Shown here piece by piece: positions 1 through 64,000 of a DNA stretch of 64,000 nucleotides. Below the pieces are notes generated by a model that was not told where the DNA came from, did no database searches, and saw only the letters and a list, made by a program, of their open reading frames with translations. This stretch comes from Bacteroidota bacterium (GTDB taxonomy: Bacteria > Bacteroidota > Bacteroidia > Chitinophagales > Chitinophagaceae). The stretch lies in the NCBI GenBank assembly GCA_013288945.1, contig JABDAZ010000002.1, positions 62,001 to 126,000 on the forward strand, read 5' to 3'. Made by a program: the position numbers and the translations under genes. Positions within the stretch are counted from its first letter, which is position 1. Every line of letters starts with the position of its first letter.

Positions 1-22
1 GGGATTAATATTTTAAAATCCC
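1..22 (-). terminator. possible terminator hairpin of the RND exporter gene
   Basis: An inverted repeat GGGATT / AATCCC with a ten-base A/T loop lies just past the stop codon of the minus-strand exporter gene. Sequence beyond the window edge is needed to see whether a T-run follows, so the call is weak. Confidence 0.25.
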
Positions 23-50
23 TTATTCGTGTCCCGCATCGTTTTTTATA

Positions 51-2393
51 TCAAGCATTTTGTTTTTTCTTTCCCAATGTTATTAATAAAGTTGGCAGGA
101 AAATAAGGTTGGTTAATGTGGCCATTATTAATGTAAGTGAAGTTAACCATCCCAATGCTTTTGTTCCGCCAAAGCCGCTGAAACAAAAAATTCCAAAGCC
201 TGCTATTAATACCAATGATGTATAAATAATACTAATTCCCGTTGTGTGAATGGTATTAATAACCGTTTGTTTTTGATCGGCTTTTCCGTTTGCAAGTTCT
301 TGTTTATAATTTACTAAAAACCGGATGGTGATATCAATTGCAATTCCAAGCGCAATGCTGAAAACCAATACGGTAGAAGGTTTCAGCGAAACGCCAACCC
401 AACCCATTACGCCTGCAGTTATTACCAACGGAATCATATTTGGTATTAATGAACACAGCAAAATGCGCAGCGATTTAAATAAATACAACATGCAAATTGC
501 TATTAAAATAAACGCATACAATATACTTTGCTGCAATCCTTTTATAATAAAATTGCTTCCTTCCAAATAAGTTACGCTGCTGCCGGTAAATACAATTTTA
601 TATTTTGATGAATCGAATAATTGGGCAGATTTTTTTTCAATATCATTTAATATTAATGGCAATTTAATAGTGCCAACATCCATCATATTTACACTAATGC
701 GTGTTTGTTGTTTGTTGCTGTCAATAAAAGAATTTACAAGTTTTAAAAAATTATTTTTCTTGTTGCTGCTGTCATTTGGTTTTGTATTTAAATAAGCAGC
801 AAGAAATGAAATATCAAATTGATTTGGCAAACCATAACTGGAACTGTCGCCCTCATAATAAGCCTGGCGCACAAACTTTAATCCTTCAACAATTGATAAT
901 GGTTTTGCAAGGTTTGGTTTTGCTTCAATATATTTTGAAAGCTGATCAATCTTATCAAAAGTTTGCAGTGGATTAATGCGCAAACCATTTTTTCTTTTGG
1001 TATCAATCACAATTTCCAACGGCATCACACCTCTGAAATTTGCTTCAAAAAATTTAAGATCTTTATACATGCGATCTGTCTTTGGCAAATCATCAACAAC
1101 AAACCCTTCTGATTTAATTTTTGTAATTCCAATCACTGAAATAACCAGCACAATTGCAGTAACTGCATACACTGTTTTTTGATGGTTTAAAGTCCATTTT
1201 TCCAATACATTTAAAACAGATGTAAGCCATTTGTTTTTTAAATAACGCGTATGTTTTTCTTTCGGATCTGGCAGGTAACTCAACACGCCGGGTATTAATA
1301 TAAACGATATAAAAAACAACATCATTATATTAATGCCAGCCACAACGCCAAACTCATTTAATATAGCACTCTTGGTTAATGCAAACACGCCAAACCCAAT
1401 AGCAGCGGTGATGTTACAGAATAAAGTAACAATGCCCATTTTGCGGATCATCTCATACAACGCTTTCGTTTTATCGCGCGTTTCATTGTATGATGTATGA
1501 AATTTATTTAAAAAATAAATACAATTTGGTATGCCGATTACAACAACAAGCGGCGGAATAACGCCTGATAATAATGTGATTTTATAACCAAATAAATCCA
1601 TCGTTCCGAGGCTCCAAATCACACCGATTAATACCACTGCAAGCGATAAAAACATCGTGCTAAAACTCCTGAAAAAAAGCAATAAAATAAGTGCAGATAA
1701 AAGAATAGAACTCACTAAAAACACTTTCATTTCATTGGCAATTTTCACCGCCATATTTGTGCGTATAAACGGAAGCCCGCTGTAATGCATCTCAATATTA
1801 TGTTTGCTGCCAAACTCATCTCCTGCATCATTAATAGCTTTTACAGTAATGGTTCTTCTTGCAGAAGCCATGATATCGCGATTTACATTTACTGCAATCA
1901 AATAAGTATTTGTTTGCGCGTTGTATAATAAGCCACGATAAAAAATCAAATTAAAAAAAACTTTTTTGCTGCTATCAGTTTCTTGCTGCGATAAATTTGC
2001 ATTGCGAAAAACAGGAACTGCCATTAATGTTTGTGAACTGTCTTCTTTAATTTTTTTTACAAGATTTACAGCATACGGAACGCTTAACACAGATTCAACG
2101 CCGGTAATTTTTTTAAGTTTATTATTAAGGGCAACGTAATCATTAAAAATATCCTGGTCAAAAAGTTTATCTGTTTGCACGCCGATTACGAGCAGGTTTC
2201 CATCTTCACCAAACGTTTTTTTGAAGTTTTGATAAGCAACATATTTTGGATTATCAATTGGCACTGCGCGAGCAAATTCATAACTCAATTGCACTTTGGA
2301 TGCATGGTAACCCATAAATGCAGTTGCCGCAATTAACAACGTTAATAATAACAACCGGAAGCGCAATACAAAACCAGCGATGTTTCCCCACAT
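51..2393 (-). CDS. RND superfamily exporter, MMPL/HAE3-type (12 TM)
   Basis: This 780-residue inner-membrane protein has the duplicated RND layout: one TM helix at residues 8-28, a large periplasmic loop to about 220, five helices to about 385, then the same pattern again with a helix near 405-425, a second loop and five helices to about 775. It is the short MMPL/HAE3 type rather than the 1000-residue AcrB type, and no membrane-fusion partner lies beside it. Related proteins export lipids, hopanoids or hydrophobic compounds; the substrate here cannot be told. It is divergent from recO, and an inverted heptamer repeat sits between the two. Confidence 0.85.
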   Translation of the reverse strand: MWGNIAGFVLRFRLLLLTLLIAATAFMGYHASKVQLSYEFARAVPIDNPKYVAYQNFKKTFGEDGNLLVIGVQTDKLFDQDIFNDYVALNNKLKKITGVESVLSVPYAVNLVKKIKEDSSQTLMAVPVFRNANLSQQETDSSKKVFFNLIFYRGLLYNAQTNTYLIAVNVNRDIMASARRTITVKAINDAGDEFGSKHNIEMHYSGLPFIRTNMAVKIANEMKVFLVSSILLSALILLLFFRSFSTMFLSLAVVLIGVIWSLGTMDLFGYKITLLSGVIPPLVVVIGIPNCIYFLNKFHTSYNETRDKTKALYEMIRKMGIVTLFCNITAAIGFGVFALTKSAILNEFGVVAGINIMMLFFISFILIPGVLSYLPDPKEKHTRYLKNKWLTSVLNVLEKWTLNHQKTVYAVTAIVLVISVIGITKIKSEGFVVDDLPKTDRMYKDLKFFEANFRGVMPLEIVIDTKRKNGLRINPLQTFDKIDQLSKYIEAKPNLAKPLSIVEGLKFVRQAYYEGDSSSYGLPNQFDISFLAAYLNTKPNDSSNKKNNFLKLVNSFIDSNKQQTRISVNMMDVGTIKLPLILNDIEKKSAQLFDSSKYKIVFTGSSVTYLEGSNFIIKGLQQSILYAFILIAICMLYLFKSLRILLCSLIPNMIPLVITAGVMGWVGVSLKPSTVLVFSIALGIAIDITIRFLVNYKQELANGKADQKQTVINTIHTTGISIIYTSLVLIAGFGIFCFSGFGGTKALGWLTSLTLIMATLTNLIFLPTLLITLGKKKQNA

Positions 2394-2425
2394 ATAATTG
2401 GTGTGTTTATTTTAGTATGTTTTTA

Positions 2426-2508
2426 GTTGATGGATTACAGATTACAGTTGACAGAAGTATAAAAATATTGTTCGTTCATATGTCAACGGTCAACTGGCAT
2501 CTTAACTC
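2426..2508. repeat. heptamer-phased inverted repeat (exporter/recO intergenic)
   Basis: The left arm (2426-2460) is a run of 7-mers: GTTGATG, GATTACA, GATTACA, GTTGACA, GAAGTAT. The right arm (2481-2508) reads on the other strand as GAGTTAA, GATGCCA, GTTGACC, GTTGACA. The two arms are inverted around a short spacer of about 20 bases. It is one of at least 14 such loci in this window. Confidence 0.75.
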
Positions 2509-2576
2509 ATTTTTCATATGCGCAAACTAATGCAAAGAAACTTATTTTAACTGGCTTTTCCAGCGCCGGCGGTTGC

Positions 2577-2584
2577 TAACTTTG
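2577..2584 (+). promoter_or_regulatory. Bacteroidota -7 promoter element of recO
   Basis: TAACTTTG matches the -7 consensus TAnnTTTG of the Bacteroidota housekeeping sigma factor, 36 bases before the recO start. No clear TTTG -33 box lies at the usual 19-21 base spacing. Confidence 0.5.
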
Positions 2585-2620
2585 AAGAGATTTTTGTTTT
2601 TGAATTGACGGAGAAATTTT

Positions 2621-3355
2621 ATGGTACACAAAACCAACGGGATAGTTTTGCGGAGTTTAAAATATGGTGAAACAAGTTTAATTGTTTCGTTATATACAGA
2701 ATTATTTGGTATTCAGTCGTACTTAATAAATGGTGTGCGCATTTCTTCAAAAAAAGGTTCGGGCAAAGCAAATCTCTTTCAACCCGCAGCCCTGCTGGAT
2801 TTGGTGGTTTATCACAACGAGCTGAAAAATTTGCAGCGATTAAAAGAATTTAAATGGGGCTACATCTACAAAAATCTTTTTTTTAATGTTACTAAAAATT
2901 TAGTTGCATTATTTATGGTTGAATTGCTGCAAAAATGTTTGCGCCAGCCGGAACCAAATTCAGATTTATTTCATTTTATTGAAGATGCTTTTATTTATTT
3001 GGATGAAAGCGAAGAAAGTGTTGTCGCAAATTATCCGTTATTTTTTACGTTGCACCTTACCAATTTTTTTGGTTTTCATATTTCTGATGAATATGATGAA
3101 ACCAACACTGTACTTGATTTGCAGCAGGGAATTTTTGTAAACGAGCAACCGGTCCATCCATATTTTTTAGACGGGCAATTTAGTTTTGCAACGTCACAAC
3201 TTTTAAAAGTGCGCCAGCCGCACGAACTCAATCAAATAAAATTAAACCAGGAAATGCGCCGCATTTTATTACAATCTTACCAAAATTTTTATGCCATGCA
3301 TATTCAAGATTTTGGCGCGATGAAAACGTTGCCGGTGTTGCAGGCAGTGTTGTAA
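2621..3355 (+). CDS. recO: DNA repair protein RecO
   Basis: This 244-residue protein begins with the typical RecO OB-fold N-terminus (MVHKTNGIVLRSLKYGETS) followed by an all-helical domain, and its length is normal for the family. RecO works with RecR, and in many bacteria RecF, to load RecA onto SSB-coated single-stranded DNA during gap repair. The central zinc-finger cysteines found in some RecO proteins are absent, which is common in this phylum. The gene is monocistronic: an inverted repeat lies upstream and a long palindrome separates it from the convergent amidohydrolase gene. Confidence 0.93.
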   Translation: MVHKTNGIVLRSLKYGETSLIVSLYTELFGIQSYLINGVRISSKKGSGKANLFQPAALLDLVVYHNELKNLQRLKEFKWGYIYKNLFFNVTKNLVALFMVELLQKCLRQPEPNSDLFHFIEDAFIYLDESEESVVANYPLFFTLHLTNFFGFHISDEYDETNTVLDLQQGIFVNEQPVHPYFLDGQFSFATSQLLKVRQPHELNQIKLNQEMRRILLQSYQNFYAMHIQDFGAMKTLPVLQAVL

Positions 3356-3381
3356 AGAACATCGAACAAGGTTAAAAAAAG

Positions 3382-3416
3382 AATCAAGGAGCAAGAGTCA
3401 AGAAACAAGATTTTAA
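3382..3416. repeat. one-armed heptamer array downstream of recO
   Basis: The 7-mers AATCAAG, GAGCAAG, AGTCAAG and AAACAAG follow one another in phase at 3382-3409. I found no matching inverted arm nearby, so this looks like a solo or decayed member of the heptamer family. Confidence 0.55.
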
Positions 3417-3440
3417 GAAAAAACAAGCGGCGTAAAAAAA

Positions 3441-3478
3441 TAAAATCATAAATGAATATTTATTCATTTATGATTTTA
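3441..3478. terminator. 38-bp perfect palindrome, probable bidirectional terminator
   Basis: An 18-bp stem (3441-3458 and 3461-3478) with a two-base loop lies between the convergent recO and amidohydrolase genes. It is A/T-rich, starts with A-runs and ends with T-runs on both strands, as expected of a terminator serving both genes. Confidence 0.65.
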
Positions 3479-3495
3479 TCACATTTCCACATTAG

Positions 3496-4725
3496 CTAAA
3501 GTATTCTTTTCGATGTTGAATGTGTTGTTAATTTTTTATCAACTATATTTTCAATCAACACAATTCCTGGTTGTTTTCCGTTTTCAAAACTGCCTGTTAA
3601 TGATTCCAACTGCAAAACCTGCGCGCCATTAATCGTTGCCCATTTTAATAATGTCGTTGTTTCAAGATTTGGAAACTGATGTTGCAAGGTTTTCAATTCT
3701 TCTAAAATATTTAATTGGTTGTTGGAAGCAAGGCTGTCTGTTCCCACAACAATTGAGCAATTGTTTTTTATTAATAAATCAACATCAGGCAGTGTTCCGG
3801 TAATGTATTCGTTTGCATTTGGGCATAGACAGAAATGCAAATTGGTTGATGATTGATGATCGTTGGCCGGATTTTTTTTATCGGCCATCTTCCATCCATC
3901 ATTAATCATCGTTTCAAAATCTTCTTCATTCGTAGTTACATTATGCACCAATATTAATGATTGGTTTTTTTTAAAGTAAGGCAAATAAATTTCAAGACTT
4001 CTTTTTTTTGTTGGTTGAAAAAAAGAAATATCAATACCGAGTAATTGGTATAATCTTAAAAAATCGCCGGTGCCTGACTGTAAAAATTCATTTTCTGCTT
4101 CGCTTTCCTGGTTGTGAATCGTTAATAAATGATTGCCGGGAAAATTTATTATCAGCTCAAATAATTTTTTTGAAACAGAATATGGCGCATGCGGCACAAT
4201 TGAATTTGATTCAATCGGCAAACTATATTGTTGCGCAAACTTTTTGAAAATTTCTACACTGCTCTCGAAACGCGCTGTGGCACTGGTTTCTACAAAACCA
4301 GTTGCTTCAATAAAATTGTGATAATATAAATTGCCTTGTTTTTTTTGCGCAAGTGTATCAGCCGTATTACAAATATCGCCAACGGCAACTATGCCGCTTT
4401 GCAACATTTTTTGTTCTGCGTCATTAATAGCTTCCTGTATAATTTCCGGTGAAAAATTTCTTTGTTTTATGACGGATAATAAAAAATCTATCATGCCTGT
4501 TTTTTCGGGAATTAAATTTTTCATGTGCGATAATTCAAGATGGCAATGGCAATTAATAAATCCGGGTGAAATTATTCCATCAAAAATTTCTAAGTTTTCA
4601 CCTGCATCTTTCACAGGTAAAATGTTTTCTACGGTTCCATCTTTTGTGGTTATTAATACAAAATTTTCATCCAGCATTTCATGCCCGGTAAATAAATGTG
4701 TTGCGTTAAATTTTCTGTAATCCAT
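3496..4725 (-). CDS. metal-dependent amidohydrolase (ATZ/TRZ-deaminase-like) with probable in-frame repeat insertion
   Basis: This 409-residue cytosolic protein has the amidohydrolase signatures in order: HCHLE (metal-binding HxH, about residue 60), VPHAPYSVS, TIHNQESEAE, LVHN, CLCPNAN and GTDSLASNN with the catalytic Asp. This is the ATZ/TRZ-SsnA-MtaD branch; aminodeoxyfutalosine deaminase of menaquinone synthesis is one possible role, unproven because no mqn gene is nearby. Between LVHN and CLCPNAN there are about 15-20 residues more than I expect, and this Lys/Asn/Ser-rich stretch is encoded by a heptamer repeat at 3844-3910. If active, the enzyme must tolerate that insertion. Confidence 0.8.
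   Translation of the reverse strand: MDYRKFNATHLFTGHEMLDENFVLITTKDGTVENILPVKDAGENLEIFDGIISPGFINCHCHLELSHMKNLIPEKTGMIDFLLSVIKQRNFSPEIIQEAINDAEQKMLQSGIVAVGDICNTADTLAQKKQGNLYYHNFIEATGFVETSATARFESSVEIFKKFAQQYSLPIESNSIVPHAPYSVSKKLFELIINFPGNHLLTIHNQESEAENEFLQSGTGDFLRLYQLLGIDISFFQPTKKRSLEIYLPYFKKNQSLILVHNVTTNEEDFETMINDGWKMADKKNPANDHQSSTNLHFCLCPNANEYITGTLPDVDLLIKNNCSIVVGTDSLASNNQLNILEELKTLQHQFPNLETTTLLKWATINGAQVLQLESLTGSFENGKQPGIVLIENIVDKKLTTHSTSKRIL
3844..3910. repeat. heptamer-phased inverted repeat inside the amidohydrolase gene
   Basis: The left arm (3844-3870) holds GTTGATG, ATTGATG, ATCGTTG and GCCGG; the right arm (3882-3910) is inverted and holds CGGCC, ATC-rich 7-mers and AATCATC. The spacer is mainly a T-run. 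The 11-mer GATCGTTGGCC (3858-3868) recurs exactly at 10189-10199 and, inverted, at 63170-63180. The host reading frame is kept. Confidence 0.7.
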
Positions 4726-4797
4726 GGTTGTAAAATTGATAAAAACAAAATCTAAAGCCCAAATTATATTTCACTATTAATATCTGTTTTGAATCGT

Positions 4798-4805
4798 TAA
4801 TTTTG
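4798..4805 (+). promoter_or_regulatory. Bacteroidota -7 promoter element of prfA
   Basis: TAATTTTG fits TAnnTTTG and lies 52 bases before the prfA start codon. No convincing -33 box is visible. Confidence 0.45.
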
Positions 4806-4857
4806 CAGACCGTAACCAATATAGATTTGGGTTTTATTCAATGGAATTTTTACAGTT

Positions 4858-5919
4858 ATGTTAGATAATTTAGAAGCTATAAAAGCAAAGTTTGAAGATT
4901 TAGGCGTGTCGCTGAGCAATCCGGAAATTGTAAGCGACAGGATAAAGTTCAGCGCGATGAGCAAGGAATACCGCAGCGTTGAGAAGATTGTGCAATCGTA
5001 TGATGCGTATAAAAAATTATTGGCTGATATTGATTTTTATAAAGAAGCATTAAACGGCGACGATGAAGAATTGCGTGAATTGGCAAAAGCCGAAGCGCCT
5101 GCGCTGGATGAAGAAAAAGAAAAGATGGAAGCATTCATCCGCCAATTATTAATACCAAAAGATCCGCAGGATGAAAAGAATGCGATATTGGAAATACGCG
5201 CCGGAACCGGCGGCGACGAAGCAAGTTTGTTTGCAGGAAGTTTGCTGCGCATGTATATAAAATATTGCGAACGCAAAGGTTGGAAAACAAGTATTTTAAG
5301 TGAAAGCGAAGGAACAGTTGGTGGTTATAAAGAAGTGCAATTGGAAGTTATTGGCGATGATGTTTATGGAACTTTAAAATTTGAAAGTGGCGTACACCGC
5401 GTGCAGCGCGTGCCTGATACAGAACAGAGCGGACGCGTGCATACAAGCGCAGCAACGGTTGCAGCCATGCCGGAAGCTGAAGAAGTGGATTTTGAATTGA
5501 AAGAAAGCGATGTAAAAATGGAAACAGCAAGAAGCGGCGGCGCCGGCGGACAAAATGTAAACAAAGTAGAAACAAAAGTTTTTTTAACGCATATACCAAC
5601 CGGTGTTGTTGTTGTTTGCCAAACAGAAAGAAGCCAGTTGGGCAACCGCGAAAAAGCAATGAATATGTTGCGCACAAAATTGTATGAAGAACAAGTGCGC
5701 AAACAGGAAGATGAAATTTCACGCCACAGAAAAAGTTTGGTAAGCACCGGAGATCGCAGTGCGAAAATAAGAACGTACAATTTTCCGCAGGGAAGGGTAA
5801 CTGATCATCGAATCGGATTAACAGTGTATAACCTGGATGATGTGCTTAATGGAAACATCCAGGAGTTTATTAATGCTTTGCAGTTTGCAGAAAATTCAGA
5901 AAAAATGGCTAACCAATAA
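4858..5919 (+). CDS. prfA: peptide chain release factor 1
   Basis: RF1 reads UAA and UAG in the ribosomal A site and triggers hydrolysis of peptidyl-tRNA. The 353-residue protein carries the GGQ catalytic motif at residues 230-232 ([11 protein letters not shown]) and a PxT codon-recognition tripeptide, PDT at 186-188, in place of the SPF of RF2, which settles RF1 versus RF2. The middle Asp differs from the common PAT or PVT. The gene stands alone: no prmC or hemA is adjacent, unlike the gammaproteobacterial arrangement. Confidence 0.97.
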
Positions 5920-6063
5920 TTACGTAATCTGCATAATAATCATGTAAGATGTTTTGCCCAATTAATATTGCTTCAATCATAAACCATCAACTGTTTTAAA
6001 AAATAATCATTTCATCATTGCAATGTATTTATCAAAATCGTACATTGTACAAAACTTGTTCTT

Positions 6064-6552
6064 ATGTTAGAAAATCTTATCGATCTTATTAAACAACATG
6101 CAGGCAACGCAATCATTAATAACCCTGCAATTCCAAACAGCCAGAATGATGCAGCAGTTGCAGCAACTGGCAATTCAATAATCAGCAGTTTACAAAGTAT
6201 GATTACAAGTGGCGGCGGCCAGGAAGTTTTAAATTTGCTGCAAGGCAAAGGTGGCGATGTTGCAACCAATCCTGCAACGCAAAATATAACAACCAACGTG
6301 ATACAAAGCCTGATGAGTAAATTCGGGCTTGATCAAAATGCAGCGAATGGTATTGCGACAAGTGTAATTCCTAACGTGATACAAAGCCTTGTTCATAAAA
6401 CAAACGATCCAAATGACAGCAGTTTTGATTTGCAGGGAATAATCGGCCATCTTACCGGCGGCCAGGGTTTACAAGGAATTATTAGTAACCTGGAAGAGAG
6501 TGGTGGCGCGGGTATTATGGATAAAATAAAAGGAATGTTTGGCAATCATTAA
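6064..6552 (+). CDS. DUF937/YidB-like protein
   Basis: This 162-residue protein has no signal peptide or TM helix. It is rich in Asn, Gly and Ile/Leu and contains two similar helical units (residues about 55-90 and 95-140) in which 'NVIQSL' recurs, then ends with a short amphipathic helix. That pattern resembles the DUF937 family, whose function is unknown. The gene is monocistronic, starts at the first ATG and is followed by a strong terminator. Confidence 0.7.
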   Translation: MLENLIDLIKQHAGNAIINNPAIPNSQNDAAVAATGNSIISSLQSMITSGGGQEVLNLLQGKGGDVATNPATQNITTNVIQSLMSKFGLDQNAANGIATSVIPNVIQSLVHKTNDPNDSSFDLQGIIGHLTGGQGLQGIISNLEESGGAGIMDKIKGMFGNH

Positions 6553-6576
6553 TAAATGAAAAATAAATTTATTAAT

Positions 6577-6607
6577 AACGGTGCTTGCAAAAGCGCCGTT
6601 TTTTTAT
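6577..6607 (+). terminator. rho-independent terminator of the DUF937-like gene
   Basis: A ten-bp stem AACGGTGCTT / AAGCGCCGTT (one G-T pair) with a four-base loop is followed directly by seven T residues. Confidence 0.85.
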
Positions 6608-6782
6608 TTTCTTTAACGCACGAAGCTTAAACTTTTTCATAAGTTGCACGTCTTATTAATGAAGTTCTTTGCAGTTGATTTTTACAAGGATGAAACGCTA
6701 TAACATTTTTTTATGCATTGCTAATTAATTGTTATAGGATAAAAAAAACAATCCGGGTATATAAATTGCAACGTACATTTGG

Positions 6783-6799
6783 TATAGCAATTTGCTATA
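6783..6799. promoter_or_regulatory. 17-bp palindrome, possible activator site of the sigma-54 promoter
   Basis: TATAGCAA, one T, then TTGCTATA form a perfect inverted repeat centred about 73 bases before the inferred start of the small RNA. Enhancer-binding activators of sigma-54 usually bind dyads upstream of the promoter, so this is a reasonable candidate operator. Confidence 0.45.
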
Positions 6800-6836
6800 G
6801 TTCTTTAAAATTTTTTCTTAGTAGAGTGATATAATA

Positions 6837-6852
6837 TTGGCACCTGATTTGC
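6837..6852 (+). promoter_or_regulatory. sigma-54 (RpoN) promoter, -24/-12
   Basis: TTGGCAC, five bases, then TTGC matches the sigma-54 consensus TGGCAC-N5-TTGC, with exactly ten bases between the invariant GG and GC. It lies in a gene-free region and points at the terminator at 6941-6971. Transcription would start near 6864 and would need an enhancer-binding activator. Confidence 0.6.
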
Positions 6853-6863
6853 GTTATTAAGAA

Positions 6864-6971
6864 TATAATTAAACAAGTCTTTTCTATTTGACTCTCTAAA
6901 AAGCAGTCAATTTTCTCATAAGCAGTTAGTTTTGGTTACGGCCCCTGTTTCTACAGGGGCTTACTTTTTTT
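6864..6971 (+). ncRNA. candidate sigma-54-dependent small RNA, about 108 nt
   Basis: The stretch from the inferred start to the T-run contains no ATG and no plausible reading frame. It ends in a textbook intrinsic terminator: GCCCCTG (6941-6947), a six-base loop, CAGGGGC (6954-6960), then seven T residues at 6965-6971. The upstream gene already has its own terminator at 6577-6607, so this second one needs its own transcript. I do not recognise the RNA family. Promoter and terminator are seen; the RNA itself is inferred. Confidence 0.5.
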
Positions 6972-7084
6972 ATAGCCTTTCTATAAAATAATCAGTCTTC
7001 TTATTAGCTTAAATAATAATCTCACCAACAAAATTTTGTTAATTAATAAATGCGCTTGTAGAATTTCTACGCAACCTCAAAAAG
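6972..7084. other. A/T-rich spacer, nothing recognised
   Basis: Between the small-RNA terminator and the convergent vanZ-like gene I see only A/T-rich sequence with no reading frame. The block 6608-6782 before the palindrome is equally featureless apart from TTGTTATA near 6729, which resembles one half of the palindrome. Confidence 0.4.
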
Positions 7085-7501
7085 TTAATGTGTATCAATT
7101 TCCTCAACAAGATAAATGTTGGAAACGCCATATCCGATGCTCGCACCAATCATATCTGCAATAATATCTCCAAGAGAAAAATCCCTGAAAGGAATAAAAT
7201 ATTTTTGTACAAACTCCATAGAAATTCCTAAAGCAATTCCTGTTGTAAAAATCCAGAAGAATAAAACGAGGTTTTTATTGATAGAAAAATTTCTTGTACT
7301 AATATATAAACACCACAAAAAAACAAAGCCGCCAAATAAACTGATGTGAACAAACTTATCGAAGTTGGGAATTTTAAAATGCTTTTCATTCGGCAACATA
7401 TTTCCCGGAAGCATTAATAAGATTAAAATAATAATCGTCCACGCAACAGGAAAAAATAATTTACTGAAATATTTTTTTAAAAATTTTATACCTGTTTTCA
7501 T
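7085..7501 (-). CDS. VanZ-like membrane protein
   Basis: This small inner-membrane protein has four predicted TM helices and the VanZ-family features NFDKFVHISLFGG after helix 1, EFVQKYF, and RDFSLGDIIADMIGASIG before the last helix. VanZ confers low-level teicoplanin resistance in enterococci; chromosomal homologues are widespread and mostly uncharacterised. I start it at the ATG at 7501 (138 residues), because a longer frame reaching 7531 would read through a terminator hairpin. It lies downstream of the ECF sigma/anti-sigma operon and could be reached by read-through. Confidence 0.75.
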   Translation of the reverse strand: MKTGIKFLKKYFSKLFFPVAWTIIILILLMLPGNMLPNEKHFKIPNFDKFVHISLFGGFVFLWCLYISTRNFSINKNLVLFFWIFTTGIALGISMEFVQKYFIPFRDFSLGDIIADMIGASIGYGVSNIYLVEEIDTH

Positions 7502-7516
7502 TATTGTAAATGAAAT

Positions 7517-7546
7517 AAAAAAGTCCCACAATGCGGGACTTTTTTA
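7517..7546. terminator. terminator after the anti-sigma gene
   Basis: AAAAAAGTCCC and GGGACTTTTTT flank a seven-base loop. A-runs and T-runs on both sides make it potentially bidirectional. On the minus strand it separates the sigma/anti-sigma operon from the VanZ-like gene and sits just before the chosen VanZ start. Confidence 0.8.
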
Positions 7547-7570
7547 TTTATATTTTGAAAATATTTTTTA

Positions 7571-8404
7571 TCAGCTTGTTATTTTTCCTAAAACATACAA
7601 TGCTGTCATTGTAGGAGATTCGCTTCCACCGTGCTTTTCAAGCGTTACTGCAAAGGCTTGTGCTTTCGGAATATTTTTCATTTTTATAAATGACAAACCT
7701 TCTTTCACATCAAACACACCGGCATCTACAGGTTTGCCATCAACCAAAGCCCACAACTGGTATTGCTTATCAGAAGATGCTTGCGGCAAATTATTAACGA
7801 GCATATAAACATCTTTCGAACGCGTATCCCAATATACTGTTGCAAGGCTTGCCGGATTTGGGCTTGTTGCAACTGCAGGCATTTTTACAATAGCCATTTG
7901 CGGATCTTTAATCAGGTTTATTGCTGATTCATAGTCCTGCAATTTTGTTTGTAATGTTTGATTTGCAGAAGCCATTTGCGATTGGTTTGAAACCAACTGA
8001 TCATACTTCGCGCTGTATTCTTTATATTGATTAAAGAAATAAAAATTAAGTATTGTGCTGCCTAATAATAAAATTACGGATGCTACTGCTGCATAACGAA
8101 GCCAGCCCATAGTTATAACCGGCGCTTGCTCCATTGTATTAATAGAAGGCGTTGATGTATTTATTAATGGCTGATCAGGTTCATTTGCAATAGCGGCAAA
8201 AATTTTATCTTTTATATGTGCAGGCGGCGCAACGGCTTCATCCAGTGCTTGTTTTTCAAGCGCTGTTTCAAAAGCTTCTCTTGCAGCTTTTACTTCGGGA
8301 TGTAGCGAAGACATGCGTTCGAACTCTAGTTGTTCTTCCTGGCTTGCCAGTCCTAACACATAGCTTTCAACTATTCCACTCGATATGTATTCTTGCGTGT
8401 TCAC
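7571..8404 (-). CDS. anti-sigma factor, RskA-like
   Basis: This 277-residue protein has a cytoplasmic N-terminal anti-sigma domain (residues 1-90, with VESYVLGLASQEEQLEFE), a single TM helix near 108-128, a short coiled coil at about 130-165 and a C-terminal extracytoplasmic RskA domain (YQLWALVDGKPVDAGVF). It should hold the adjacent ECF sigma factor at the membrane until an envelope signal releases it. The start is five bases after the sigma gene's stop codon, so the pair is co-transcribed and probably translationally coupled. Confidence 0.88.
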   Translation of the reverse strand: MNTQEYISSGIVESYVLGLASQEEQLEFERMSSLHPEVKAAREAFETALEKQALDEAVAPPAHIKDKIFAAIANEPDQPLINTSTPSINTMEQAPVITMGWLRYAAVASVILLLGSTILNFYFFNQYKEYSAKYDQLVSNQSQMASANQTLQTKLQDYESAINLIKDPQMAIVKMPAVATSPNPASLATVYWDTRSKDVYMLVNNLPQASSDKQYQLWALVDGKPVDAGVFDVKEGLSFIKMKNIPKAQAFAVTLEKHGGSESPTMTALYVLGKITS

Positions 8405-8409
8405 TTTTT

Positions 8410-8955
8410 TTATTGCAAATATGCTCTTAGTTGTAACAATGAATTCCTGATACGGGTTTTAACCGTTCCCAAAGGAATGCCTTCAATTTCGGCAATTTCC
8501 TCATGGGTATATCCTTTAAAATATGCTAAATCGATTAATACGCGATGCTCGGGTTTTAATTTTTCAAGAGTTTTCTTTAATCCTATATTATCAACATTTA
8601 ACTGGGTTATTTGGCCGGGACTACTTGAATGTACGTTATCTGGAAGTTCTTGGTTTTTTTTACTGTTCTGATAACTTTTAGAACGCAGGGTATCTATGGA
8701 AGCATTGCGTGCAATATTCAGCATCCATGTAAATAATCTTCCTTTTGTTGCATCGTAGCTTTCCATTTTGCGCCATATATTAATAAACACTTCCTGCAAC
8801 ACATCGCTTGCTAGTTCATTCTCCTGTATAATTTGTAAAATAATACTATACAGCGCGCCAGAATAATTATCGTACAGATAATTAAATGCCTGGTTATTCC
8901 TGTCTCTTAATAAAAGTACAAGTTCTTGTTCAGTATATGTGAGCGAATTGGGCAA
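8410..8955 (-). CDS. ECF RNA polymerase sigma factor, SigK-like
   Basis: This 181-residue sigma-70-family protein has region 2 (residues about 24-90, with ASDVLQEVFINIWRK and GRLFTWMLNIARN) and region 4 (about 125-178, with EEIAEIEGIPLGTVKTRI as the helix-turn-helix). It is paired with an RskA-type anti-sigma factor. The frame opens with TTG at 8953-8955; no in-frame ATG lies close by, so a TTG start is likely. The target genes cannot be told; autoregulation is common in such pairs. Confidence 0.9.
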   Translation of the reverse strand: MPNSLTYTEQELVLLLRDRNNQAFNYLYDNYSGALYSIILQIIQENELASDVLQEVFINIWRKMESYDATKGRLFTWMLNIARNASIDTLRSKSYQNSKKNQELPDNVHSSSPGQITQLNVDNIGLKKTLEKLKPEHRVLIDLAYFKGYTHEEIAEIEGIPLGTVKTRIRNSLLQLRAYLQ

Positions 8956-9009
8956 AAGGAATGATAAACAATTTATTTAAGTTCAATATAACAAACGCTT
9001 ATTAATAAT

Positions 9010-9390
9010 TTATGCAACTGTCGATTGATAAGCTGCTGCGTCTAACAGTTTATCAATATCCTCCGGGTTTTTTACTTCTACTTTAACCATCCATCCTTCA
9101 CCATACGGATCAGAATTTACAAGCTCCGGAGATGTTGCCAATGCTGGATTTAATGCTATAATAGTGCCGGATACAGGGAGGTATAAATCAGACACTGTTT
9201 TTACTGCTTCAACAGTTCCAAAAATTGCATCTGCTTCCAAAGCCTTTCCGATAGTTTCAACTTCTACATATACAATATCTCCCAATTCTTTTTGGGCAAA
9301 ATCTGTAATACCGATTACGGCTACATTTCCGCTTTCAATTTTTATCCATTCATGATCTTTTGTATAGCGAAGATTGTCGGGGAAACTCAT
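9010..9390 (-). CDS. gcvH: glycine cleavage system H protein
   Basis: GcvH carries the aminomethyl group between GcvP, GcvT and the lipoamide dehydrogenase on a lipoyl arm. The 126-residue protein has the lipoylation site in [13 protein letters not shown], with the modified lysine at residue 64, and the usual N-terminus with KDHEWIK. No gcvT or gcvP is nearby, as is usual in Bacteroidota where gcv genes are scattered. Confidence 0.96.
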
Positions 9391-9456
9391 AAAGAAAAAT
9401 TTTGTGTTGCAAAGATTACGAAATACGCGTGAATTTACAACACGCTGTTTAAGGAA

Positions 9457-10152
9457 TTATTTATTACGTTTTATTAATCGCATTTGTATAATGCGGATAT
9501 CCGTAATTGGCCTGTCGGATGATTTGTCTGTTGGCGTTGCTGCGATAGAATCCACCACAGGCAAACCTTTTATTACTTCGCCAAACACTGTATAATTTTG
9601 GTCGAGATGCGGCGTGCCGCCAATTGTTTTATACACTTCGCGCTGCTTCGTGGGAATTTTTCTTCCCTTTAATCGAAAATTTTCTACAGAATCCAAACCG
9701 GCATCGGTAAATTTTTTTCCCTGAACAATATAAAACTGGCTTGCGCTACTTGCTTTTTTTGGATTAACATCGTCACTTTCCCGCGCAGCGGCAACCATAC
9801 CTTTGTAATGAAATAGACTCAAATTAAATTCTGCAGGAATGGTATAAGCTGGCCCGCCATTACCCAATTCGTCTCCCGGCTTTGCATGTTTGCTATCAGG
9901 GTCGCCGGTTTGAATCATAAAGTTTTTTATAACGCGGTGAAACATGATGCTGTCAAAATATTTTTGTTTGACAAGTTTTAAAAAATTATCACGATGCAGC
10001 GGCGTTGAATCTGATAAACGAATAATAATTGTTCCTTTATCGGTTATCATTTCTACATCTTTTTTCAAATCATTTTTGCGCAATCCATTTGATAATTTCG
10101 GGTTGCAGGAAATAAAAATGAGTATTAATAAAAAAAGAAAAATGCGCTGCAT
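9457..10152 (-). CDS. cyclophilin-type peptidyl-prolyl isomerase, lipoprotein
   Basis: This 231-residue protein starts with a hydrophobic signal and a lipobox ending LIFISC, so it is likely anchored in the envelope. The cyclophilin domain follows (residues about 35-225) with MFHRVIKNFMIQTGDP, GNGGPAYTIPAEFN, ASSASQFYIVQG and a conserved YTVFGEVIKG. It should catalyse prolyl isomerisation of exported proteins. A single-arm heptamer array lies upstream. Confidence 0.9.
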   Translation of the reverse strand: MQRIFLFLLILIFISCNPKLSNGLRKNDLKKDVEMITDKGTIIIRLSDSTPLHRDNFLKLVKQKYFDSIMFHRVIKNFMIQTGDPDSKHAKPGDELGNGGPAYTIPAEFNLSLFHYKGMVAAARESDDVNPKKASSASQFYIVQGKKFTDAGLDSVENFRLKGRKIPTKQREVYKTIGGTPHLDQNYTVFGEVIKGLPVVDSIAATPTDKSSDRPITDIRIIQMRLIKRNK

Positions 10153-10178
10153 GTTTTGGTGTTGTGGTTTTTTAAAAA

Positions 10179-10200
10179 GTTGATAGATGATCGTTGGCCG
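10179..10200. repeat. one-armed heptamer array upstream of the cyclophilin gene
   Basis: GTTGATA, GATGATC and GTTGGCC follow in phase. The 11-mer GATCGTTGGCC is shared exactly with the repeat inside the amidohydrolase gene and, inverted, with the element at 63100-63199. Loosely heptameric AAATCAx units follow near 10255-10287. Confidence 0.55.
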
Positions 10201-10293
10201 AAAAGAAAATAATTTTTAAATCATTAAAAATAATTTGGATTCTTCATTAATAATAAATCAGAAATCACAAAATCAAAAATTATAAATCCGCCA

Positions 10294-10638
10294 TCAAATC
10301 TCATTGCTTTCAAAATAAAGTAAAATATGATCTTTCATAAAACTTTCCTGTTCCATCATATTCATTGTTGGTAAAACTTTCAATTGACGAAAGTGCGGCC
10401 AGCCATCTTCATCAACTCTTTCCAATTCATAATAACCGCTTTGCGCAAATAAAGAACATACGGCAACGTGCATCAAATCCTGTTTTTGTTCTTTGGAAAA
10501 TTTATCGCGGAGCTCACCCAATTCCTGCACGCCGATTAAAAATAAAATCGCTTCCATATCCGGCTTTTTGCCAAAACGCTCAGCCAGGCTGGCTTCCAGG
10601 TTCCACCATCTCGTTTGTAAGTCATCTTGTGCATGCAT
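10294..10638 (-). CDS. conserved hypothetical protein
   Basis: I start this protein at the ATG at 10638 (114 residues, MHAQDDLQTRWWNLEASL); the longer frame to 10689 adds a poor hydrophobic stretch that runs over the divergent promoter region. It has no TM helix or signal peptide, is acidic, and has recognisable blocks such as ILFLIGVQELGEL and GYYELERVDEDGWPHF. I do not recognise a domain. It is divergent from the GNAT gene. Confidence 0.65.
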   Translation of the reverse strand: MHAQDDLQTRWWNLEASLAERFGKKPDMEAILFLIGVQELGELRDKFSKEQKQDLMHVAVCSLFAQSGYYELERVDEDGWPHFRQLKVLPTMNMMEQESFMKDHILLYFESNEI

Positions 10639-10737
10639 ACTATTTGCAAATATAAATGTTATACAACCGAAAGTTTGCAAACCATTCATGCAAAAAACAA
10701 AGCGGTATATATTTACATTTGTAAAAACATTTTATTA

Positions 10738-11184
10738 ATGATTTGGGAAAAAGGTTCATTAATAATTACTACCGAAAAAGAAAAAATGGATGTTGAATAC
10801 ATTCATCATTTTTTGTCCACCGATTCATATTGGGCAGAAAATATTCCGGTAGAAGTTGTAAAAAAATCTATTAATGGTTCGCTTTGTTTTGGCATTTTTG
10901 AAAATGAAAAACAAATTGGTTTTGCAAGAGTAGTAACTGATAATGCAACGTTTGGTTATCTCGCAGATGTTTTTATTGATGAAATGTACCGCCGCTGCGG
11001 ATTATCAAAATGGTTGATGGAAACAATAATGAATCACCCGGAATTGCAGGGTTTCCGCACATGGTTGCTCGGCACAAAAGATGCGCACGGATTATACGCA
11101 CAATTTGGTTTTAAGCAACTTGATGAACCAGATCGCATCATGCGAAAATCTAATCCCGATGTTTACAAGAAAAAACCCGGCTAA
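10738..11184 (+). CDS. GNAT-family N-acetyltransferase
   Basis: From the ATG at 10738 the protein has 148 residues and a full GNAT fold: IGFARVVTDNATFGYLADVFIDE (beta 4), then the acetyl-CoA loop YRRCGLSKWLMETI, and LYAQFGFKQLDEPDRIMRK at the end. The longer frame upstream has no homologous character. Such single-domain enzymes acetylate small amines or protein N-termini; the substrate is unknown. Its 3' end overlaps the convergent YbjQ gene by four bases. Confidence 0.87.
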   Translation: MIWEKGSLIITTEKEKMDVEYIHHFLSTDSYWAENIPVEVVKKSINGSLCFGIFENEKQIGFARVVTDNATFGYLADVFIDEMYRRCGLSKWLMETIMNHPELQGFRTWLLGTKDAHGLYAQFGFKQLDEPDRIMRKSNPDVYKKKPG

Positions 11185-11513
11185 ATTTTTTCCGCAAAAA
11201 CTGCCGTTCCATATGCAAGCACTTCTGTAATGCCATCTGTAATTTCATTGGCATCATAACGCACATTAATAATCGCATTGGCGCCGCGTTCCGTCGCATG
11301 TTGTATCATGTGTTGAAACGCTTCTTCACGCGAGGTTTCACACAATTCAACATAAATAGAAAGCCTGCCGCCAAGCAAACTTTGCAAGCCGCCGGCAATA
11401 TTTCCCAACACACTTCTTGAACGAACTGTTATTCCGCGAACAACGCCAAGGTTGCGTTCAACTTTGTAGCCGCTTAATTCAATACTTGTTGTAATCATTC
11501 CTAAATCAATCAT
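11181..11513 (-). CDS. YbjQ-family (DUF74) protein
   Basis: This 110-residue soluble protein is a full-length YbjQ/UPF0145 member, with the hallmark VRGITVRSRSVLGNIAGG and the C-terminal block ERGANAIINVRYDANEI. The fold is a small pentameric beta-rich domain sometimes called heavy-metal-binding; the physiological role is not established. The second methionine (residue 6) is an alternative start. Confidence 0.88.
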   Translation of the reverse strand: MIDLGMITTSIELSGYKVERNLGVVRGITVRSRSVLGNIAGGLQSLLGGRLSIYVELCETSREEAFQHMIQHATERGANAIINVRYDANEITDGITEVLAYGTAVFAEKI

Positions 11514-11593
11514 AAAAAATTTTTTATGAAAGTAACATTTTAATTGAAGTGCTTGTTACCGTTTGCAACGTTGTGTATCTCCATTTCAAAAAC

Positions 11594-11601
11594 TATCTTT
11601 G
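11594..11601 (+). promoter_or_regulatory. Bacteroidota -7 promoter element of serS
   Basis: TATCTTTG fits TAnnTTTG and lies 17 bases before the serS start, so the mRNA leader would be very short. Confidence 0.5.
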
Positions 11602-11617
11602 CAAAAATTTTTTGCAA

Positions 11618-12889
11618 ATGTTAGATGTGAAATTTATACGCGACAATAAAGATTTTGTGAAAGAAAGGCTCGCAATAAAAAATTTTAAAGAGATAGCAAT
11701 CGTTGATGAAATTATTAAGCTTGATGATGATTCGAAAATTATAAAAAGAAAAATTGAAGATGCGCAAATGCAGGTTAATGCAAACTCTGCACAAATTCCT
11801 GCATTAATAAAAGAAGGAAAAAAAGATGAAGCAGATGTATTAAGAGAAAAAGTAATTGCATTAAAATCTGTTATTAATAATGCTAAGCCTGAATTAGAAA
11901 CGCTGGAAAAATTATTGCGTGATCAATTATTAAAGCTTCCAAATCTTCCATCAATAAAAGTTCCTGCTGGCAAAACACCGGAAGATAATATTATTGTGCG
12001 CGAAGGCGGAACAAAACCAACATTGCCCGCAAACGCAGTTCCACACTGGGATTTAGCGAAGAAATATAATTTGATTGATTTTGAACTTGGCAATAAAATT
12101 ACCGGAAGCGGTTTTCCTGTTTACATTAATAAAGGCGCAAAACTGCAACGTTCATTAATACAGTATTTTTTGGATTTTAATACTGCTGCAGGTTTTATTG
12201 AATATCAGCCGCCATTAATGGTGAATGAAAATTCTGCATTTGGCACCGGCCAATTGCCCGATAAAGAAGGCCAAATGTATTTTGCGAATGCAGATAATTT
12301 TTATTTGATTCCAACTTCAGAAGTTCCGTTGACAAATATTTATCGTGATGAAATTGTAAAAGAAAATGAGTTGCCAATTAAGATGACTGCATACACACCA
12401 TGCTTTCGCCGCGAAGCCGGAAGTTATGGAAAAGATGTGCGCGGCTTAAACCGTTTGCACCAGTTTGATAAGGTTGAAATTGTGCAACTCGTTCATCCCG
12501 AAAAAAGTTATGATGTGCTTGAAGAAATGGTTTTGCATGTAGAAAAATTATTGCAATCATTAATGCTTCCATACAGAATTTTAAAATTGTGCGGCGGCGA
12601 TATGGGTTTTACTTCTGCATTAACTTATGATTTTGAAGTGTACAGCGCTGCGCAACAAAAGTGGCTGGAAGTAAGCTCTGTAAGCAACTTCGAAGCTTAT
12701 CAAACCAACCGGATGAAAATTCGTTTTAAAGACATTAATAATAAAACGCAGCTCGTTCATTCATTAAATGGAAGTTCATTGGCGCTACCAAGAATTGTTG
12801 CGTGCCTGCTGGAAAATAACCAAACAGAAAACGAAATTTTGTTGCCGGAAGTGCTGCATAATTACTTTGGAAACAAAACGATTAGCTGA
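11618..12889 (+). CDS. serS: seryl-tRNA synthetase
   Basis: SerRS charges tRNA-Ser and tRNA-Sec. The 423-residue class II enzyme has the N-terminal coiled-coil tRNA arm (residues about 25-100) and the catalytic motifs: motif 2 FRREAGSYGKDVRGLNRLHQF and motif 3 with LNGSSLALPRIVACLLEN. I start at the ATG at 11618 (MLDVKFIRDNKDF), which matches the family; the frame upstream of it overlaps the promoter. Confidence 0.97.
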   Translation: MLDVKFIRDNKDFVKERLAIKNFKEIAIVDEIIKLDDDSKIIKRKIEDAQMQVNANSAQIPALIKEGKKDEADVLREKVIALKSVINNAKPELETLEKLLRDQLLKLPNLPSIKVPAGKTPEDNIIVREGGTKPTLPANAVPHWDLAKKYNLIDFELGNKITGSGFPVYINKGAKLQRSLIQYFLDFNTAAGFIEYQPPLMVNENSAFGTGQLPDKEGQMYFANADNFYLIPTSEVPLTNIYRDEIVKENELPIKMTAYTPCFRREAGSYGKDVRGLNRLHQFDKVEIVQLVHPEKSYDVLEEMVLHVEKLLQSLMLPYRILKLCGGDMGFTSALTYDFEVYSAAQQKWLEVSSVSNFEAYQTNRMKIRFKDINNKTQLVHSLNGSSLALPRIVACLLENNQTENEILLPEVLHNYFGNKTIS

Positions 12890-12976
12890 GCGTACATGAA
12901 AATACATTAGAAAGAAATATTCATTAATAAAAGATTTTTGCTTTGTTTACGTTATTGTTTAACAAAATAAATTTCT

Positions 12977-13636
12977 ATGAAAGCCAGAATTTTACCAATC
13001 TTATTAATTCTTTCCATTGTATTTTTTAAAAGCCAGGCGCAAATAAACAAAGGCAGTATTTTTTTGGGCGGCCAGGTAAGTTATTATAACCAGGCAGCAT
13101 CTTCGCCGCAAGTGGCTAACCAAACCACAAATAATAACCAGTTTAATTTTACTCCTGCCATTGGCAAAGCGATAAAAAATAACCTTATTGTCGGCGTTGA
13201 CCTTACTTATGTTTATACAAAAACATTAACCACCAACTATCCCTATAATCAAATTACAAATACTTTTGGAGCAGGCGTTTTTATGCGCAGGTATGTGCCT
13301 ATCGGAAAAGGTTTTTATGTTTTCGGGCAAGGCCGAATTGGAGGAACATTTAATACCGGAAAAATAAAACAGGGCGATCCGGAATTTGATGATGATATAA
13401 AAGGCTATACAGTAAGTTTTGGTTTTTATCCGGGCATATCATACCAGGTGAGTAAAAGAGTGCATTTGGAAACCGGTTTCAATAATTTGTTTTATATAGA
13501 ATACGATCATACCCGCGATAACCAAACAAATGCCGGCGTACTCACCGATATAAAAACACATACTTTTTCTGCCGGAACAAGCCTTAATAATATTGCCGCA
13601 TTTACTTTGGGAATCCGTGTTTTATTATCGAAGTAA
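12977..13636 (+). CDS. outer-membrane beta-barrel protein
   Basis: This 219-residue protein has a signal peptide (ILPILLILSIVFFKSQAQ, cleaved near residue 21) followed by alternating amphipathic strands and a C-terminus ending in an aromatic/hydrophobic strand (FTLGIRVLLSK), as in OmpW/OmpA-like eight-stranded barrels. No peptidoglycan-binding domain is present. The role is unknown; the gene stands alone after serS. Confidence 0.75.
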   Translation: MKARILPILLILSIVFFKSQAQINKGSIFLGGQVSYYNQAASSPQVANQTTNNNQFNFTPAIGKAIKNNLIVGVDLTYVYTKTLTTNYPYNQITNTFGAGVFMRRYVPIGKGFYVFGQGRIGGTFNTGKIKQGDPEFDDDIKGYTVSFGFYPGISYQVSKRVHLETGFNNLFYIEYDHTRDNQTNAGVLTDIKTHTFSAGTSLNNIAAFTLGIRVLLSK

Positions 13637-13750
13637 AATTTTATTAATAATTATAGAAATGCATACCTACTTAACTTCTTCAAATTTTCCATTAATATCC
13701 AGACTTCTTTGCGAATGCTTTAAATGTACATAAATGCTCCTTTATAAAGC

Positions 13751-14284
13751 TATCCTGAAGAAGGCGATTGGATTGTTGCAAGAAACCAAATTGCTGCTAT
13801 TTTTAAAAGCGGATCATTTCAGCAAAAAATTGTTTTCAAAAACCAGGATTTCTCTGCTTCCGAAACACATTGGTCCATATTTCAAATTGGTGTATTAAAC
13901 GGGCTAAAAGCATATTTTGATTATCAATATTTCAACGTAGACAACCTGCTAAAATATTATGATGATTTACACAAACAAAAATTAACAATCCTTAATCCTC
14001 AGAATTTAAATCAGCTTGCGTATACATTTTTTTATATGGGCAAACCAAACGATGCTTTAAAAATATTGTTTTGGGCGCACCAGCTTTTTCCAAAAGATTA
14101 ACCTATTTAATAGTATCGGCGAAATGTATCAAAACCTTCATAATAAAGACGAAGCAAAAAAAAATATTTTCTTCTTTTAGATAAAAATATAGAAGAACAA
14201 AAAGCAACTTTAAAAGCTGATGAATATCAACAACTGAAAAAAGGCGTTGAAGCGCGAATGCATTCGCTGGAAGAAAAAAAATAA
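13751..14284 (+). pseudogene. remnant of an esterase-like protein with TPR-type C-terminus
   Basis: Translating from 13751 gives a continuous protein-like frame (YPEEGDWIVARNQIAAIFK) to a TAA near 14099. The frame then has to shift (PKD to NLFNSIGEMYQNLH) and shift again in a run of A and T near 14160 (EAKKN to FLLLDKN), before it ends at 14284. The N-terminal catalytic part is missing. The remaining sequence resembles the C-terminal helical/TPR region that follows alpha/beta-hydrolase esterases in Bacteroidota. Two frameshifts, a missing start and a missing N-terminus make this a decaying gene. Confidence 0.6.
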
Positions 14285-14436
14285 TGCTGAAAAATTGATT
14301 TGTGAAAGCATTTAATGCAAACAGAGATGCTGTATAAAATTGCAGCATTTCCATAAAATATTTTTATTAATAATTGCCGGAAAATTAATCCTTAAACTTT
14401 ACGTTGTTGCCATAGTCAAAACAAAAATTTGAGGCG
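14285..14436. other. intergenic spacer, nothing firm recognised
   Basis: Apart from a weak ATGCTG / CAGCAT inverted pair near 14320-14345 without a T-run, I see no structure before the DUF1800 gene. Confidence 0.3.
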
Positions 14437-15903
14437 ATGGTAATTACCAACCAGTTGAAGAACCAGCATTTATTGTGGCGCGCCGGCTTTGGGCCTTCGG
14501 CGGAAACGCTTAATTTGCTTGACAATACTTCTCAAAAATCTTTATTCAAATCTGTTATTAAAGCTTCTTCAAAAATGCCGCAGCAAATTGTTGTGGCAGA
14601 TAATGAATTGACAGCAATGATGACGGGCGCCGGCGGCGAAATGATTAAGAAAAAAGATTTATCTCCCGAAGAAAAAAAACAATTCAGGAAACAATCGCAG
14701 CAGGATTTAAAAAATTTAAACCTTGCATGGATTAATGAAATGGTGAACAGCGATGCGCAACTGCGCGAAAAAATGTCGCTGTTTTGGCACGGGCATTTTG
14801 CATCTCGCAATGAAAATATTTTTTACCAGCAAATATTATTGGACATTATCCGCAAAAATGCATTAGGCAATTTTGGTGATTTATTGCACCAAGTAAGTAA
14901 GAGCGCGGCGATGATAAATTTTTTGAATAATAATCAGAATAAAAAAGATCATCCCAACGAAAATTTTGCGCGTGAGGTGATGGAACTTTTTACAATGGGC
15001 CGCGGAAATTATACGGAAAATGATGTGAAAGAATCAGCGCGCGCATTCACAGGCTGGGGCGCAGATTTGCAGGGAGAATTTGTATTTAGAAAAAATCAGC
15101 ACGACGACGGGCAAAAAACAGTGCTTGGAAAATCCGGTTATTTTGATGGCAATGATGTGCTTGATATTTTGCTTGAACAAAAACAAACAGCAAAATTTAT
15201 TTGCAAAAAGATATACCACTTTTTTGTAAATGATAATGTTGATGAACAGAAAGTTAACTGGCTTGCTGATCGTTTTTATAATAATAAATACGACATCACA
15301 AAACTGGTGGAAGATATTTTTACAAGCGATTGGTTTTATGATCAAAAAAATATTGGCGCAATAATAAAATCCCCGGTTGAATTATTGGTTGGCATCAGGC
15401 GAATGCTGCCGATGCAAGTTGAAAATGCAGACTCACAAATATTAATACAGCGTGTGCTTGGGCAATTATTATTTTACCCGCCAAACGTAGCAGGCTGGCC
15501 CGGCGGCACAAATTGGATCGACAGTTCTGCATTAATGTTCCGCCTGCGCATCCCGCAAATTATTTACGCATCGGCAGAAATACAGATGAAGCCAAAAGAT
15601 GATGATGACCAAATGATGGGCATGCACGATATGAATGGAAACGACATGAAAGTAAAAGGTTTTGGAAAAATAAAAGGCGGCCAAATGATTAATGCGCAAA
15701 TAAACTGGGACAGCTTTTTGCAAAAATTTGAAAAAGTGCCGCGAGAGAATTTATCCAGTTCCATTGCCCAAACAGTTTTGCAAACACAAACAAGTGTTGA
15801 TGAAACAACTTTGAAAAAATATGTGGATGCAAGTAGCCGCGACAATTTTATTAAAACTACAACCATCCAATTAATGAGCACGCCGGATTATCAACTTTGT
15901 TAA
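14437..15903 (+). CDS. DUF1800 domain-containing protein
   Basis: This 488-residue protein matches DUF1800 throughout: HLLWRAGFGPS at the N-terminus, LREKMSLFWHGHFASR, NENFAREVMELFTMGRGNYTENDVKESARAFTGW, and PNVAGWPGGTNWIDS. These proteins are almost always encoded next to a DUF1501 protein, as here (next gene, 69 bases on). No signal peptide is evident. The family's function is unknown; a surface, adhesion or polymer-related role has been suggested for the pair. A Met/Asp-rich loop (about 390-415, MMGMHDMNGNDMK) is lineage-specific and could bind metal, which is inference. Confidence 0.9.
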   Translation: MVITNQLKNQHLLWRAGFGPSAETLNLLDNTSQKSLFKSVIKASSKMPQQIVVADNELTAMMTGAGGEMIKKKDLSPEEKKQFRKQSQQDLKNLNLAWINEMVNSDAQLREKMSLFWHGHFASRNENIFYQQILLDIIRKNALGNFGDLLHQVSKSAAMINFLNNNQNKKDHPNENFAREVMELFTMGRGNYTENDVKESARAFTGWGADLQGEFVFRKNQHDDGQKTVLGKSGYFDGNDVLDILLEQKQTAKFICKKIYHFFVNDNVDEQKVNWLADRFYNNKYDITKLVEDIFTSDWFYDQKNIGAIIKSPVELLVGIRRMLPMQVENADSQILIQRVLGQLLFYPPNVAGWPGGTNWIDSSALMFRLRIPQIIYASAEIQMKPKDDDDQMMGMHDMNGNDMKVKGFGKIKGGQMINAQINWDSFLQKFEKVPRENLSSSIAQTVLQTQTSVDETTLKKYVDASSRDNFIKTTTIQLMSTPDYQLC

Positions 15904-15971
15904 CTATGCGAAACGTAAAAAGCTTAGCGCAAGCTGCGTTTGGCTTTTAGCGTTTAGCTTTAAGCTTAGAA
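15904..15971. repeat. heptamer-phased inverted repeat between DUF1800 and DUF1501 genes
   Basis: The left arm begins right after the DUF1800 stop codon (CTATGCG, AAACGTA, AAAAGCT, TAGCGCA). The right arm (15944-15971) is CTTTTAG, CGTTTAG, CTTTAAG, CTTAGAA. The arms are imperfect inverted copies. The element fills nearly the whole gap within this two-gene operon. Confidence 0.65.
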
Positions 15972-15972
15972 T

Positions 15973-17169
15973 ATGCTGATTAAAAGAAAACAATTTATAC
16001 AACTCGGTTCATTGGCAACTGCATCTTTAATGATGCCGAAATTTTTAAAAGCTTTTGAAAAACCTGCAATGGTTCCCCAAGGCAATAAAGTTTTGGTGGT
16101 GCTGCAACTGAGTGGCGGAAATGATGGATTGAACACTGTAATTCCTTACCGCAACGATTTATATTATAGCGGAAGGCCGAAACTCGGTATTGAAAAAGAT
16201 AAAGTTTTATCATTAACAGATGAAGCAGGTTTGCATCCGGCACTAACAGGTCTAAAAGATTTGTATGATGATGGAAGCCTCGGAATCCTCAACAGCGTTG
16301 GTTATCCGAATCCCGATCGTTCGCATTTTCGAAGTATGGATATTTGGCAAACTGCAAGCAACAGCAAAGATTATATTACAACAGGATGGCTTGGCAGATA
16401 TTTAGATGCACAATGCAAAGGCTGCGATAAACCAACACAAGCTTTGGAAATTGATGATGTATTAAGCCTTGCGTTAAAAGGCGATCAGATGAAAGGATTG
16501 GCATTTAAAGATCCGCAGCGGTTGTATAACACAAGCCATGGAAATTATTTTAAAGATGTGATGGCAAGCCATAAAGAAGATCACGAACAGCCGGTTGATT
16601 ATTTATATAAAACAATGGCGGAAACATTATCGAGCGCTGATTATATTTTTCAGCAAAGTAAGTTGCATGCATCTTCAACTCTTTATCCAAAAACAGAAAT
16701 CGGAAAAAGCTTTCAAACGATTGCTTCATTAATATTTTCTGATATTAATACAAAAGTGTATTACGTTTCTCTCGGAAGTTTTGATACGCATGTAAACCAG
16801 GAAAACCAGCAGCAACGTTTATTTGCAGAAATGAATGATGCGATCAAATCTTTCGTTACAGATTTAAAATCGAACAATCGTTTTAATGATGTTTTATTAA
16901 TGACGTTTTCAGAATTTGGCAGGCGCGTTTCCCAAAATGCCAGTGGCGGAACTGACCATGGAACTGCAAATAATATGTTTTTGGTGAGCGGTGGTTTAAA
17001 ACAAAAAGGATTAATAAATGCGATGCCCGATCTAAGCGATTTGAATGAAGGCGATTTAAAATATAAAGTAGATTTTAAAGATGTGTACGCAACCGTTTTA
17101 AACAAATGGCTGAATGCGGACGATAAAAATATTCTGGGCAAGCAATTCAACTTTCTTGATTTTGTATAG
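15973..17169 (+). CDS. DUF1501 domain-containing protein
   Basis: This 398-residue protein has an export signal of Tat-like style with KR instead of RR (KRKQFIQLGSLATASLMM). The DUF1501 core follows: VLVVLQLSGGNDGLNTVIPY, RSHFRSMDIWQTA, YYVSLGSFDTHVNQ, and TFSEFGRRVSQNASGGTDHGTAN. It belongs to the alkaline-phosphatase/sulfatase-like fold, with conserved D/H metal ligands in GGNDG, DTH and GTDHG. It is probably co-transcribed with the DUF1800 gene and exported. Confidence 0.9.
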   Translation: MLIKRKQFIQLGSLATASLMMPKFLKAFEKPAMVPQGNKVLVVLQLSGGNDGLNTVIPYRNDLYYSGRPKLGIEKDKVLSLTDEAGLHPALTGLKDLYDDGSLGILNSVGYPNPDRSHFRSMDIWQTASNSKDYITTGWLGRYLDAQCKGCDKPTQALEIDDVLSLALKGDQMKGLAFKDPQRLYNTSHGNYFKDVMASHKEDHEQPVDYLYKTMAETLSSADYIFQQSKLHASSTLYPKTEIGKSFQTIASLIFSDINTKVYYVSLGSFDTHVNQENQQQRLFAEMNDAIKSFVTDLKSNNRFNDVLLMTFSEFGRRVSQNASGGTDHGTANNMFLVSGGLKQKGLINAMPDLSDLNEGDLKYKVDFKDVYATVLNKWLNADDKNILGKQFNFLDFV

Positions 17170-17195
17170 TCTTATTATTATCCGTGCTGAACAAT

Positions 17196-17236
17196 AAAAA
17201 AAGCCCTTGGTGATAAAAACACAAGGGCTTTAAATT
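17196..17236 (+). terminator. terminator of the DUF1800-DUF1501 operon
   Basis: AAAGCCCTTG and CAAGGGCTTT form a ten-bp stem around a twelve-base loop. A T-rich tail follows, and A-runs before it make it usable for the convergent small gene as well. Confidence 0.8.
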
Positions 17237-17276
17237 TTTATGGAACTATTAATGTTCTTTTTAAATTAAATTTTGA

Positions 17277-17483
17277 TTACCAACCTTTCTTAGCGATGCC
17301 GGCTTCAATAGCAGCTAATGCTTTTTGTTCTCCTAATAAAGTTGTAAGCTTATTTCCTTTGCCATCATTGCCTTGTGCCATGTAAGCACCTTTTGCAGTT
17401 TTGGTAATGACCGCATCTAAAACAGGAACATTTTTTTCTTTTGTCTTTACATTGTAAGCTGTAAGAGTTACCGGTGTTGTCAT
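17277..17483 (-). CDS. small conserved hypothetical protein, 68 aa
   Basis: The frame encodes a basic, soluble 68-residue protein with a regular beta-rich pattern (TLTAYNVKTKEKNVPVLDAVI, then GAYMAQGNDGKGNKLTTLLG) and an ATG start. Codon use matches its neighbours, and it has its own intergenic space before gyrB and a shared terminator after it. I know no function for it. Confidence 0.65.
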   Translation of the reverse strand: MTTPVTLTAYNVKTKEKNVPVLDAVITKTAKGAYMAQGNDGKGNKLTTLLGEQKALAAIEAGIAKKGW

Positions 17484-17606
17484 AATTATTGATTTAAAAT
17501 GATTTAGTAATTAATTTAAAAGTACGTGTCTGCTTTGTTTCAATTTTAATAAAGGTAGAGAAATATTATCTAATCCTTTAAAATCGGCTGTTTGCCCAAA
17601 CTTTAA

Positions 17607-19610
<2,004 letters not shown>

Positions 19611-19634
19611 TTAATAATGAATTCTTCAAGACTG

Positions 19635-19642
19635 CAAATGTA
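19635..19642 (-). promoter_or_regulatory. Bacteroidota -7 promoter element of gyrB
   Basis: Read on the minus strand, TACATTTG matches TAnnTTTG exactly, 45 bases before the gyrB start. I found no good TTTG -33 box. Confidence 0.45.
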
Positions 19643-19792
19643 TGAAAAATAAGCCTTACGGCAGTTTTAAATACACACCATTTATAAAGATTTTTTAGGC
19701 CAAAAAATGCTCATTTTTTAAAACTTTTTCAAATTCAAATCAGTCATGGAATCGTCATAATTACGCTTATTAATAAATTGAAATCCTGAACC

Positions 19793-19824
19793 TTTGTTTA
19801 TTAACTTTTGATAAGGTAAATTTG
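19793..19824 (+). promoter_or_regulatory. complete Bacteroidota promoter of the AraC regulator gene
   Basis: TTTG (19793-19796), 20 bases, then TAAATTTG (19817-19824) is a perfect match to the TTTG-N19-21-TAnnTTTG promoter. Transcription should begin near 19830, only about five bases before the ATG at 19835, so the mRNA would be almost leaderless. Confidence 0.65.
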
Positions 19825-19834
19825 CTGTTTGAAC

Positions 19835-20776
19835 ATGCATCAAAGCCCCGACATATTATCTTTAGCATATAAACAACCTGTAATGCAGCACGAATTGGTG
19901 TTGTTGCAGGAGAGAACGCAACAAATTCCGGGTTCTGTTTTATATACTATTAACCGCTACCATAAGAATCCGCAATGGAATTTGGAAGATATGGGCATGA
20001 TGGTTTATCACTATAAAAAAGATAAGCCAAAAGAAAATTATTTAGAACTGCGTTTTTGCCTTGCAGGAAATGTGTATTGCAAGCAAAAAGATATGGAATG
20101 CGATCAATGCAAAATGCATGCATCCAATCATTGTGCAGAACGCAGGGAAAGTGTTGACATATTAAGTTTCAAATTTTCTGTTGTTCATTTATCGCAATTT
20201 ATTAAGCAGGGAAAACTGAACAGTTCATTAACAGATGATATCCTTCATTTCAAACACACTTCTTCTTTTTCAAAAATATTATCACTTTGCGGCAGAACGC
20301 GCATGGTGCTGGAAGCCTTGCTGAACAATACGTACACAGGCAGTATGGAAAATATTTACATTAATGCGCAAACGCAAATGTTGTTGCTGTATAGTTTGGA
20401 ATGTATGCTTGGCGAAAAAGAAGTGGATACTTTTCAATGCAAATTTTTAGCAAACGAACTCGACAGGGAAAAGATCATTAAAGCCCGCGAAATTTTACTA
20501 CAACATATCGGCGAACCATTAACGATTAAAGAACTCAGCCGCAAAGTGGCTATTAATGAATGTTATCTTAAAAAAGGTTTTAAGGAAATGTTCGGCACCA
20601 CCATTTTTGATTTTTATCAAAGCCAGCGCATGGAACACGCGCGTTATCTTTTGTATGAAAAAGGATTAAGCGTTACTGATGTTTCGGTTTTGCTTGGCTA
20701 TTCGTCTATCTCGCATTTTTCTACTGCGTTTAAAAAACATACAGGTTTAAAACCTTGCGAATTGCTTTTTCATTAA
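19835..20776 (+). CDS. AraC-family regulator with Cys-rich sensor insert
   Basis: The 313-residue protein (ATG at 19835; a TTG six bases upstream is also possible) ends with the two AraC helix-turn-helix units at residues about 215-310 (LTIKELSRKVAINECYLKKG, then VTDVSVLLGYSSISHFSTAF). The N-terminal sensor domain carries five cysteines in 26 residues: C75, C82, C89, C92 and C100. That spacing suggests metal or Fe-S sensing, which is inference. It lies directly upstream of the porin, Rieske, imelysin and di-haem genes and is their likely activator, in the manner of PchR-type iron regulators. Confidence 0.85.
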   Translation: MHQSPDILSLAYKQPVMQHELVLLQERTQQIPGSVLYTINRYHKNPQWNLEDMGMMVYHYKKDKPKENYLELRFCLAGNVYCKQKDMECDQCKMHASNHCAERRESVDILSFKFSVVHLSQFIKQGKLNSSLTDDILHFKHTSSFSKILSLCGRTRMVLEALLNNTYTGSMENIYINAQTQMLLLYSLECMLGEKEVDTFQCKFLANELDREKIIKAREILLQHIGEPLTIKELSRKVAINECYLKKGFKEMFGTTIFDFYQSQRMEHARYLLYEKGLSVTDVSVLLGYSSISHFSTAFKKHTGLKPCELLFH

Positions 20777-20950
20777 TTTCTTTTTAGATTTTTCTTCAGG
20801 CAGGATTAATTGATTTTAATAAGCAATCACCAATATTTCCGGAAAAAAAATTTACTGCAAGCGTTTAATCAGCACCACTATTTTCCTGATTGTGTAAACC
20901 TTTTTTCTAAATCCGTAAACAAAGATTTTTATTAAGGATGACTTTTGCGC

Positions 20951-22186
20951 ATGAAATTTTTTGCATGCTTTGTAACAGCATTGGCCTGTTTTAACCAACT
21001 CTCTGCGCAAACGCGAACGCCAGCCCAGCAATTATTAATGACGAATGAAGATTCTCTCCGCAATGGAAAAAACGGAAGTAAAACTGTAATCTCCGGCTAC
21101 GGAAGTGCATTTTATCAAAGAGATTTTAACCAGCACGTTTCTACCATGACACTGGAAAGAGCCGTGTTATTTGTCGGCCATCAATTCAATGAAAAAATAT
21201 CTTTTTTTTCTGAACTGGAAATTGAAAACGCAAAAGTTGCTGCCGGCGAAAGCGGCCTCGGCGAAGTGTCTATGGAACAGGCGTTTTTAAAATTCAACCT
21301 CAATCCAAAACAGTATATAGTTGCAGGTTTGTTTGTGCCGCGCATTGGTATTTTAAATGAAAACCATTTACCCTCAAACTTTAACGGCGTTGAAAGGCCG
21401 ATTGTAGAAACATTAATAATTCCAGCAACTTGGCGGGAATTGGGTGTTGGTTTTTATGGTTCGTCAAACCGGTTGCCGTTAAATTATTCTGTTGCCATTG
21501 TTAATGGATTAAATAGTGCAGAGTTTGCGCACGGCGATGGCCTGCGCAGCGGCCGCGCAGAAGGCAGCAATGCATTGGCAAATAATTTAGCGGTTACTGC
21601 ATCGCTTCAATATTTAATTTCTGATTTTAAATTCCAGGTTTCTGGTTATATGGGCGGAACGGTTGGCTTGCGGCCAAAAAGTGCTGACAGCTTGGGTTTA
21701 AATAGCGGCGCATTTGGAACGCCGGTTTATTTAGGCGAAGCTGATTTGCAATATGCAAAAAAAGGTTTTTCTGCCAAAGCACTTTTCTCGTACATAGCTT
21801 ACCCGGAAGCAGATAAAGTAAATGCTGCGTATGCAAAAAATCTGGCAACAGGAATGTATGGCGCTTACGCGGAAATTGCTTATGACTGGTTATATGCAAA
21901 ACAAAAAAAGCCACAGTTTATCACTTTTATAAGAGGCGAAATGCTTGATTTGAATGCATCCATTCCAACGCCGCCAAAAGCAATTTATGATGGCACAGAA
22001 AAACAAACGCACATTATTGCCGGCTTTGGTTATTTGCCTGTTCCAAATGTTGTTATTAAGGTTGATGTACGCTTGTTGCACACTGGCCCGCAAAATCCGG
22101 ATTTGGTTATTAACCCGCCGCCAAATGCATTGCCATACAAACAAAACGATCAGTTTTTAAATATCGGAATTGGATATTCTTTTTAA
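20951..22186 (+). CDS. outer-membrane porin-like protein
   Basis: This 411-residue protein (ATG at 20951) has a signal peptide cut near SAQ, then a beta-rich barrel resembling phosphate-selective porin O/P or oprP-like proteins: FYQRDFNQHVSTMTLERAV, FFSELEIENAK, FVPRIGILNENHLPSNFNGVERP, and a terminal strand FLNIGIGYSF with the C-terminal Phe. It heads the group of imelysin-associated genes and could admit a metal or anion. Its stop codon touches the left arm of a heptamer repeat. Confidence 0.8.
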   Translation: MKFFACFVTALACFNQLSAQTRTPAQQLLMTNEDSLRNGKNGSKTVISGYGSAFYQRDFNQHVSTMTLERAVLFVGHQFNEKISFFSELEIENAKVAAGESGLGEVSMEQAFLKFNLNPKQYIVAGLFVPRIGILNENHLPSNFNGVERPIVETLIIPATWRELGVGFYGSSNRLPLNYSVAIVNGLNSAEFAHGDGLRSGRAEGSNALANNLAVTASLQYLISDFKFQVSGYMGGTVGLRPKSADSLGLNSGAFGTPVYLGEADLQYAKKGFSAKALFSYIAYPEADKVNAAYAKNLATGMYGAYAEIAYDWLYAKQKKPQFITFIRGEMLDLNASIPTPPKAIYDGTEKQTHIIAGFGYLPVPNVVIKVDVRLLHTGPQNPDLVINPPPNALPYKQNDQFLNIGIGYSF

Positions 22187-22304
22187 CTATGAACAATGAA
22201 CTATAGTTATAAATTATGAGTGATGAGTTGTGGAGTGTGATAGATTGAAAAAGGATTAATAATAATCAGAAAAATTTATAACCCATACCTTATAACTCAT
22301 CACC
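22186..22304. repeat. heptamer-phased inverted repeat between porin and Rieske genes
   Basis: The left arm (22186-22241) contains ACTATGA, ACAATGA, ACTATAG, TTATAAA, TTATGAG, TGATGAG and TTGTGGA in phase. The right arm (22276-22304) contains TTATAAC, CCATACC, TTATAAC and TCATCAC. It begins on the last base of the porin stop codon. Confidence 0.7.
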
Positions 22305-22315
22305 AAAATAAAATT

Positions 22316-22747
22316 ATGGAACGCAGAAAATTTTTGAAATCATCCTGTAATATTTGTTTGCTTGCGGCAACGGGTTATTTTATTTCTGAGCTCGCGGCCT
22401 GCAGCCCGGCTGCGTATCATATTATTAATACAGAAATTATTAATGATGAAATACAAATTCCTGTTTCGTCTTTTACAAAATCAGCCATGCAATTTGTTCG
22501 CCCGAAAGGATGGTATTATGATATAGCAGTTCAAAAAAAAGCAGACAATACTTATGAAGCTTTATTAATGCAATGCACGCACCAGGATAATCAATTAACT
22601 GCAACCGGAAACGGTTACACATGCAGCCTTCACGGAAGCCAGTTTGATAAAAATGGCAAAGTAACAAAAGGCCCTGCGGAAAATCCACTGAAACATTATT
22701 CAACATCTGTTGATCAGCAAAATATTATTATTCACATTAAATCGTAA
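22316..22747 (+). CDS. Rieske [2Fe-2S] protein
   Basis: This 143-residue exported protein begins MERRKFLKSSC with a Tat-like RRKFLK signal and a lipobox-like LAAC near residue 29. The Rieske cluster motifs are CTHQDNQL and, about 17 residues on, CSLHGSQFD, giving two Cys and two His ligands. It is too small to be a bc1 subunit and carries no partner domain. It lies 12 bases before the imelysin gene, so it probably passes electrons within this envelope system, perhaps to the di-haem protein. Confidence 0.88.
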   Translation: MERRKFLKSSCNICLLAATGYFISELAACSPAAYHIINTEIINDEIQIPVSSFTKSAMQFVRPKGWYYDIAVQKKADNTYEALLMQCTHQDNQLTATGNGYTCSLHGSQFDKNGKVTKGPAENPLKHYSTSVDQQNIIIHIKS

Positions 22748-22759
22748 AACAATTCGTAC

Positions 22760-23827
22760 ATGAAAATTAAATTTTTATCAATAGCATTTCTTTCATTAAT
22801 AATATTTTCAGCCTGTCATAAAGCGCCAGCAGTTTCAAGCGGCGGTTCAACAACAACTGTAGAAGCAACTGTGATAAAAGATTTTACAAATAGTACAGCA
22901 CTTCCGCAATACAGCAGCCTTACCAATTCTGCAGTTACATTAAACGGTGCAATCACCACTTTAAATTCTTCACCAACCGAAGCAAACCTTGCAGCAGCAC
23001 AGCTTGCGTGGAAAAACATGCGTACGGTTTGGGAACAATGTGAAGGCTTTTTATTTGGCCCTGTAGAAGACAATGATTACGATCCCAACACAGATACATG
23101 GCCAACAGATTATACGCAATTGGATTCATTGCTTGCAAGTAATAATCCATTGCAGGTTTCTGATGTTGCAAACCTTGCACAATCTTTACGCGGTTATCAT
23201 CCATTGGAGTATGTAATTTTTGGCCATGGCGACGGGCGCACAGCAGCGCAGCTTACTCCAAGATTATTGCAATATGCCGTGAGTTTATCTGGCGATATTT
23301 TGTATAATAATGTGCAGCCACTTTATCAAAGCTGGACTTCTGCGCCAACAAATTATGCGCAACAAATAACAACAGCCGGCAGTGGAAGTATTAAATTTCC
23401 TGCACGCCAGGATTTATTTTTAGCCATCGTTGGTGCAATGAGTGATATCTGTAATGAAGTGGGCACAGAAAAAATGTATGATCCTTTTATTAATAAAGAT
23501 TCAACTATTACTGAATCGCCTTATTCAAGTAATACATTAATAGATTTTAAAAATAATATTATTGGGTTGCAAAATGTGTACATGGGTTTAAATGGCGGAA
23601 CCGGAATTAAAGATTTGGTTGCTTCGCAAAATAAAAACCTCGATAACCAGATACAGGCGCAGATTACAGCAGCAGTGAGTTCGTTTAGTAATATTACTGA
23701 ACCTTATGAAAAAGCAATTTTTGATCAGCGCACGCAAATTCAGCAAACAATGACACAGCTTGCTGCGTTAAAGGATCTGTTAGATAACGATCTCACCACG
23801 TTTGTAAAACAATATGTAAAAGATTAA
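22760..23827 (+). CDS. imelysin-family lipoprotein
   Basis: This 355-residue protein has a lipobox (IIFSAC) and the imelysin fold with the GxHxxE motif in GYHPLEYVIFG, the site linked to iron binding in EfeO/IrpA-type proteins. Imelysins (insulin-cleaving-peptidase-like, M75) are now thought to act mainly in iron uptake rather than proteolysis. Together with the porin, Rieske and di-haem proteins it forms a conserved Bacteroidota gene set. Confidence 0.9.
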   Translation: MKIKFLSIAFLSLIIFSACHKAPAVSSGGSTTTVEATVIKDFTNSTALPQYSSLTNSAVTLNGAITTLNSSPTEANLAAAQLAWKNMRTVWEQCEGFLFGPVEDNDYDPNTDTWPTDYTQLDSLLASNNPLQVSDVANLAQSLRGYHPLEYVIFGHGDGRTAAQLTPRLLQYAVSLSGDILYNNVQPLYQSWTSAPTNYAQQITTAGSGSIKFPARQDLFLAIVGAMSDICNEVGTEKMYDPFINKDSTITESPYSSNTLIDFKNNIIGLQNVYMGLNGGTGIKDLVASQNKNLDNQIQAQITAAVSSFSNITEPYEKAIFDQRTQIQQTMTQLAALKDLLDNDLTTFVKQYVKD

Positions 23828-23832
23828 TAGCC

Positions 23833-23892
23833 GTGAATGGTGAATGGTTAATGGTGAATTGTTTTTTCATCATTCATCATTGACCATTCACC
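23833..23892. repeat. heptamer-phased inverted repeat between imelysin and di-haem genes
   Basis: The left arm is GTGAATG, GTGAATG, GTTAATG, GTGAATT (23833-23860). After a T-run comes the inverted arm (23868-23892) built of CATTCAT, CATTGAC and CATTCAC. It would form a strong hairpin inside the operon mRNA. Confidence 0.75.
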
Positions 23893-23901
23893 AAAAAAAT
23901 T

Positions 23902-25281
23902 ATGAAGAAGTTTTATATAATAATAGGTATGGCTGTGTTTGTTGGTTCATTCAGCATGTGCCATAAATCCGATGTATTTTCTGAAAGCGGTTATGATGAA
24001 AGATTAACCGGCGGCGCTGCAACTGTTTTTGATGCAACCACCCATGCCTTCAGCGATCCGATGCCGGGGCTTGATGCACGTGATACACGCGTTCATCAAA
24101 TCGGCGATCAAACTTTTGCGCAAACTTTTGTTGCGCCGCCATCACCAATATTTACCGGCCTTGGCCCGATTTATAATAACATTACTTGCATTAATTGCCA
24201 TCGTAATGATGGTGAAGGAATTCCTACTTCTGGTTCTTCCAATTCAGGATTATTATTCCGCATCAGCCAGCCAGGAAAAGATGTAAATGGCGGGCCGGTT
24301 CCCGTTCCGGGTTTCGGTTTACAAATTCAGGATCAAGCCGTATTTGGTGCGCAACCTGAAGCAAATATGTCTATTAATTATACAGATCTTCCTGTTACTT
24401 ATCCTGATGGAACAACGGTTGAATTAAGGCAGCCTGTTTATCTTTTACAAAATCCATATACGACACTTGCATCAGGTTATATGTTATCGCCAAGGCTTGC
24501 GCCGCGCCTGGTTGGTATGGGTTTGCTTGAAAATATTCCTGAAAGTACAATCCTTTCTTTTGTTGATGCGAACGATGCAAATGGCGATGGCATCACCGGA
24601 AAAGCAAATTATATTTATGATGATTACACCAAAAAAACAGAACTCGGAAGATTTGGTTTGAAAGCAAATACATCTACATTATTATTGCAGGTTGCAACAG
24701 CTTACCAGCAGGATATGGGCGTAACAAGTTATGTGCAAACCGTTGAAAGCGGCGATGGGCAAGCACAGATGAGTGTGGTACATGGAGATGTGCAACCGGA
24801 ACTTGTGGATAGTTTATTAAACTATGTTGTGTTTTATGTAAAAACTTTAGGTGTGCCTGCGAGAAGAAATGTGACTGATGCAGATGTAAAGCAAGGCTCA
24901 ACTTTGTTTAACCAGATTAATTGTTCGGGTTGTCACCGCCCAACTGTGCAAACAGGTGTTGATGTAAATTTAGCAGGCATCAGCAACCAGCGCATACATC
25001 CATATACTGATTTATTATTGCATGATATGGGAGCGGGGCTTGCCGATAACCGCCCGGATTTTTTAGCTAATGGAAAGGAATGGAGAACTGCGCCACTATG
25101 GGGCATCGGCATGTTGAATATTACAAACGGAACAGAATATTTTTTGCATGATGGCCGTGCGCGCACATTAGAAGAAGCCATTCTATGGCATGATGGCGAA
25201 GCAAAAAATGCAAAACAAAAATTTATGAACTTAACGCTTACAGAAAGAAACCAGTTGATTAAATTTTTGCAATCATTATAA
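23902..25281 (+). CDS. di-haem oxidoreductase/putative peroxidase (DUF1111 type), lipoprotein
   Basis: The 459-residue protein has a lipobox ending SFSMC (C20) and two c-type haem motifs, CINCH at 96-100 and CSGCH at 341-345. Family blocks include GLGPIYNNITCINCH, PRLVGMGLLENIPE and DGRARTLEEAILWHDGEA near the end. These relatives of the MauG/CcpA di-haem group sit beside imelysins in many Bacteroidota. A role in oxidising ferrous iron or disposing of peroxide during uptake is inference. It is the last gene of the operon and is followed by a strong terminator. Confidence 0.88.
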   Translation: MKKFYIIIGMAVFVGSFSMCHKSDVFSESGYDERLTGGAATVFDATTHAFSDPMPGLDARDTRVHQIGDQTFAQTFVAPPSPIFTGLGPIYNNITCINCHRNDGEGIPTSGSSNSGLLFRISQPGKDVNGGPVPVPGFGLQIQDQAVFGAQPEANMSINYTDLPVTYPDGTTVELRQPVYLLQNPYTTLASGYMLSPRLAPRLVGMGLLENIPESTILSFVDANDANGDGITGKANYIYDDYTKKTELGRFGLKANTSTLLLQVATAYQQDMGVTSYVQTVESGDGQAQMSVVHGDVQPELVDSLLNYVVFYVKTLGVPARRNVTDADVKQGSTLFNQINCSGCHRPTVQTGVDVNLAGISNQRIHPYTDLLLHDMGAGLADNRPDFLANGKEWRTAPLWGIGMLNITNGTEYFLHDGRARTLEEAILWHDGEAKNAKQKFMNLTLTERNQLIKFLQSL

Positions 25282-25300
25282 AAATATTTTCTCGTCAATA

Positions 25301-25336
25301 AAAAAATCCGGCAACATTAATGTGCCGGATTTTTTA
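25301..25336. terminator. terminator shared by the di-haem gene and nrdA
   Basis: AAAAAATCCGGCA and TGCCGGATTTTTT form a 12-13-bp stem with a nine-base loop and T-runs in both directions, between convergent genes. Confidence 0.88.
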
Positions 25337-25363
25337 TTAACCCAATTTATTTATTAATAAAAT

Positions 25364-27754
25364 TTATGCACTGCATGTAACACAACCTTCTTCCATACTG
25401 CATGTTGCGCCAGTCATTGAGGCATCAATACTATTGTCTTCAACCACAGTTAATGTATGTTGATCAATTAATGGTTCAATTGTTTTTCCACCTTGTTTTT
25501 CTACAGTAAACTGAACAGCTTGTGTTGCTGCTTTTGTACGCAAATAATACATACCAGTTTTTAATCCTTTACGCCATGCATGAAAATGCATTGATGTTAA
25601 TTTACTTGTAGTTGGTGCATCCACAAATAAATTTAATGATTGCGACTGGCAAATATATGCGCCACGATCAGCAGCCATATCAATAATAGTACGTTGTTTT
25701 ATTTCCCAAACTGTTTTATAAATCTCTTTGATGTGGGCAGGAACAGCATCAATTTTTTGAACCGAACCATTGTGCGTCATGATTTGATTTTTCATGTCAT
25801 CATTCCACAAATTCAATTCAACCAAATCTTTTAAAAGATGTTTATTAACAACCACAAATTCTCCGCTTAATACGCGGCGAACATAAATGTTTGAAGTATA
25901 TGGTTCAAAACATTCGTTGTTGCCAAGTATCTGAGATGTAGATGCAGTAGGCATTGGCGCAACCAATAATGAATTGCGAACGCCATGTTTTAATACTTCT
26001 GCTTTTAATGTGTACCAATCCCAACGCAAAGTTGGTTCAATATTCCACATATCAAATTGAAAAATTGCTTTTGATACTGGCGATCCTTTAAACGTTTCAT
26101 AAGCGCCATAAACTTTTGCGAGATCTTTACTTGCCGTCATTGCAGCAAAATAAATTGTTTCAAAAATTTCTTTATTCAGTTGTTTTGCTTCATCACTTTC
26201 AAAAGCCAAACGCAACAAAATAAATGCATCGGCCAAACCTTGCACACCAAGCCCAATCGGGCGGTGGCGCATGTTTGAGTTTCTTGCTTCTTCAACAGGA
26301 TAATAATTGTTGTCAATTATTTTATTAAGATTTTTTGTTACTTCATAAGTTACTTCATACAATTTTTCATGGCTGAATTTTCCATCGATAACAAAGCGTG
26401 GCAATGCCAGCGAAGCAAGGTTACAAACCGCAACTTCATCAGGCGAAGTATATTCCATAATCTCCGTGCACAAGTTGGAGCTCTTGATTGTTCCCAAATT
26501 TTGCTGGTTGCTTTTTCCGTTTGCAGCATCTTTATATAATAAATACGGCGTGCCGGTTTCAATCTGCGCATCTAAAATGGCAAACCATAATTCCTGTGCT
26601 TTAATTGTTTTTCTTGCGCGGCCTTCTGCTTCATATTTTTCATATAAAGTTTCAAATTCTTTTCCCCAGCACTCATGCAAACCTGGCGCTTCATTCGGGC
26701 AAAATAAACTCCATTCTCCATCTGCTTCCACACGTTTCATAAACAAATCCGGAATCCATAATGCATAAAATAAATCGCGTGCACGCATTTCTTCTTTACC
26801 GTGGTTTTTACGCAAATCCAAAAATGCAAACACATCTGCATGCCATGGTTCAAGATAAATTGCAAATGCACCTTTGCGTTTGCCACCGCCCTGATCAACA
26901 TATCTTGCCGTATCATTAAAAACTTTCAGCATTGGGATAATCCCATTGCTTGTTCCATTTGTTCCGCCAATATAACTTCCCGTTGCACGAATGCTATGTA
27001 TCGCCAAACCAATGCCACCGGCACTTTGAGAGATTTTTGCAGTTTGTTTTAAAGTATCATAAATGCCATCGATGCTGTCGTCTTTCATCGTTAATAAAAA
27101 GCAACTGCTCATTTGTGGCTTTGGCGTGCCGCCGTTGAACAATGTTGGCGTTGCATGCGTGAACCAACGTTCACTCATTAAATGATATGTTTTTATAGCG
27201 CTTTCAATATCTTCTTTGTGTATGCCAATTGCAACGCGCATATACATGTGTTGCGGGCGCTCAACAATTTTTCCATCAAGTTTTAATAAGTAAGATTTTT
27301 CCAAAGTTTTAAACCCGAAATAATCAAATCCATAATCACGATCGTAAATGATTGTTGAATCAAGCAGCTCTGCATGTTCATGAATTATCTGCCAAACATC
27401 TTCTGCTATTAATGGCAATAATTTTCCGTTTTTTGCATCTGTACATTCGTACAATAACTGCATGGTTTTAGAAAAACTTTTTGTTGTGTTTTTATGCAAA
27501 TTGCTTACTGCAATGCGGCTTGCAAGCAACGCATAATCCGGGTGCTTAATGGTTAATGAAGCTGAAGTTTCCGCAGCTAAATTATCCAGTTCCGTTGTGG
27601 TAACGCCGTCATACAATCCTTCAATTACTTTTTTGGCAACGTCAATGGAATTTACAAAACGGCGATCCAAACCGTAACATAATTTTTCAATGCGCGCAGT
27701 TATTTTATCAAACTTTACGCTCTCTCTTTTTTGGTTTCTTTTGATCACTTGCAT
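25364..27754 (-). CDS. nrdA: ribonucleoside-diphosphate reductase, alpha subunit (class Ia)
   Basis: NrdA reduces ribonucleoside diphosphates to deoxy forms. The 796-residue protein has an N-terminal ATP cone (about 1-95, starting [16 protein letters not shown]), the ten-stranded barrel with catalytic [21 protein letters not shown] and the finger-loop region, and a C-terminal redox tail with C785, C791 and C794. The partner nrdB lies 94 bases upstream on the same strand, and a cobalamin riboswitch precedes the pair. Confidence 0.96.
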
Positions 27755-27848
27755 TTCAAAACATTTATTAGGTTAGTAGTATTTTTCTGAATTTGGATTC
27801 GTGATTTATTAATAAAAACAAAATCACATTAATCAACTCAATTATAGT

Positions 27849-28814
27849 TTAGAAATCTTCTTCCAAACTAAACGCCTGGGATTCTTTTGTTCCCATCACG
27901 CCGGATTTTTGATAATCGCCAACTCTTTTTTCAAAGAAATTTGTTTTGCCTTCCAGCGAAATCATTTCCATAAAATCAAATGGATTGGTTGCATTAAACA
28001 TTTTTGGATAACCGAGTTCATTCAGCCATCTGTCTGCAACAAATTCAATATACTGCTGCATCAGTTTTGCATTCATTCCGATTAACGCAACGGGTAATGC
28101 TTCGGTAATAAATTCTTTTTCAATTTCAACAGCATTGCCGATTATCCCGAACACATCTTCCTGCGATAATTTATTATTAAGCATGCCATAAAGCAAACAT
28201 GCAAACTCGCAATGCAAACCTTCATCGCGGCTTATTAATTCATTACTAAACGTTAATCCCGGCATTAATCCGCGTTTCTTCATCCAAAATATTGAACAAA
28301 AACTTCCGCTGAAAAATATGCCTTCCACTGCTGCAAAAGCAACCAGGCGTTCTGCAAACGTTCCGTTTTCGATCCAGCGCAAAGCCCAGTCTGCCTTGCG
28401 TTTCACGGCAGGAATAGTTTCTATCGCGTGAAACAAACGATGTTTTTCCTGCTGATCTTTTATATAAGTATCTATTAATAATGCATAAGTTTCTGAGTGA
28501 ATATTTTCCATCATAATCTGGAAACCATAAAAACACCTTGCTTCAGGAAGTTGAACTTCACTCATAAAATTAACTGCCAGGTTTTCATTTACAATTCCAT
28601 CACTCGCTGCAAAAAATGCAAGCACGTGAGAAATAAAATGGCGCTCGCCATCATTCAAATTTGCCCAGTCTTTTAAATCGCTGCTTAAATCAATTTCTTC
28701 AGCGGTCCAAAAACTTGCTTCATGTTTTTTATATATTTCCCAAACCTTTGGATAATTTATCGGAAGTATTACAAAGCGATCTTTATTTTCCTTTAATAAA
28801 ATTTCATCCTGCAT
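27849..28814 (-). CDS. nrdB: ribonucleoside-diphosphate reductase, beta subunit (class Ia)
   Basis: NrdB holds the di-iron centre and tyrosyl radical. The 321-residue protein has ligand motifs [13 protein letters not shown] and [16 protein letters not shown], whose Tyr is the radical residue, so this is a tyrosyl-radical class I enzyme rather than a Phe-substituted Ic enzyme. The second ligand block is [15 protein letters not shown] with [11 protein letters not shown]. The order nrdB-nrdA behind one riboswitch suggests a single transcript. Confidence 0.95.
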
Positions 28815-28943
28815 ATAAAAAAATTGTAACGATTAACAATTTTACTTTCAGAAAAACAGTGCGCCTGATTACAGGTGGAAAAAAATTTCCAGCCGGAGTG
28901 TAGTCAGTTACGCCTTTCACCCGAAAGCTTCAACTTATTTATT

Positions 28944-29155
28944 AATGGCAGGTCTTCTGACTCGTTCCATCTTTTAATCACCTTCCCGTTTACCACGCTT
29001 TCACTATCAGTAAACAGTGGTATAAAAAAAATTAAAAGTTGTAAAAAATGATTTGCAAATGCCCATTTTTTACCAAGAACTTACAGCTGCGGGGACAGTT
29101 CCGGATTTTCACCTCATTCCCTTTTAATACGATAACGTTTTGCACAACATTACCG
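28944..29155 (-). ncRNA. cobalamin riboswitch upstream of nrdB-nrdA
   Basis: On the minus strand the conserved core reads GGTGAAAATCCGGAACTG then CCCCGC(A/G)CTGTAA (29082-29113), and the B12 box GAGTCAGAAGACCTGCC lies at 28947-28963. The ends are approximate. Between the aptamer and nrdB lie a TGGAAA/TTTCCA hairpin and a CCTG/CAGG hairpin without a strong T-run, so control may be translational. Cobalamin binding should switch off the B12-independent class Ia enzyme, implying a B12-dependent class II reductase elsewhere in the genome. Confidence 0.93.
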
Positions 29156-29412
29156 TAACCATAAATACTATACAACGTTACTAATGAATATTAAATTTGT
29201 GTGAAGTAGTTATCAACCAATTGTTGAAAACAAATGCAACGCAGTTTAGTATTGGGTTTGAAAAAAAATAATAAATATTTGGTGAAACCAGAACCTGTTT
29301 TTTGGGCAAAAAATGGTAACAGATAACCCTTATTTAAGCCATTAATGATGATAAATTATTAATACAGGTTTTTAAAAAATATAATTACCTTTTCTGCCTA
29401 AATTTTATTACT
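29156..29412. other. gene-free divergent region
   Basis: This region should hold the promoter for the riboswitch transcript (minus) and the SnoaL-like gene (plus). No element stands out clearly on either strand. Confidence 0.3.
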
Positions 29413-29769
29413 ATGACAATTGAACAAATCGCAAACCGTTTGGTAGAACTTTGTAAAGAAGGAAAATATGATGTTGCGCAAAAAGAATTATACGCGCAAA
29501 ACGCCACCAGCACCGAACCTGAGCATTCGCCAGCATTAAAATATGCTGAAGGATTGGATGCTATTATTAAAAAAGGCCACGAGTTTCAAAGTGCCGTAGA
29601 AGCCGTTCATTCAAATGAAGTAAGCAAACCAATTATTGCCGGCGATTTTTTTAGCGTGTCAAACGTACTTGATTTAACGATGAAGGGAATGGGAAGAATG
29701 ACGATGAGTGAAATTGCAGTGTACAAAGTTGCAGATGGCAAAGTAGTTTCAGAAGAATTTTTTTATTAA
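29413..29769 (+). CDS. SnoaL/NTF2-like protein
   Basis: This 118-residue protein fits the cone-shaped NTF2/SnoaL fold: two helices (IANRLVELCKEGKYDVAQKEL), then YAQNATSTEPE, a long helix, and four strands ending IAVYKVADGKVVSEEFFY. Family members include isomerases, hydrolases and binding proteins; no catalytic residue set is diagnostic here. It is monocistronic, with a heptamer inverted repeat just downstream. Confidence 0.78.
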   Translation: MTIEQIANRLVELCKEGKYDVAQKELYAQNATSTEPEHSPALKYAEGLDAIIKKGHEFQSAVEAVHSNEVSKPIIAGDFFSVSNVLDLTMKGMGRMTMSEIAVYKVADGKVVSEEFFY

Positions 29770-29781
29770 TAAAAAAACTTC

Positions 29782-29862
29782 GTGAATGGCCAATTGTGAA
29801 TCGTGAATGATTTTTCAAAATGTATTATTCACCATTCATAATTGGCCATTCACCATTTCATT
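29782..29862. repeat. heptamer-phased inverted repeat overlapping the 3' end of a ferredoxin-like gene
   Basis: The left arm is GTGAATG, GCCAATT, GTGAATC, GTGAATG (29782-29809). The right arm is TTCACCA, TTCATAA, TTGGCCA, TTCACCA (29828-29855, extending to 29862). The right arm encodes the last residues and the stop codon of the minus-strand ferredoxin-like gene. Confidence 0.8.
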
Positions 29863-30084
29863 ATTTATATAAAAACTTAATGCCCCGCTCGGGCATTTTT
29901 TTATTTGCTCTATAAGTTTTTCTGTTGTTGCTGTTTCTGCTTTTATCCACGGTTTTATAAATGGATTAAAGACTTGCGGCAGGTCAGTTGCCGCTTTCCA
30001 GCAAATGGTAGAATGTATGCAGACAGCGGGTTTCCACACAATGGTCACTTCTCCGTTTGTATATTTTTTGGTAATGTCCGGCAT
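29836..30084 (-). CDS. divergent 4Fe-4S mono-cluster protein (Fer4_19-like)
   Basis: The 82-residue protein has the family features VTIVWKPAVCIHSTICWKAATDLPQVF and IEQIKKCPSGALSFY. The two N-terminal cysteines and the CPSGA motif bind a [4Fe-4S] cluster in this group. Its last seven residues, EMVNGQL, and its stop codon are read from a heptamer repeat, so the native C-terminus has probably been replaced. The OsmC gene lies 18 bases upstream, and the two are likely co-transcribed. Confidence 0.8.
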   Translation of the reverse strand: MPDITKKYTNGEVTIVWKPAVCIHSTICWKAATDLPQVFNPFIKPWIKAETATTEKLIEQIKKCPSGALSFYINNEMVNGQL

Positions 30085-30102
30085 ATAAATAATGAAATAA
30101 AA

Positions 30103-30495
30103 TTAAGACAATTTAGTTTCAATTTCTATTGGGTTGGTTAATGTTTTATGTATGTGGCATTGGTTTGCGATTGATAATAATCTTTCTCTTTGTTCTGCAG
30201 ATAAATCGCCACTCAATTCAATTTCTCTTTTAATATTGCTTATATTTTTCTCAGCATTTCTTGTAAATGTAATGTGCGCTTTTACATCTGTCAGCTTCCA
30301 TTGTTTTCTATCAGCATACATGCGCAATGTAACACACGTGCATGTTGCGAGCGCGCTGCATAATAATTCACTTGGAGAAAAACCCAAATCACTTCCGCCA
30401 TTAATTTTTGGCTCATCGCCAATCAGTTCATGCCGTTCGTTCGTTAAAATAGTTTTGTAATGATCGGTAGTAATATGCCCGCTAACTTTTGCCAT
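30103..30495 (-). CDS. OsmC-family peroxiredoxin-like protein
   Basis: This 130-residue protein has the OsmC fold with the reactive cysteine pair: one in SELLCSALATCTCVTLRMYA and the other in ANQCHIHKTL. OsmC/Ohr proteins reduce organic hydroperoxides; short members like this resemble the YhfA branch. The neighbouring Fe-S protein gene downstream suggests a redox-stress pair. An S23-type cassette lies immediately upstream. Confidence 0.88.
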   Translation of the reverse strand: MAKVSGHITTDHYKTILTNERHELIGDEPKINGGSDLGFSPSELLCSALATCTCVTLRMYADRKQWKLTDVKAHITFTRNAEKNISNIKREIELSGDLSAEQRERLLSIANQCHIHKTLTNPIEIETKLS

Positions 30496-30502
30496 TTTAT
30501 TA

Positions 30503-30945
30503 AGTATAAGCTATGAGTTATGAAGTATAATGTGTTGTTGCGATTTTGTTTTTTGATGTAATTATGCTGCTGCGCAAAAGTTTTAAAACTTCAACTGCAT
30601 CATTATAAATTGAGTTGAATTCTTTTAAAGTAACAAATTTTGTTTCCTTTAAAAGCTCAAGCCAATATAGAGTTTCGTCTGTTTCTTTTTGGGCAATTGA
30701 TAATTTGTGAATGAAATCTTTTGCGCTTTCTCCATTAAACGCTTCGCGGATATTTGCACCAATAGAAGTTCCCGAACGAAGCAATTGTTTGCTTAAGATA
30801 AATTCTCTCTTTTTCTCAGAAGGATGTTTATAAAGATTTATAATCCTGATTGCAAATGAAAAGGATTTATCTTTTAAAATACTCTTTTTCATAATGAGGT
30901 TTTGTACAAACTTAATACTTCATAGTTTATAGCTCATACTTATTC
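30503..30945. repeat. S23 cassette: heptamer inverted repeats flanking a four-helix-bundle gene
   Basis: The left arm is AGTATAA, GCTATGA, GTTATGA, AGTATAA (30503-30530). The right arm is CTTAATA, CTTCATA, GTTTATA, GCTCATA, CTTATTC (30911-30945). A 26-base stretch pairs between the arms with four mismatches. They bracket the 124-residue S23-like gene. The right arm contributes the stop codon of the receiver-like gene, and the left arm ends eight bases before the osmC start codon region. Confidence 0.75.
30518..30892 (-). CDS. four-helix-bundle protein, S23/23S-rRNA-IVP family
   Basis: The 124-residue protein is all-helical with the S23/IVP signature: RIINLYKHPSEKKREFILSK, then LLRSGTSIGANIREA, KDFIHKLSIAQKETDETLYWLELL and a last helix. 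Relatives are encoded in intervening sequences of some 23S rRNAs and, as Avd, in diversity-generating retroelements, where they bind RNA. The last residues (HYTS) and stop are encoded by the flanking heptamer arm. No reverse transcriptase is nearby. Confidence 0.88.
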   Translation of the reverse strand: MKKSILKDKSFSFAIRIINLYKHPSEKKREFILSKQLLRSGTSIGANIREAFNGESAKDFIHKLSIAQKETDETLYWLELLKETKFVTLKEFNSIYNDAVEVLKLLRSSIITSKNKIATTHYTS

Positions 30946-31269
30946 AACATTGAAGTTGCCGTTTTTATTATCACTCAAAGCTGCTTCAATTTCATTTGAT
31001 AATAATCCGCTGCCACCACCAAAATGCTGGATGATTTTTATATCATGATTTTGATGCGTGAAAATTTTACGCAATTTATTTTCTGCTTCTTCATTAATGC
31101 CGCTTCCCAACAACACCAAATCAAAAGCATGCTGATGAAAAAGTTCAATAGCTTTTTCATCAGCATTTGCACCGACAGCTTTCCAATTTTCATTGTTATT
31201 AATCAACCGCAAAATCGTTTGCAAAATTTCTTCGTGATTGCAGATAACAAGAATATTTATTTTTTTCAT
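30940..31269 (-). CDS. degenerate response-regulator receiver domain protein
   Basis: The 109-residue protein has the length and secondary-structure order of a stand-alone receiver domain (INILVICNHEEILQTILRLI, HQHAFDLVLLGSG). The acidic pair after strand 1 is replaced by N-H-E, the phospho-acceptor Asp after DLVLL is Gly, and the usual K-P segment is GGGSGLL. It is therefore probably not phosphorylated. The stop codon lies in the adjoining heptamer arm. It may be co-transcribed with the pirin gene 21 bases upstream. Confidence 0.7.
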   Translation of the reverse strand: MKKINILVICNHEEILQTILRLINNNENWKAVGANADEKAIELFHQHAFDLVLLGSGINEEAENKLRKIFTHQNHDIKIIQHFGGGSGLLSNEIEAALSDNKNGNFNVE

Positions 31270-31290
31270 AAAAATTTTTATAATGAATTT

Positions 31291-32007
31291 TTAAATCGTC
31301 ATCGGAACTTCTATTAATAAAATTTCTGCGTCAGTATCTGCATTAATAGAAATTTTATCTGTATCCCAAACGCCGAAACCATCGCGGGCATTGAGTTGTG
31401 TGCCATCAATAGAAACATCGCCGCTTAATATAAAAGCATAAACGCCATTTCCTTTTTTCTTAATTGTATATTCTGTCGTAAGATCTTTATCCAGTTTTCC
31501 CAAATGAAACCATGCATCCTGGTGAATCCAAACACCTTCTTCATTTACGTTGGGCGATAAAATTTGTTGCAATTTATTATGCCTGTCATTAATGTTTAAA
31601 CTAACCTGGCTATAACGCGGCTCTACATTTTTTTTATTTGGAAAAATCCATATCTGCAAAAATTTCACCGGTTCATCTTTGCTTTTATTATACTCACTAT
31701 GAAAAATTCCTGTGCCTGCGCTCATCGCTTGTATGTCGCCGTTTTTTATAACAGCAACATTTCCCATACTGTCTTCATGTTGCAAATCGCCTTGCAATGG
31801 AATGGAAATAATTTCCATGTTATCATGCGGATGTTTTCCAAAACCGCGCGCTTCTGATACAGTGTCATCATTCAAAACCCTTAACGCGCCGAAGTGAATA
31901 CGTTGCGGATCATAATAACTTCCAAAACTAAAACTATGATAACTATTCAGCCAGCCATGATCTGCGTGGCCGCGTGTGTTTGCTTTATGTAATATTGTGT
32001 TTGCCAT
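31291..32007 (-). CDS. pirin-family protein
   Basis: From the ATG at 32007 this is a 238-residue two-domain cupin of the pirin/YhhW type: GHADHGWLNSYHSFSFG, then FGALRVLNDDTV, FGKHPHDNMEIISIPLQGDL and GTGIFHSEYN. The metal ligands (two His in HPHDN, then His and Glu) are present. Bacterial YhhW pirins have quercetin 2,3-dioxygenase activity in vitro. The Crp-like gene is upstream on the same strand. Confidence 0.92.
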   Translation of the reverse strand: MANTILHKANTRGHADHGWLNSYHSFSFGSYYDPQRIHFGALRVLNDDTVSEARGFGKHPHDNMEIISIPLQGDLQHEDSMGNVAVIKNGDIQAMSAGTGIFHSEYNKSKDEPVKFLQIWIFPNKKNVEPRYSQVSLNINDRHNKLQQILSPNVNEEGVWIHQDAWFHLGKLDKDLTTEYTIKKKGNGVYAFILSGDVSIDGTQLNARDGFGVWDTDKISINADTDAEILLIEVPMTI

Positions 32008-32077
32008 AATTGTAAATTTTATAAAGCAAAAGTAGCACACAACACAAGCAGCTTCCAATAAGGTAGATTAAGAAATT

Positions 32078-32662
32078 TTATTTCTTCCGGAAATAATCTG
32101 CTTTCACTTTACTTAAAAATTCTGGCGTAACGCCAATGTACGATGCAACTAATTTTTGCGGCAAATGTTCAATCAGCATTGGGTAATGATGGCAAAATGC
32201 AGCGTAGCGTTGTTGCGCGGTTAAACTCATATTGTCTAATAAACGCTGGCGGCTTGATACCAAAGAGTTCTCGGTAATGATTCGAAAGAAACGTTCAAAC
32301 TTTGGCACATTAATAAATAATTTTTCTTCATCACTTCTTGATAATAACAAAACGTTTGTGTCTTCAATCGCATCAATATTTAAGTTGCCCGGTTTTTGAG
32401 AAATCAAACTGTACATATCTGCAATCCACCAGTCTGCCGGCGCAAATTGTAAGATGTGTTCAAACCCATTTTCATCAATCGTATAGCCGCGCAGGCAACC
32501 ATTAATAACAAATACAGAATGCAAACAAATTTCATTTTCCTGTAAATAAAATTGTTTCTTCTTAAAAGCTTTTTCTTTTAATAACGATGTAAAATATTCC
32601 GCTTCATCTTTTGTAAGCTGGATATGTTTTGAAATATTTTGTAAGATGAGTTGATAATCCAT
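32078..32662 (-). CDS. Crp/Fnr-family transcriptional regulator
   Basis: The 194-residue protein (ATG at 32662) has a cyclic-nucleotide-binding-type beta roll (about 25-115: QFYLQENEICLHSVFVINGCLRGY, then EHILQFAPADWW) and a short winged helix (AQQRYAAFCHHYPMLIEHLPQKLVASYIGVTPEFLSKVK). It lacks the Fnr cysteine cluster. Such regulators are common in Bacteroidota; the effector is unknown. It probably controls the adjacent pirin gene, 71 bases downstream. Confidence 0.85.
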   Translation of the reverse strand: MDYQLILQNISKHIQLTKDEAEYFTSLLKEKAFKKKQFYLQENEICLHSVFVINGCLRGYTIDENGFEHILQFAPADWWIADMYSLISQKPGNLNIDAIEDTNVLLLSRSDEEKLFINVPKFERFFRIITENSLVSSRQRLLDNMSLTAQQRYAAFCHHYPMLIEHLPQKLVASYIGVTPEFLSKVKADYFRKK

Positions 32663-32716
32663 TCGCAAAATTTATAATCCGGACATGCATTAATTTTAAT
32701 TTTATTTTTTAACCCA

Positions 32717-32780
32717 GCATCCAATCAATGTTCATCTTCATTGGCGTCGCACACTTGTACGGTTGATTCTTTATTCAGCC
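32717..32780. repeat. 50-bp repeat family, copy 3 (hemL 3' end)
   Basis: Read on the minus strand it runs GCTGAATAAAGAATCAACCG then CGTACAAGTGTGCGACGC. It shares an 18-base identical core with the copy at 34372-34432 and has one mismatch in that core with the copy at 37612-37675. GCTGAATAA is also the last two codons and stop of hemL. Confidence 0.7.
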
Positions 32781-34060
32781 ATTTCCTGCAAACTTTCTTC
32801 CGTTGCTTCAATCGTATAATCCAAATCTTTTTTAGTTAATGCATTATTTAAAAACCAACTCTCAAATGCAGAAGGAGGCAAATAAATTCCTTTGCTCAGC
32901 ATCGCGTGAAAATATTTTTTAAACACACCATTATTAGCAGAAGCTGCATCATCAAAATTATTAATCGCATGATCGCTGAAGTGAATACTCAGCATCGATC
33001 CAAACTGATTAATAACAAAAGGAATTTTTGAAGCAAGCAAAACTTTGTTTAATCCATCACGCAAATAAATCGTTTTTTCTTCGAGTTCGTTATAAATATT
33101 TGCGTTGTCTTTTAATATTTTTAATGTTGTGTAACCGGCAATCATTGCAATCGGGTTGCCGCTTAAAGTGCCCGCCTGGTACACGTTTCCGAGCGGCGCG
33201 ATGTGTTGCATAATTTCTTTTTTTCCACCAAAAGCGCCAACGGGCATTCCGCCGCCGATTACTTTTCCGTAAGTAACAAGGTCTGCATTAATGTTTAATT
33301 TTTGTTGCGCACCACCTTGCGATAATCGAAAACCAGTCATCACTTCATCAAAAATAAAAACGATATTTTCTTTGTCGCAAATTTTGCGAATGCCTTCTAA
33401 AAATCCGGGTTGTGGCAAAATGCAGCCCATGTTTCCGCAAACAGGTTCTACTATTATTGCAGCAATTTCATTTTTGTTTTCAGCAACTAATTTTTCAACA
33501 GCTTCTAAATTATTATACGCGCACGTTAATGTATCATTCGCAACGCCAGCCGTAATTCCCGGAACGGTTTGAATATTTAAAGTAGCAACGCCACTTCCGG
33601 CTTTTACTAAAAAGCTATCTGCATGCCCGTGATAACAACCTTCAAATTTTATAAATTTATTTTTTCCGGTATAGCCGCGAGCGAGGCGCAGCGCGCTCAT
33701 GCACGCTTCTGTGCCGCTGCTTACCATTCTTATTAAATCAACATTTGGCGCCATGCTTATTATTAATTCCGCCATTTCAATTTCAAGTTGTGTAGGCGCG
33801 CCGTATGAGGTTGAATAGATCGCTTTATCCTGGATTGCTTTTACAACTTCTTCATGCGCGTGGCCGAGAATCATTGGACCCCACGATGCGATGTAATCAA
33901 TATATTTATTTCCATCGGCATCGAACAGATATGCGCCTTTGGCTTTATTAATAAACAACGGCGTTCCGCCAACACTTTTAAATGCACGAACGGGAGAATT
34001 TACACCACCCGGAATTGAACGTTGCGCACGCTCAAATAATATTTCACTTTGCTGGTACAT
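32771..34060 (-). CDS. hemL: glutamate-1-semialdehyde 2,1-aminomutase
   Basis: HemL converts glutamate-1-semialdehyde to 5-aminolevulinate with PLP, step two of the C5 haem pathway. The 429-residue protein has IPGGVNSPVRAF, the GSGVATLNIQTVPG loop, IFDEVMTGFR and the PLP lysine in TYGKVIGGGMPVGAFGG. The stop codon coincides with the end of a 50-bp repeat copy. It is the last hem gene of the minus-strand run. Confidence 0.97.
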   Translation of the reverse strand: MYQQSEILFERAQRSIPGGVNSPVRAFKSVGGTPLFINKAKGAYLFDADGNKYIDYIASWGPMILGHAHEEVVKAIQDKAIYSTSYGAPTQLEIEMAELIISMAPNVDLIRMVSSGTEACMSALRLARGYTGKNKFIKFEGCYHGHADSFLVKAGSGVATLNIQTVPGITAGVANDTLTCAYNNLEAVEKLVAENKNEIAAIIVEPVCGNMGCILPQPGFLEGIRKICDKENIVFIFDEVMTGFRLSQGGAQQKLNINADLVTYGKVIGGGMPVGAFGGKKEIMQHIAPLGNVYQAGTLSGNPIAMIAGYTTLKILKDNANIYNELEEKTIYLRDGLNKVLLASKIPFVINQFGSMLSIHFSDHAINNFDDAASANNGVFKKYFHAMLSKGIYLPPSAFESWFLNNALTKKDLDYTIEATEESLQEMAE

Positions 34061-34070
34061 GAATTGTTTT

Positions 34071-34358
34071 TTATGAAATTAACTGATCAATATTTTTTGC
34101 TTTCTGGCTTACATTAAATTCTGTGATGCTATATTTTGCGAGCTTATATTTATAAAACGGATCTTCTTTTATTATTGTTTGAATTATTTTTTTATTATCT
34201 GCAATGGCAATTATTATTCCGCCGCTGCGCGGAATTTTTCTTCCTGAAACTAAAAAATTTCCAGCTTTATAATATTTGTTTAAAAAAATTACATGCGCTT
34301 TCATGTGCTTGTCTATTTCTTCGAGCGAAACTTTATAAACTAAATTTATGATGAACAT
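34071..34358 (-). CDS. YciI-family protein
   Basis: From the ATG at 34358 this is a 95-residue YCII-domain protein: MFIINLVYKVSLEEIDKHMK carries the His/Asp-type active-site region and SGRKIPRSGGIIIA the family loop. YciI proteins are small dimeric enzymes of mostly unknown function. The frame upstream of 34358 runs through a repeat and is not counted. It lies ten bases before hemL. Confidence 0.85.
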   Translation of the reverse strand: MFIINLVYKVSLEEIDKHMKAHVIFLNKYYKAGNFLVSGRKIPRSGGIIIAIADNKKIIQTIIKEDPFYKYKLAKYSITEFNVSQKAKNIDQLIS

Positions 34359-34371
34359 ATTTTTGGTTTTT

Positions 34372-34432
34372 GCTGCGTAATGAACCGGACGTACAAGTGT
34401 GCGACGCAACGATGTTTAATAGATGCAATCGG
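34372..34432. repeat. 50-bp repeat family, copy 2
   Basis: GCTGCGTAATGAACCGGACG then TACAAGTGTGCGACGCAACG and ATGTTTAATAG match the other two copies over about 50 bases. This copy is on the plus strand, just upstream of the YciI gene start. Confidence 0.7.
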
Positions 34433-34485
34433 CATGGTTAATAAAAATAAATTGATTAATAATTATGCTGGCGATTATAAAAATG

Positions 34486-35169
34486 TTAGTATTTCAAAAC
34501 GTGTGCCTTCATCATTTCCGGATACTTTTTTTTGTAATGATTGTTTATCATTTTACTTACAAAAGGCAACAATGGAAGGCCATAAAATGAAACCCACGGA
34601 TTAATAAATGACAATAAAAAAACAACCACAAAAGCTCCGGGAATGGTGAACGAGCGAATGGTGTTGTAACGCATTAATATTTTATCGCCGGCGCCATCGC
34701 TGAGGTGATATTTGGGGTCTGCAATTATGTGCCACAACCTGTACGTCATAAAACCAGTGAGGCAAATATTGAATGTATAAAAGCCGAGCGGAACATGCGA
34801 CATTAATAAAAAATAATCGCTTAAAAATGCAGAACTGAAAGGCATTAATACGACTGATAAAAGAAAAAACAAATTGGTCCACATTAATTTTTTATTGTAA
34901 TGAATGATGTAATTAAACATGCGGTGATGAACCATCCAGTACAATCCGATTACTAAAAAACTTACAATAAAACCGATGAATTTTTGCAGCATTACTGTTA
35001 GAAAAAAATTGATAAATTCTCCATCGGTTGGCGAAGATTTTCCGGGCAGTTCGGGAATTTTTATTTCGAGTATTAATAAGGTGATTGCAATGGCAAAAAC
35101 GGCATCGCTGAAGAAAGCAATGCGTTCAATTTGAAATTCTTCTTTGTGTGGATTGTGGTTTTCTTTCAC
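34486..35169 (-). CDS. TMEM175-family (DUF1211) membrane protein, potential potassium channel
   Basis: The 227-residue protein has about six TM helices and the TMEM175 signature RIAFFSDAVFAIAITLLILEI in the first. Bacterial TMEM175 proteins have been described as potassium-selective channels without the classical selectivity filter. It follows hemB by 28 bases on the same strand; the link to haem synthesis is positional only. Confidence 0.88.
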   Translation of the reverse strand: MKENHNPHKEEFQIERIAFFSDAVFAIAITLLILEIKIPELPGKSSPTDGEFINFFLTVMLQKFIGFIVSFLVIGLYWMVHHRMFNYIIHYNKKLMWTNLFFLLSVVLMPFSSAFLSDYFLLMSHVPLGFYTFNICLTGFMTYRLWHIIADPKYHLSDGAGDKILMRYNTIRSFTIPGAFVVVFLLSFINPWVSFYGLPLLPFVSKMINNHYKKKYPEMMKAHVLKY

Positions 35170-35197
35170 CTAAAAAATTTTGGTAAAAGTAATAATT

Positions 35198-36636
<1,439 letters not shown>

Positions 36637-36640
<4 letters not shown>

Positions 36641-37578
36641 ACATTAATCCAATCAACAGGCTTCAAACAAACCTGCAACAACCTTTCTTCTTCACTATTT
36701 TTTTCCGGTTGATAATCGTATTCAAAACGCACTGTTGGTGGAAGGCTCATTAATATACTTTCCGTTCTGCCATTGGTTTTCAGGCCGAATAAGGTGCCGC
36801 GATCATGCACTAAATTAAACTCAACATATCTTCCTCTTCTTATTTCCTGCCAATATTTATTGGCTGTTGTGTAAGTTGTATTTTTTCTTCTTTCAACAAT
36901 CGGAATATATGCATTAATAAATGCATCGCCGCAAGCCTTTCCTAAGTTGAACCAAAAATTTAAATCTCGTTTTTCAGTTGGCTTTTTATGATCGTAAAAT
37001 ATGCCGCCAATGCCACGCATCTCATTATTGCGATGTGTGTTCCTGAAATATTCGTCACAGGTTTTTTTAAAGTCAGCATAAAAATTTTCATCAAAACCAT
37101 CACACACATTTTTATACGTTTGATGAAAATGGCTTGCATCTTCTTCAAACAAATAATACGGCGTTAAATCTGTGCCGCCGCCAAACCAGCGATCAACCAC
37201 TTTATCATTTTCATACAATTCAAAATATCTGTAATTGCAATGCACCGTTGGCACAAAAGGATTAATTGGATGAAGCACCAAACTCAACCCGCAGGCAAAC
37301 CATTTTTCGCCGCTTAGTTGTAATTGTTTGCGCATATTATCGGTAACATCTCCAAAAACAATCGACGTATTAACGCCACCTTTTTCAAACACATTTCCAT
37401 TAGCAATCACGCGCGTTTTTCCGCCGCCACCTTCTTGCCTTTCCCAATTATCTTCCACAAATTTTGCTTTGCCATCAACATCTTCCAACGCTTTGCAAAT
37501 CCTATCCTGCAAGCCATGAATATATTCAATCCATTCTTCGCGAAATGTTTTTGATGTTGTATGAATTTGCGCGTTCAT
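36637..37578 (-). CDS. hemF: oxygen-dependent coproporphyrinogen III oxidase
   Basis: HemF decarboxylates coproporphyrinogen III to protoporphyrinogen IX using O2. The 313-residue protein carries WFGGGTDLTPYYL, GIGGIFYD, YVEFNLVHDRGTLFGL and ESILMSLPP, the whole family core. Its TGA stop lies in the S23 cassette's outermost repeat. Its presence, with no HemN seen here, points to aerobic haem synthesis. Confidence 0.97.
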
Positions 37579-37611
37579 ATGTCGATGATAAATTTTGTAC
37601 TGAGCTGAGTA

Positions 37612-37675
37612 CTTCTATTAAGCATCCGTTGCGTCGCACTCTTGTACGTTTAGTTCTTTATTCAGCATTGTTTGA
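37612..37675. repeat. 50-bp repeat family, copy 1 (hemF/hemE gap)
   Basis: On the minus strand it reads GCTGAATAAAGAACTAAACG, then TACAAGAGTGCGACGCAACG, then GATGCTTAATAG. It occupies much of the 182-base gap between hemE and hemF. Confidence 0.7.
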
Positions 37676-37760
37676 ACTATGATTATTTTGATTTGTGTGA
37701 TTAATATGATTTAAAACATCAGCGTTTTAATTTTATTAATGATCACAAAAATCAAATCAA

Positions 37761-38795
37761 TTATCCAAGGTTATAGTTCCTGACAGTGTCCACAAATGCC
37801 TTCGCATGATCAACCGGAACATTTGGTAAAATGCCATGGCCAAGATTGGCAATATAATTTCCTTTGCCAAAACCTTTCAGCATGTGCTTCACTTCTTTTT
37901 CAATCACAGGAATGGGCGATAATAATTTTGCAGGATCAAAATTTCCTTGCAAAATAATATTGTTGCCCGCGAATTTTCTTGCTACTTCAGGTTCAATGCA
38001 CCAATCAATGCCAAGTCCGTGAGCGCCAGTCGCAGCCATGCTTTCAAGCGAATGCCATGCGCCTTTTGCAAAAATTATTACCAGCGTTTCATCTTTCAAA
38101 GCATCAACAATCTGCCTGATATATTTCAACGAAATATTTTCAAAATCATCTTTGCTTAATAATCCGCCCCAGCTATCAAAAATTTGAACCGTATCAACTC
38201 CGGCTTTCACTTGTGCTTTTAAATAAGCAATGGTTGTGTCCGTAATCATCTGCAACAATTGATGCGCGAGCTCAGGTTGCGTGTAACAAAATGCTTTTGC
38301 TTCATCAAAAGTTTTGCTGCCTTTTCCTTGCACCATATAACATAAAATTGTCCACGGCGCACCAGCAAAACCTATTAATGGAACGCGATCATTTAATTCC
38401 TGTTTCGTTAATTTAATCGCATCAAAAACATATTGCAAAGTTTCATGCACATCAGGAACACGGATTCTTTTTAAATCATTTTTTGTTTTGATTGGCTCAG
38501 GCAAAATCGGCCCTTTGCTTTCTATCAATTGCACTTCCAAACCCATCGCCTGTGGCACAACAAGAATATCAGAAAATAAAATTGCGGCATCAACGCCAAT
38601 AATATCAATCGGCTGTATTGTAATGGCAGCGGCCAGTTCAGGCGTTTGCACGCGTTCAAAAAATCCGTATTTTTCGCGCAGCTGCATGTATTGTGGCAAA
38701 TATCTTCCGGCCTGGCGCATCATCCAAACAGGAACGCGTTCCGTTGTTTCACCACGTAATGTCCTTAATAATAAATCGTTTTTTAATGCGCTCAT
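37761..38795 (-). CDS. hemE: uroporphyrinogen decarboxylase
   Basis: HemE removes four carboxyl groups to give coproporphyrinogen III. From the ATG at 38795 it has 344 residues ([16 protein letters not shown]), with [15 protein letters not shown] and the conserved catalytic Asp in [14 protein letters not shown]. The upstream in-frame extension ([14 protein letters not shown]) is only a reading of the heptamer repeat and is not counted. Confidence 0.96.
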
Positions 38796-38799
38796 AATT

Positions 38800-38827
38800 G
38801 TGAATGGTGAATGATCAATGGTGAATA
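38800..38827. repeat. one-armed heptamer array between hemD and hemE
   Basis: GTGAATG, GTGAATG, ATCAATG and GTGAATA follow in phase. No inverted partner is seen. The array encodes the last residues of hemD (NPIHH) and its TGA stop, and fills the gap before hemE. Confidence 0.7.
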
Positions 38828-39534
38828 GGGTTTGTTTCAAAAAAGTGTATTGCTTGTTCTGCCAACATTTTTTTTGAAGGTTGCTGCGCGATAATAATTT
38901 TATTATCAGTATATTTTTTTATTTCATTTGCAGTTGTATTTCCAATAGCAAATAAAATAGTTTGATTGTTTATTTTATTAACAACAAAAAAACTTTCAAC
39001 TGCACTCGGGCTATAAAAAATAATTGCATCATAATCATTATCGATTTGATGTGATAATGCAATTGTTTTATACACTTCAATTTCTTTTACATTAATATTT
39101 TCGTTCAATAATTTTTCTGGCAATTCTTCCCGACGTTGATCGCCGCAAAAGAAAATAATTTCTGAAATATTTTTTTCATTAATAATAACATCGGCTAAAG
39201 TGCTTGCTGAGTCTGCTTTTCCAGCGATCGAATTTTCTCCAAAATATTTTATTATTAATGCCTGCGTTGCATGCCCGATGCAAAAAAATTTCCAATCTGG
39301 TTTAATATTATTTAAATAAAAAACAACTGCATCCACTGCATTCATGCTTGTAAAAACAATTGTTGATTTTGTTTTAGAGAAATTAATAATATTTTCTTTC
39401 AGCGAATCATTATTAATAATTTCTGTTTCAATAAATGAAACGCAATCAATAAAAATATTTTGTTCAGCAGCTTTATTAATAAGCGATTGATCGAGCGGGC
39501 GCGTAGATAATATGTTTATTTTATTTTGCTGCAT
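38815..39534 (-). CDS. hemD: uroporphyrinogen-III synthase
   Basis: HemD closes hydroxymethylbilane into uroporphyrinogen III. The 239-residue protein shows the weakly conserved two-domain fold: [12 protein letters not shown] at the start, [18 protein letters not shown], then [19 protein letters not shown] and [14 protein letters not shown] prefer the ATG at 39534; an ATG at 39546 is possible. Either overlaps the 3' end of hemC, so translation is coupled. The C-terminal five residues come from a heptamer repeat. Confidence 0.88.
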
Positions 39535-40444
39535 GTTGAATTTCATCAGCTATTTGTCGGCCGCCATTTTCGAGTAATTCTTGGGCAGAAGTTTTACCAA
39601 TAAAAGTTGCCATTTCTACCGGCAATACTTTTTCTATCTCAACTTTTTTTATTCCATCAACAGATAAAATATTTCCCCTAAAAAATAATTCATCGTCTTC
39701 AATTTCCGCCAAAGCGCTTATTGGTGTTGAGCATCCGCCCATTAATGTTTTTAAAAAATCGCGTTCAATTTTTGTACATAGCGCTGTATTTGCATCATTA
39801 AAAAAATGGCATGCATCAAAACAAAAATCATCTTCATCGCGACAAACAACCATTATCGCACCTTGCGCCGGCGCGGGCAACATCCAATCCAATTCAACAG
39901 AATTTTGCGGACGAAGATTTATTCTTTCCAAACCTGCTGCTGCAAAAATTGCTGCATCCCAATTTTCTGTTTGTAATTTTTTTAATCGCGTATTTACATT
40001 GCCACGCAAATTATGCAATTGATGTTGCGGGTATTTATGCAGCCATTGCGCTTTTCTCCTGATGCTGCTTGTTGCAATGTTTGCGATATAATTTTCTTTG
40101 GATAAAAATGTTTTATCAGTTTTAAAAACACATAAATCTTTATAAGAAGCTCTTTTTAAAACTGCGGCCTGCTTAATGCCAATCGGCAAATGCGTTGGCA
40201 CATCTTTCATCGAATGGACGGCAATATCGATGTTGTGATTAAGCAATGCAATGTCGAGGCTTTTTGTAAAAATTCCTTGTACGCCCATTTCATACAAAGG
40301 CGTTTTTAAATCAATATCGCCTTCGCTTTTTATAAAAATTAATTCGGAAGAAAAATTGTGTTGTGCGAGCAAATCCTTAACCAGCGTGGCTTGCCACACG
40401 GCAAGTTGGCTTTCTCTTGTTCCAATCCTGATGGTTCTTTGCAT
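39521..40444 (-). CDS. hemC: hydroxymethylbilane synthase (porphobilinogen deaminase)
   Basis: HemC polymerises four porphobilinogens onto its dipyrromethane cofactor. The 307-residue protein has IRIGTRESQLAVWQA, HSMKDVPTHLPIG, NIATSSIRRKAQWLH, LPAPAQGAIMVVCRD and the cofactor cysteine in LMGGCSTPISALAE. It starts six bases after hemA. Confidence 0.97.
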   Translation of the reverse strand: MQRTIRIGTRESQLAVWQATLVKDLLAQHNFSSELIFIKSEGDIDLKTPLYEMGVQGIFTKSLDIALLNHNIDIAVHSMKDVPTHLPIGIKQAAVLKRASYKDLCVFKTDKTFLSKENYIANIATSSIRRKAQWLHKYPQHQLHNLRGNVNTRLKKLQTENWDAAIFAAAGLERINLRPQNSVELDWMLPAPAQGAIMVVCRDEDDFCFDACHFFNDANTALCTKIERDFLKTLMGGCSTPISALAEIEDDELFFRGNILSVDGIKKVEIEKVLPVEMATFIGKTSAQELLENGGRQIADEIQHAAK

Positions 40445-40450
40445 GATTTA

Positions 40451-41695
40451 TTAATTGGCGCCACATGCAATATAATCATTAATGGCTTCTATATAATGGC
40501 AACCGCGCTGGTTTTTGTTGCGCATTTTCAACGCCATTACATTAATAACTTTCTGAATTTTTTCGTCGTTATTATTGATGGGTAACTGTGCAGAAATATT
40601 TTGAAAAGTATAATTAGAAAATAATTTGCAAGAATTCATTTCCTGTAATTTATATTTTACGGCTGTTAATACAGGCACGTTTTTGCGCATTTCCTGCCAG
40701 GCTAAAAGTTCATCGATATGTTCTTTAATAATTGCTTTTGCTTTTGGCACTTCTGCTTCGCGTTTTTGTAATGTTTCATCTTTCATTTTAGAAAGTTCAT
40801 CCACATTAATCAACGTTACATTTGATAATTCCTGCGCTTCTTTTTCTACGTTATAAGGAATAGAAAGATCAATAATTAATTTATCGCCGCTGTTTTCCAA
40901 ATGCGATTTTAATATTGTTGGATCAGTTGCATTTGTGGCAACTAAAATTACCGTTGAATTTTTTATATGAAACGCCAAGTCATTAATCGGCGCATGCTTC
41001 AAACCCAGTTCAGCAGCGAGTTCTGCGGCTTTTTGTTGTGTGCGGTTTATTAATGTAATATTTTTAGTTTGCAAATAATCGACTAAATTTTTACATGTAT
41101 TTTTTCCAATTTTTCCGGTGCCCAACAACAAAATATTTTTACCGGTAAAGTCTGAAATTTTTTCTTTTATATATTGAACTGCAGCAAAAGAAACAGAAAC
41201 AGTTCCCCCGCTTAATGCAGTTTTATTTTTTATTTCTTTAGATGATTGTAATACACAATTAACCAATCTTTCTAAAAAAGATCCAATGCTGTTTTTTTCT
41301 TTTGAAAATTTTACGGCTTGTTTTATTTGCCCTACAATTTCATAATCTCCCAAAATTTGGGAATCAAGCCCGGCGCCAACATTGAACAAATGTTTTATTG
41401 CTGCAAGATTATTTTTTGTATAAGAAAGCTCAACAAATTTTTCTTTAATAGCCGGCGCCTGCGAACAAGTTAAGTTAATAAGAAGTGATGCATCTTCTGC
41501 AAAACCATAAATTTCTGTACGGTTGCAGGTGGATAAGATAAACAATTCATTAATGCCAAATGATGGTGCAAGCTGCAAAATCTTTTCATAATGCTCATTG
41601 CTGATGGCGAATAAACCCCTGACAGAAGCATCGGTTTTTTTATAGTTGATGCCAACTACAAAAAATTTTGAAAGGTCAGTAGATTTATTATTCAT
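40451..41695 (-). CDS. hemA: glutamyl-tRNA reductase
   Basis: HemA reduces glutamyl-tRNA to glutamate-1-semialdehyde, the committed step of the C5 pathway. The 414-residue protein has the catalytic cysteine in LSTCNRTEIYG, then GLDSQILGDYEIVGQIKQA and the NADPH site LLGTGKIGKNTCKNL. It heads the minus-strand hemA-C-D-E-F-(S23)-B run. A short regulatory gap of 219 bases separates it from the divergent hemH. Confidence 0.96.
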   Translation of the reverse strand: MNNKSTDLSKFFVVGINYKKTDASVRGLFAISNEHYEKILQLAPSFGINELFILSTCNRTEIYGFAEDASLLINLTCSQAPAIKEKFVELSYTKNNLAAIKHLFNVGAGLDSQILGDYEIVGQIKQAVKFSKEKNSIGSFLERLVNCVLQSSKEIKNKTALSGGTVSVSFAAVQYIKEKISDFTGKNILLLGTGKIGKNTCKNLVDYLQTKNITLINRTQQKAAELAAELGLKHAPINDLAFHIKNSTVILVATNATDPTILKSHLENSGDKLIIDLSIPYNVEKEAQELSNVTLINVDELSKMKDETLQKREAEVPKAKAIIKEHIDELLAWQEMRKNVPVLTAVKYKLQEMNSCKLFSNYTFQNISAQLPINNNDEKIQKVINVMALKMRNKNQRGCHYIEAINDYIACGAN

Positions 41696-41914
41696 TCGAT
41701 TCTTGTTTCAGATTTACCTACGCAAAAGTAATGGGAGAGGTTTTTATTAAAGTATTTTTTGTGTCATAGCATTGTCATTTATAAGCATGATTTCAATCCA
41801 TGATCGTAATCATCAAAAAATAATAAATCTATTAATAAAAATTGCCATAATAAACCGCGTTGCCAATGAACTTTTTGCGGTAGATGTAGTTATTTTTACA
41901 TCTCATCTATAAAT
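41696..41914. promoter_or_regulatory. divergent promoter region hemA/hemH
   Basis: Both halves of the haem gene set start from this 219-base region. A small dyad GATGTA / TACATC (near 41883-41902) lies just before hemH and could be an operator. No clear TAnnTTTG element is seen on either strand. Confidence 0.4.
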
Positions 41915-42967
41915 ATGGCAATAGAAAAAAAGCGCGGTATTATATTAATGAATCTTGGTTCGCCAGATTCCACAGAAGTAAAAGACGTGCGCAATTACCT
42001 GATGGATTTTTTAATGGATGGCCGCGTGATTGATTATCCATATTTGTTTCGCAAAATATTGGTTGGCGGAATTATTGTGCCAACGCGCGCGCCAAAATCT
42101 GCGGAAGCGTATAAAACTATCTGGACAAAAGAAGGATCTCCATTAATCGTTTTTACCAAACAATTACAAAAAGCGTTGCAATTAAAAGTTGATGAATCGG
42201 TAGAGGTTGCGATGCGTTACGGCAATCCTTCAATGGAATTGGCGTATGAAAATTTATTAAAAAGAAATCCTGGTTTGGATGAAGTAATTGCCATTCCATT
42301 ATATCCGCATTATGCCATGTCATCTTACGAAACTGCGGTTGAATATGCGCAGGAAATTTATGCGAAGAAAAAATATACTTTCAAATTAAATTTTATTAAG
42401 CCTTATTACAACGAAGAAAATTATATTAATGCGCTGTCAGAAAATATGCGCTCCTATTTACAACAGGATTTTGATCATTTATTATTCAGTTATCACGGCG
42501 TTCCGGGAAGGCATTTAAAAAAAAGTGATCCAACAAAAAATCATTGCTTAACAGTAAATAATTGTTGCAATGTTGCTTCGGTTGCACATTCAACCTGTTA
42601 TCGCCACCAGGTTTTTACAACCACAAATTTGGTTACGCAAAAATTAAATATTCCGAAAGATAAATTCAGTGTTTCGTTTCAATCGCGTTTGGGCAAAGGC
42701 TGGCTGCAACCTTTTACAGACATACGTTTGGAAGAAATGCCGAAGGAAGGGATTAAGAAATTATTAATCGTTTGCCCCGCATTTGTAAGCGATTGTTTAG
42801 AAACTTTAGAAGAAATTGCTGAGCGCGGTAAAGAAAGTTTTATCGGCGCCGGCGGCGAAAGTTATACAATGATTCCATGTTTAAATACAAACCCGCTTTG
42901 GGTTGATACGCTTAAAAAATGGATTAACGATTATGCCAGCGGAAACAATGAAATGCTTTTGACTTAA
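41915..42967 (+). CDS. hemH: ferrochelatase
   Basis: HemH inserts Fe(II) into protoporphyrin IX. The 350-residue protein has IILMNLGSPDSTEVKDVRNYL, the active-site His in LLFSYHGVPGRHLK, then SFQSRLGKGWLQPFTD and the conserved Glu in FVSDCLETLEEI. It is followed after 12 bases by hemJ. Confidence 0.97.
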   Translation: MAIEKKRGIILMNLGSPDSTEVKDVRNYLMDFLMDGRVIDYPYLFRKILVGGIIVPTRAPKSAEAYKTIWTKEGSPLIVFTKQLQKALQLKVDESVEVAMRYGNPSMELAYENLLKRNPGLDEVIAIPLYPHYAMSSYETAVEYAQEIYAKKKYTFKLNFIKPYYNEENYINALSENMRSYLQQDFDHLLFSYHGVPGRHLKKSDPTKNHCLTVNNCCNVASVAHSTCYRHQVFTTTNLVTQKLNIPKDKFSVSFQSRLGKGWLQPFTDIRLEEMPKEGIKKLLIVCPAFVSDCLETLEEIAERGKESFIGAGGESYTMIPCLNTNPLWVDTLKKWINDYASGNNEMLLT

Positions 42968-42979
42968 TCATTAATAAAA

Positions 42980-43525
42980 ATGTATCTCTATTTAAAAGCC
43001 CTTCACATTATTTTTGTAGTAACCTGGTTTGCGGGCTTATTTTATTTGCCAAGATTATTTATTTATAATACAGAAGCCGAAGCCAAACCGGAAGAAATCC
43101 GCAACGCTTTACGCACGCAGTTTACAAAAATGATGAAGCCATTATGGTACGGAATTACCTGGCCATCTGCAATCCTTACATTAATACTTGGTTTAACAGT
43201 TTTATTCAACGGTGGATGGAACAAAGTTTTATTTGAACCAGCAGGAAAATGGCTATTAATAAAATTAATTTTTGTAGTTGGATTGGTTGGTTATCATTTG
43301 TCTTTGCAAACAATTTTCATTCAGCAAATAAAAGGGAATTTCAAATATTCATCCCAGCAATTGCGCATCTGGAATGAAGTAGCAACTGTTTTTTTAGTTG
43401 CCATAATAATGCTCGCAGTTGTAAAGCAAAACATGAGCTGGGCTTGGGGATTAATGGGTTTAGTTTTGTTTGTTATATTATTAATGAGCGCAATTAAAAT
43501 TTATAAATTGCTGCGTTCAAAATAA
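42980..43525 (+). CDS. hemJ: protoporphyrinogen IX oxidase, HemJ type
   Basis: HemJ oxidises protoporphyrinogen IX to protoporphyrin IX in the membrane. The 181-residue protein has four to five TM helices and the family hallmark KALHIIFVVTWFAGLFYLPRLFIY with the essential His, and WLLIKLIFVVGLVGYHL later. No hemG or hemY is in the window, so this fills the gap between HemF and HemH. Confidence 0.92.
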   Translation: MYLYLKALHIIFVVTWFAGLFYLPRLFIYNTEAEAKPEEIRNALRTQFTKMMKPLWYGITWPSAILTLILGLTVLFNGGWNKVLFEPAGKWLLIKLIFVVGLVGYHLSLQTIFIQQIKGNFKYSSQQLRIWNEVATVFLVAIIMLAVVKQNMSWAWGLMGLVLFVILLMSAIKIYKLLRSK

Positions 43526-43534
43526 TGTAAAAAG

Positions 43535-43562
43535 AAAAACCCTCTTTCAAAAGAGGGTTTTA
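43535..43562 (+). terminator. terminator of the hemH-hemJ operon
   Basis: AAACCCTCTTT, CAA, AAGAGGGTTT form a ten-bp stem with a three-base loop and T-tail. Confidence 0.88.
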
Positions 43563-43569
43563 TCTATGG

Positions 43570-43734
43570 GCTAAAAAGGTAGTTTTTCCTTCGAAATTAT
43601 TGGAGCAAGGTACTGACGCAACCATTGGCATTTGCCTGATTACAATCGGGTTCTTCAAGGCAAATAAGAGATTAAAAACGGGTTTTGTTGGCAAGAGTAA
43701 ATAAGGAAAGGGGAGTAGGAATACCCCCCTTTTT
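43570..43734 (+). ncRNA. candidate structured RNA with its own terminator
   Basis: This stretch lies beyond the hemJ terminator and before the ileS promoter and has no open reading frame. TTTCCTT (43585-43591) can pair with AAGGAAA (43703-43709); ATTTGCC (43630-43636) pairs with GGCAAAT (43659-43665). A terminator-like hairpin AAAGGGG / CCCCTTT with a T-run follows at 43707-43734. The extended-stem shape recalls 6S RNA, but I cannot assign a family. Confidence 0.35.
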
Positions 43735-44085
43735 AACCCCTAAACCCTAAACCGTAGAAAAAAGTTTTTCATGCTTTATGCACTTAGAAAATTAGTTTCT
43801 GGACTTAATATATTCTTCGCACAATTGAATTAAAATTTGGCAATCATAAGTATTGTCGGTTCTTCTATATTATTGCGATTTGCTTACATATTCCCATAAC
43901 TATGCCAAAGCAAATTAATGTGGATAAAAACGAAATTTTCTGCACAAATGCGCCGCATTTTTTGATTGTTTTAACATTAATAGGTTCAATTTATTGGTTT
44001 GATAACAAATAATTTTACTGAAAAATGAATTGTCAAATCTGTCTTCATAGTAATTTTCTTTACCAATTACGTTATACGTTTTCCG
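43735..44085. other. gene-free A/T-rich stretch before the ileS promoter
   Basis: No convincing reading frame or repeat is seen here. Short frames on the minus strand lack coding character. Confidence 0.35.
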
Positions 44086-44093
44086 TAACTTTG
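44086..44093 (+). promoter_or_regulatory. Bacteroidota -7 promoter element of ileS
   Basis: TAACTTTG matches TAnnTTTG, 54 bases before the ileS ATG. A weak TTTA lies 23 bases upstream in place of the -33 TTTG. No T-box is seen, as expected for this phylum. Confidence 0.5.
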
Positions 44094-44147
44094 CACACAT
44101 TTTAAATTTGAGATTATCAATTTTTATTGATTGAGAAGAAATTAATT

Positions 44148-47100
44148 ATGGCAGCCAGGTACACAGAATATCAGCAATTAAATTTACCAGCAATAAGCCA
44201 GCAAATGCTGGCAAAATGGGAAGCGTCGCAAGCATTTGAAAAAAGTGTGTCTATCCGCAATGGAAAAACGCCGTTTGTTTTCTATGAAGGCCCGCCAAGT
44301 GCCAACGGCATGCCCGGTATTCATCATGTTATTTCAAGGACTTTAAAAGATTTGGTTTGCCGTTATAAAACCATGCAAGGTTTCCAGGTTAATAGAAAAG
44401 GTGGCTGGGACACGCACGGATTGCCTGTCGAGTTGGGTGTTGAAAAAGAATTAGGCATTACAAAAGAAGATATTGGCAAAAAAATTTCTGTTGAAGAATA
44501 CAATTTCAAATGCCGCGAAGCCGTGCTTCGTTATAAAGACAAATGGGATGAACTTACCAATAAAATGGGTTATTGGGTTGATTTAAAAAACCCATACATC
44601 ACTTTTGAAAACAATTATATAGAAACGCTTTGGTGGATTTTAAAAGAATTATACAATAAAGATTTGTTGTATGAAAGTGTAAGCATTCAGCCTTATTCGC
44701 CAGCAGCAGGAACAGGATTAAGTTCGCATGAACTTAATCAGCCGGGAACTTATAAAGATGTGAAGGATACGAGTGCGGTTGCGATGTTTAAACTCATTGA
44801 TAATGCAGCATTAAAAATTAATAATGTTGATGGCGAAGTTTTCTTTTTAGCATGGACGACTACGCCATGGACTTTGCCATCAAATCTTGGATTGACTGTT
44901 GGGCCAAATATAATTTACCAATTAGTAAAAACAAAAAACCCATACACAAAAAAACTGGTTTATGTTATTTTGGCAAAAGAAAGATTTAAGAGTTATTTCA
45001 ATTATGAACAATTGATGGAAGTTGGATTTAAGACAACTCCATCAGTAGAAAATTGGCCTGATGAAGGTGTTTTAGATCTTAATCATAGAATTACACCATT
45101 TGAAATTCTTGCAGAATTCAAAGGCAAAGATCTCGAAGGAATTTCCTACGAACAATTAATGCCTTTCGAAACAAACAAAATCAACAATCCAAATGCTTTC
45201 AAAATATTATTGGGCGATTTTGTAACTACAGAAGATGGAACAGGAATCGTTCACACGGCGCCGGCTTTTGGTGCAGACGATTATAAAGTTGGAAAAAAAT
45301 ATGATATCGGCATCTTAACAATGGTTGATAAGCAGGGAAAATTTGTAGAAGGTTTGGGCGAATTCAGTAACCGTTATGTAAAAAATTATAAAGACGAACC
45401 CAATTATGTAGATGTTAACTTAGATATCTGCGTAAAACTTAAAAAAGAAAATCGCGCCTTTAAAATAGAAAAATATGAACACAGTTATCCGCATTGCTGG
45501 CGCACAGATAAACCGATTTTATATTATCCGCTGGATGCGTGGTTTATAAAAACAACGGCATTAAAAGACAGAATGGTTGAACTGAATAAAACTATTAACT
45601 GGAAACCAAAATCAACCGGCGAAGGAAGATTTGGCAATTGGCTGGAAAATATGGTTGACTGGAATTTAAGCCGCAGCCGTTTTTGGGGAACGCCTTTGCC
45701 GATTTGGAGAACGGAAGATGAAAGCGAAGAAATTTGTATCGGTTCAATAACTGAATTAAAAAATGAAATTGCAAAAGCAGGCGATTTGAATAAATCCGAC
45801 ATCAGCAACCTGACATTAGAAATTGATTTGCATAAACCATATGTAGATGAAATTGTGTTGTTAAGCAAATCTGGCAAACCAATGAAACGTGTTCCAGATT
45901 TGGTTGACGTTTGGTTCGATTCTGGCGCGATGCCTTATGCACAATGGCATTTTCCATTTGAAAATATGGAAACCTTTGCCAAAAATTATCCTGCAGATTT
46001 TATTGCCGAAGGCGTTGACCAAACGCGCGGCTGGTTTTATACTTTGCATGCTATCGGCTCATTAATAAAAGAAAGTGTTATTAATGAATTGGAAAAAGCA
46101 AATTTACCAACTGATAAAATTGATGGCCGCGCTTATAAAACCGTAGTGAGCAATGGTTTGGTTCTTGATAAAAACGGCGTGAAAATGAGCAAGCGCCTTG
46201 GGAATATTATTGATCCGTTTAAAACAATCGAACAGTTTGGTGCCGATGCAACGCGGTGGTATCTAATTACCAACGCTTCGCCGTGGGAAAGTATGAAGTT
46301 TGATATCGACGGCATTAAAGAAGTGCAGCGTAAATTTTTCGGCACATTATATAATACGTACCAGTTTTTTGCGCTGTACGCAAATGTGGATGGTTTCGCA
46401 TTTAAAGAAGCATATATCCCGATTAATAAAAGGCCGGAAATTGATCAATGGATTCTTTCTTCTTTAAATACATTAATAAAAAAAGTTACAGACAGTTTTG
46501 ATGATTATGAGCCAACAATTGCCGGCAGGTTTATTGAAGATTTTGTCGGCGAACAGTTGAGCAATTGGTACGTGCGCCTTTGCCGCCGCCGGTTTTGGAA
46601 AGGTGAATATGAGCATGATAAAATATGCGCTTACCAAACTTTGTATGAATGTTTGGAAACGGTTTCTTTATTAATGGCGCCGGTTTCGCCATTTTTTGCC
46701 GATTGGTTATTTACGAATTTGAACCAGGTTTCTGAAAAAATTGATATTTCGTCGGTTCACCATGTTGATTTTCCAAAATCAAATGAATCTGTTATTCATA
46801 CTTCTTTGGAAGAAAGAATGAAACTTGCGCAGGATGCATCGTCACTTATTTTATCGATAAGAAAAAAAGTGAACATAAAAGTGCGCCAGCCGCTTCAAAA
46901 AGTATTAATACCTGTACTGAATATTTCCATGAAAGAGCAGTTGGAAAAAGTGGAAGATTTAATTAAGAGCGAAGTGAATGTGAAAGAATTTCAATACCTC
47001 ACAGAAACGGACGGTTTCATTAAAAAGAAGATTAAACCAAATTTTATTGCGCTCGGCAAAAAGCTTGGTGCAAAAATGAAGGCTGTTTCACTCGCTTTGG

Positions 47101-47546
47101 CAACTTTTTCTCAGGAAGATATATCAAAATTAGAAAAAGAAGGCAATTATACTTTGTTAATTGACGGCGAACCCTTAATATTACAGGTTAATGAAGCAGA
47201 GATATCCAGCGAAGATATTCCTGGATGGATCGTAGCAAATAAGGACATACTGACAGTTGCTTTAGATATTACAATTACGCCGGAATTAATTAATGAAGGA
47301 TATGCCAGAGAACTGGTAAACCGTATTCAGAAGATTAGAAAGGATAATAATTTTGAATTAACTGACAGAATACTGGTAAAAATTGCTGAAACCCCTGCTT
47401 TAAATCAATCCATAACCCAATTTAATAACTATATTTGCGCCGAAATTTTGGCAGATAAGCTCGAAATTGTACCCGAAATTACTGATGGCATTGAAATTGA
47501 AGTTAATGACATTCTCTTAAAAGTGTTTGTTACAAAAAAAGCTTAA
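44148..47546 (+). CDS. ileS: isoleucyl-tRNA synthetase, eukaryote-like long type
   Basis: IleRS charges tRNA-Ile. From the ATG at 44148 it has 1132 residues: a HIGH-type motif GMPGIHH at 54-60, WDTHGLPVELGVEKELGI, the CP1 editing domain (about 200-420), KMSKR at 679-683 and the C-terminal tRNA-binding region. The DTHGLPVE form and the length fit the eukaryote-like branch (IleRS2), typically insensitive to mupirocin; that consequence is inference. The DksA-like gene follows after five bases. Confidence 0.95.
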   Translation: MAARYTEYQQLNLPAISQQMLAKWEASQAFEKSVSIRNGKTPFVFYEGPPSANGMPGIHHVISRTLKDLVCRYKTMQGFQVNRKGGWDTHGLPVELGVEKELGITKEDIGKKISVEEYNFKCREAVLRYKDKWDELTNKMGYWVDLKNPYITFENNYIETLWWILKELYNKDLLYESVSIQPYSPAAGTGLSSHELNQPGTYKDVKDTSAVAMFKLIDNAALKINNVDGEVFFLAWTTTPWTLPSNLGLTVGPNIIYQLVKTKNPYTKKLVYVILAKERFKSYFNYEQLMEVGFKTTPSVENWPDEGVLDLNHRITPFEILAEFKGKDLEGISYEQLMPFETNKINNPNAFKILLGDFVTTEDGTGIVHTAPAFGADDYKVGKKYDIGILTMVDKQGKFVEGLGEFSNRYVKNYKDEPNYVDVNLDICVKLKKENRAFKIEKYEHSYPHCWRTDKPILYYPLDAWFIKTTALKDRMVELNKTINWKPKSTGEGRFGNWLENMVDWNLSRSRFWGTPLPIWRTEDESEEICIGSITELKNEIAKAGDLNKSDISNLTLEIDLHKPYVDEIVLLSKSGKPMKRVPDLVDVWFDSGAMPYAQWHFPFENMETFAKNYPADFIAEGVDQTRGWFYTLHAIGSLIKESVINELEKANLPTDKIDGRAYKTVVSNGLVLDKNGVKMSKRLGNIIDPFKTIEQFGADATRWYLITNASPWESMKFDIDGIKEVQRKFFGTLYNTYQFFALYANVDGFAFKEAYIPINKRPEIDQWILSSLNTLIKKVTDSFDDYEPTIAGRFIEDFVGEQLSNWYVRLCRRRFWKGEYEHDKICAYQTLYECLETVSLLMAPVSPFFADWLFTNLNQVSEKIDISSVHHVDFPKSNESVIHTSLEERMKLAQDASSLILSIRKKVNIKVRQPLQKVLIPVLNISMKEQLEKVEDLIKSEVNVKEFQYLTETDGFIKKKIKPNFIALGKKLGAKMKAVSLALATFSQEDISKLEKEGNYTLLIDGEPLILQVNEAEISSEDIPGWIVANKDILTVALDITITPELINEGYARELVNRIQKIRKDNNFELTDRILVKIAETPALNQSITQFNNYICAEILADKLEIVPEITDGIEIEVNDILLKVFVTKKA

Positions 47547-47551
47547 CAGTT

Positions 47552-48409
47552 ATGGCAATTAAGAAAAAGGCGGCAAAACCCGCTAAAAATGCTCCTTCGA
47601 AAAAATCAGTTCCGGCAAAAAAGGCGGCCAAACCTTCGCATGCTGCTAAACCAGCCGCGAAAAAAGTTGCGCCTAAAAAAGCTGTAGCTAAACCTGTTGC
47701 CAAAAAAGTTGCCCCGGCAAAAAAAGCTGTGGTATCAAACAAAACAGCTGTTAAACCTGTTACTAAGAAATCTGTTCCGCCGGTTGCTGTAAAACATGCG
47801 CCCGTAAAAGCAGAAGTAAAAAAACCAGTTGCAAAAGTGCCTGAAAAAAAACAAGAAATCACTAAACCCATTATCTCAGTGGCAAAGAAACCTGAAGCTA
47901 AAATAGTAACACCTCCGGCAAAACCAGTTAAAACCGTAATTCCGGATATGAAAACAAAAACGGTGCGCAAGTACGAGCCCGAATTTACCAAGTCAGTATT
48001 AGATAAAAGTACAACACCCGAAACAAACGGAGGGCCAACCATGAGATACAGTGATGGCGAATTAGTGGAATTCAGGGAATTGATCACAAAAAAATTAGAC
48101 GCTGCTAAAAAGGAACTCGCGTATTTACAAGGTTTAATAACCCGCAAAGATGAAATGGGCGGTGATAATGACGATGCGCGCTACATGACAATGGAGGATG
48201 GTGGCATGAGCATGGAACGTGAACAACTTAGCCAAATGGCCAGCCGCCAGATTACATTCATCGATCACCTTGAAAAAGCGATGATGCGTATAGAAAATAA
48301 AACGTACGGAGTTTGCCGTGTAACAGGAAAGTTAATTGATAAAGCAAGATTAAGAGCTGTACCGCACGCAACATTAAGCATTGAAGCGAAACAGATGATG
48401 AACAAGTAA
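47552..48409 (+). CDS. DksA/TraR-like protein with histone-like Lys/Ala/Pro-rich tail
   Basis: The first 150 or so of 285 residues are low-complexity KKAAKPAAKK-type repeats like histone H1, likely to bind nucleic acid. The C-terminal DksA-like part (about 165-285) has a coiled coil with DNDDARYMTMEDGGMSMERE and the remnant zinc finger YGVCRVTGKLIDKARLRAVP. Only one of the four zinc cysteines remains; LSIEA replaces the second CxxC. It may still enter the RNA polymerase secondary channel. It is co-transcribed with ileS. Confidence 0.85.
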   Translation: MAIKKKAAKPAKNAPSKKSVPAKKAAKPSHAAKPAAKKVAPKKAVAKPVAKKVAPAKKAVVSNKTAVKPVTKKSVPPVAVKHAPVKAEVKKPVAKVPEKKQEITKPIISVAKKPEAKIVTPPAKPVKTVIPDMKTKTVRKYEPEFTKSVLDKSTTPETNGGPTMRYSDGELVEFRELITKKLDAAKKELAYLQGLITRKDEMGGDNDDARYMTMEDGGMSMEREQLSQMASRQITFIDHLEKAMMRIENKTYGVCRVTGKLIDKARLRAVPHATLSIEAKQMMNK

Positions 48410-48411
48410 GA

Positions 48412-48535
48412 GTTCGCGGTTGACAGAAAACAGTTGACCGGTTAATAAAAATTATTTCAAATTATATATTAAAAAAGGGATTGCAATTGCAATTCCTTTT
48501 CTTTTTTCCTAACTCCTAAAGCCTGTTAATCCCCA
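48412..48535. repeat. two heptamer arrays flanking the dksA-like/ABC-exporter terminator
   Basis: One array (48412-48446) is GTTCGCG, GTTGACA, GAAAACA, GTTGACC, GGTTAAT. The other (48508-48535) is CCTAACT, CCTAAAG, CCTGTTA, ATCCCCA. They are not complementary to each other, so they may be two solo elements. Confidence 0.5.
48473..48507. terminator. bidirectional terminator between dksA-like and ABC exporter genes
   Basis: AAAAGGGATTGCAA and TTGCAATTCCTTTT form a long near-perfect palindrome with A-runs and T-runs at the ends, between convergent genes. Confidence 0.75.
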
Positions 48536-48546
48536 GAATCCAAATT

Positions 48547-50367
48547 TTATTTCACTTCCTGCATATCAACAAGGCGCTTATAAAAACCATTTTGCGCAAT
48601 CAATTCTTCATGGTTTCCGCGCTCCACAATTTGTCCTTTTTGTAAAACGATTATTTCATCTGCGTGGCGAATGGTGCTTAATCTGTGTGCAATCACAATG
48701 CTGGTGCGGTTTTGCATCATATTATTAATAGCATCCTGAACTAAACGTTCACTTTCTGTATCGAGCGATGAAGTCGCTTCATCCAAAATTAATATGGGTG
48801 GGTTTTTTAAAACTGCGCGTGCAATGGTTAATCGTTGCCTTTCGCCGCCACTGAGTTTGCTTCCGCGATCACCAATATTTGTTTGATAACCATCTTCTTT
48901 TTTAGTAATAAAATCGTGCGCGTTTGCAATTTTTGCCGCATTAATAATTTCTTCCAAAGTTGCATCTGGCTTGCCAAGCGCGATGTTTGCAGCAATCGTA
49001 TCATTAAACAAAATCGGTTCCTGCGTTACAATGCTCATTTGCGTGCGCACAGATTTCAGCGAATAATCTTTTATATTAATTCCATCTATTAATAATTCTC
49101 CGCCGGAAGCATCATGAAAACGCGGAACCAAATCTGCCAGCGTAGATTTTCCCGCGCCGGAAGAACCAACTAATGCAATTGTTTTTCCTTTTTCAATTTT
49201 TAAATTGATGTTATCTAAAATCGTTGCGTCTTCATAAGCAAATTTTACATTCCTGAATTCTATTTTATCAGCAAAAGAAACGAACTGTTTTCCGTTCGGG
49301 TTTTCTTCAATAGAAACCGGCGCTTTTAATAGTTCCTCCACGCGTTCCATCGCAGCTGCTCCGCGTTGCATATTAAAAAATGCGGTTGATAAATCTTTTG
49401 CAGGATTAATCATAATCGCAAACACGGCAATATAAGTCATCAAATCGCCTGCTGGCAGCGCACTCGCGGAGTTTGTTAATACTAAACTTCCGCCAATATA
49501 AAGGATGGTGCAAAGTACAATCACGCCAAGCACTTCCGTCATTGGCGAGGCCAAATCGCGGCGCGCGTTCATTTTATTTCTTATAAAAAAAAGTAAATCA
49601 TTAATGCCAACAAATTTATTTCTTAATAAAGGTTCTGCATTAAATCCTTTAATCACGCGGATTCCGGAAACAGTTTCATCGAGCACAGATAAACTTTCAC
49701 CCAATTTTATAGCAGCTTCCTGCGATTGTTTTTTTAAGGAACGGCTTATTCTTCCAATAAAAAAAGCGGTGATTGGCAGTAAGATTATTAAGAAAAGTGA
49801 AAGGCGCGGGCTTAAATAAATCATGTAAGCAAGATATCCGAGAATGGTTAGCGGGTTTTTTATTAATCCTTCCAAAGTGGCTACCACAGAGGATTCTATC
49901 TCATAAATATCATTTGTCATTCTGCTAATCAAATCACCTTTTCTTCTTTCTGTAAAATATCCAATTGGCAGCGATAATATTTTTTCATACAATTCACTTC
50001 GTAAATGTGTAATTGTTGCAGTACGTATCGGCGAAGAAATATAATAGGATAAATAAAGAAATAAATTTTTTAAAATAGTCGTCACAATTATTAATACACA
50101 AATCGTTATTAATCCTGCAATTTTTCCGTGATGTTCAATAATTAAGCTGATATAATTTTTCAAACTTCCAACGGCATTGCTATTAATCGCTGGTTGCCCG
50201 CCAGCAGGGTTTGCACCTTTAAATAATAAATCCATAAACGGGCTTAGCATGCCGAGTGAAACCAATCCAAACAACACAGAAAGAACGGTGAATAATAAAT
50301 AGAAAAATAATTTTGCCCTGTATTTTGGTTGAGAAACATATTGAAGGATGCGCGAAAATTTCTTCAT
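48547..50367 (-). CDS. ABC exporter, MsbA-like (fused membrane and ATPase domains)
   Basis: The 606-residue half-transporter has six TM helices (about 20-330) and an ATPase domain with Walker A GSSGAGKSTL, Q-loop IVTQEPILFND, signature LSGGERQRLTIARA and Walker B ILILDEATSSLD. It resembles MsbA and would dimerise to export lipid A or other lipids, though drug or peptide export cannot be excluded. It stands alone and is divergent from rbfA. Confidence 0.9.
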   Translation of the reverse strand: MKKFSRILQYVSQPKYRAKLFFYLLFTVLSVLFGLVSLGMLSPFMDLLFKGANPAGGQPAINSNAVGSLKNYISLIIEHHGKIAGLITICVLIIVTTILKNLFLYLSYYISSPIRTATITHLRSELYEKILSLPIGYFTERRKGDLISRMTNDIYEIESSVVATLEGLIKNPLTILGYLAYMIYLSPRLSLFLIILLPITAFFIGRISRSLKKQSQEAAIKLGESLSVLDETVSGIRVIKGFNAEPLLRNKFVGINDLLFFIRNKMNARRDLASPMTEVLGVIVLCTILYIGGSLVLTNSASALPAGDLMTYIAVFAIMINPAKDLSTAFFNMQRGAAAMERVEELLKAPVSIEENPNGKQFVSFADKIEFRNVKFAYEDATILDNINLKIEKGKTIALVGSSGAGKSTLADLVPRFHDASGGELLIDGINIKDYSLKSVRTQMSIVTQEPILFNDTIAANIALGKPDATLEEIINAAKIANAHDFITKKEDGYQTNIGDRGSKLSGGERQRLTIARAVLKNPPILILDEATSSLDTESERLVQDAINNMMQNRTSIVIAHRLSTIRHADEIIVLQKGQIVERGNHEELIAQNGFYKRLVDMQEVK

Positions 50368-50480
50368 GATTAATAATAAATAATTGAATGGCGATTATGC
50401 AAAAATCATTCTGGTAATAACAATGCAGACAGAATGGCAAATAAATAATCTGTAAATTTACAGTTAATATCGTAATAGTT

Positions 50481-50840
50481 ATGGAAGAAGGAAAACGGCA
50501 GAAGCAGGTTGCATCATTATTGCACCACGAATTAAGTGATATTTTTCAGCGACTGAATTTAAATATGATTGATGGTGGAATGATTTCCATTTCATCTGTA
50601 AAAATAACGCCCGACCTTTTTGATGCGCGCATTTACTTAAGTTTATTTAAAGTAAATGATGCCGAAGGCGTGATGAAAAAAATTGAAGAACGCAGTTGGG
50701 AAATAAAAAAAGAATTGGTGGCGCGTGTAAAAAATCAATTGCGCAGTATGCCGCAATTAACTTTTTACCTGGATACAACGCTTGATTACGTTGATAAAAT
50801 GGAAGAAATTTTTAAGAAAATAAAAGACAATGGTTCTTAG
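50481..50840 (+). CDS. rbfA: ribosome-binding factor A
   Basis: RbfA assists late maturation of the 30S subunit. The 119-residue single KH-domain protein has KQVASLLHHELSDIFQRL, ISSVKITPDLFDARIYLS and LRSMPQLTFYLDTTLDYVDKM, and a normal length. The LolC/E-like gene follows after 29 bases and is probably co-transcribed. Confidence 0.95.
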   Translation: MEEGKRQKQVASLLHHELSDIFQRLNLNMIDGGMISISSVKITPDLFDARIYLSLFKVNDAEGVMKKIEERSWEIKKELVARVKNQLRSMPQLTFYLDTTLDYVDKMEEIFKKIKDNGS

Positions 50841-50869
50841 TTTTATTTTTTATTAATGAACCATTTATT

Positions 50870-52096
50870 ATGAACTTTCTTTTTGCGTGGCGATATTTTA
50901 AAGCAAAAAAATCTACCAATGCTATTAATGTAATTGCTTGGGTAAGCATTGCAGCCATAATTATTGGTTCGGCTTCATTAATACTTGTGCTGAGTGTTTT
51001 TAATGGATTTGAAGGATTGGTAAAATCTCTTTATTCTTCTTTTTATACTGATTTAAAAATTTCTCCGATAACTGGTAAAACCATTACGCTTACTTCGGAT
51101 CAGCTAAAAAAATTATCTGGGATTAATGAAGTGCAAGGTTATTCATTAATAGCCGAAGACAAAGCTTTTTTGCAAAATGGCGAATTGCAATCAATTGTTT
51201 ATTTAAAAGGCGTTGATGATAATTATAAAAAGATAACAGCGCTTCCGGACAAAGTTGTGCGCGGAAAATTTGAATTAGGCAATGCCGATTATCCTGATAT
51301 TGTTCTTGGTGCAGGCATTGAAAATGCGCTTGAACTCGAAACAGAAAAAAATATAATTCCTTTGTCTGTCTATCTTTTTAAGAAAACAAGCAAACTTGAA
51401 AATGCAGATCCGATGCAATCTGTAAGCAATGAAAATATTAATACTTCCGGCACTTTTATTATACAACAGGAATTTGATAATAAATATGCATTTACCAACC
51501 TCGCATTTATGAAACGCATGCTGGGCTTAAATGCGGACGAATATAGCGCTGTTGAAATTGCTTTAAAAAATTCGCAACAGGCAGATATTGTTAAAGCGCA
51601 ATTGCAAAAAATTTTTGGCGATAATAATTACAATGTGCAAACGCGTTACGAACAAAACCAAAGTTTATATAGTGTAATGCGCACAGAAAAATGGGTGATT
51701 TATTGTTTGCTGAGTATGATTTTGGTAGTGTCGGCTTTTAATATGATTGGCGCATTAACGATGCTGGTTTTGGAAAAACAGAAAGACATTAATGTATTAA
51801 AGGCACTCGGCGCAAATAATAATTATATACAACGCATTTTTTTAAGTGAAGGAATTTTGCTTGCTGTTCTCGGCGGCGTAGCAGGAATTTTATTGGCTGT
51901 AATTATTTGCTGGCTGCAGGTAAAATATAAACTGGTGGCGTTGGAAGGCGGTTCTTTTTTAATTGATTATTATCCTGTAAAACTGGTAGCGTCGGATTTT
52001 TTGCTGGTATTTTTTACTGTATTAATCGTTGCATTAATCGCATCCTGGTTTCCATCGCGCAAAGCCGCATTGCAGCAAATTGAATTGAGAAGCTGA
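50870..52096 (+). CDS. ABC transporter permease, LolC/LolE-like (MacB_PCD + FtsX)
   Basis: The 408-residue protein starts FAWRYFKAKKSTNAINVIAWVSI, as LolC/E proteins do, with TM1 at about 22-45, a periplasmic MacB_PCD domain (about 46-270) and three more TM helices in an FtsX domain (MIGALTMLVLEKQKDINVLKALGA). It probably takes part in lipoprotein release; the ATPase LolD is not adjacent. Its stop codon borders an inverted heptamer repeat. Confidence 0.88.
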   Translation: MNFLFAWRYFKAKKSTNAINVIAWVSIAAIIIGSASLILVLSVFNGFEGLVKSLYSSFYTDLKISPITGKTITLTSDQLKKLSGINEVQGYSLIAEDKAFLQNGELQSIVYLKGVDDNYKKITALPDKVVRGKFELGNADYPDIVLGAGIENALELETEKNIIPLSVYLFKKTSKLENADPMQSVSNENINTSGTFIIQQEFDNKYAFTNLAFMKRMLGLNADEYSAVEIALKNSQQADIVKAQLQKIFGDNNYNVQTRYEQNQSLYSVMRTEKWVIYCLLSMILVVSAFNMIGALTMLVLEKQKDINVLKALGANNNYIQRIFLSEGILLAVLGGVAGILLAVIICWLQVKYKLVALEGGSFLIDYYPVKLVASDFLLVFFTVLIVALIASWFPSRKAALQQIELRS

Positions 52097-52097
52097 A

Positions 52098-52174
52098 TAC
52101 GAATTTAGAAACACGAAACATGAATGTAATTTTAAACACTTCGTATTTCGTACTTCTAATTTATAATTTGTCGT
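52098..52174. repeat. heptamer-phased inverted repeat between LolC/E-like and transketolase genes
   Basis: The left arm is TACGAAT, TTAGAAA, CACGAAA, CATGAAT (52098-52125). The right arm is TTCGTAT, TTCGTAC, TTCTAAT, TTATAAT, TTGTCGT (52140-52174). It exactly fills the gap between two convergent stop codons. Confidence 0.75.
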
Positions 52175-52175
52175 A

Positions 52176-53036
52176 TTAATAATCTCCAAGTGTTTCCGGT
52201 AATTGAGATAAAGCTTTTTGCAATTGTTCATCATTCGGCGCAGTTCCGTGCCAGTTGTGATCGTTCTCCATAAAATCAACGCCTTTGCCCATTATGGTGT
52301 GCATCATTATGGCAATAGGTTTGCCTTTTCCGGTTAAATCATTTTTTGCCTTGGTTAATGTGGCTACTACTTCATCAATATCATTTCCGTTCATTTCTAA
52401 AGTGTGCCATCCGAAGGCTTCAAACTTTGCGCGGATATCACCCAAGCCACCAACTTGTGCAGTTGTGCCGTCAATTTGCTGGCCGTTCCAGTCAATAGTT
52501 GAAATTAAATTATCCACTTTATGATGAGGCGCAAATAAAGCAGCTTCCCAAATTTGACCTTCTTCCAGTTCGCCATCACCGTGTAATGAAAACACCGTTG
52601 TATTTTCTTTATTTAATTTTTTTGTTAAGGCTGCGCCGATCGCAACACTCATTCCTTGTCCCAAAGAACCGCTGGCAATGCGGATTCCCGGCAAATGCTC
52701 ATGCGTTGCAGGATGGCCCTGTACACGTGAATTTATTTTGCGAAATGTATTCAGTTCTTTCAAATCGAAATAACCAGATCTTGCAAGCGTAGAATACCAA
52801 ACCGGGGAAATATGGCCGTTGGATAAAAAAAACAAATCTTCATCTTTTCCATCCATTGAAAAATCTGGATTATGCTTTAAAACTTTGAAATATAGAGCGG
52901 TAAAAAAATCTGCGCAACCCAATGAACCGCCCGGATGGCCGCTCGCAGCACCGTGAACCATTCTTAAAATATCCCTGCGAATTTGCGTTGCCGTATCTTT
53001 TAAAGCTGCCATATCGATTTTATATTGTGGCGGCAA
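52176..53036 (-). CDS. transketolase, N-terminal half
   Basis: The 286-residue protein has the thiamine-diphosphate-binding part of split transketolases: GAASGHPGGSLGCADFFTALY, RVQGHPATHEHLPGIRIASGSLGQG and FSLHGDGELEEGQIWEA, with TIDWNGQQIDG. It ends before the pyrimidine-binding half. Split enzymes normally have the C-terminal half directly downstream, but downstream of this gene on the minus strand lies the convergent LolC/E-like gene. The partner must be elsewhere. Confidence 0.9.
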   Translation of the reverse strand: MPPQYKIDMAALKDTATQIRRDILRMVHGAASGHPGGSLGCADFFTALYFKVLKHNPDFSMDGKDEDLFFLSNGHISPVWYSTLARSGYFDLKELNTFRKINSRVQGHPATHEHLPGIRIASGSLGQGMSVAIGAALTKKLNKENTTVFSLHGDGELEEGQIWEAALFAPHHKVDNLISTIDWNGQQIDGTTAQVGGLGDIRAKFEAFGWHTLEMNGNDIDEVVATLTKAKNDLTGKGKPIAIMMHTIMGKGVDFMENDHNWHGTAPNDEQLQKALSQLPETLGDY

Positions 53037-53262
53037 AGCTAATGGAATTTATTTATCCACTTAAATTGACATTATTAAACTTTTGAACTATTTTAGTTTC
53101 TATTAACATATTTAAAATTCAAAATCTGCTGATTAGTTTAAAATTCCCATCTTCCTCAAAGAATTTGTAAATAACCTATTTAAATCCGTATTTATTTTTT
53201 AATTGCTTATTTAACATCAATTGAAAAAATAGACTTTATTTTGCACCAACAAACCGAGCCAA
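53037..53262. other. divergent spacer, nothing firm recognised
   Basis: A/T-rich 226-base gap between the divergent transketolase-half and WecA-like genes. No strong TAnnTTTG promoter stands out. Confidence 0.3.
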
Positions 53263-54396
53263 ATGTTTGATGTATTACTATCAGTAATTATTTCTTTTAC
53301 AATAACTTTTCTAGCAATACCAGTTATTATTAACATGGCTGAAATGAAGAAGTTATTTGATGTGCCGGATGAACGCAAAGTTCACCGTATACCAATAACT
53401 CCATTGGGCGGCCTGGGTATTTTTGGCGGTTTTGTATTTGGTTGTTTACTTAATATTCATTTTGGCGGCAGCGGTGAGTTTCAATATTTTATTGCAGCAG
53501 CATTAATCATATTTTTTCTTGGTTTAAAAGATGATATTCTTGTAATTTCTCCGGTAAAAAAATTCATCGGGCAGGTGTTGGCGGCATTCATGATTATTTA
53601 TTATGGCGGCATACAAATAAGAAGCATGCATGGCTTTTTAGGCATTTACCAATTGCCGGAAATGTTTAGTTTGCTGCTCACGTATTTTGCTGTGATTGTA
53701 ATCATTAATTCATTTAATTTAATTGACGGGATTGATGGCCTTGCCGGCAGCCTTGGCATGATGGCGCTTACATTATTCGGTATTTATTTTTTGTATGTAA
53801 ACATGCTGCCGTATGCCATACTTGCATTTTCACTTGCAGGAAGTTTACTGGCGTTTTTAATATTTAATTTTCAGCCGGCAAAAATTTTTATGGGCGATAC
53901 CGGTTCGTTATTAATCGGGTTGATTAATGCGATTCTGGTTATAAAATTTATTAATGTAGCAAATACTTCAGAAGTTAGTTTTCCGATAGAATCTGCGCCG
54001 GCAGTGGGTTTTGCGTTATTAATGATTCCATTGCTGGATACTTTGCGCGTGTTTGCTATCCGCATATTTCACCGCCGCTCGCCTTTTAGCCCGGATAGAA
54101 ACCATATCCATCATTTATTATTAGACAGAGGTTTTTCTCATCGCCAGATTACTTTTATTTTACTTGGAATAAATTTAGCCGTTGTGGGAATTACATTTGC
54201 GCTGCGCTCGGTAAATTGCACGATACTTATTCTTTCCATACTGGTTATCTTTTTCAGTATTATTTCTGCGTTTACTTACATGCGCGCAAAATCGAAATTG
54301 GTTATTGCCAAACCATTGGCAGAAAATGGGGGCGAAATAAAAACTTCCAAGCTGGTGCCTTTTGCAAAAGACAGTGTGCTCGAGCAAAAAAATTAA
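53263..54396 (+). CDS. undecaprenyl-phosphate glycosyl-1-phosphate transferase, WecA/TagO-like
   Basis: The 377-residue membrane protein has about ten TM helices and the conserved cytoplasmic motifs of the polyprenyl-phosphate HexNAc-1-P transferases: DVPDERKVHRIPITPLGGLG, NLIDGIDGLAGSLG, AKIFMGDTGSLLIG and the His-rich SPDRNHIHHLLLDRGFSHRQ. The last motif fits WecA/TagO/WbcO rather than MraY. It would start O-antigen, capsule or related glycan assembly. Confidence 0.9.
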   Translation: MFDVLLSVIISFTITFLAIPVIINMAEMKKLFDVPDERKVHRIPITPLGGLGIFGGFVFGCLLNIHFGGSGEFQYFIAAALIIFFLGLKDDILVISPVKKFIGQVLAAFMIIYYGGIQIRSMHGFLGIYQLPEMFSLLLTYFAVIVIINSFNLIDGIDGLAGSLGMMALTLFGIYFLYVNMLPYAILAFSLAGSLLAFLIFNFQPAKIFMGDTGSLLIGLINAILVIKFINVANTSEVSFPIESAPAVGFALLMIPLLDTLRVFAIRIFHRRSPFSPDRNHIHHLLLDRGFSHRQITFILLGINLAVVGITFALRSVNCTILILSILVIFFSIISAFTYMRAKSKLVIAKPLAENGGEIKTSKLVPFAKDSVLEQKN

Positions 54397-54438
54397 TTGT
54401 ACAAACAACTGTTAAACACAAAAATTTTCCATCTCTTT

Positions 54439-54470
54439 TTTGTGTAATTTTTCTTTTAAATGTAGGTTTG
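54439..54470 (+). promoter_or_regulatory. complete Bacteroidota promoter of frr
   Basis: TTTG (54439-54442), 20 bases, then TAGGTTTG (54463-54470) matches TTTG-N19-21-TAnnTTTG. Transcription would begin near 54476, about 18 bases before the ATG. Confidence 0.65.
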
Positions 54471-54493
54471 CATCCTTCTTAATATATAATTAT

Positions 54494-55057
54494 ATGTCAG
54501 ACGATTTATTATTCATACTCGAAGATGCGAAGGACCAAATGCAAAAAGCGTTGGATCATTTAGAAACAGAATTAATAAAAATACGCGCCGGCAAAGCAAA
54601 CCCGCAAATGCTCGAAGGGCTTTTTGTTGATTATTATGGTTCTGCCACAAACATCAGCCAGGTTTCAAATGTATCTGCAATGGATGCGCGCACACTCACC
54701 ATTCAACCATGGGAAAAAAATATGCTGCAACCCATTGAGCGTGCTATAATAGCTGCCAACCTTGGTGTTACGCCGCAAAATGATGGAAACATTATTCGTT
54801 TATTTATGCCGCCATTAACGGAAGAAAGGCGAAAAGAATTTGTGAAACGTGCAAATGGCGAAGGCGAACATTCTAAAGTTGCGATAAGAAATATCCGACG
54901 CGTTGCAATTGAAGACATTAAGAAATTACAGAAAGAAGGATTAAGTGAAGATGAAGCAAAAGATGCTGAAAAAACAGTTCAGGACACAACGGATAAACAT
55001 ATTGCATTGGTAGAAAAACATTTGGCTGCCAAAGAAAAAGATATCATGGCAATATAA
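54494..55057 (+). CDS. frr: ribosome recycling factor
   Basis: RRF splits post-termination ribosomes with EF-G. From the ATG at 54494 it has 187 residues, with LETELIKIRAGKANPQML, NVSAMDARTLTIQPWEK, PPLTEERRKEFVKRA and a C-terminal helix. The frame upstream covers the promoter and is not counted. The usual upstream partners pyrH and tsf are absent here. Confidence 0.96.
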   Translation: MSDDLLFILEDAKDQMQKALDHLETELIKIRAGKANPQMLEGLFVDYYGSATNISQVSNVSAMDARTLTIQPWEKNMLQPIERAIIAANLGVTPQNDGNIIRLFMPPLTEERRKEFVKRANGEGEHSKVAIRNIRRVAIEDIKKLQKEGLSEDEAKDAEKTVQDTTDKHIALVEKHLAAKEKDIMAI

Positions 55058-55137
55058 TACTGAATTAATTTTTTTGCCTGTTTATATTTATTAATAACAA
55101 TATAAACTGAAATTTTTCATCTTAATAAATATAAATT

Positions 55138-55884
55138 ATGGCTTCCATTAAGCTGAAAGATATTGATACGCGCGCGCCAAAAGAGTTTGAAAAAAAAGAA
55201 ACAAAAGATAAGCTTGAAAAAATATTAGCAGAGCTGGATGATTTGCAAAACCTTTTATATGCAGAGTCAAAACATTCGCTGCTTATTATTATCCAGGGAA
55301 TGGATGCAAGTGGAAAAGACGGCGCAATAAGAAATGTTTTTGGAAAAATAAATCCGCAAGGCGTAACGGTTAAATCTTTCAAAGCGCCAACGGCAGAAGA
55401 ATTGTCGCACGATTTTTTATGGCGAATCCACACACACGCACCGCAAAAAGGAATGATACAAATTTTCAATCGTTCTCAATATGAAGATATATTAATAACG
55501 CGCGTTCATAAAATGATTGATGATAAAGAAGCAAAAGCGCGCATAAATGCTATTAATAATTTTGAAAAATTATTATCAGATCATAACGATACAACTGTAT
55601 TAAAATTTTATTTACACATATCTCCCGAAGAGCAGCAATCAAGATTGCAGGAACGTATAAAAATTCCTGAAAAAAGATGGAAGTATAATGAACAGGATTT
55701 TAAAGAAGCAAAATTCTGGAAAGATTATATGAAGATGTATGAAGACTGTTTTGAATTTTGTAATGATACGCCGTGGACTATTGTTCCGTCGGATCAAAAC
55801 TGGTATAAAGAATATTTAATCGCAAACACAGTTAAAGAAACACTCAAAAAATTCGACATGCAATATCCCGGCATCAAAAAATAA
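55138..55884 (+). CDS. polyphosphate kinase 2 family protein
   Basis: The 248-residue protein has the PPK2 kinase fold: Walker A in IQGMDASGKDGAIRN, FKAPTAEELSHDFLWRIHTHAP as the lid and IFNRSQYEDILITRVH as Walker B, then EEQQSRLQERIKIPEKRWKY. PPK2 enzymes phosphorylate nucleoside mono- or diphosphates with polyphosphate. The short single-domain form fits class I or III; the exact substrate cannot be told. It is monocistronic, 80 bases after frr. Confidence 0.92.
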   Translation: MASIKLKDIDTRAPKEFEKKETKDKLEKILAELDDLQNLLYAESKHSLLIIIQGMDASGKDGAIRNVFGKINPQGVTVKSFKAPTAEELSHDFLWRIHTHAPQKGMIQIFNRSQYEDILITRVHKMIDDKEAKARINAINNFEKLLSDHNDTTVLKFYLHISPEEQQSRLQERIKIPEKRWKYNEQDFKEAKFWKDYMKMYEDCFEFCNDTPWTIVPSDQNWYKEYLIANTVKETLKKFDMQYPGIKK

Positions 55885-55997
55885 TCGTTTATTTTTTTGT
55901 TATCAAAATGCAACTGCGCTTAACAACTACATTTTTTTTGAAAATATTTTTATACATTTAAAATAATCTTTTAAAAACCAACTTAAAACTAACTAAC

Positions 55998-56369
55998 ATG
56001 GGAATGCTTAAAGAATTTAAAGACTTCGTTTTGCGCGGCAACGTTATTGATCTTGCTGTTGCAGTTGTTATCGGCGCGGCTTTCAGCGCAATTGTTTCTT
56101 CATTGGTTGATAATGTAATTACGCCTTTGTTATTGGCGCCAGCACTTAACGCAGCGCATTTGCAGGACATTGACAAGCTTGCATGGGGCGCAGTTAAATA
56201 CGGTTTGTTTTTAGCCGCTGTAATCAAATTTGTAATCATTGCATTTATTTTGTTTTTAATAATAAAAGCATTTAAAACATTGGAACATAAAACAGTTCCA
56301 CCGGCAGCAGCGCCATCAGCTACTGAAAAATTACTTGGAGATATACTTGATGAACTGAAAAAGAAATAA
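55998..56369 (+). CDS. mscL: large-conductance mechanosensitive channel
   Basis: MscL is a pentameric stretch-activated pore protecting against hypo-osmotic shock. The 123-residue protein has the N-terminal amphipathic helix (LKEFKDFVLRGNVIDLAVAV), the gate region VIGAAFSAIVSSLVDNVITPLL, a second TM helix and a C-terminal helix rich in Lys/Glu. Confidence 0.96.
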   Translation: MGMLKEFKDFVLRGNVIDLAVAVVIGAAFSAIVSSLVDNVITPLLLAPALNAAHLQDIDKLAWGAVKYGLFLAAVIKFVIIAFILFLIIKAFKTLEHKTVPPAAAPSATEKLLGDILDELKKK

Positions 56370-56476
56370 TCGAAAATCTTTCTGTTTGCCAATTGATTCT
56401 TTTTTACATTTGCGCCCGAAACAAAAAAATGTAAAGAGAATTAATTGGCATTTTTATTAATCAAAAATTATGTGCT

Positions 56477-57415
56477 ATGAAAAAAATGATGATCACGTTG
56501 GTTTGTATTTTATTTGTTACTGCAATTTTTGCGCAGGATAAAACAGTGCAGGAATTAAGGGATGAAGCAAGCAAATCAATAACAAAAGATCTGAAAGACA
56601 CAATCCCAAAAGTTTGGAAAGTTGGTGGATTATTTAACCTCAATTTTAACCAGGCTGCATTAAGCAACTGGTCTGCAGGTGGCGACAATTCTGCCATATC
56701 TCTATCAACACTTTTAAGTGCGCATGCATTTTATTTGAAAGGAAAACATTCGTGGGACAATACGCTGGATATTGCTTACGGATTTATTAATACCACAAGC
56801 CTCGGCACAAGAAAATCTGATGACCGTTATGATTTGCTTTCTAAATACGGATATGATATCGGTAAAAAATGGTACATCTCCGGATTGTTTGATTTCCGCA
56901 GCCAGTTTTCAAAAGGCTATGCGTATCCAACAAATCTGCCAAAGCAGGTAACCTCAGATTTTTTAGCTCCTGCATATATTTTATTATCGCCAGGGCTTAA
57001 TTACAAACCGAATGATGAATTTTCATTTTTCATTTCTCCGGCAACTGCAAGATGGGTGATTGTGAAAAACGATTCGCTTGCTTCTGTTGCTGCATTTGGA
57101 GTTGATTCTGGAAAAAATTCGCGCTTTGAATTTGGCGCATTTGCGAGTATCAGTTATAATAAAAAAATCAGTCCGAGCGCAGTTTACACAGGAAGGCTTG
57201 ATTTATTTTCAAACTATTTGCACAACCCACAAAATATAAGTTTGTACTGGACAAATATTCTTGCTGTTAAAGTAACCAAGGTTATAAGCATGAGCTTAAC
57301 GTTAAATATGATTTATGATAACGATATAAAAACAGTGAAAAGCGATGGCTCAACCGGTGGCCCGAAACCTCAAATACAGGAACTTTTTGGGATAGGGATT
57401 GCGTATAAGTTTTAA
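56477..57415 (+). CDS. DUF3078 domain-containing outer-membrane protein
   Basis: The 312-residue protein has a signal peptide (cut near IFAQ), then the DUF3078 start WKVGGLFNLNFNQAALSNWSAGGDNS followed by beta strands that end in a typical C-terminal strand with GIGIAYKF. The family is specific to Bacteroidota and is thought to form a beta barrel; the function is unknown. It is monocistronic. Confidence 0.9.
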   Translation: MKKMMITLVCILFVTAIFAQDKTVQELRDEASKSITKDLKDTIPKVWKVGGLFNLNFNQAALSNWSAGGDNSAISLSTLLSAHAFYLKGKHSWDNTLDIAYGFINTTSLGTRKSDDRYDLLSKYGYDIGKKWYISGLFDFRSQFSKGYAYPTNLPKQVTSDFLAPAYILLSPGLNYKPNDEFSFFISPATARWVIVKNDSLASVAAFGVDSGKNSRFEFGAFASISYNKKISPSAVYTGRLDLFSNYLHNPQNISLYWTNILAVKVTKVISMSLTLNMIYDNDIKTVKSDGSTGGPKPQIQELFGIGIAYKF

Positions 57416-57508
57416 AGAAATCGTTTAACCAATTTCTTACATTTGCCAATTGTAATTTTTGATTTTTTCAAAATTATAATTGGCAATTTTATTAATAAAA
57501 ATTTTTGA

Positions 57509-58288
57509 GTGAGCAATATTTCTTATCAGATTAAATTACCACAGTTTGAAGGCCCGTTCGACTTGCTGGTATTTTTTATTGAACGTGATGAACTGGATAT
57601 TTACAATGTGCCCATCACAAAAATTATAAAAGATTTTTTAGATTATATTCACTCGCAGGCAAGTTTAAATATTGAATTATCAAGCGAGTTTATTCTTTTT
57701 GTTTCTACATTAATGCGCATAAAAGCAAAAATGCTTTTGCCAAGAAAAGAAATTGATGAACAGGGAAATGAAATAGATCCGCGCCAGGAATTAATTGATA
57801 AACTACTTGAATACAAACGCTATAAAGAAGCTGCCGCGCGCATGGCAGAAATGGAAGCTGTAAGAATGCTGATGGTAAAACGCGGAAATTTGCAAAAAGA
57901 CATTGCGCAAATTGGTGAAGAAGCAGGCGAAGGAACCGAGATACAAACCATCACGCTTTTTAAATTAATGAAAGCATTTGAGCGCGTAGTGCAGCGTGTT
58001 CAGGAAAGGCAGAATAAACCAGTGCACACCGTTGTTCAATATAATTATACAATGGAAGAAAGCCGTGAACACATGCTAAACCAGGTGCAGCGCGAAAAAA
58101 TAATTACGTTTGAAAAAATATTTGAAGTGTGTGAAACCCGCATCCACGCTATATTTTTATTTCTTTCCATGCTGGAACTGGTTCAGCAAAAATATATGAA
58201 CATCATAACCGGCGAAGGAAAAAATAATTTCATTTTAGAATTTAATGAAGATCGTCAGCCCGACGAAGATATTCCTACAAGTTATTAA
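57509..58288 (+). CDS. scpA: segregation and condensation protein A
   Basis: ScpA is the kleisin that bridges the Smc heads. The 259-residue protein has the N-terminal kleisin block LPQFEGPFDLLVFFIERDELDIYNV, SSEFILFVSTLMRIKAKMLLP, and the winged-helix C-terminus. A stop codon directly precedes GTG, so the start is GTG at 57509. No scpB is adjacent, which is common outside Firmicutes. Confidence 0.92.
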   Translation: MSNISYQIKLPQFEGPFDLLVFFIERDELDIYNVPITKIIKDFLDYIHSQASLNIELSSEFILFVSTLMRIKAKMLLPRKEIDEQGNEIDPRQELIDKLLEYKRYKEAAARMAEMEAVRMLMVKRGNLQKDIAQIGEEAGEGTEIQTITLFKLMKAFERVVQRVQERQNKPVHTVVQYNYTMEESREHMLNQVQREKIITFEKIFEVCETRIHAIFLFLSMLELVQQKYMNIITGEGKNNFILEFNEDRQPDEDIPTSY

Positions 58289-58340
58289 TCTCTCTTTTTT
58301 AATCATTGATTAATAATTATTATAATCAAAATTGAAAATA

Positions 58341-58379
58341 AAAAAGAGGTTCATAAAATTTTTATAAACCTCTTTTTTA
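58341..58379. terminator. terminator between scpA and SDR genes
   Basis: AAAAAGAGGTT and AACCTCTTTTTT form an 11-bp stem around an A/T-rich loop, with T-runs serving both convergent genes. Confidence 0.82.
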
Positions 58380-58394
58380 TTAATAAGATAAAAA

Positions 58395-59156
58395 TTAAAG
58401 CATCATTCCACCAGAGGCTTCAATGCGTTGTGCATTAATCCATCGCGCATCATCAGTACATAAAAACGCAACCACACCGCCAATATCATCAGGCAAACCA
58501 GCTCGGCCCAAAGCTGTGCCAGCAGCCACTTGTGCATTTAAATCTTTATTATCGCGAACAGCGCCGCCGCCAAAATCTGTTTCAATAGCGCCAGGCGCAA
58601 CGATGTTTGCTGTAATTTTTCTTGCACCCAATTCTTTTGCCTGGTATTTTGTAAGCGTTTCAATCGCACCTTTCATAGAAGCATAAGCAGACGCGCCAGC
58701 AAAAGAAAAACGCGCAAGCCCTGACGAAATATTTATAATACTTCCACCATCAGCCATTAATGGCAACGCTTTTTGGGTAAGAAAAAAAGGCCCTTTAAAA
58801 TGAATGTTCATTAAGTTATCAAATTGTTCTTCAGTAGTATTTTCAAACGGAACATGAAGCCCAACGCCTGCATTGTTTATTAAAAAATTGAAATGCGTTG
58901 CATTAAATTTTTCCTTTAATGTTTTTGAAATTTCTTTAATAAAACCATCAAAGCTTTTTGTTTCCCCAACATTCAATTGGAGTGCTGCCGCTTTTGCACC
59001 AAGCTGTTCAATTTCTTTTACAACGTCAAGCGCTTCTTCTTTTTTACTGTTATACGTAACAATAACATCGATGCCTTTTTTTGCAATACTTAAAGCCATG
59101 TTTTTACCAAGTCCGCGGCTACCGCCGGTTACAAGTGCTATTTTGTTTTGTGCCAT
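58395..59156 (-). CDS. short-chain dehydrogenase/reductase
   Basis: The 253-residue classical SDR has the NADP-binding TGGSRGLG at 10-17, NNAG in the central region, and the catalytic Ser plus the YxxxK pair in SAYASMKGAIE. The substrate is unknown. A short AraC-type gene lies 160 bases upstream on the same strand and may regulate it. Confidence 0.92.
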   Translation of the reverse strand: MAQNKIALVTGGSRGLGKNMALSIAKKGIDVIVTYNSKKEEALDVVKEIEQLGAKAAALQLNVGETKSFDGFIKEISKTLKEKFNATHFNFLINNAGVGLHVPFENTTEEQFDNLMNIHFKGPFFLTQKALPLMADGGSIINISSGLARFSFAGASAYASMKGAIETLTKYQAKELGARKITANIVAPGAIETDFGGGAVRDNKDLNAQVAAGTALGRAGLPDDIGGVVAFLCTDDARWINAQRIEASGGMML

Positions 59157-59316
59157 TTTTTATTTTTTATTAATGATTTATTTTTTTTGACAATGCAAAG
59201 CTATGCTTGTTACAGGCAGTAAAAATGGTGCAGACTTAAGTATTTTTAAATTTAACTACTTGGTATGAAGCTGAAGATTCGCAGATTATTTATCATTAAT
59301 AAAGCAACTAAAAATA

Positions 59317-59703
59317 TTAAGCAACTTTCAATTGATTATTTCTGCGGTATTGCAATGGCGTAACGCCACTCATATTTTTAAAAAACTTTGTAAAGTTTGT
59401 AGGATCGTTATATAAAAATTTATAACCGATTTCTTTGATAGGCAAATCAGTATCTTTTAAAAGCCGTTGTGCTTCTGATAATATACGGTTTTCTAAAAAT
59501 TCGCATGGCGATTTTCCAGTCGTTAATTTAATGGTGTTGGTAAGGTGAATAGGATGAATGAACAAAAGTTCAGCAAAATGTTTTGTATGAAACATTTTAT
59601 CTGCGCGGTTATTAATTAAATCATCAAAATATTTTTCGATAAGGTTTAAAAAATCTGCAGTGATTTCTTCTTTGCGAGAAATTAATTTTTTTGGTAAAGG
59701 CAT
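59317..59703 (-). CDS. AraC-type regulator, DNA-binding domain only
   Basis: The 128-residue protein consists almost entirely of the two AraC helix-turn-helix units (LLFIHPIHLTNTIKLTTGKSP and LPIKEIGYKFLYNDPTNFTKFF), with a short N-terminal helix and no sensor domain. Its start (MPLPKKLISRKEE) is at an ATG. It may be a stand-alone regulator like MarA/SoxS, or an N-terminally shortened relic. It is likely tied to the SDR gene. Confidence 0.82.
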   Translation of the reverse strand: MPLPKKLISRKEEITADFLNLIEKYFDDLINNRADKMFHTKHFAELLFIHPIHLTNTIKLTTGKSPCEFLENRILSEAQRLLKDTDLPIKEIGYKFLYNDPTNFTKFFKNMSGVTPLQYRRNNQLKVA

Positions 59704-59746
59704 TTTGTAAAATTAAATAAAATTATTTTTCACTTTTAAGAGAAAT

Positions 59747-59775
59747 AAAAAAGCCACCAATATGGCGGCTTTAAT
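59747..59775 (-). terminator. terminator of dxs
   Basis: On the minus strand AAAGCCGCC, five bases, GGTGGCTTTTTT form the stem and T-run just after the dxs stop codon. Confidence 0.75.
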
Positions 59776-59796
59776 TTTATTGTTGCAAAAAATTTA

Positions 59797-61728
59797 TTAA
59801 TAAGATTCGGTAACCTTTACAGTTTCTTTCATCATTTCACGAACTGCATCTGCAATGGCTTTGGCATCGTAATGGCATTCGTTATACAATTCTTTTAATG
59901 AGCCATGTTCAACAATTGCATCGGGAATGCCAAGCATTTTTACCTGCGCTTTATAATTATGTTTCGACATAAATTCGAGCACGGCGCTTCCGAATCCGCC
60001 AACAATTGTTCCATCTTCAATGGTTATTATTTTATCAAATTTGCTTAATGCATCGTGCAACAAATCTTCATCAATTGGTTTTACAAAACGCATATCATAA
60101 TGAGCCACATTTAATCCATCAGCTTTCAATTCGCGAATAGCTGTTGCTGCAAAATTTCCCGGATGACCTAATGATAAAACCGCTATATCTTTTCCATCTT
60201 TTAATTTTCTTCCGGTACCAATTTTTATTTCTTTCATTTCCGTTCTCCATTCCGGCATCACGCCTTCGCCGCGCGGGTAGCGGATTACAAACGGATCTGT
60301 AATTGAATCCAATTGCGACGTGTACATCAAATTGCGCAATTCGCTTTCATTCATCGGTGCACTTATTATCATATTCGGGATGCAACGCATATACGGAATA
60401 TCATAAGCGCCATGATGCGTTGCGCCATCATCGCCAACCAAACCTGCGCGATCCAAACAGAATACAACAGGCAAATTTTGTATTGCCACATCATGAATTA
60501 CCTGGTCGTATGCGCGCTGCATAAATGAGGAATAAATATTGCAAAAAACTTTCATTCCCTGCGTGGCCATGCCTGCACTTAACGTTACGGCATGCTGTTC
60601 GCAAATACCCACATCAAATGCGCGGTCAGGCATTTTATCCATCATAAATTTTAAGGAAGATCCTGATGGCATTGCAGGCGTTACGCCCATTATTTTATTA
60701 TTCTTTTCGGCCAATTCAATTATTGTATGGCCAAAAACATCCTGGTATTTTGGCGGCTGTGGAAGATCATATTTTTTCTTATAAATTTCTCCCGTAATCT
60801 TATCAAACAAACCTGGCGCGTGCCATTTGGTTTGGTCTTTTTCTGCAAGCGCATATCCTTTGCCTTTTGTTGTAATAATGTGCAACAATTTTGGGCCGGG
60901 AATATTTTTTAAATCATTTAATGTATCAACCAATTTCGTCAAATTGTGCCCGTCAATCGGGCCGAAATATCTTAAGTTTAATGCTTCAAAAAGATTACTG
61001 CTTTTGTTTAAAAAACTTTTAATGCTGTGATCAATTTTACTTGCCACTTCACGGCTGAATTGTTTTCCAACTGGCAATTTTCCAAGTGCTTTCCAGATAT
61101 CGTCTTTAAATTTATTATACGTTTGAGAAGTAGTAATGTCAGTTAAATATTCTTTCAGCGCACCAACATTTTGATCGATGCTCATGCAATTATCATTAAG
61201 CACGACTAATAAATCTGTATCTGCAACGCCAGCATGGTTCATGCCTTCAAACGCCAGTCCCGCCGTCATTGCGCCATCACCAATTATCGCTACTGATTTT
61301 CGATCTTTTTCACCTTTGTATTTTGAAGCCATCGCCATACCAAGTGCGGCGCTTATTGATGTGGAAGAATGGCCAACGCCAAAAGAATCATACTCGCTTT
61401 CACCACGTTTTGGAAAGCCGCTTAAGCCATTATATTTTCTGTTTGTTGAAAAATTATCGCGCCTGCCTGTAAGAATTTTATGCCCGTAAGCCTGGTGCCC
61501 AACATCCCAAACCAATTGATCGTAAGGCGTATTAAAAACATAATGGAGCGCCGTCGTCAGTTCAACAACACCCAGGCTTGCGCCAAAATGGCCACCATAC
61601 ACGCTTACAACGTCAATAATATATTGGCGTAATTCATCATTAACGATTTGTAAATCTTCGCGGCTGAGTTTTTTTAGATCTTCAGGCGCATTAATGGTTT
61701 GCAGTAATGGTCCGGGGGTAATTTCCAT
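59797..61728 (-). CDS. dxs: 1-deoxy-D-xylulose-5-phosphate synthase
   Basis: DXS makes the first intermediate of the MEP isoprenoid pathway from pyruvate and glyceraldehyde 3-phosphate. The 643-residue protein (ATG at 61728) has DVGHQAYGHKILTGRRD, GHSSTSISAALGMAMA, the ThDP motif IGDGAMTAGLAFEGMNHAG with NDN, and the second-half motif FDVGICEQHAVTLSAGMA. It is monocistronic and divergent from the kinase gene. Confidence 0.96.
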   Translation of the reverse strand: MEITPGPLLQTINAPEDLKKLSREDLQIVNDELRQYIIDVVSVYGGHFGASLGVVELTTALHYVFNTPYDQLVWDVGHQAYGHKILTGRRDNFSTNRKYNGLSGFPKRGESEYDSFGVGHSSTSISAALGMAMASKYKGEKDRKSVAIIGDGAMTAGLAFEGMNHAGVADTDLLVVLNDNCMSIDQNVGALKEYLTDITTSQTYNKFKDDIWKALGKLPVGKQFSREVASKIDHSIKSFLNKSSNLFEALNLRYFGPIDGHNLTKLVDTLNDLKNIPGPKLLHIITTKGKGYALAEKDQTKWHAPGLFDKITGEIYKKKYDLPQPPKYQDVFGHTIIELAEKNNKIMGVTPAMPSGSSLKFMMDKMPDRAFDVGICEQHAVTLSAGMATQGMKVFCNIYSSFMQRAYDQVIHDVAIQNLPVVFCLDRAGLVGDDGATHHGAYDIPYMRCIPNMIISAPMNESELRNLMYTSQLDSITDPFVIRYPRGEGVMPEWRTEMKEIKIGTGRKLKDGKDIAVLSLGHPGNFAATAIRELKADGLNVAHYDMRFVKPIDEDLLHDALSKFDKIITIEDGTIVGGFGSAVLEFMSKHNYKAQVKMLGIPDAIVEHGSLKELYNECHYDAKAIADAVREMMKETVKVTESY

Positions 61729-62020
61729 CAACGAATTTTTGAAATATAAAAGTACATCTTTATTTTTTCAGATCATAATAGCGCGGCGGCTTTTGGAGAT
61801 TATACAGGCGAATTGATTTTAAAAACCGGTGAACGTATAAACAAACGTTATTTCATTAATAACAAGCTTATTTTCGGTAATAAAAGTAATTTTTAAAACC
61901 AGGTTACTCACCGGCAAATATATTAAGCAACTGCACCGATGAACTGCGTATTTCGCCATTAATACAATAATAACCATTGCCGCAGCAGAAAATTTTATTT
62001 TTGATTTGTTAAACATTAAT
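61729..62020. other. divergent spacer between dxs and the kinase gene
   Basis: A/T-rich, with no reading frame, repeat or clear promoter element that I can support. Confidence 0.3.
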
Positions 62021-63073
62021 ATGCCTAAAAACAGTACAAAATATTACTGGTGGTGCCAGTTTGGTGGTTGGGGAGTGTTGGCGCTTTTCTGGATTCTTTT
62101 TACACTTACGTTTGATCAGAAAGTTACCGTTGTTGTATTTCAACGTTTGGCATTAATGATTTTTTCGGGCATTCTTGTCACGCATTTATTTCGCCTTGTG
62201 ATTCAAAAATTCAACTGGCTTTTATTATCAGTTGAAAAAGTAATTCCAAAATTAATTATTGGAATTATATGCGTTTGTATTGTTGATGGTTTGGTAAGAA
62301 TTGGTACGGTTAATTTATTAAACATCACAACCAATCAAAGCAAGCGCGATTTATTAACGAGATTAATAGCATACACACTTGAAAATTTTCTTTCTATAAT
62401 TCCGTGGACGCTGATTTATTATTTTTATCACTACATAGAAAAAAGCCGCAAGCAACAATTTGATACATTAAGGTTAGAAGCTTTAGTAAAAGAATTAGAA
62501 TTAAAAACTATTAAAGCACACATTAACCCGCATTTTATTTTTAATGCATTAAACAGCATCCGCGCATTAATAGATGAAAACCCGAGCCGCGCGCGCACTG
62601 CCATTACAGAGTTGAGCAATATTTTGCGAAGCAGTATGCAGGCAGAAAAATTAGAGACTGTTACGTTTGAAAAAGAATTGAATATTGTAAAAGATTATCT
62701 CGCGCTGGAACATATTCGTTTTGAAGATCGGTTAATGATTGAATACGATATTGATGAAGATACACTCAACCAACCGATACCGCCGATGATGTTGCAAACA
62801 CTTGTTGAGAATGCGATTAAACATGGAATCAGCAAGCAGGTGAGTGGCGGCATTGTAAAAATTACTTCTGATTTTAAAAGCACTTTTCATGAATTGATTA
62901 TTCAAAACACCGGGAGATTAAATGGAGAAATAAATGGCGATGGTTTCGGGCTTGCCAGCACAAAAAACCGCTTGCAATTATTATTCGGTGAAAAAGCAAA
63001 TTTTAATATTAAAGAAGTGAATGGAAATACGGTTGAAGCAACGGTTTTAATTCCTGTTGATATTGTTAAATAG
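62021..63073 (+). CDS. LytS/YehU-type sensor histidine kinase
   Basis: From the ATG at 62021 this is a 350-residue protein with four TM helices (about 10-130), no periplasmic sensor domain, and the His_kinase/HATPase pair of the LytS family: the phospho-His in IKAHINPHFIFNALNSIRALI, N-box MMLQTLVENAIKHGI, and the G-box DGFGLASTKNRL. Its usual partner, a LytTR response regulator, is not immediately downstream; a heptamer repeat and a TonB receptor follow instead. Confidence 0.88.
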   Translation: MPKNSTKYYWWCQFGGWGVLALFWILFTLTFDQKVTVVVFQRLALMIFSGILVTHLFRLVIQKFNWLLLSVEKVIPKLIIGIICVCIVDGLVRIGTVNLLNITTNQSKRDLLTRLIAYTLENFLSIIPWTLIYYFYHYIEKSRKQQFDTLRLEALVKELELKTIKAHINPHFIFNALNSIRALIDENPSRARTAITELSNILRSSMQAEKLETVTFEKELNIVKDYLALEHIRFEDRLMIEYDIDEDTLNQPIPPMMLQTLVENAIKHGISKQVSGGIVKITSDFKSTFHELIIQNTGRLNGEINGDGFGLASTKNRLQLLFGEKANFNIKEVNGNTVEATVLIPVDIVK

Positions 63074-63099
63074 TTTTTATTTCTCACGAAAAAGTTCAC

Positions 63100-63199
63100 T
63101 ATTGATTGATGGCTGATGAACGAGTTCAATTTTAGATAATCAAATAAAAAAAACTTACAAAATTTTTTCGGCCAACGATCAACCATCATCAATCAAACT
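63100..63199. repeat. heptamer-phased inverted repeat between kinase and TonB-receptor genes
   Basis: The left arm (63100-63123) holds TATTGAT, TGATGGC and TGATGAA. The right arm (63169-63199) holds CGGCCAA, CGATCAA, CCATCAT and CAATCAA. It carries the inverted GATCGTTGGCC 11-mer shared with the elements at 3858 and 10189. Confidence 0.65.
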
Positions 63200-63303
63200 T
63201 ATTTTTCCATCAAACATTATTTTCTTATTTATTAATAAAAATATTTCAAATCTTTTTGGTTTATAAAATAAACTACTTTACATTTGGAATAAATTTATAG
63301 ATT

Positions 63304-64000
63304 GTGAAACGGAATTTTTTATTTTTATTTTTATTTATAATAGATGTGTCTGCTTTTTGCCAGTTTACAATCAGCGGAAAAGTGAAAGACACGAAAGGCA
63401 AGCCAGTTGCGGGCGCCAGCGTTTCTTTAAAAAATTCTTATGATGGTGCAACTGCCGATTCAACCGGCGCTTTCCATTTTAAAACTTCTGAAAAAGGGGA
63501 ACAGTTGATTGAAGTAACCAACATTGGTTACAATTCTTTTGAGCAAAAAATTATACTTGATAAAAATATAATTATTGATGCCGTATTAAAAGAACAGTTG
63601 AATGAATTGAAAGCAGTAACAATAACTGCAGGCTCTTTTTCCGCAGGCGATAAAACGCGCGGCGCAGTATTAAGTTCGCTGGATGTGGCTACCACAGCGG
63701 GTTCCAATGCTGATATTACTGCTGCATTAAAAACTTTACCGGGCGCGCAACAAGTTGGTGAGCAGGAAGGTTTGTTTGTTCGCGGCGGCGCAGGCTATGA
63801 AGCGAAACAATATATTGACGGCACGCTTGTTAATAATCCTTACTACGCAAGCGTTCCAGACATTTCATCGCGTGGGCGTTTTTCTCCGTTCTTATTTAAA
63901 GGAACAGTTTTTAGCACAGGCGGTTATTCTGCTTTGTATGGACAAGCATTATCTTCAGTTGTTTTATTGGAGTCGATTGATCTTCCTGAAAAATCAGAAA
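63304..64000 (+). CDS. TonB-dependent receptor, N-terminal part (runs off the window)
   Basis: The reading frame opens with GTG at 63304 and is still open at the window end. A signal peptide is followed by a carboxypeptidase-regulatory-like domain (FTISGKVKDTKGKPVAGASV) and a TonB plug domain (ALKTLPGAQQVGEQEGLFV, then RGGAGYEAKQYIDGTLVNN). This is the layout of Bacteroidota outer-membrane receptors for large or chelated nutrients. The substrate cannot be told from this part. Confidence 0.85.
   Translation, partial: MKRNFLFLFLFIIDVSAFCQFTISGKVKDTKGKPVAGASVSLKNSYDGATADSTGAFHFKTSEKGEQLIEVTNIGYNSFEQKIILDKNIIIDAVLKEQLNELKAVTITAGSFSAGDKTRGAVLSSLDVATTAGSNADITAALKTLPGAQQVGEQEGLFVRGGAGYEAKQYIDGTLVNNPYYASVPDISSRGRFSPFLFKGTVFSTGGYSALYGQALSSVVLLESIDLPEKSE

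Follow-up and report, generated by a model that had tools for sequence, protein, structure and literature searches.

Inverted heptamer arrays between the genes of a Bacteroidota bacterium, some enclosing an IVP gene, as probable relatives of 23S rRNA intervening sequences

REP/BIME and MITE repeats are intergenic and palindromic, with copies that share sequence and with gene-less copies outnumbering gene-bearing ones, while the cyanobacterial STRR repeats are degenerate heptamer arrays in which the heptamers differ by locus. IVP proteins, in turn, are kin of Avd proteins. Searches of the open PubMed Central literature yielded nothing closer to the elements described here than an account of the intervening sequence (IVS) in the 23S rRNA of Coxiella burnetii (PMC4990558), which is 428 nt long and holds the IVP gene within terminal inverted repeats, with 2–3 tandem GACAGAT heptamers (AGATGAC in another frame) ahead of the S23p start codon. 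According to the same account, the heptamer copy number differs by strain, the gene has decayed in some strains, RNase III cuts the 23S IVS out of the transcript, and a role for IVS elements and for the S23/IVP protein is still lacking (PMC4990558). A second paper describes TAACTGA heptamers in Beggiatoaceae, Cyanobacteria and some Bacteroidetes, of which 169 sets are direct and one is indirect, and credits the idea of an origin by slippage to Mrazek et al. (PMC4679880). Our searches of the open PubMed Central literature showed no paper that states a link between IVP and heptamer repeats. Here, we describe hairpins with heptad arms that are scattered between genes in this bacterium and many others, some of them enclosing an IVP gene, and that join three loose ends, namely the intervening sequences of rRNA, the degenerate heptamer repeats found in several phyla, and the orphan genes for IVP ("four helix bundle"). 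Constant across the family are the spacing of the repeats, their mirror-image arrangement, and an AG step that recurs once in each repeat.

We scanned the 44 intergenic gaps (8,867 bases) of the window, by which we mean the whole 64,000-nucleotide stretch analyzed, and obtained a self-match at lag 7 of 216, compared to 55.2 ± 20.3 in 200 dinucleotide shuffles, none of which reached the observed value. This bears out the intergenic lag-7 excess over shuffled controls implied by the initial annotation, which had proposed dispersed repeats in a strict 7-base phase. Lag 14 was also raised (124 vs 49.5 in shuffles, 0/200) and lag 15 slightly so (6/200 shuffles reached the observed value), with lags 4–6 and 8–13 at chance level or lower. 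In 442 kb of the genome, non-ORF segments scoring at least 9 numbered 56 for lag 7, 54 for lag 14 and 30 for lag 21, compared to 2–14 for every other lag between 4 and 22, and the GTGAATGGTGAATG pattern with up to 2 mismatches gave 201 genome matches, against 11 for its reversed control. The heptamer does vary by locus as had been claimed, with the period and inverted layout conserved; the word "strict", however, is too strong for the family as a whole, as some relatives carry octamers in place of heptamers. Arrays were present in 31/186 tandem, 8/43 convergent and 5/54 divergent gaps, and several begin just a few bases from a stop codon. Terminators alone are insufficient as an explanation, given that arrays occur in all gap types and that the gene-bearing form has its gene in sense. 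Long, pure direct arrays also occur (e.g., locus L004, 4449–4535).

The features of the window are collected in Table 1. Two of the 14 loci listed initially (30503 and 36176) are single arms of gene-bearing cassettes, and the other 12 were folded. Eight of these 12 loci outside the cassettes (3844, 22186, 23833, 29782, 48412, 52098, 63100 and 3382) gave an RNA fold z of –2.7 or lower, such that the description of the repeats as mostly two inverted arms holds for the greater part; the exceptions are 3382, 10179 and 38800, and the hairpins at 2426 and 15904 are weak. The stem at 3382 is a different A/T palindrome at ~3440–3479 in which the heptamers are not involved, part of the fold at 48412 is another palindrome, and RNA folding is unsupportive at 10179 (z +0.6) and 38800 (z +1.3), both of which resemble single arms. 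In terms of genomic setting, the hairpin at 23833 fills the gap between a Peptidase_M75 (imelysin) gene and a DHOR gene, the single arm at 38800 sits between the URO-D and HEM4 (HemD) genes, and the IVP gene of element B has an ALAD gene and a coproporphyrinogen III oxidase gene as neighbors. The hairpin at 3844 is not intergenic, and sits within an amidohydrolase ORF (3496–4725, –), in a length-variable loop.

Table 1. Positions in the window of the gene-bearing cassettes, hairpins and single arms, with fold scores and protein matches
Feature	Position	Strand	Remarks
Element A, left heptad arm	30502..30533		AAGTATAAGCTATGAGTTATGAAGTATAATGT; reading also at L163 1434-1452
Element A, IVP gene	30518..30892	-	124 aa; PF05635, E 2.3e-28; PDB 2rld, E 6.8e-37
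Element A, right heptad arm	30910..30938		ACTTAATACTTCATAGTTTATAGCTCATA
Element A, whole cassette	30502-30938		
Element B, left heptad arm	36176..36191		ATGTCTGATGTCTGAT; reading also at L166 1437-1452
Element B, IVP gene	36192..36554	-	120 aa; PF05635, E 3e-15
Element B, right heptad arm	36614..36645		ATCAGACATCAGACATCATCAAATCAGACATT
Element B, whole cassette	36176-36645		
Gene-less hairpin, GTGAATG heptads	23833..23893		fold z -6.5
Gene-less hairpin, GTGAATG heptads	29780..29857		fold z -9.5
Gene-less hairpin, GATGATC/GTTGGCC	3844..3910		fold z -4.2
Gene-less hairpin, 3844-like heptamers, arms ~50 bases apart	63100..63195		fold z -2.8
Gene-less hairpin, TTCGTAT/TTCGTAC heptads	52098..52172		fold z -2.75
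Gene-less hairpin, TATGAAC/TTATAAC heptads	22185..22296		fold z -2.8
GTTGACA heptads, partial hairpin	48412..48520		fold z -3.5, partly another palindrome
GATTACA/GTTGACA heptads, weak hairpin	2426..2506		fold z -1.2
TTTAGCT heptads, weak hairpin	15904..15967		fold z -1.6
AATCAAG heptads, single arm	3375..3410		
GATGATC-like and AAATCAA heptads, without inverted pairing	10179..10287		fold z +0.6
GTGAATG heptads, single arm	38796..38826		fold z +1.3

Both cassettes in the window, rightly taken at the outset to be the full form, carry a gene for a PF05635 family member, IVP/S23, the protein of 23S rRNA intervening sequences, and this gene names the family. The genome holds nine IVP genes in total, and inverted heptamer arrays can be read around all nine, with a different heptamer at each. 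An inverted-flank score of at least 15 was obtained at 7/9 of these loci vs 1/72 mis-paired flanks, and a score of at least 12 at 9/9 vs 14/72, with the lag-7 score reaching at least 10 at 7/9. The heptamers of the gene-less loci match those of the genome's own IVP loci slightly (5.50 vs 5.305 ± 0.082; 7/500). The codon-position differences in IVP (0.196/0.112/0.415) indicate purifying selection.

Extending this comparison to a Bacteroidota sample, we found IVP in 157/198 genomes, 153 of them above the curated cut-off. Among the best-scoring IVP loci, which are not a random draw, and excluding L221 and L230, which are cut at contig ends, a lag-7 score of at least 10 was found beside 31/68, compared to 3/30 OsmC loci. 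Inverted flanks scoring at least 15 were present at 35/68 IVP loci, such that about half miss this threshold, vs 7/199 mis-paired flanks (115/4556 when every mis-pairing is counted) and 0/30 OsmC loci. We note that the inverted threshold is reached by 80/870 mis-paired OsmC flanks, a higher share than among either the mis-paired IVP flanks or the true OsmC pairs. In other phyla, IVP was present in 44/49 genomes chosen solely for carrying GTGAATG x3 (43 above the cut-off). Of 30 loci, again the best-scoring matches, seven were left out of the flank count as short; the remaining 23 showed lag 7 at 19/23 and inverted flanks at 19/23 vs 14/506 mis-paired. IVP was not recognized in the other 5/49 of these array-bearing genomes, nor was an IVP match found in the Bacteroidota genome G151, which has 44 GTGAATG x3 matches (2 mismatches), and thus arrays can occur without a recognizable IVP.

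When read inward, the arms consist of AG-N5 units, or AG-N6 units in some IVP clades. In this reading, AG occurs in at least 80% of units in 83/139 arms, compared to 17/139 for the complement CT, and the dinucleotide counts are 1508 for AG vs 532 for CT. The early view that period and layout are conserved and sequence is not thus needs qualification, as the heptamers do differ, but most units of the inward-read arms share the AG step. The repeat spacing appears to follow the IVP protein tree: leaving aside 24/117 loci without a clear period (L168 of the window's own genome among them), the period changes between 7 and 8 five times on the tree, compared to 17.5 times in shuffles (0/500), and five times vs 13.0 after thinning (0/1000). 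This link is weaker when shuffling within genomes (4/1000), and is not significant when within-genome shuffles and thinning are combined (133/1000). These data bear directly on the idea that the arrays are neutral heptamer microsatellites produced by polymerase slippage, with inverted arms arising through hairpin template switching and IVP present by chance. The long, pure, direct arrays would fit such an origin, but it is IVP genes and not OsmC genes that are flanked by inverted arrays, the period follows IVP clades, and each unit has a single AG with inward polarity, and we therefore rank slippage low, as a highly improbable account.

The window elements are located between protein genes, and not in a 23S rRNA helix. 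More broadly, IVP lies on the strand of both neighboring genes at 104/130 loci, vs 6/26 for OsmC, counting only loci with close ORFs on both sides (10/140 IVP and 4/30 OsmC loci omitted), and of 17 loci tested against LSU rRNA (10 not closely bracketed by ORFs, 7 truncated), none lay in such a gene. Comparison between species shows that one orthologous site can hold a gene-bearing element, a gene-less one or none, depending on the species. The 40 sites compared were selected because the match ended close to the upstream gene, and L381–L409 (29 loci) for being the best matches, so that the shares of occupants at that site are not frequencies; in addition, L384 and L405 duplicate L410 and L411, L421 runs into a contig edge, and L436 consists of N.

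At a single site, one gene-less heptad hairpin could be aligned across 16 species belonging to one genus, and the majority of its AG/CT steps did not vary among them. The loci outside the cassettes had been regarded as empty derivatives, but this hairpin indicates that gene-less copies are not simply dead. It could also be taken to mean that the hairpins are useful to the host, tuning operons or stabilizing or terminating transcripts, and are kept at gene ends, with IVP serving the host as an RNA-binding factor and not riding along as a selfish passenger. The arrays that begin close to a stop codon fit this reading, as do near-identical elements, whose shared flanks suggest inheritance in place. 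Nevertheless, we consider it unlikely, as the element is absent at the same sites elsewhere (11 bp in G116 and 8 bp in G424, both too diverged for the junction to be read for a target-site duplication), an unrelated hairpin occupies the shared site in other species, and a compensatory change is seen in just 1/12 pairs of the 16-species hairpin, which is weak support for structure. A sense-strand wobble bias is likewise absent (G·U 334 vs A·C 389), leaving selection for pairing at the RNA level unsupported.

The arms within one element remain matched as their sequence drifts, that is, they change in concert. Among the 149 loci compared, no recent copy was seen at two unrelated sites: every pair of elements with DNA identity of at least 84% shares its flanks too, and matches independent of the flanks occur solely between more diverged elements of 73–75% identity (e.g., L173/L204 and L181/L201). 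A classical transposon or MITE family that carries IVP as cargo and is mobilized in trans by a transposase of the DDE, HUH or a similar type would account for presence and absence at orthologous sites and for the coexistence of gene-bearing and gene-less forms. We find this barely plausible, however, as the copies do not share one arm sequence in the way that transposase-specific inverted repeats do, the 400–500 bp gene-bearing elements leave little space beside IVP, and near-identical copies at unrelated sites are absent among the loci compared. The concerted drift of the arms, together with the sense orientation in operons and the kinship of IVP with Avd, would also suit an RNA-templated (retro) element related to diversity-generating retroelements, in which IVP is Avd-like and a reverse transcriptase acting in trans rewrites the arms; we judge this very unlikely.

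Taking these observations together, we consider it probable that the loci represent a branch of the 23S rRNA IVS elements that is intercistronic and genome-wide, with arms cognate to IVP. In the full form, ~400–500 bp long, inverted arrays of AG-N5 (or AG-N6) units would form the two arms of a stem, and the loop closed by this stem would carry the IVP (S23, four-helix-bundle) gene; the short forms would have kept the arms and not the gene. An IVP oligomer may contact the arms with one AG step per subunit contact, in which case selection would act on the spacing rather than on the full sequence, and the gene-less arms may be, or may formerly have been, served by IVP in trans. The element would be co-transcribed with its operon and then cut by RNase III, as in the 23S IVS literature. 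New insertions would land in sense between co-directional genes, which would fit an RNA-linked or transcription-linked route. This IVS-branch reading predicts a spacing rule, in which period-7 and period-8 hairpins are each bound by their own IVP clade. A bolder extension, which we regard as possible though doubtful, is that IVP oligomers are phase readers that recognize AG every 7 or 8 nt and ignore the intervening bases, and that together with the concertedly rewritten arms they form widespread small selfish elements that themselves carry neither a transposase nor a reverse transcriptase, and which spread in sense via the transcript between operon genes; the 23S IVS would then be the few copies that landed in rRNA.

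Set beside the known systems, the present elements resemble REP/BIME and MITE repeats in being intergenic and palindromic, and in having more gene-less than gene-bearing copies. In contrast to REPs and MITEs, in which copies share sequence, they share period, polarity and the AG step instead: the array units differ between loci, which sets them apart from REP/BIME, and there are no common terminal inverted repeats as in MITEs and DNA transposons, with each of the nine elements of this genome having its own heptamer. The STRR repeats, as generally described, are likewise degenerate heptamer arrays with locus-specific heptamers. The TAACTGA repeats share with our elements short intergenic heptamer arrays near start codons (PMC4679880), and TAACTGA may be read as a CT-N5 unit, the putative sense-strand form of a right arm, but they comprise one heptamer in nearly all-direct sets, and an IVP link is absent from the description given in the sections concerned (PMC4679880). 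The 23S IVS shows the closest likeness, with IVP/S23 encoded in both window cassettes and in nine genes genome-wide, complementary arms around the ORF (at the majority of loci in this genome and in other phyla and about half in Bacteroidota, and so not at every locus), and tandem heptamers in the arm, as in Coxiella, with octamers in some relatives here. The differences are that the IVS lies in a 23S rRNA helix whereas the present elements occupy positions between protein genes, occur several times in a genome, and show many heptamers with a period of 7 or 8.

The initial annotation had proposed that dispersed repeats of differing sequence share a strict 7-base phase, and the intergenic DNA of the window does carry an excess of self-matches at a 7-base offset (lag-7 score 216 vs 55.2 ± 20.3, reached by 0/200 shuffles), with lag 14 as the next highest. 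The same excess is present across 442 kb of the source genome, a draft of 3.03 Mb that is 73% complete and in which the window corresponds to C2:62001-126000. Our reading of the loci also agrees with the earlier description of different heptamers at different loci. Most of the 12 gene-less loci have the inverted layout: 7 fold at z -2.7 or lower (a count that takes in 48412, where the fold is partly another palindrome, and leaves out 3382, where an unrelated palindrome folds), while 2426 and 15904 are weak, and 10179 and 38800 are without pairing. We note that an A/T-rich long palindrome with an 18-pair stem (about 3440-3479, fold z -5.6) follows the heptads at 3375-3410. Separately, the heptad hairpin at 3844-3910 sits in frame within an amidohydrolase ORF (3496-4725, minus strand), in a loop that differs in length among relatives and of which the window copy is among the longest of 14 compared.

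Both gene-bearing cassettes of the window enclose a gene for IVP, the S23 protein of 23S rRNA intervening sequences (IVS), as listed in the table, and the protein of the first matches PDB chain 2rld over residues 1-115 (E 6.8e-37). The source genome holds nine such PF05635 (23S rRNA-intervening sequence protein) genes, and reading of their flanks places inverted heptamer arrays on both sides of 9/9, each element having its own heptamer, common to its two arms. When one flank is matched to the other flank inverted, scores of at least 15 are obtained for 7/9 loci vs 1/72 mis-paired combinations (flanks from different loci), and scores of at least 12 for 9/9 vs 14/72; the lag-7 score is at least 10 in 7/9. 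On reading of the flanks, L168 is the weakest locus, and it is without clear period. Within the window, the heme-synthesis genes at 35198-39546 (ALAD, coproporphyrinogen III oxidase, URO-D, HemD) have both an IVP element and a single-arm array among them, one of each.

The association of IVP with these arrays extends to other genomes. In a phylum-level comparison set that we infer to be Bacteroidota, IVP is present in 157/198 genomes, the source genome counted (153 above the curated cut-off). Beside the 68 loci with both flanks among the 70 best-scoring IVP loci, scores of at least 10 occur at lag 7 in 31 and lag 8 in 8; lags 14, 15 and 16 reach this score in 24, 4 and 10, respectively, and each of the lags 4-6 and 9-13 does so in 0-4. 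Inverted flanks scoring at least 15 are found in 35/68, vs 7/199 in three rounds of shuffling and 115/4556 when every mis-pairing is counted. As a control, OsmC loci from the same genomes show lag 7 in 3/30 and inverted flanks in 0/30, with mis-paired OsmC flanks hitting the inverted threshold in 80/870.

A scan of species genomes for three GTGAATG units returned at least 117 stretches, from many phyla judging by their titles, and 50 loci drawn from the matches listed gave 49 genomes to be searched for IVP. IVP was found in 44/49 (43 above cut-off), an uncontrolled figure for genomes picked for the array among the matches listed; it was not found in the other five (Vibrio ruber, Enterobacter cancerogenus, a zetaproteobacterium, a Thiomargarita and an Acinetobacter). 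Among 30 IVP loci from these array-picked genomes, the 23 with enough flank show lag 7 in 19/23 and inverted flanks in 19/23, vs 14/506 mis-paired. In the Bacteroidota sample, the triple GTGAATG (2 mismatches) occurs in 17/198 genomes, the source genome counted; one of these 17, G151, has 44 hits and no PF05635 match in the IVP search. At L236, a period-7 array next to an IVP gene is of great length (lag-7 score 159.5), and in L015 (606-722) AAGTATG arms surround a run of AACAGCT heptads, that is, an array nested within an array.

The arms are polar. Read inward, they are G-rich and C-poor (AG 1508 vs CT 532, GG 720 vs CC 160, over 134 loci), and 83/139 arms with clear lag 7 carry AG in at least 80% of their units, vs 17/139 for CT. 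The unit consensus of these 139 arms is A 0.84 and G 0.87 followed by five loose positions (AG-N5), values that are inflated by construction because the phase was set on AG, which leaves the comparison of AG with CT unaffected. Some elements instead have period 8 (AG-N6); the labels over 117 loci are 74 for 7, 19 for 8 and 24 unclear, and both periods occur together in 8 genomes. The label follows the tree of IVP, which was built on 105 columns and has many open forks: it takes 5 changes vs 17.5 when shuffled (0/500), or 5 vs 13.0 (0/1000) once the rows are thinned so that they lie more than 0.4 substitutions apart. One clade of 16 (SH-aLRT 96) comprises 12 of period 8, 4 unclear and 0 of period 7. 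Since shuffles that stay inside each genome give 4/1000 before thinning and 133/1000 after it, determination of the period by the protein rather than by the host is supported but not settled.

Orthologous sites have different occupants. The first site, one gene pair compared in 8 congeners, is described in the table. At the second, the IVP elements of G112 and of G101 differ in their arms (the insert in G101 fits an IVP profile, E 9e-26), and a paralogous gene pair in G101 has no IVP element. The third site was searched in 199 congeners and read in 29 loci and in 40 stretches chosen as lacking a full match. An IVP-sized insert of 460-501 bp is kept in 27/29 loci, with a lag-8 score of at least 8 in 24/27; 16 of the 40 chosen stretches have a related gene-less heptad hairpin that could be aligned, G424 has 8 bp, and 11/40 are mixed, cut or N. 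Another 7/40 (L411, L412, L413, L414, L419, L429, L432) hold an unrelated hairpin of 142-206 bp with CTCCCTCTCC-like / CTCCCTCTCCTTTGGAGAGGG-like ends, and 5/40 (L433, L434, L438, L443, L446) a TTTAAAG-rich insert of TTTAAAG/TTGTTTAAAG repeats, perhaps another IVP class with mixed period.

IVP genes of the window and occupants of the first orthologous site
Feature	Position	Strand	Description
IVP ORF, first gene-bearing cassette	30518-30892	-	PF05635 match, E 2.3e-28
IVP ORF, second gene-bearing cassette	36192-36554	-	PF05635 match, E 3e-15
First site, G112			IVP element of about 410-420 bp, TGAGCTT arms
First site, G147			IVP element, other arms, stop within IVP
First site, G210, G085, G101			49-bp heptad array, lag-7 score 12
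First site, G073			Gene-less heptad hairpin, fold z -4.0 vs base shuffles
First site, G222			Heptad array, lag-7 score 10, weak pairing (z -1.6)
First site, G116			11 bp

The two arms of one element change in concert, as seen at depth only in a set of 28 period-8 orthologues made up of the 27 third-site inserts and L196. For pairs with an IVP core 65-75% identical (n=186), the arm match is 22.2 between an element's own two arms, vs 18.6 for orthologous left arms, 13.4 for right arms and 14.4 for left against the other's right; over all pairs, orthologous left arms rank top (25.4 vs 23.1), and it is for this reason that the effect is visible at depth only. CA units are found in both arms of 7 elements, CT in both arms of 21 and a mixture in 0, counts that are not independent because the species are related. 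Purifying selection acts on the IVP gene, with codon-position differences of 0.196, 0.112 and 0.415 (253 pairs), and the ORF is at least 100 aa in 23 of the 28 elements and shorter in 5. In the gene-less hairpin of 16 species, AG is invariant in 3/4 left-arm units; of the units opposite, 2 have an invariant CT and a third an almost invariant one, and the steps are spaced 7 apart. A compensatory change is seen in 1/12 pairs.

The elements are also oriented with their surroundings: of 130 loci, 104 have IVP on the same strand as both neighbouring genes, 12 have it opposed to both and 14 are mixed; for the OsmC control, agreement with both neighbours is seen at 6/26. In the source genome, lag-7 arrays are present in 31 of 186 tandem gaps, 8 of 43 convergent gaps and 5 of 54 divergent ones, and several reach all the way from a stop codon to the next start codon. 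Recent movement was not seen among 149 loci, where pairs at least 84% DNA-identical over the element all have flanks in common, and matches without shared flanks are confined to elements 73-75% alike. These shared flanks, together with a sense-strand wobble test that came out negative, speak against a simple mobile-element story. We propose that IVP may bind the arms, that RNase III would cut the element, and that spread would go through the transcript.

Among the open PubMed Central papers matched by our searches, no title or abstract excerpt links IVP to heptads. TAACTGA heptamer arrays are already known, with slippage offered as an idea, from the available text of PMC4679880; in that of PMC5524665, four helix bundle protein genes appear in phage regions and adjoining guanylate kinase, with repeats going unmentioned. 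The available text of PMC4990558 describes the Coxiella 23S IVS as having a 28-bp terminal stem and an S23p ORF (the protein being judged probably not made), excision by RNase III, and 2-3 tandem GACAGAT heptamers ahead of the ORF, their number varying by strain. In our own reading, GACAGAT taken from its AG step is AGATGAC, an AG-N5 unit like those of the arms here. The Coxiella 23S IVS is the closest experimental anchor for the putative mechanism.
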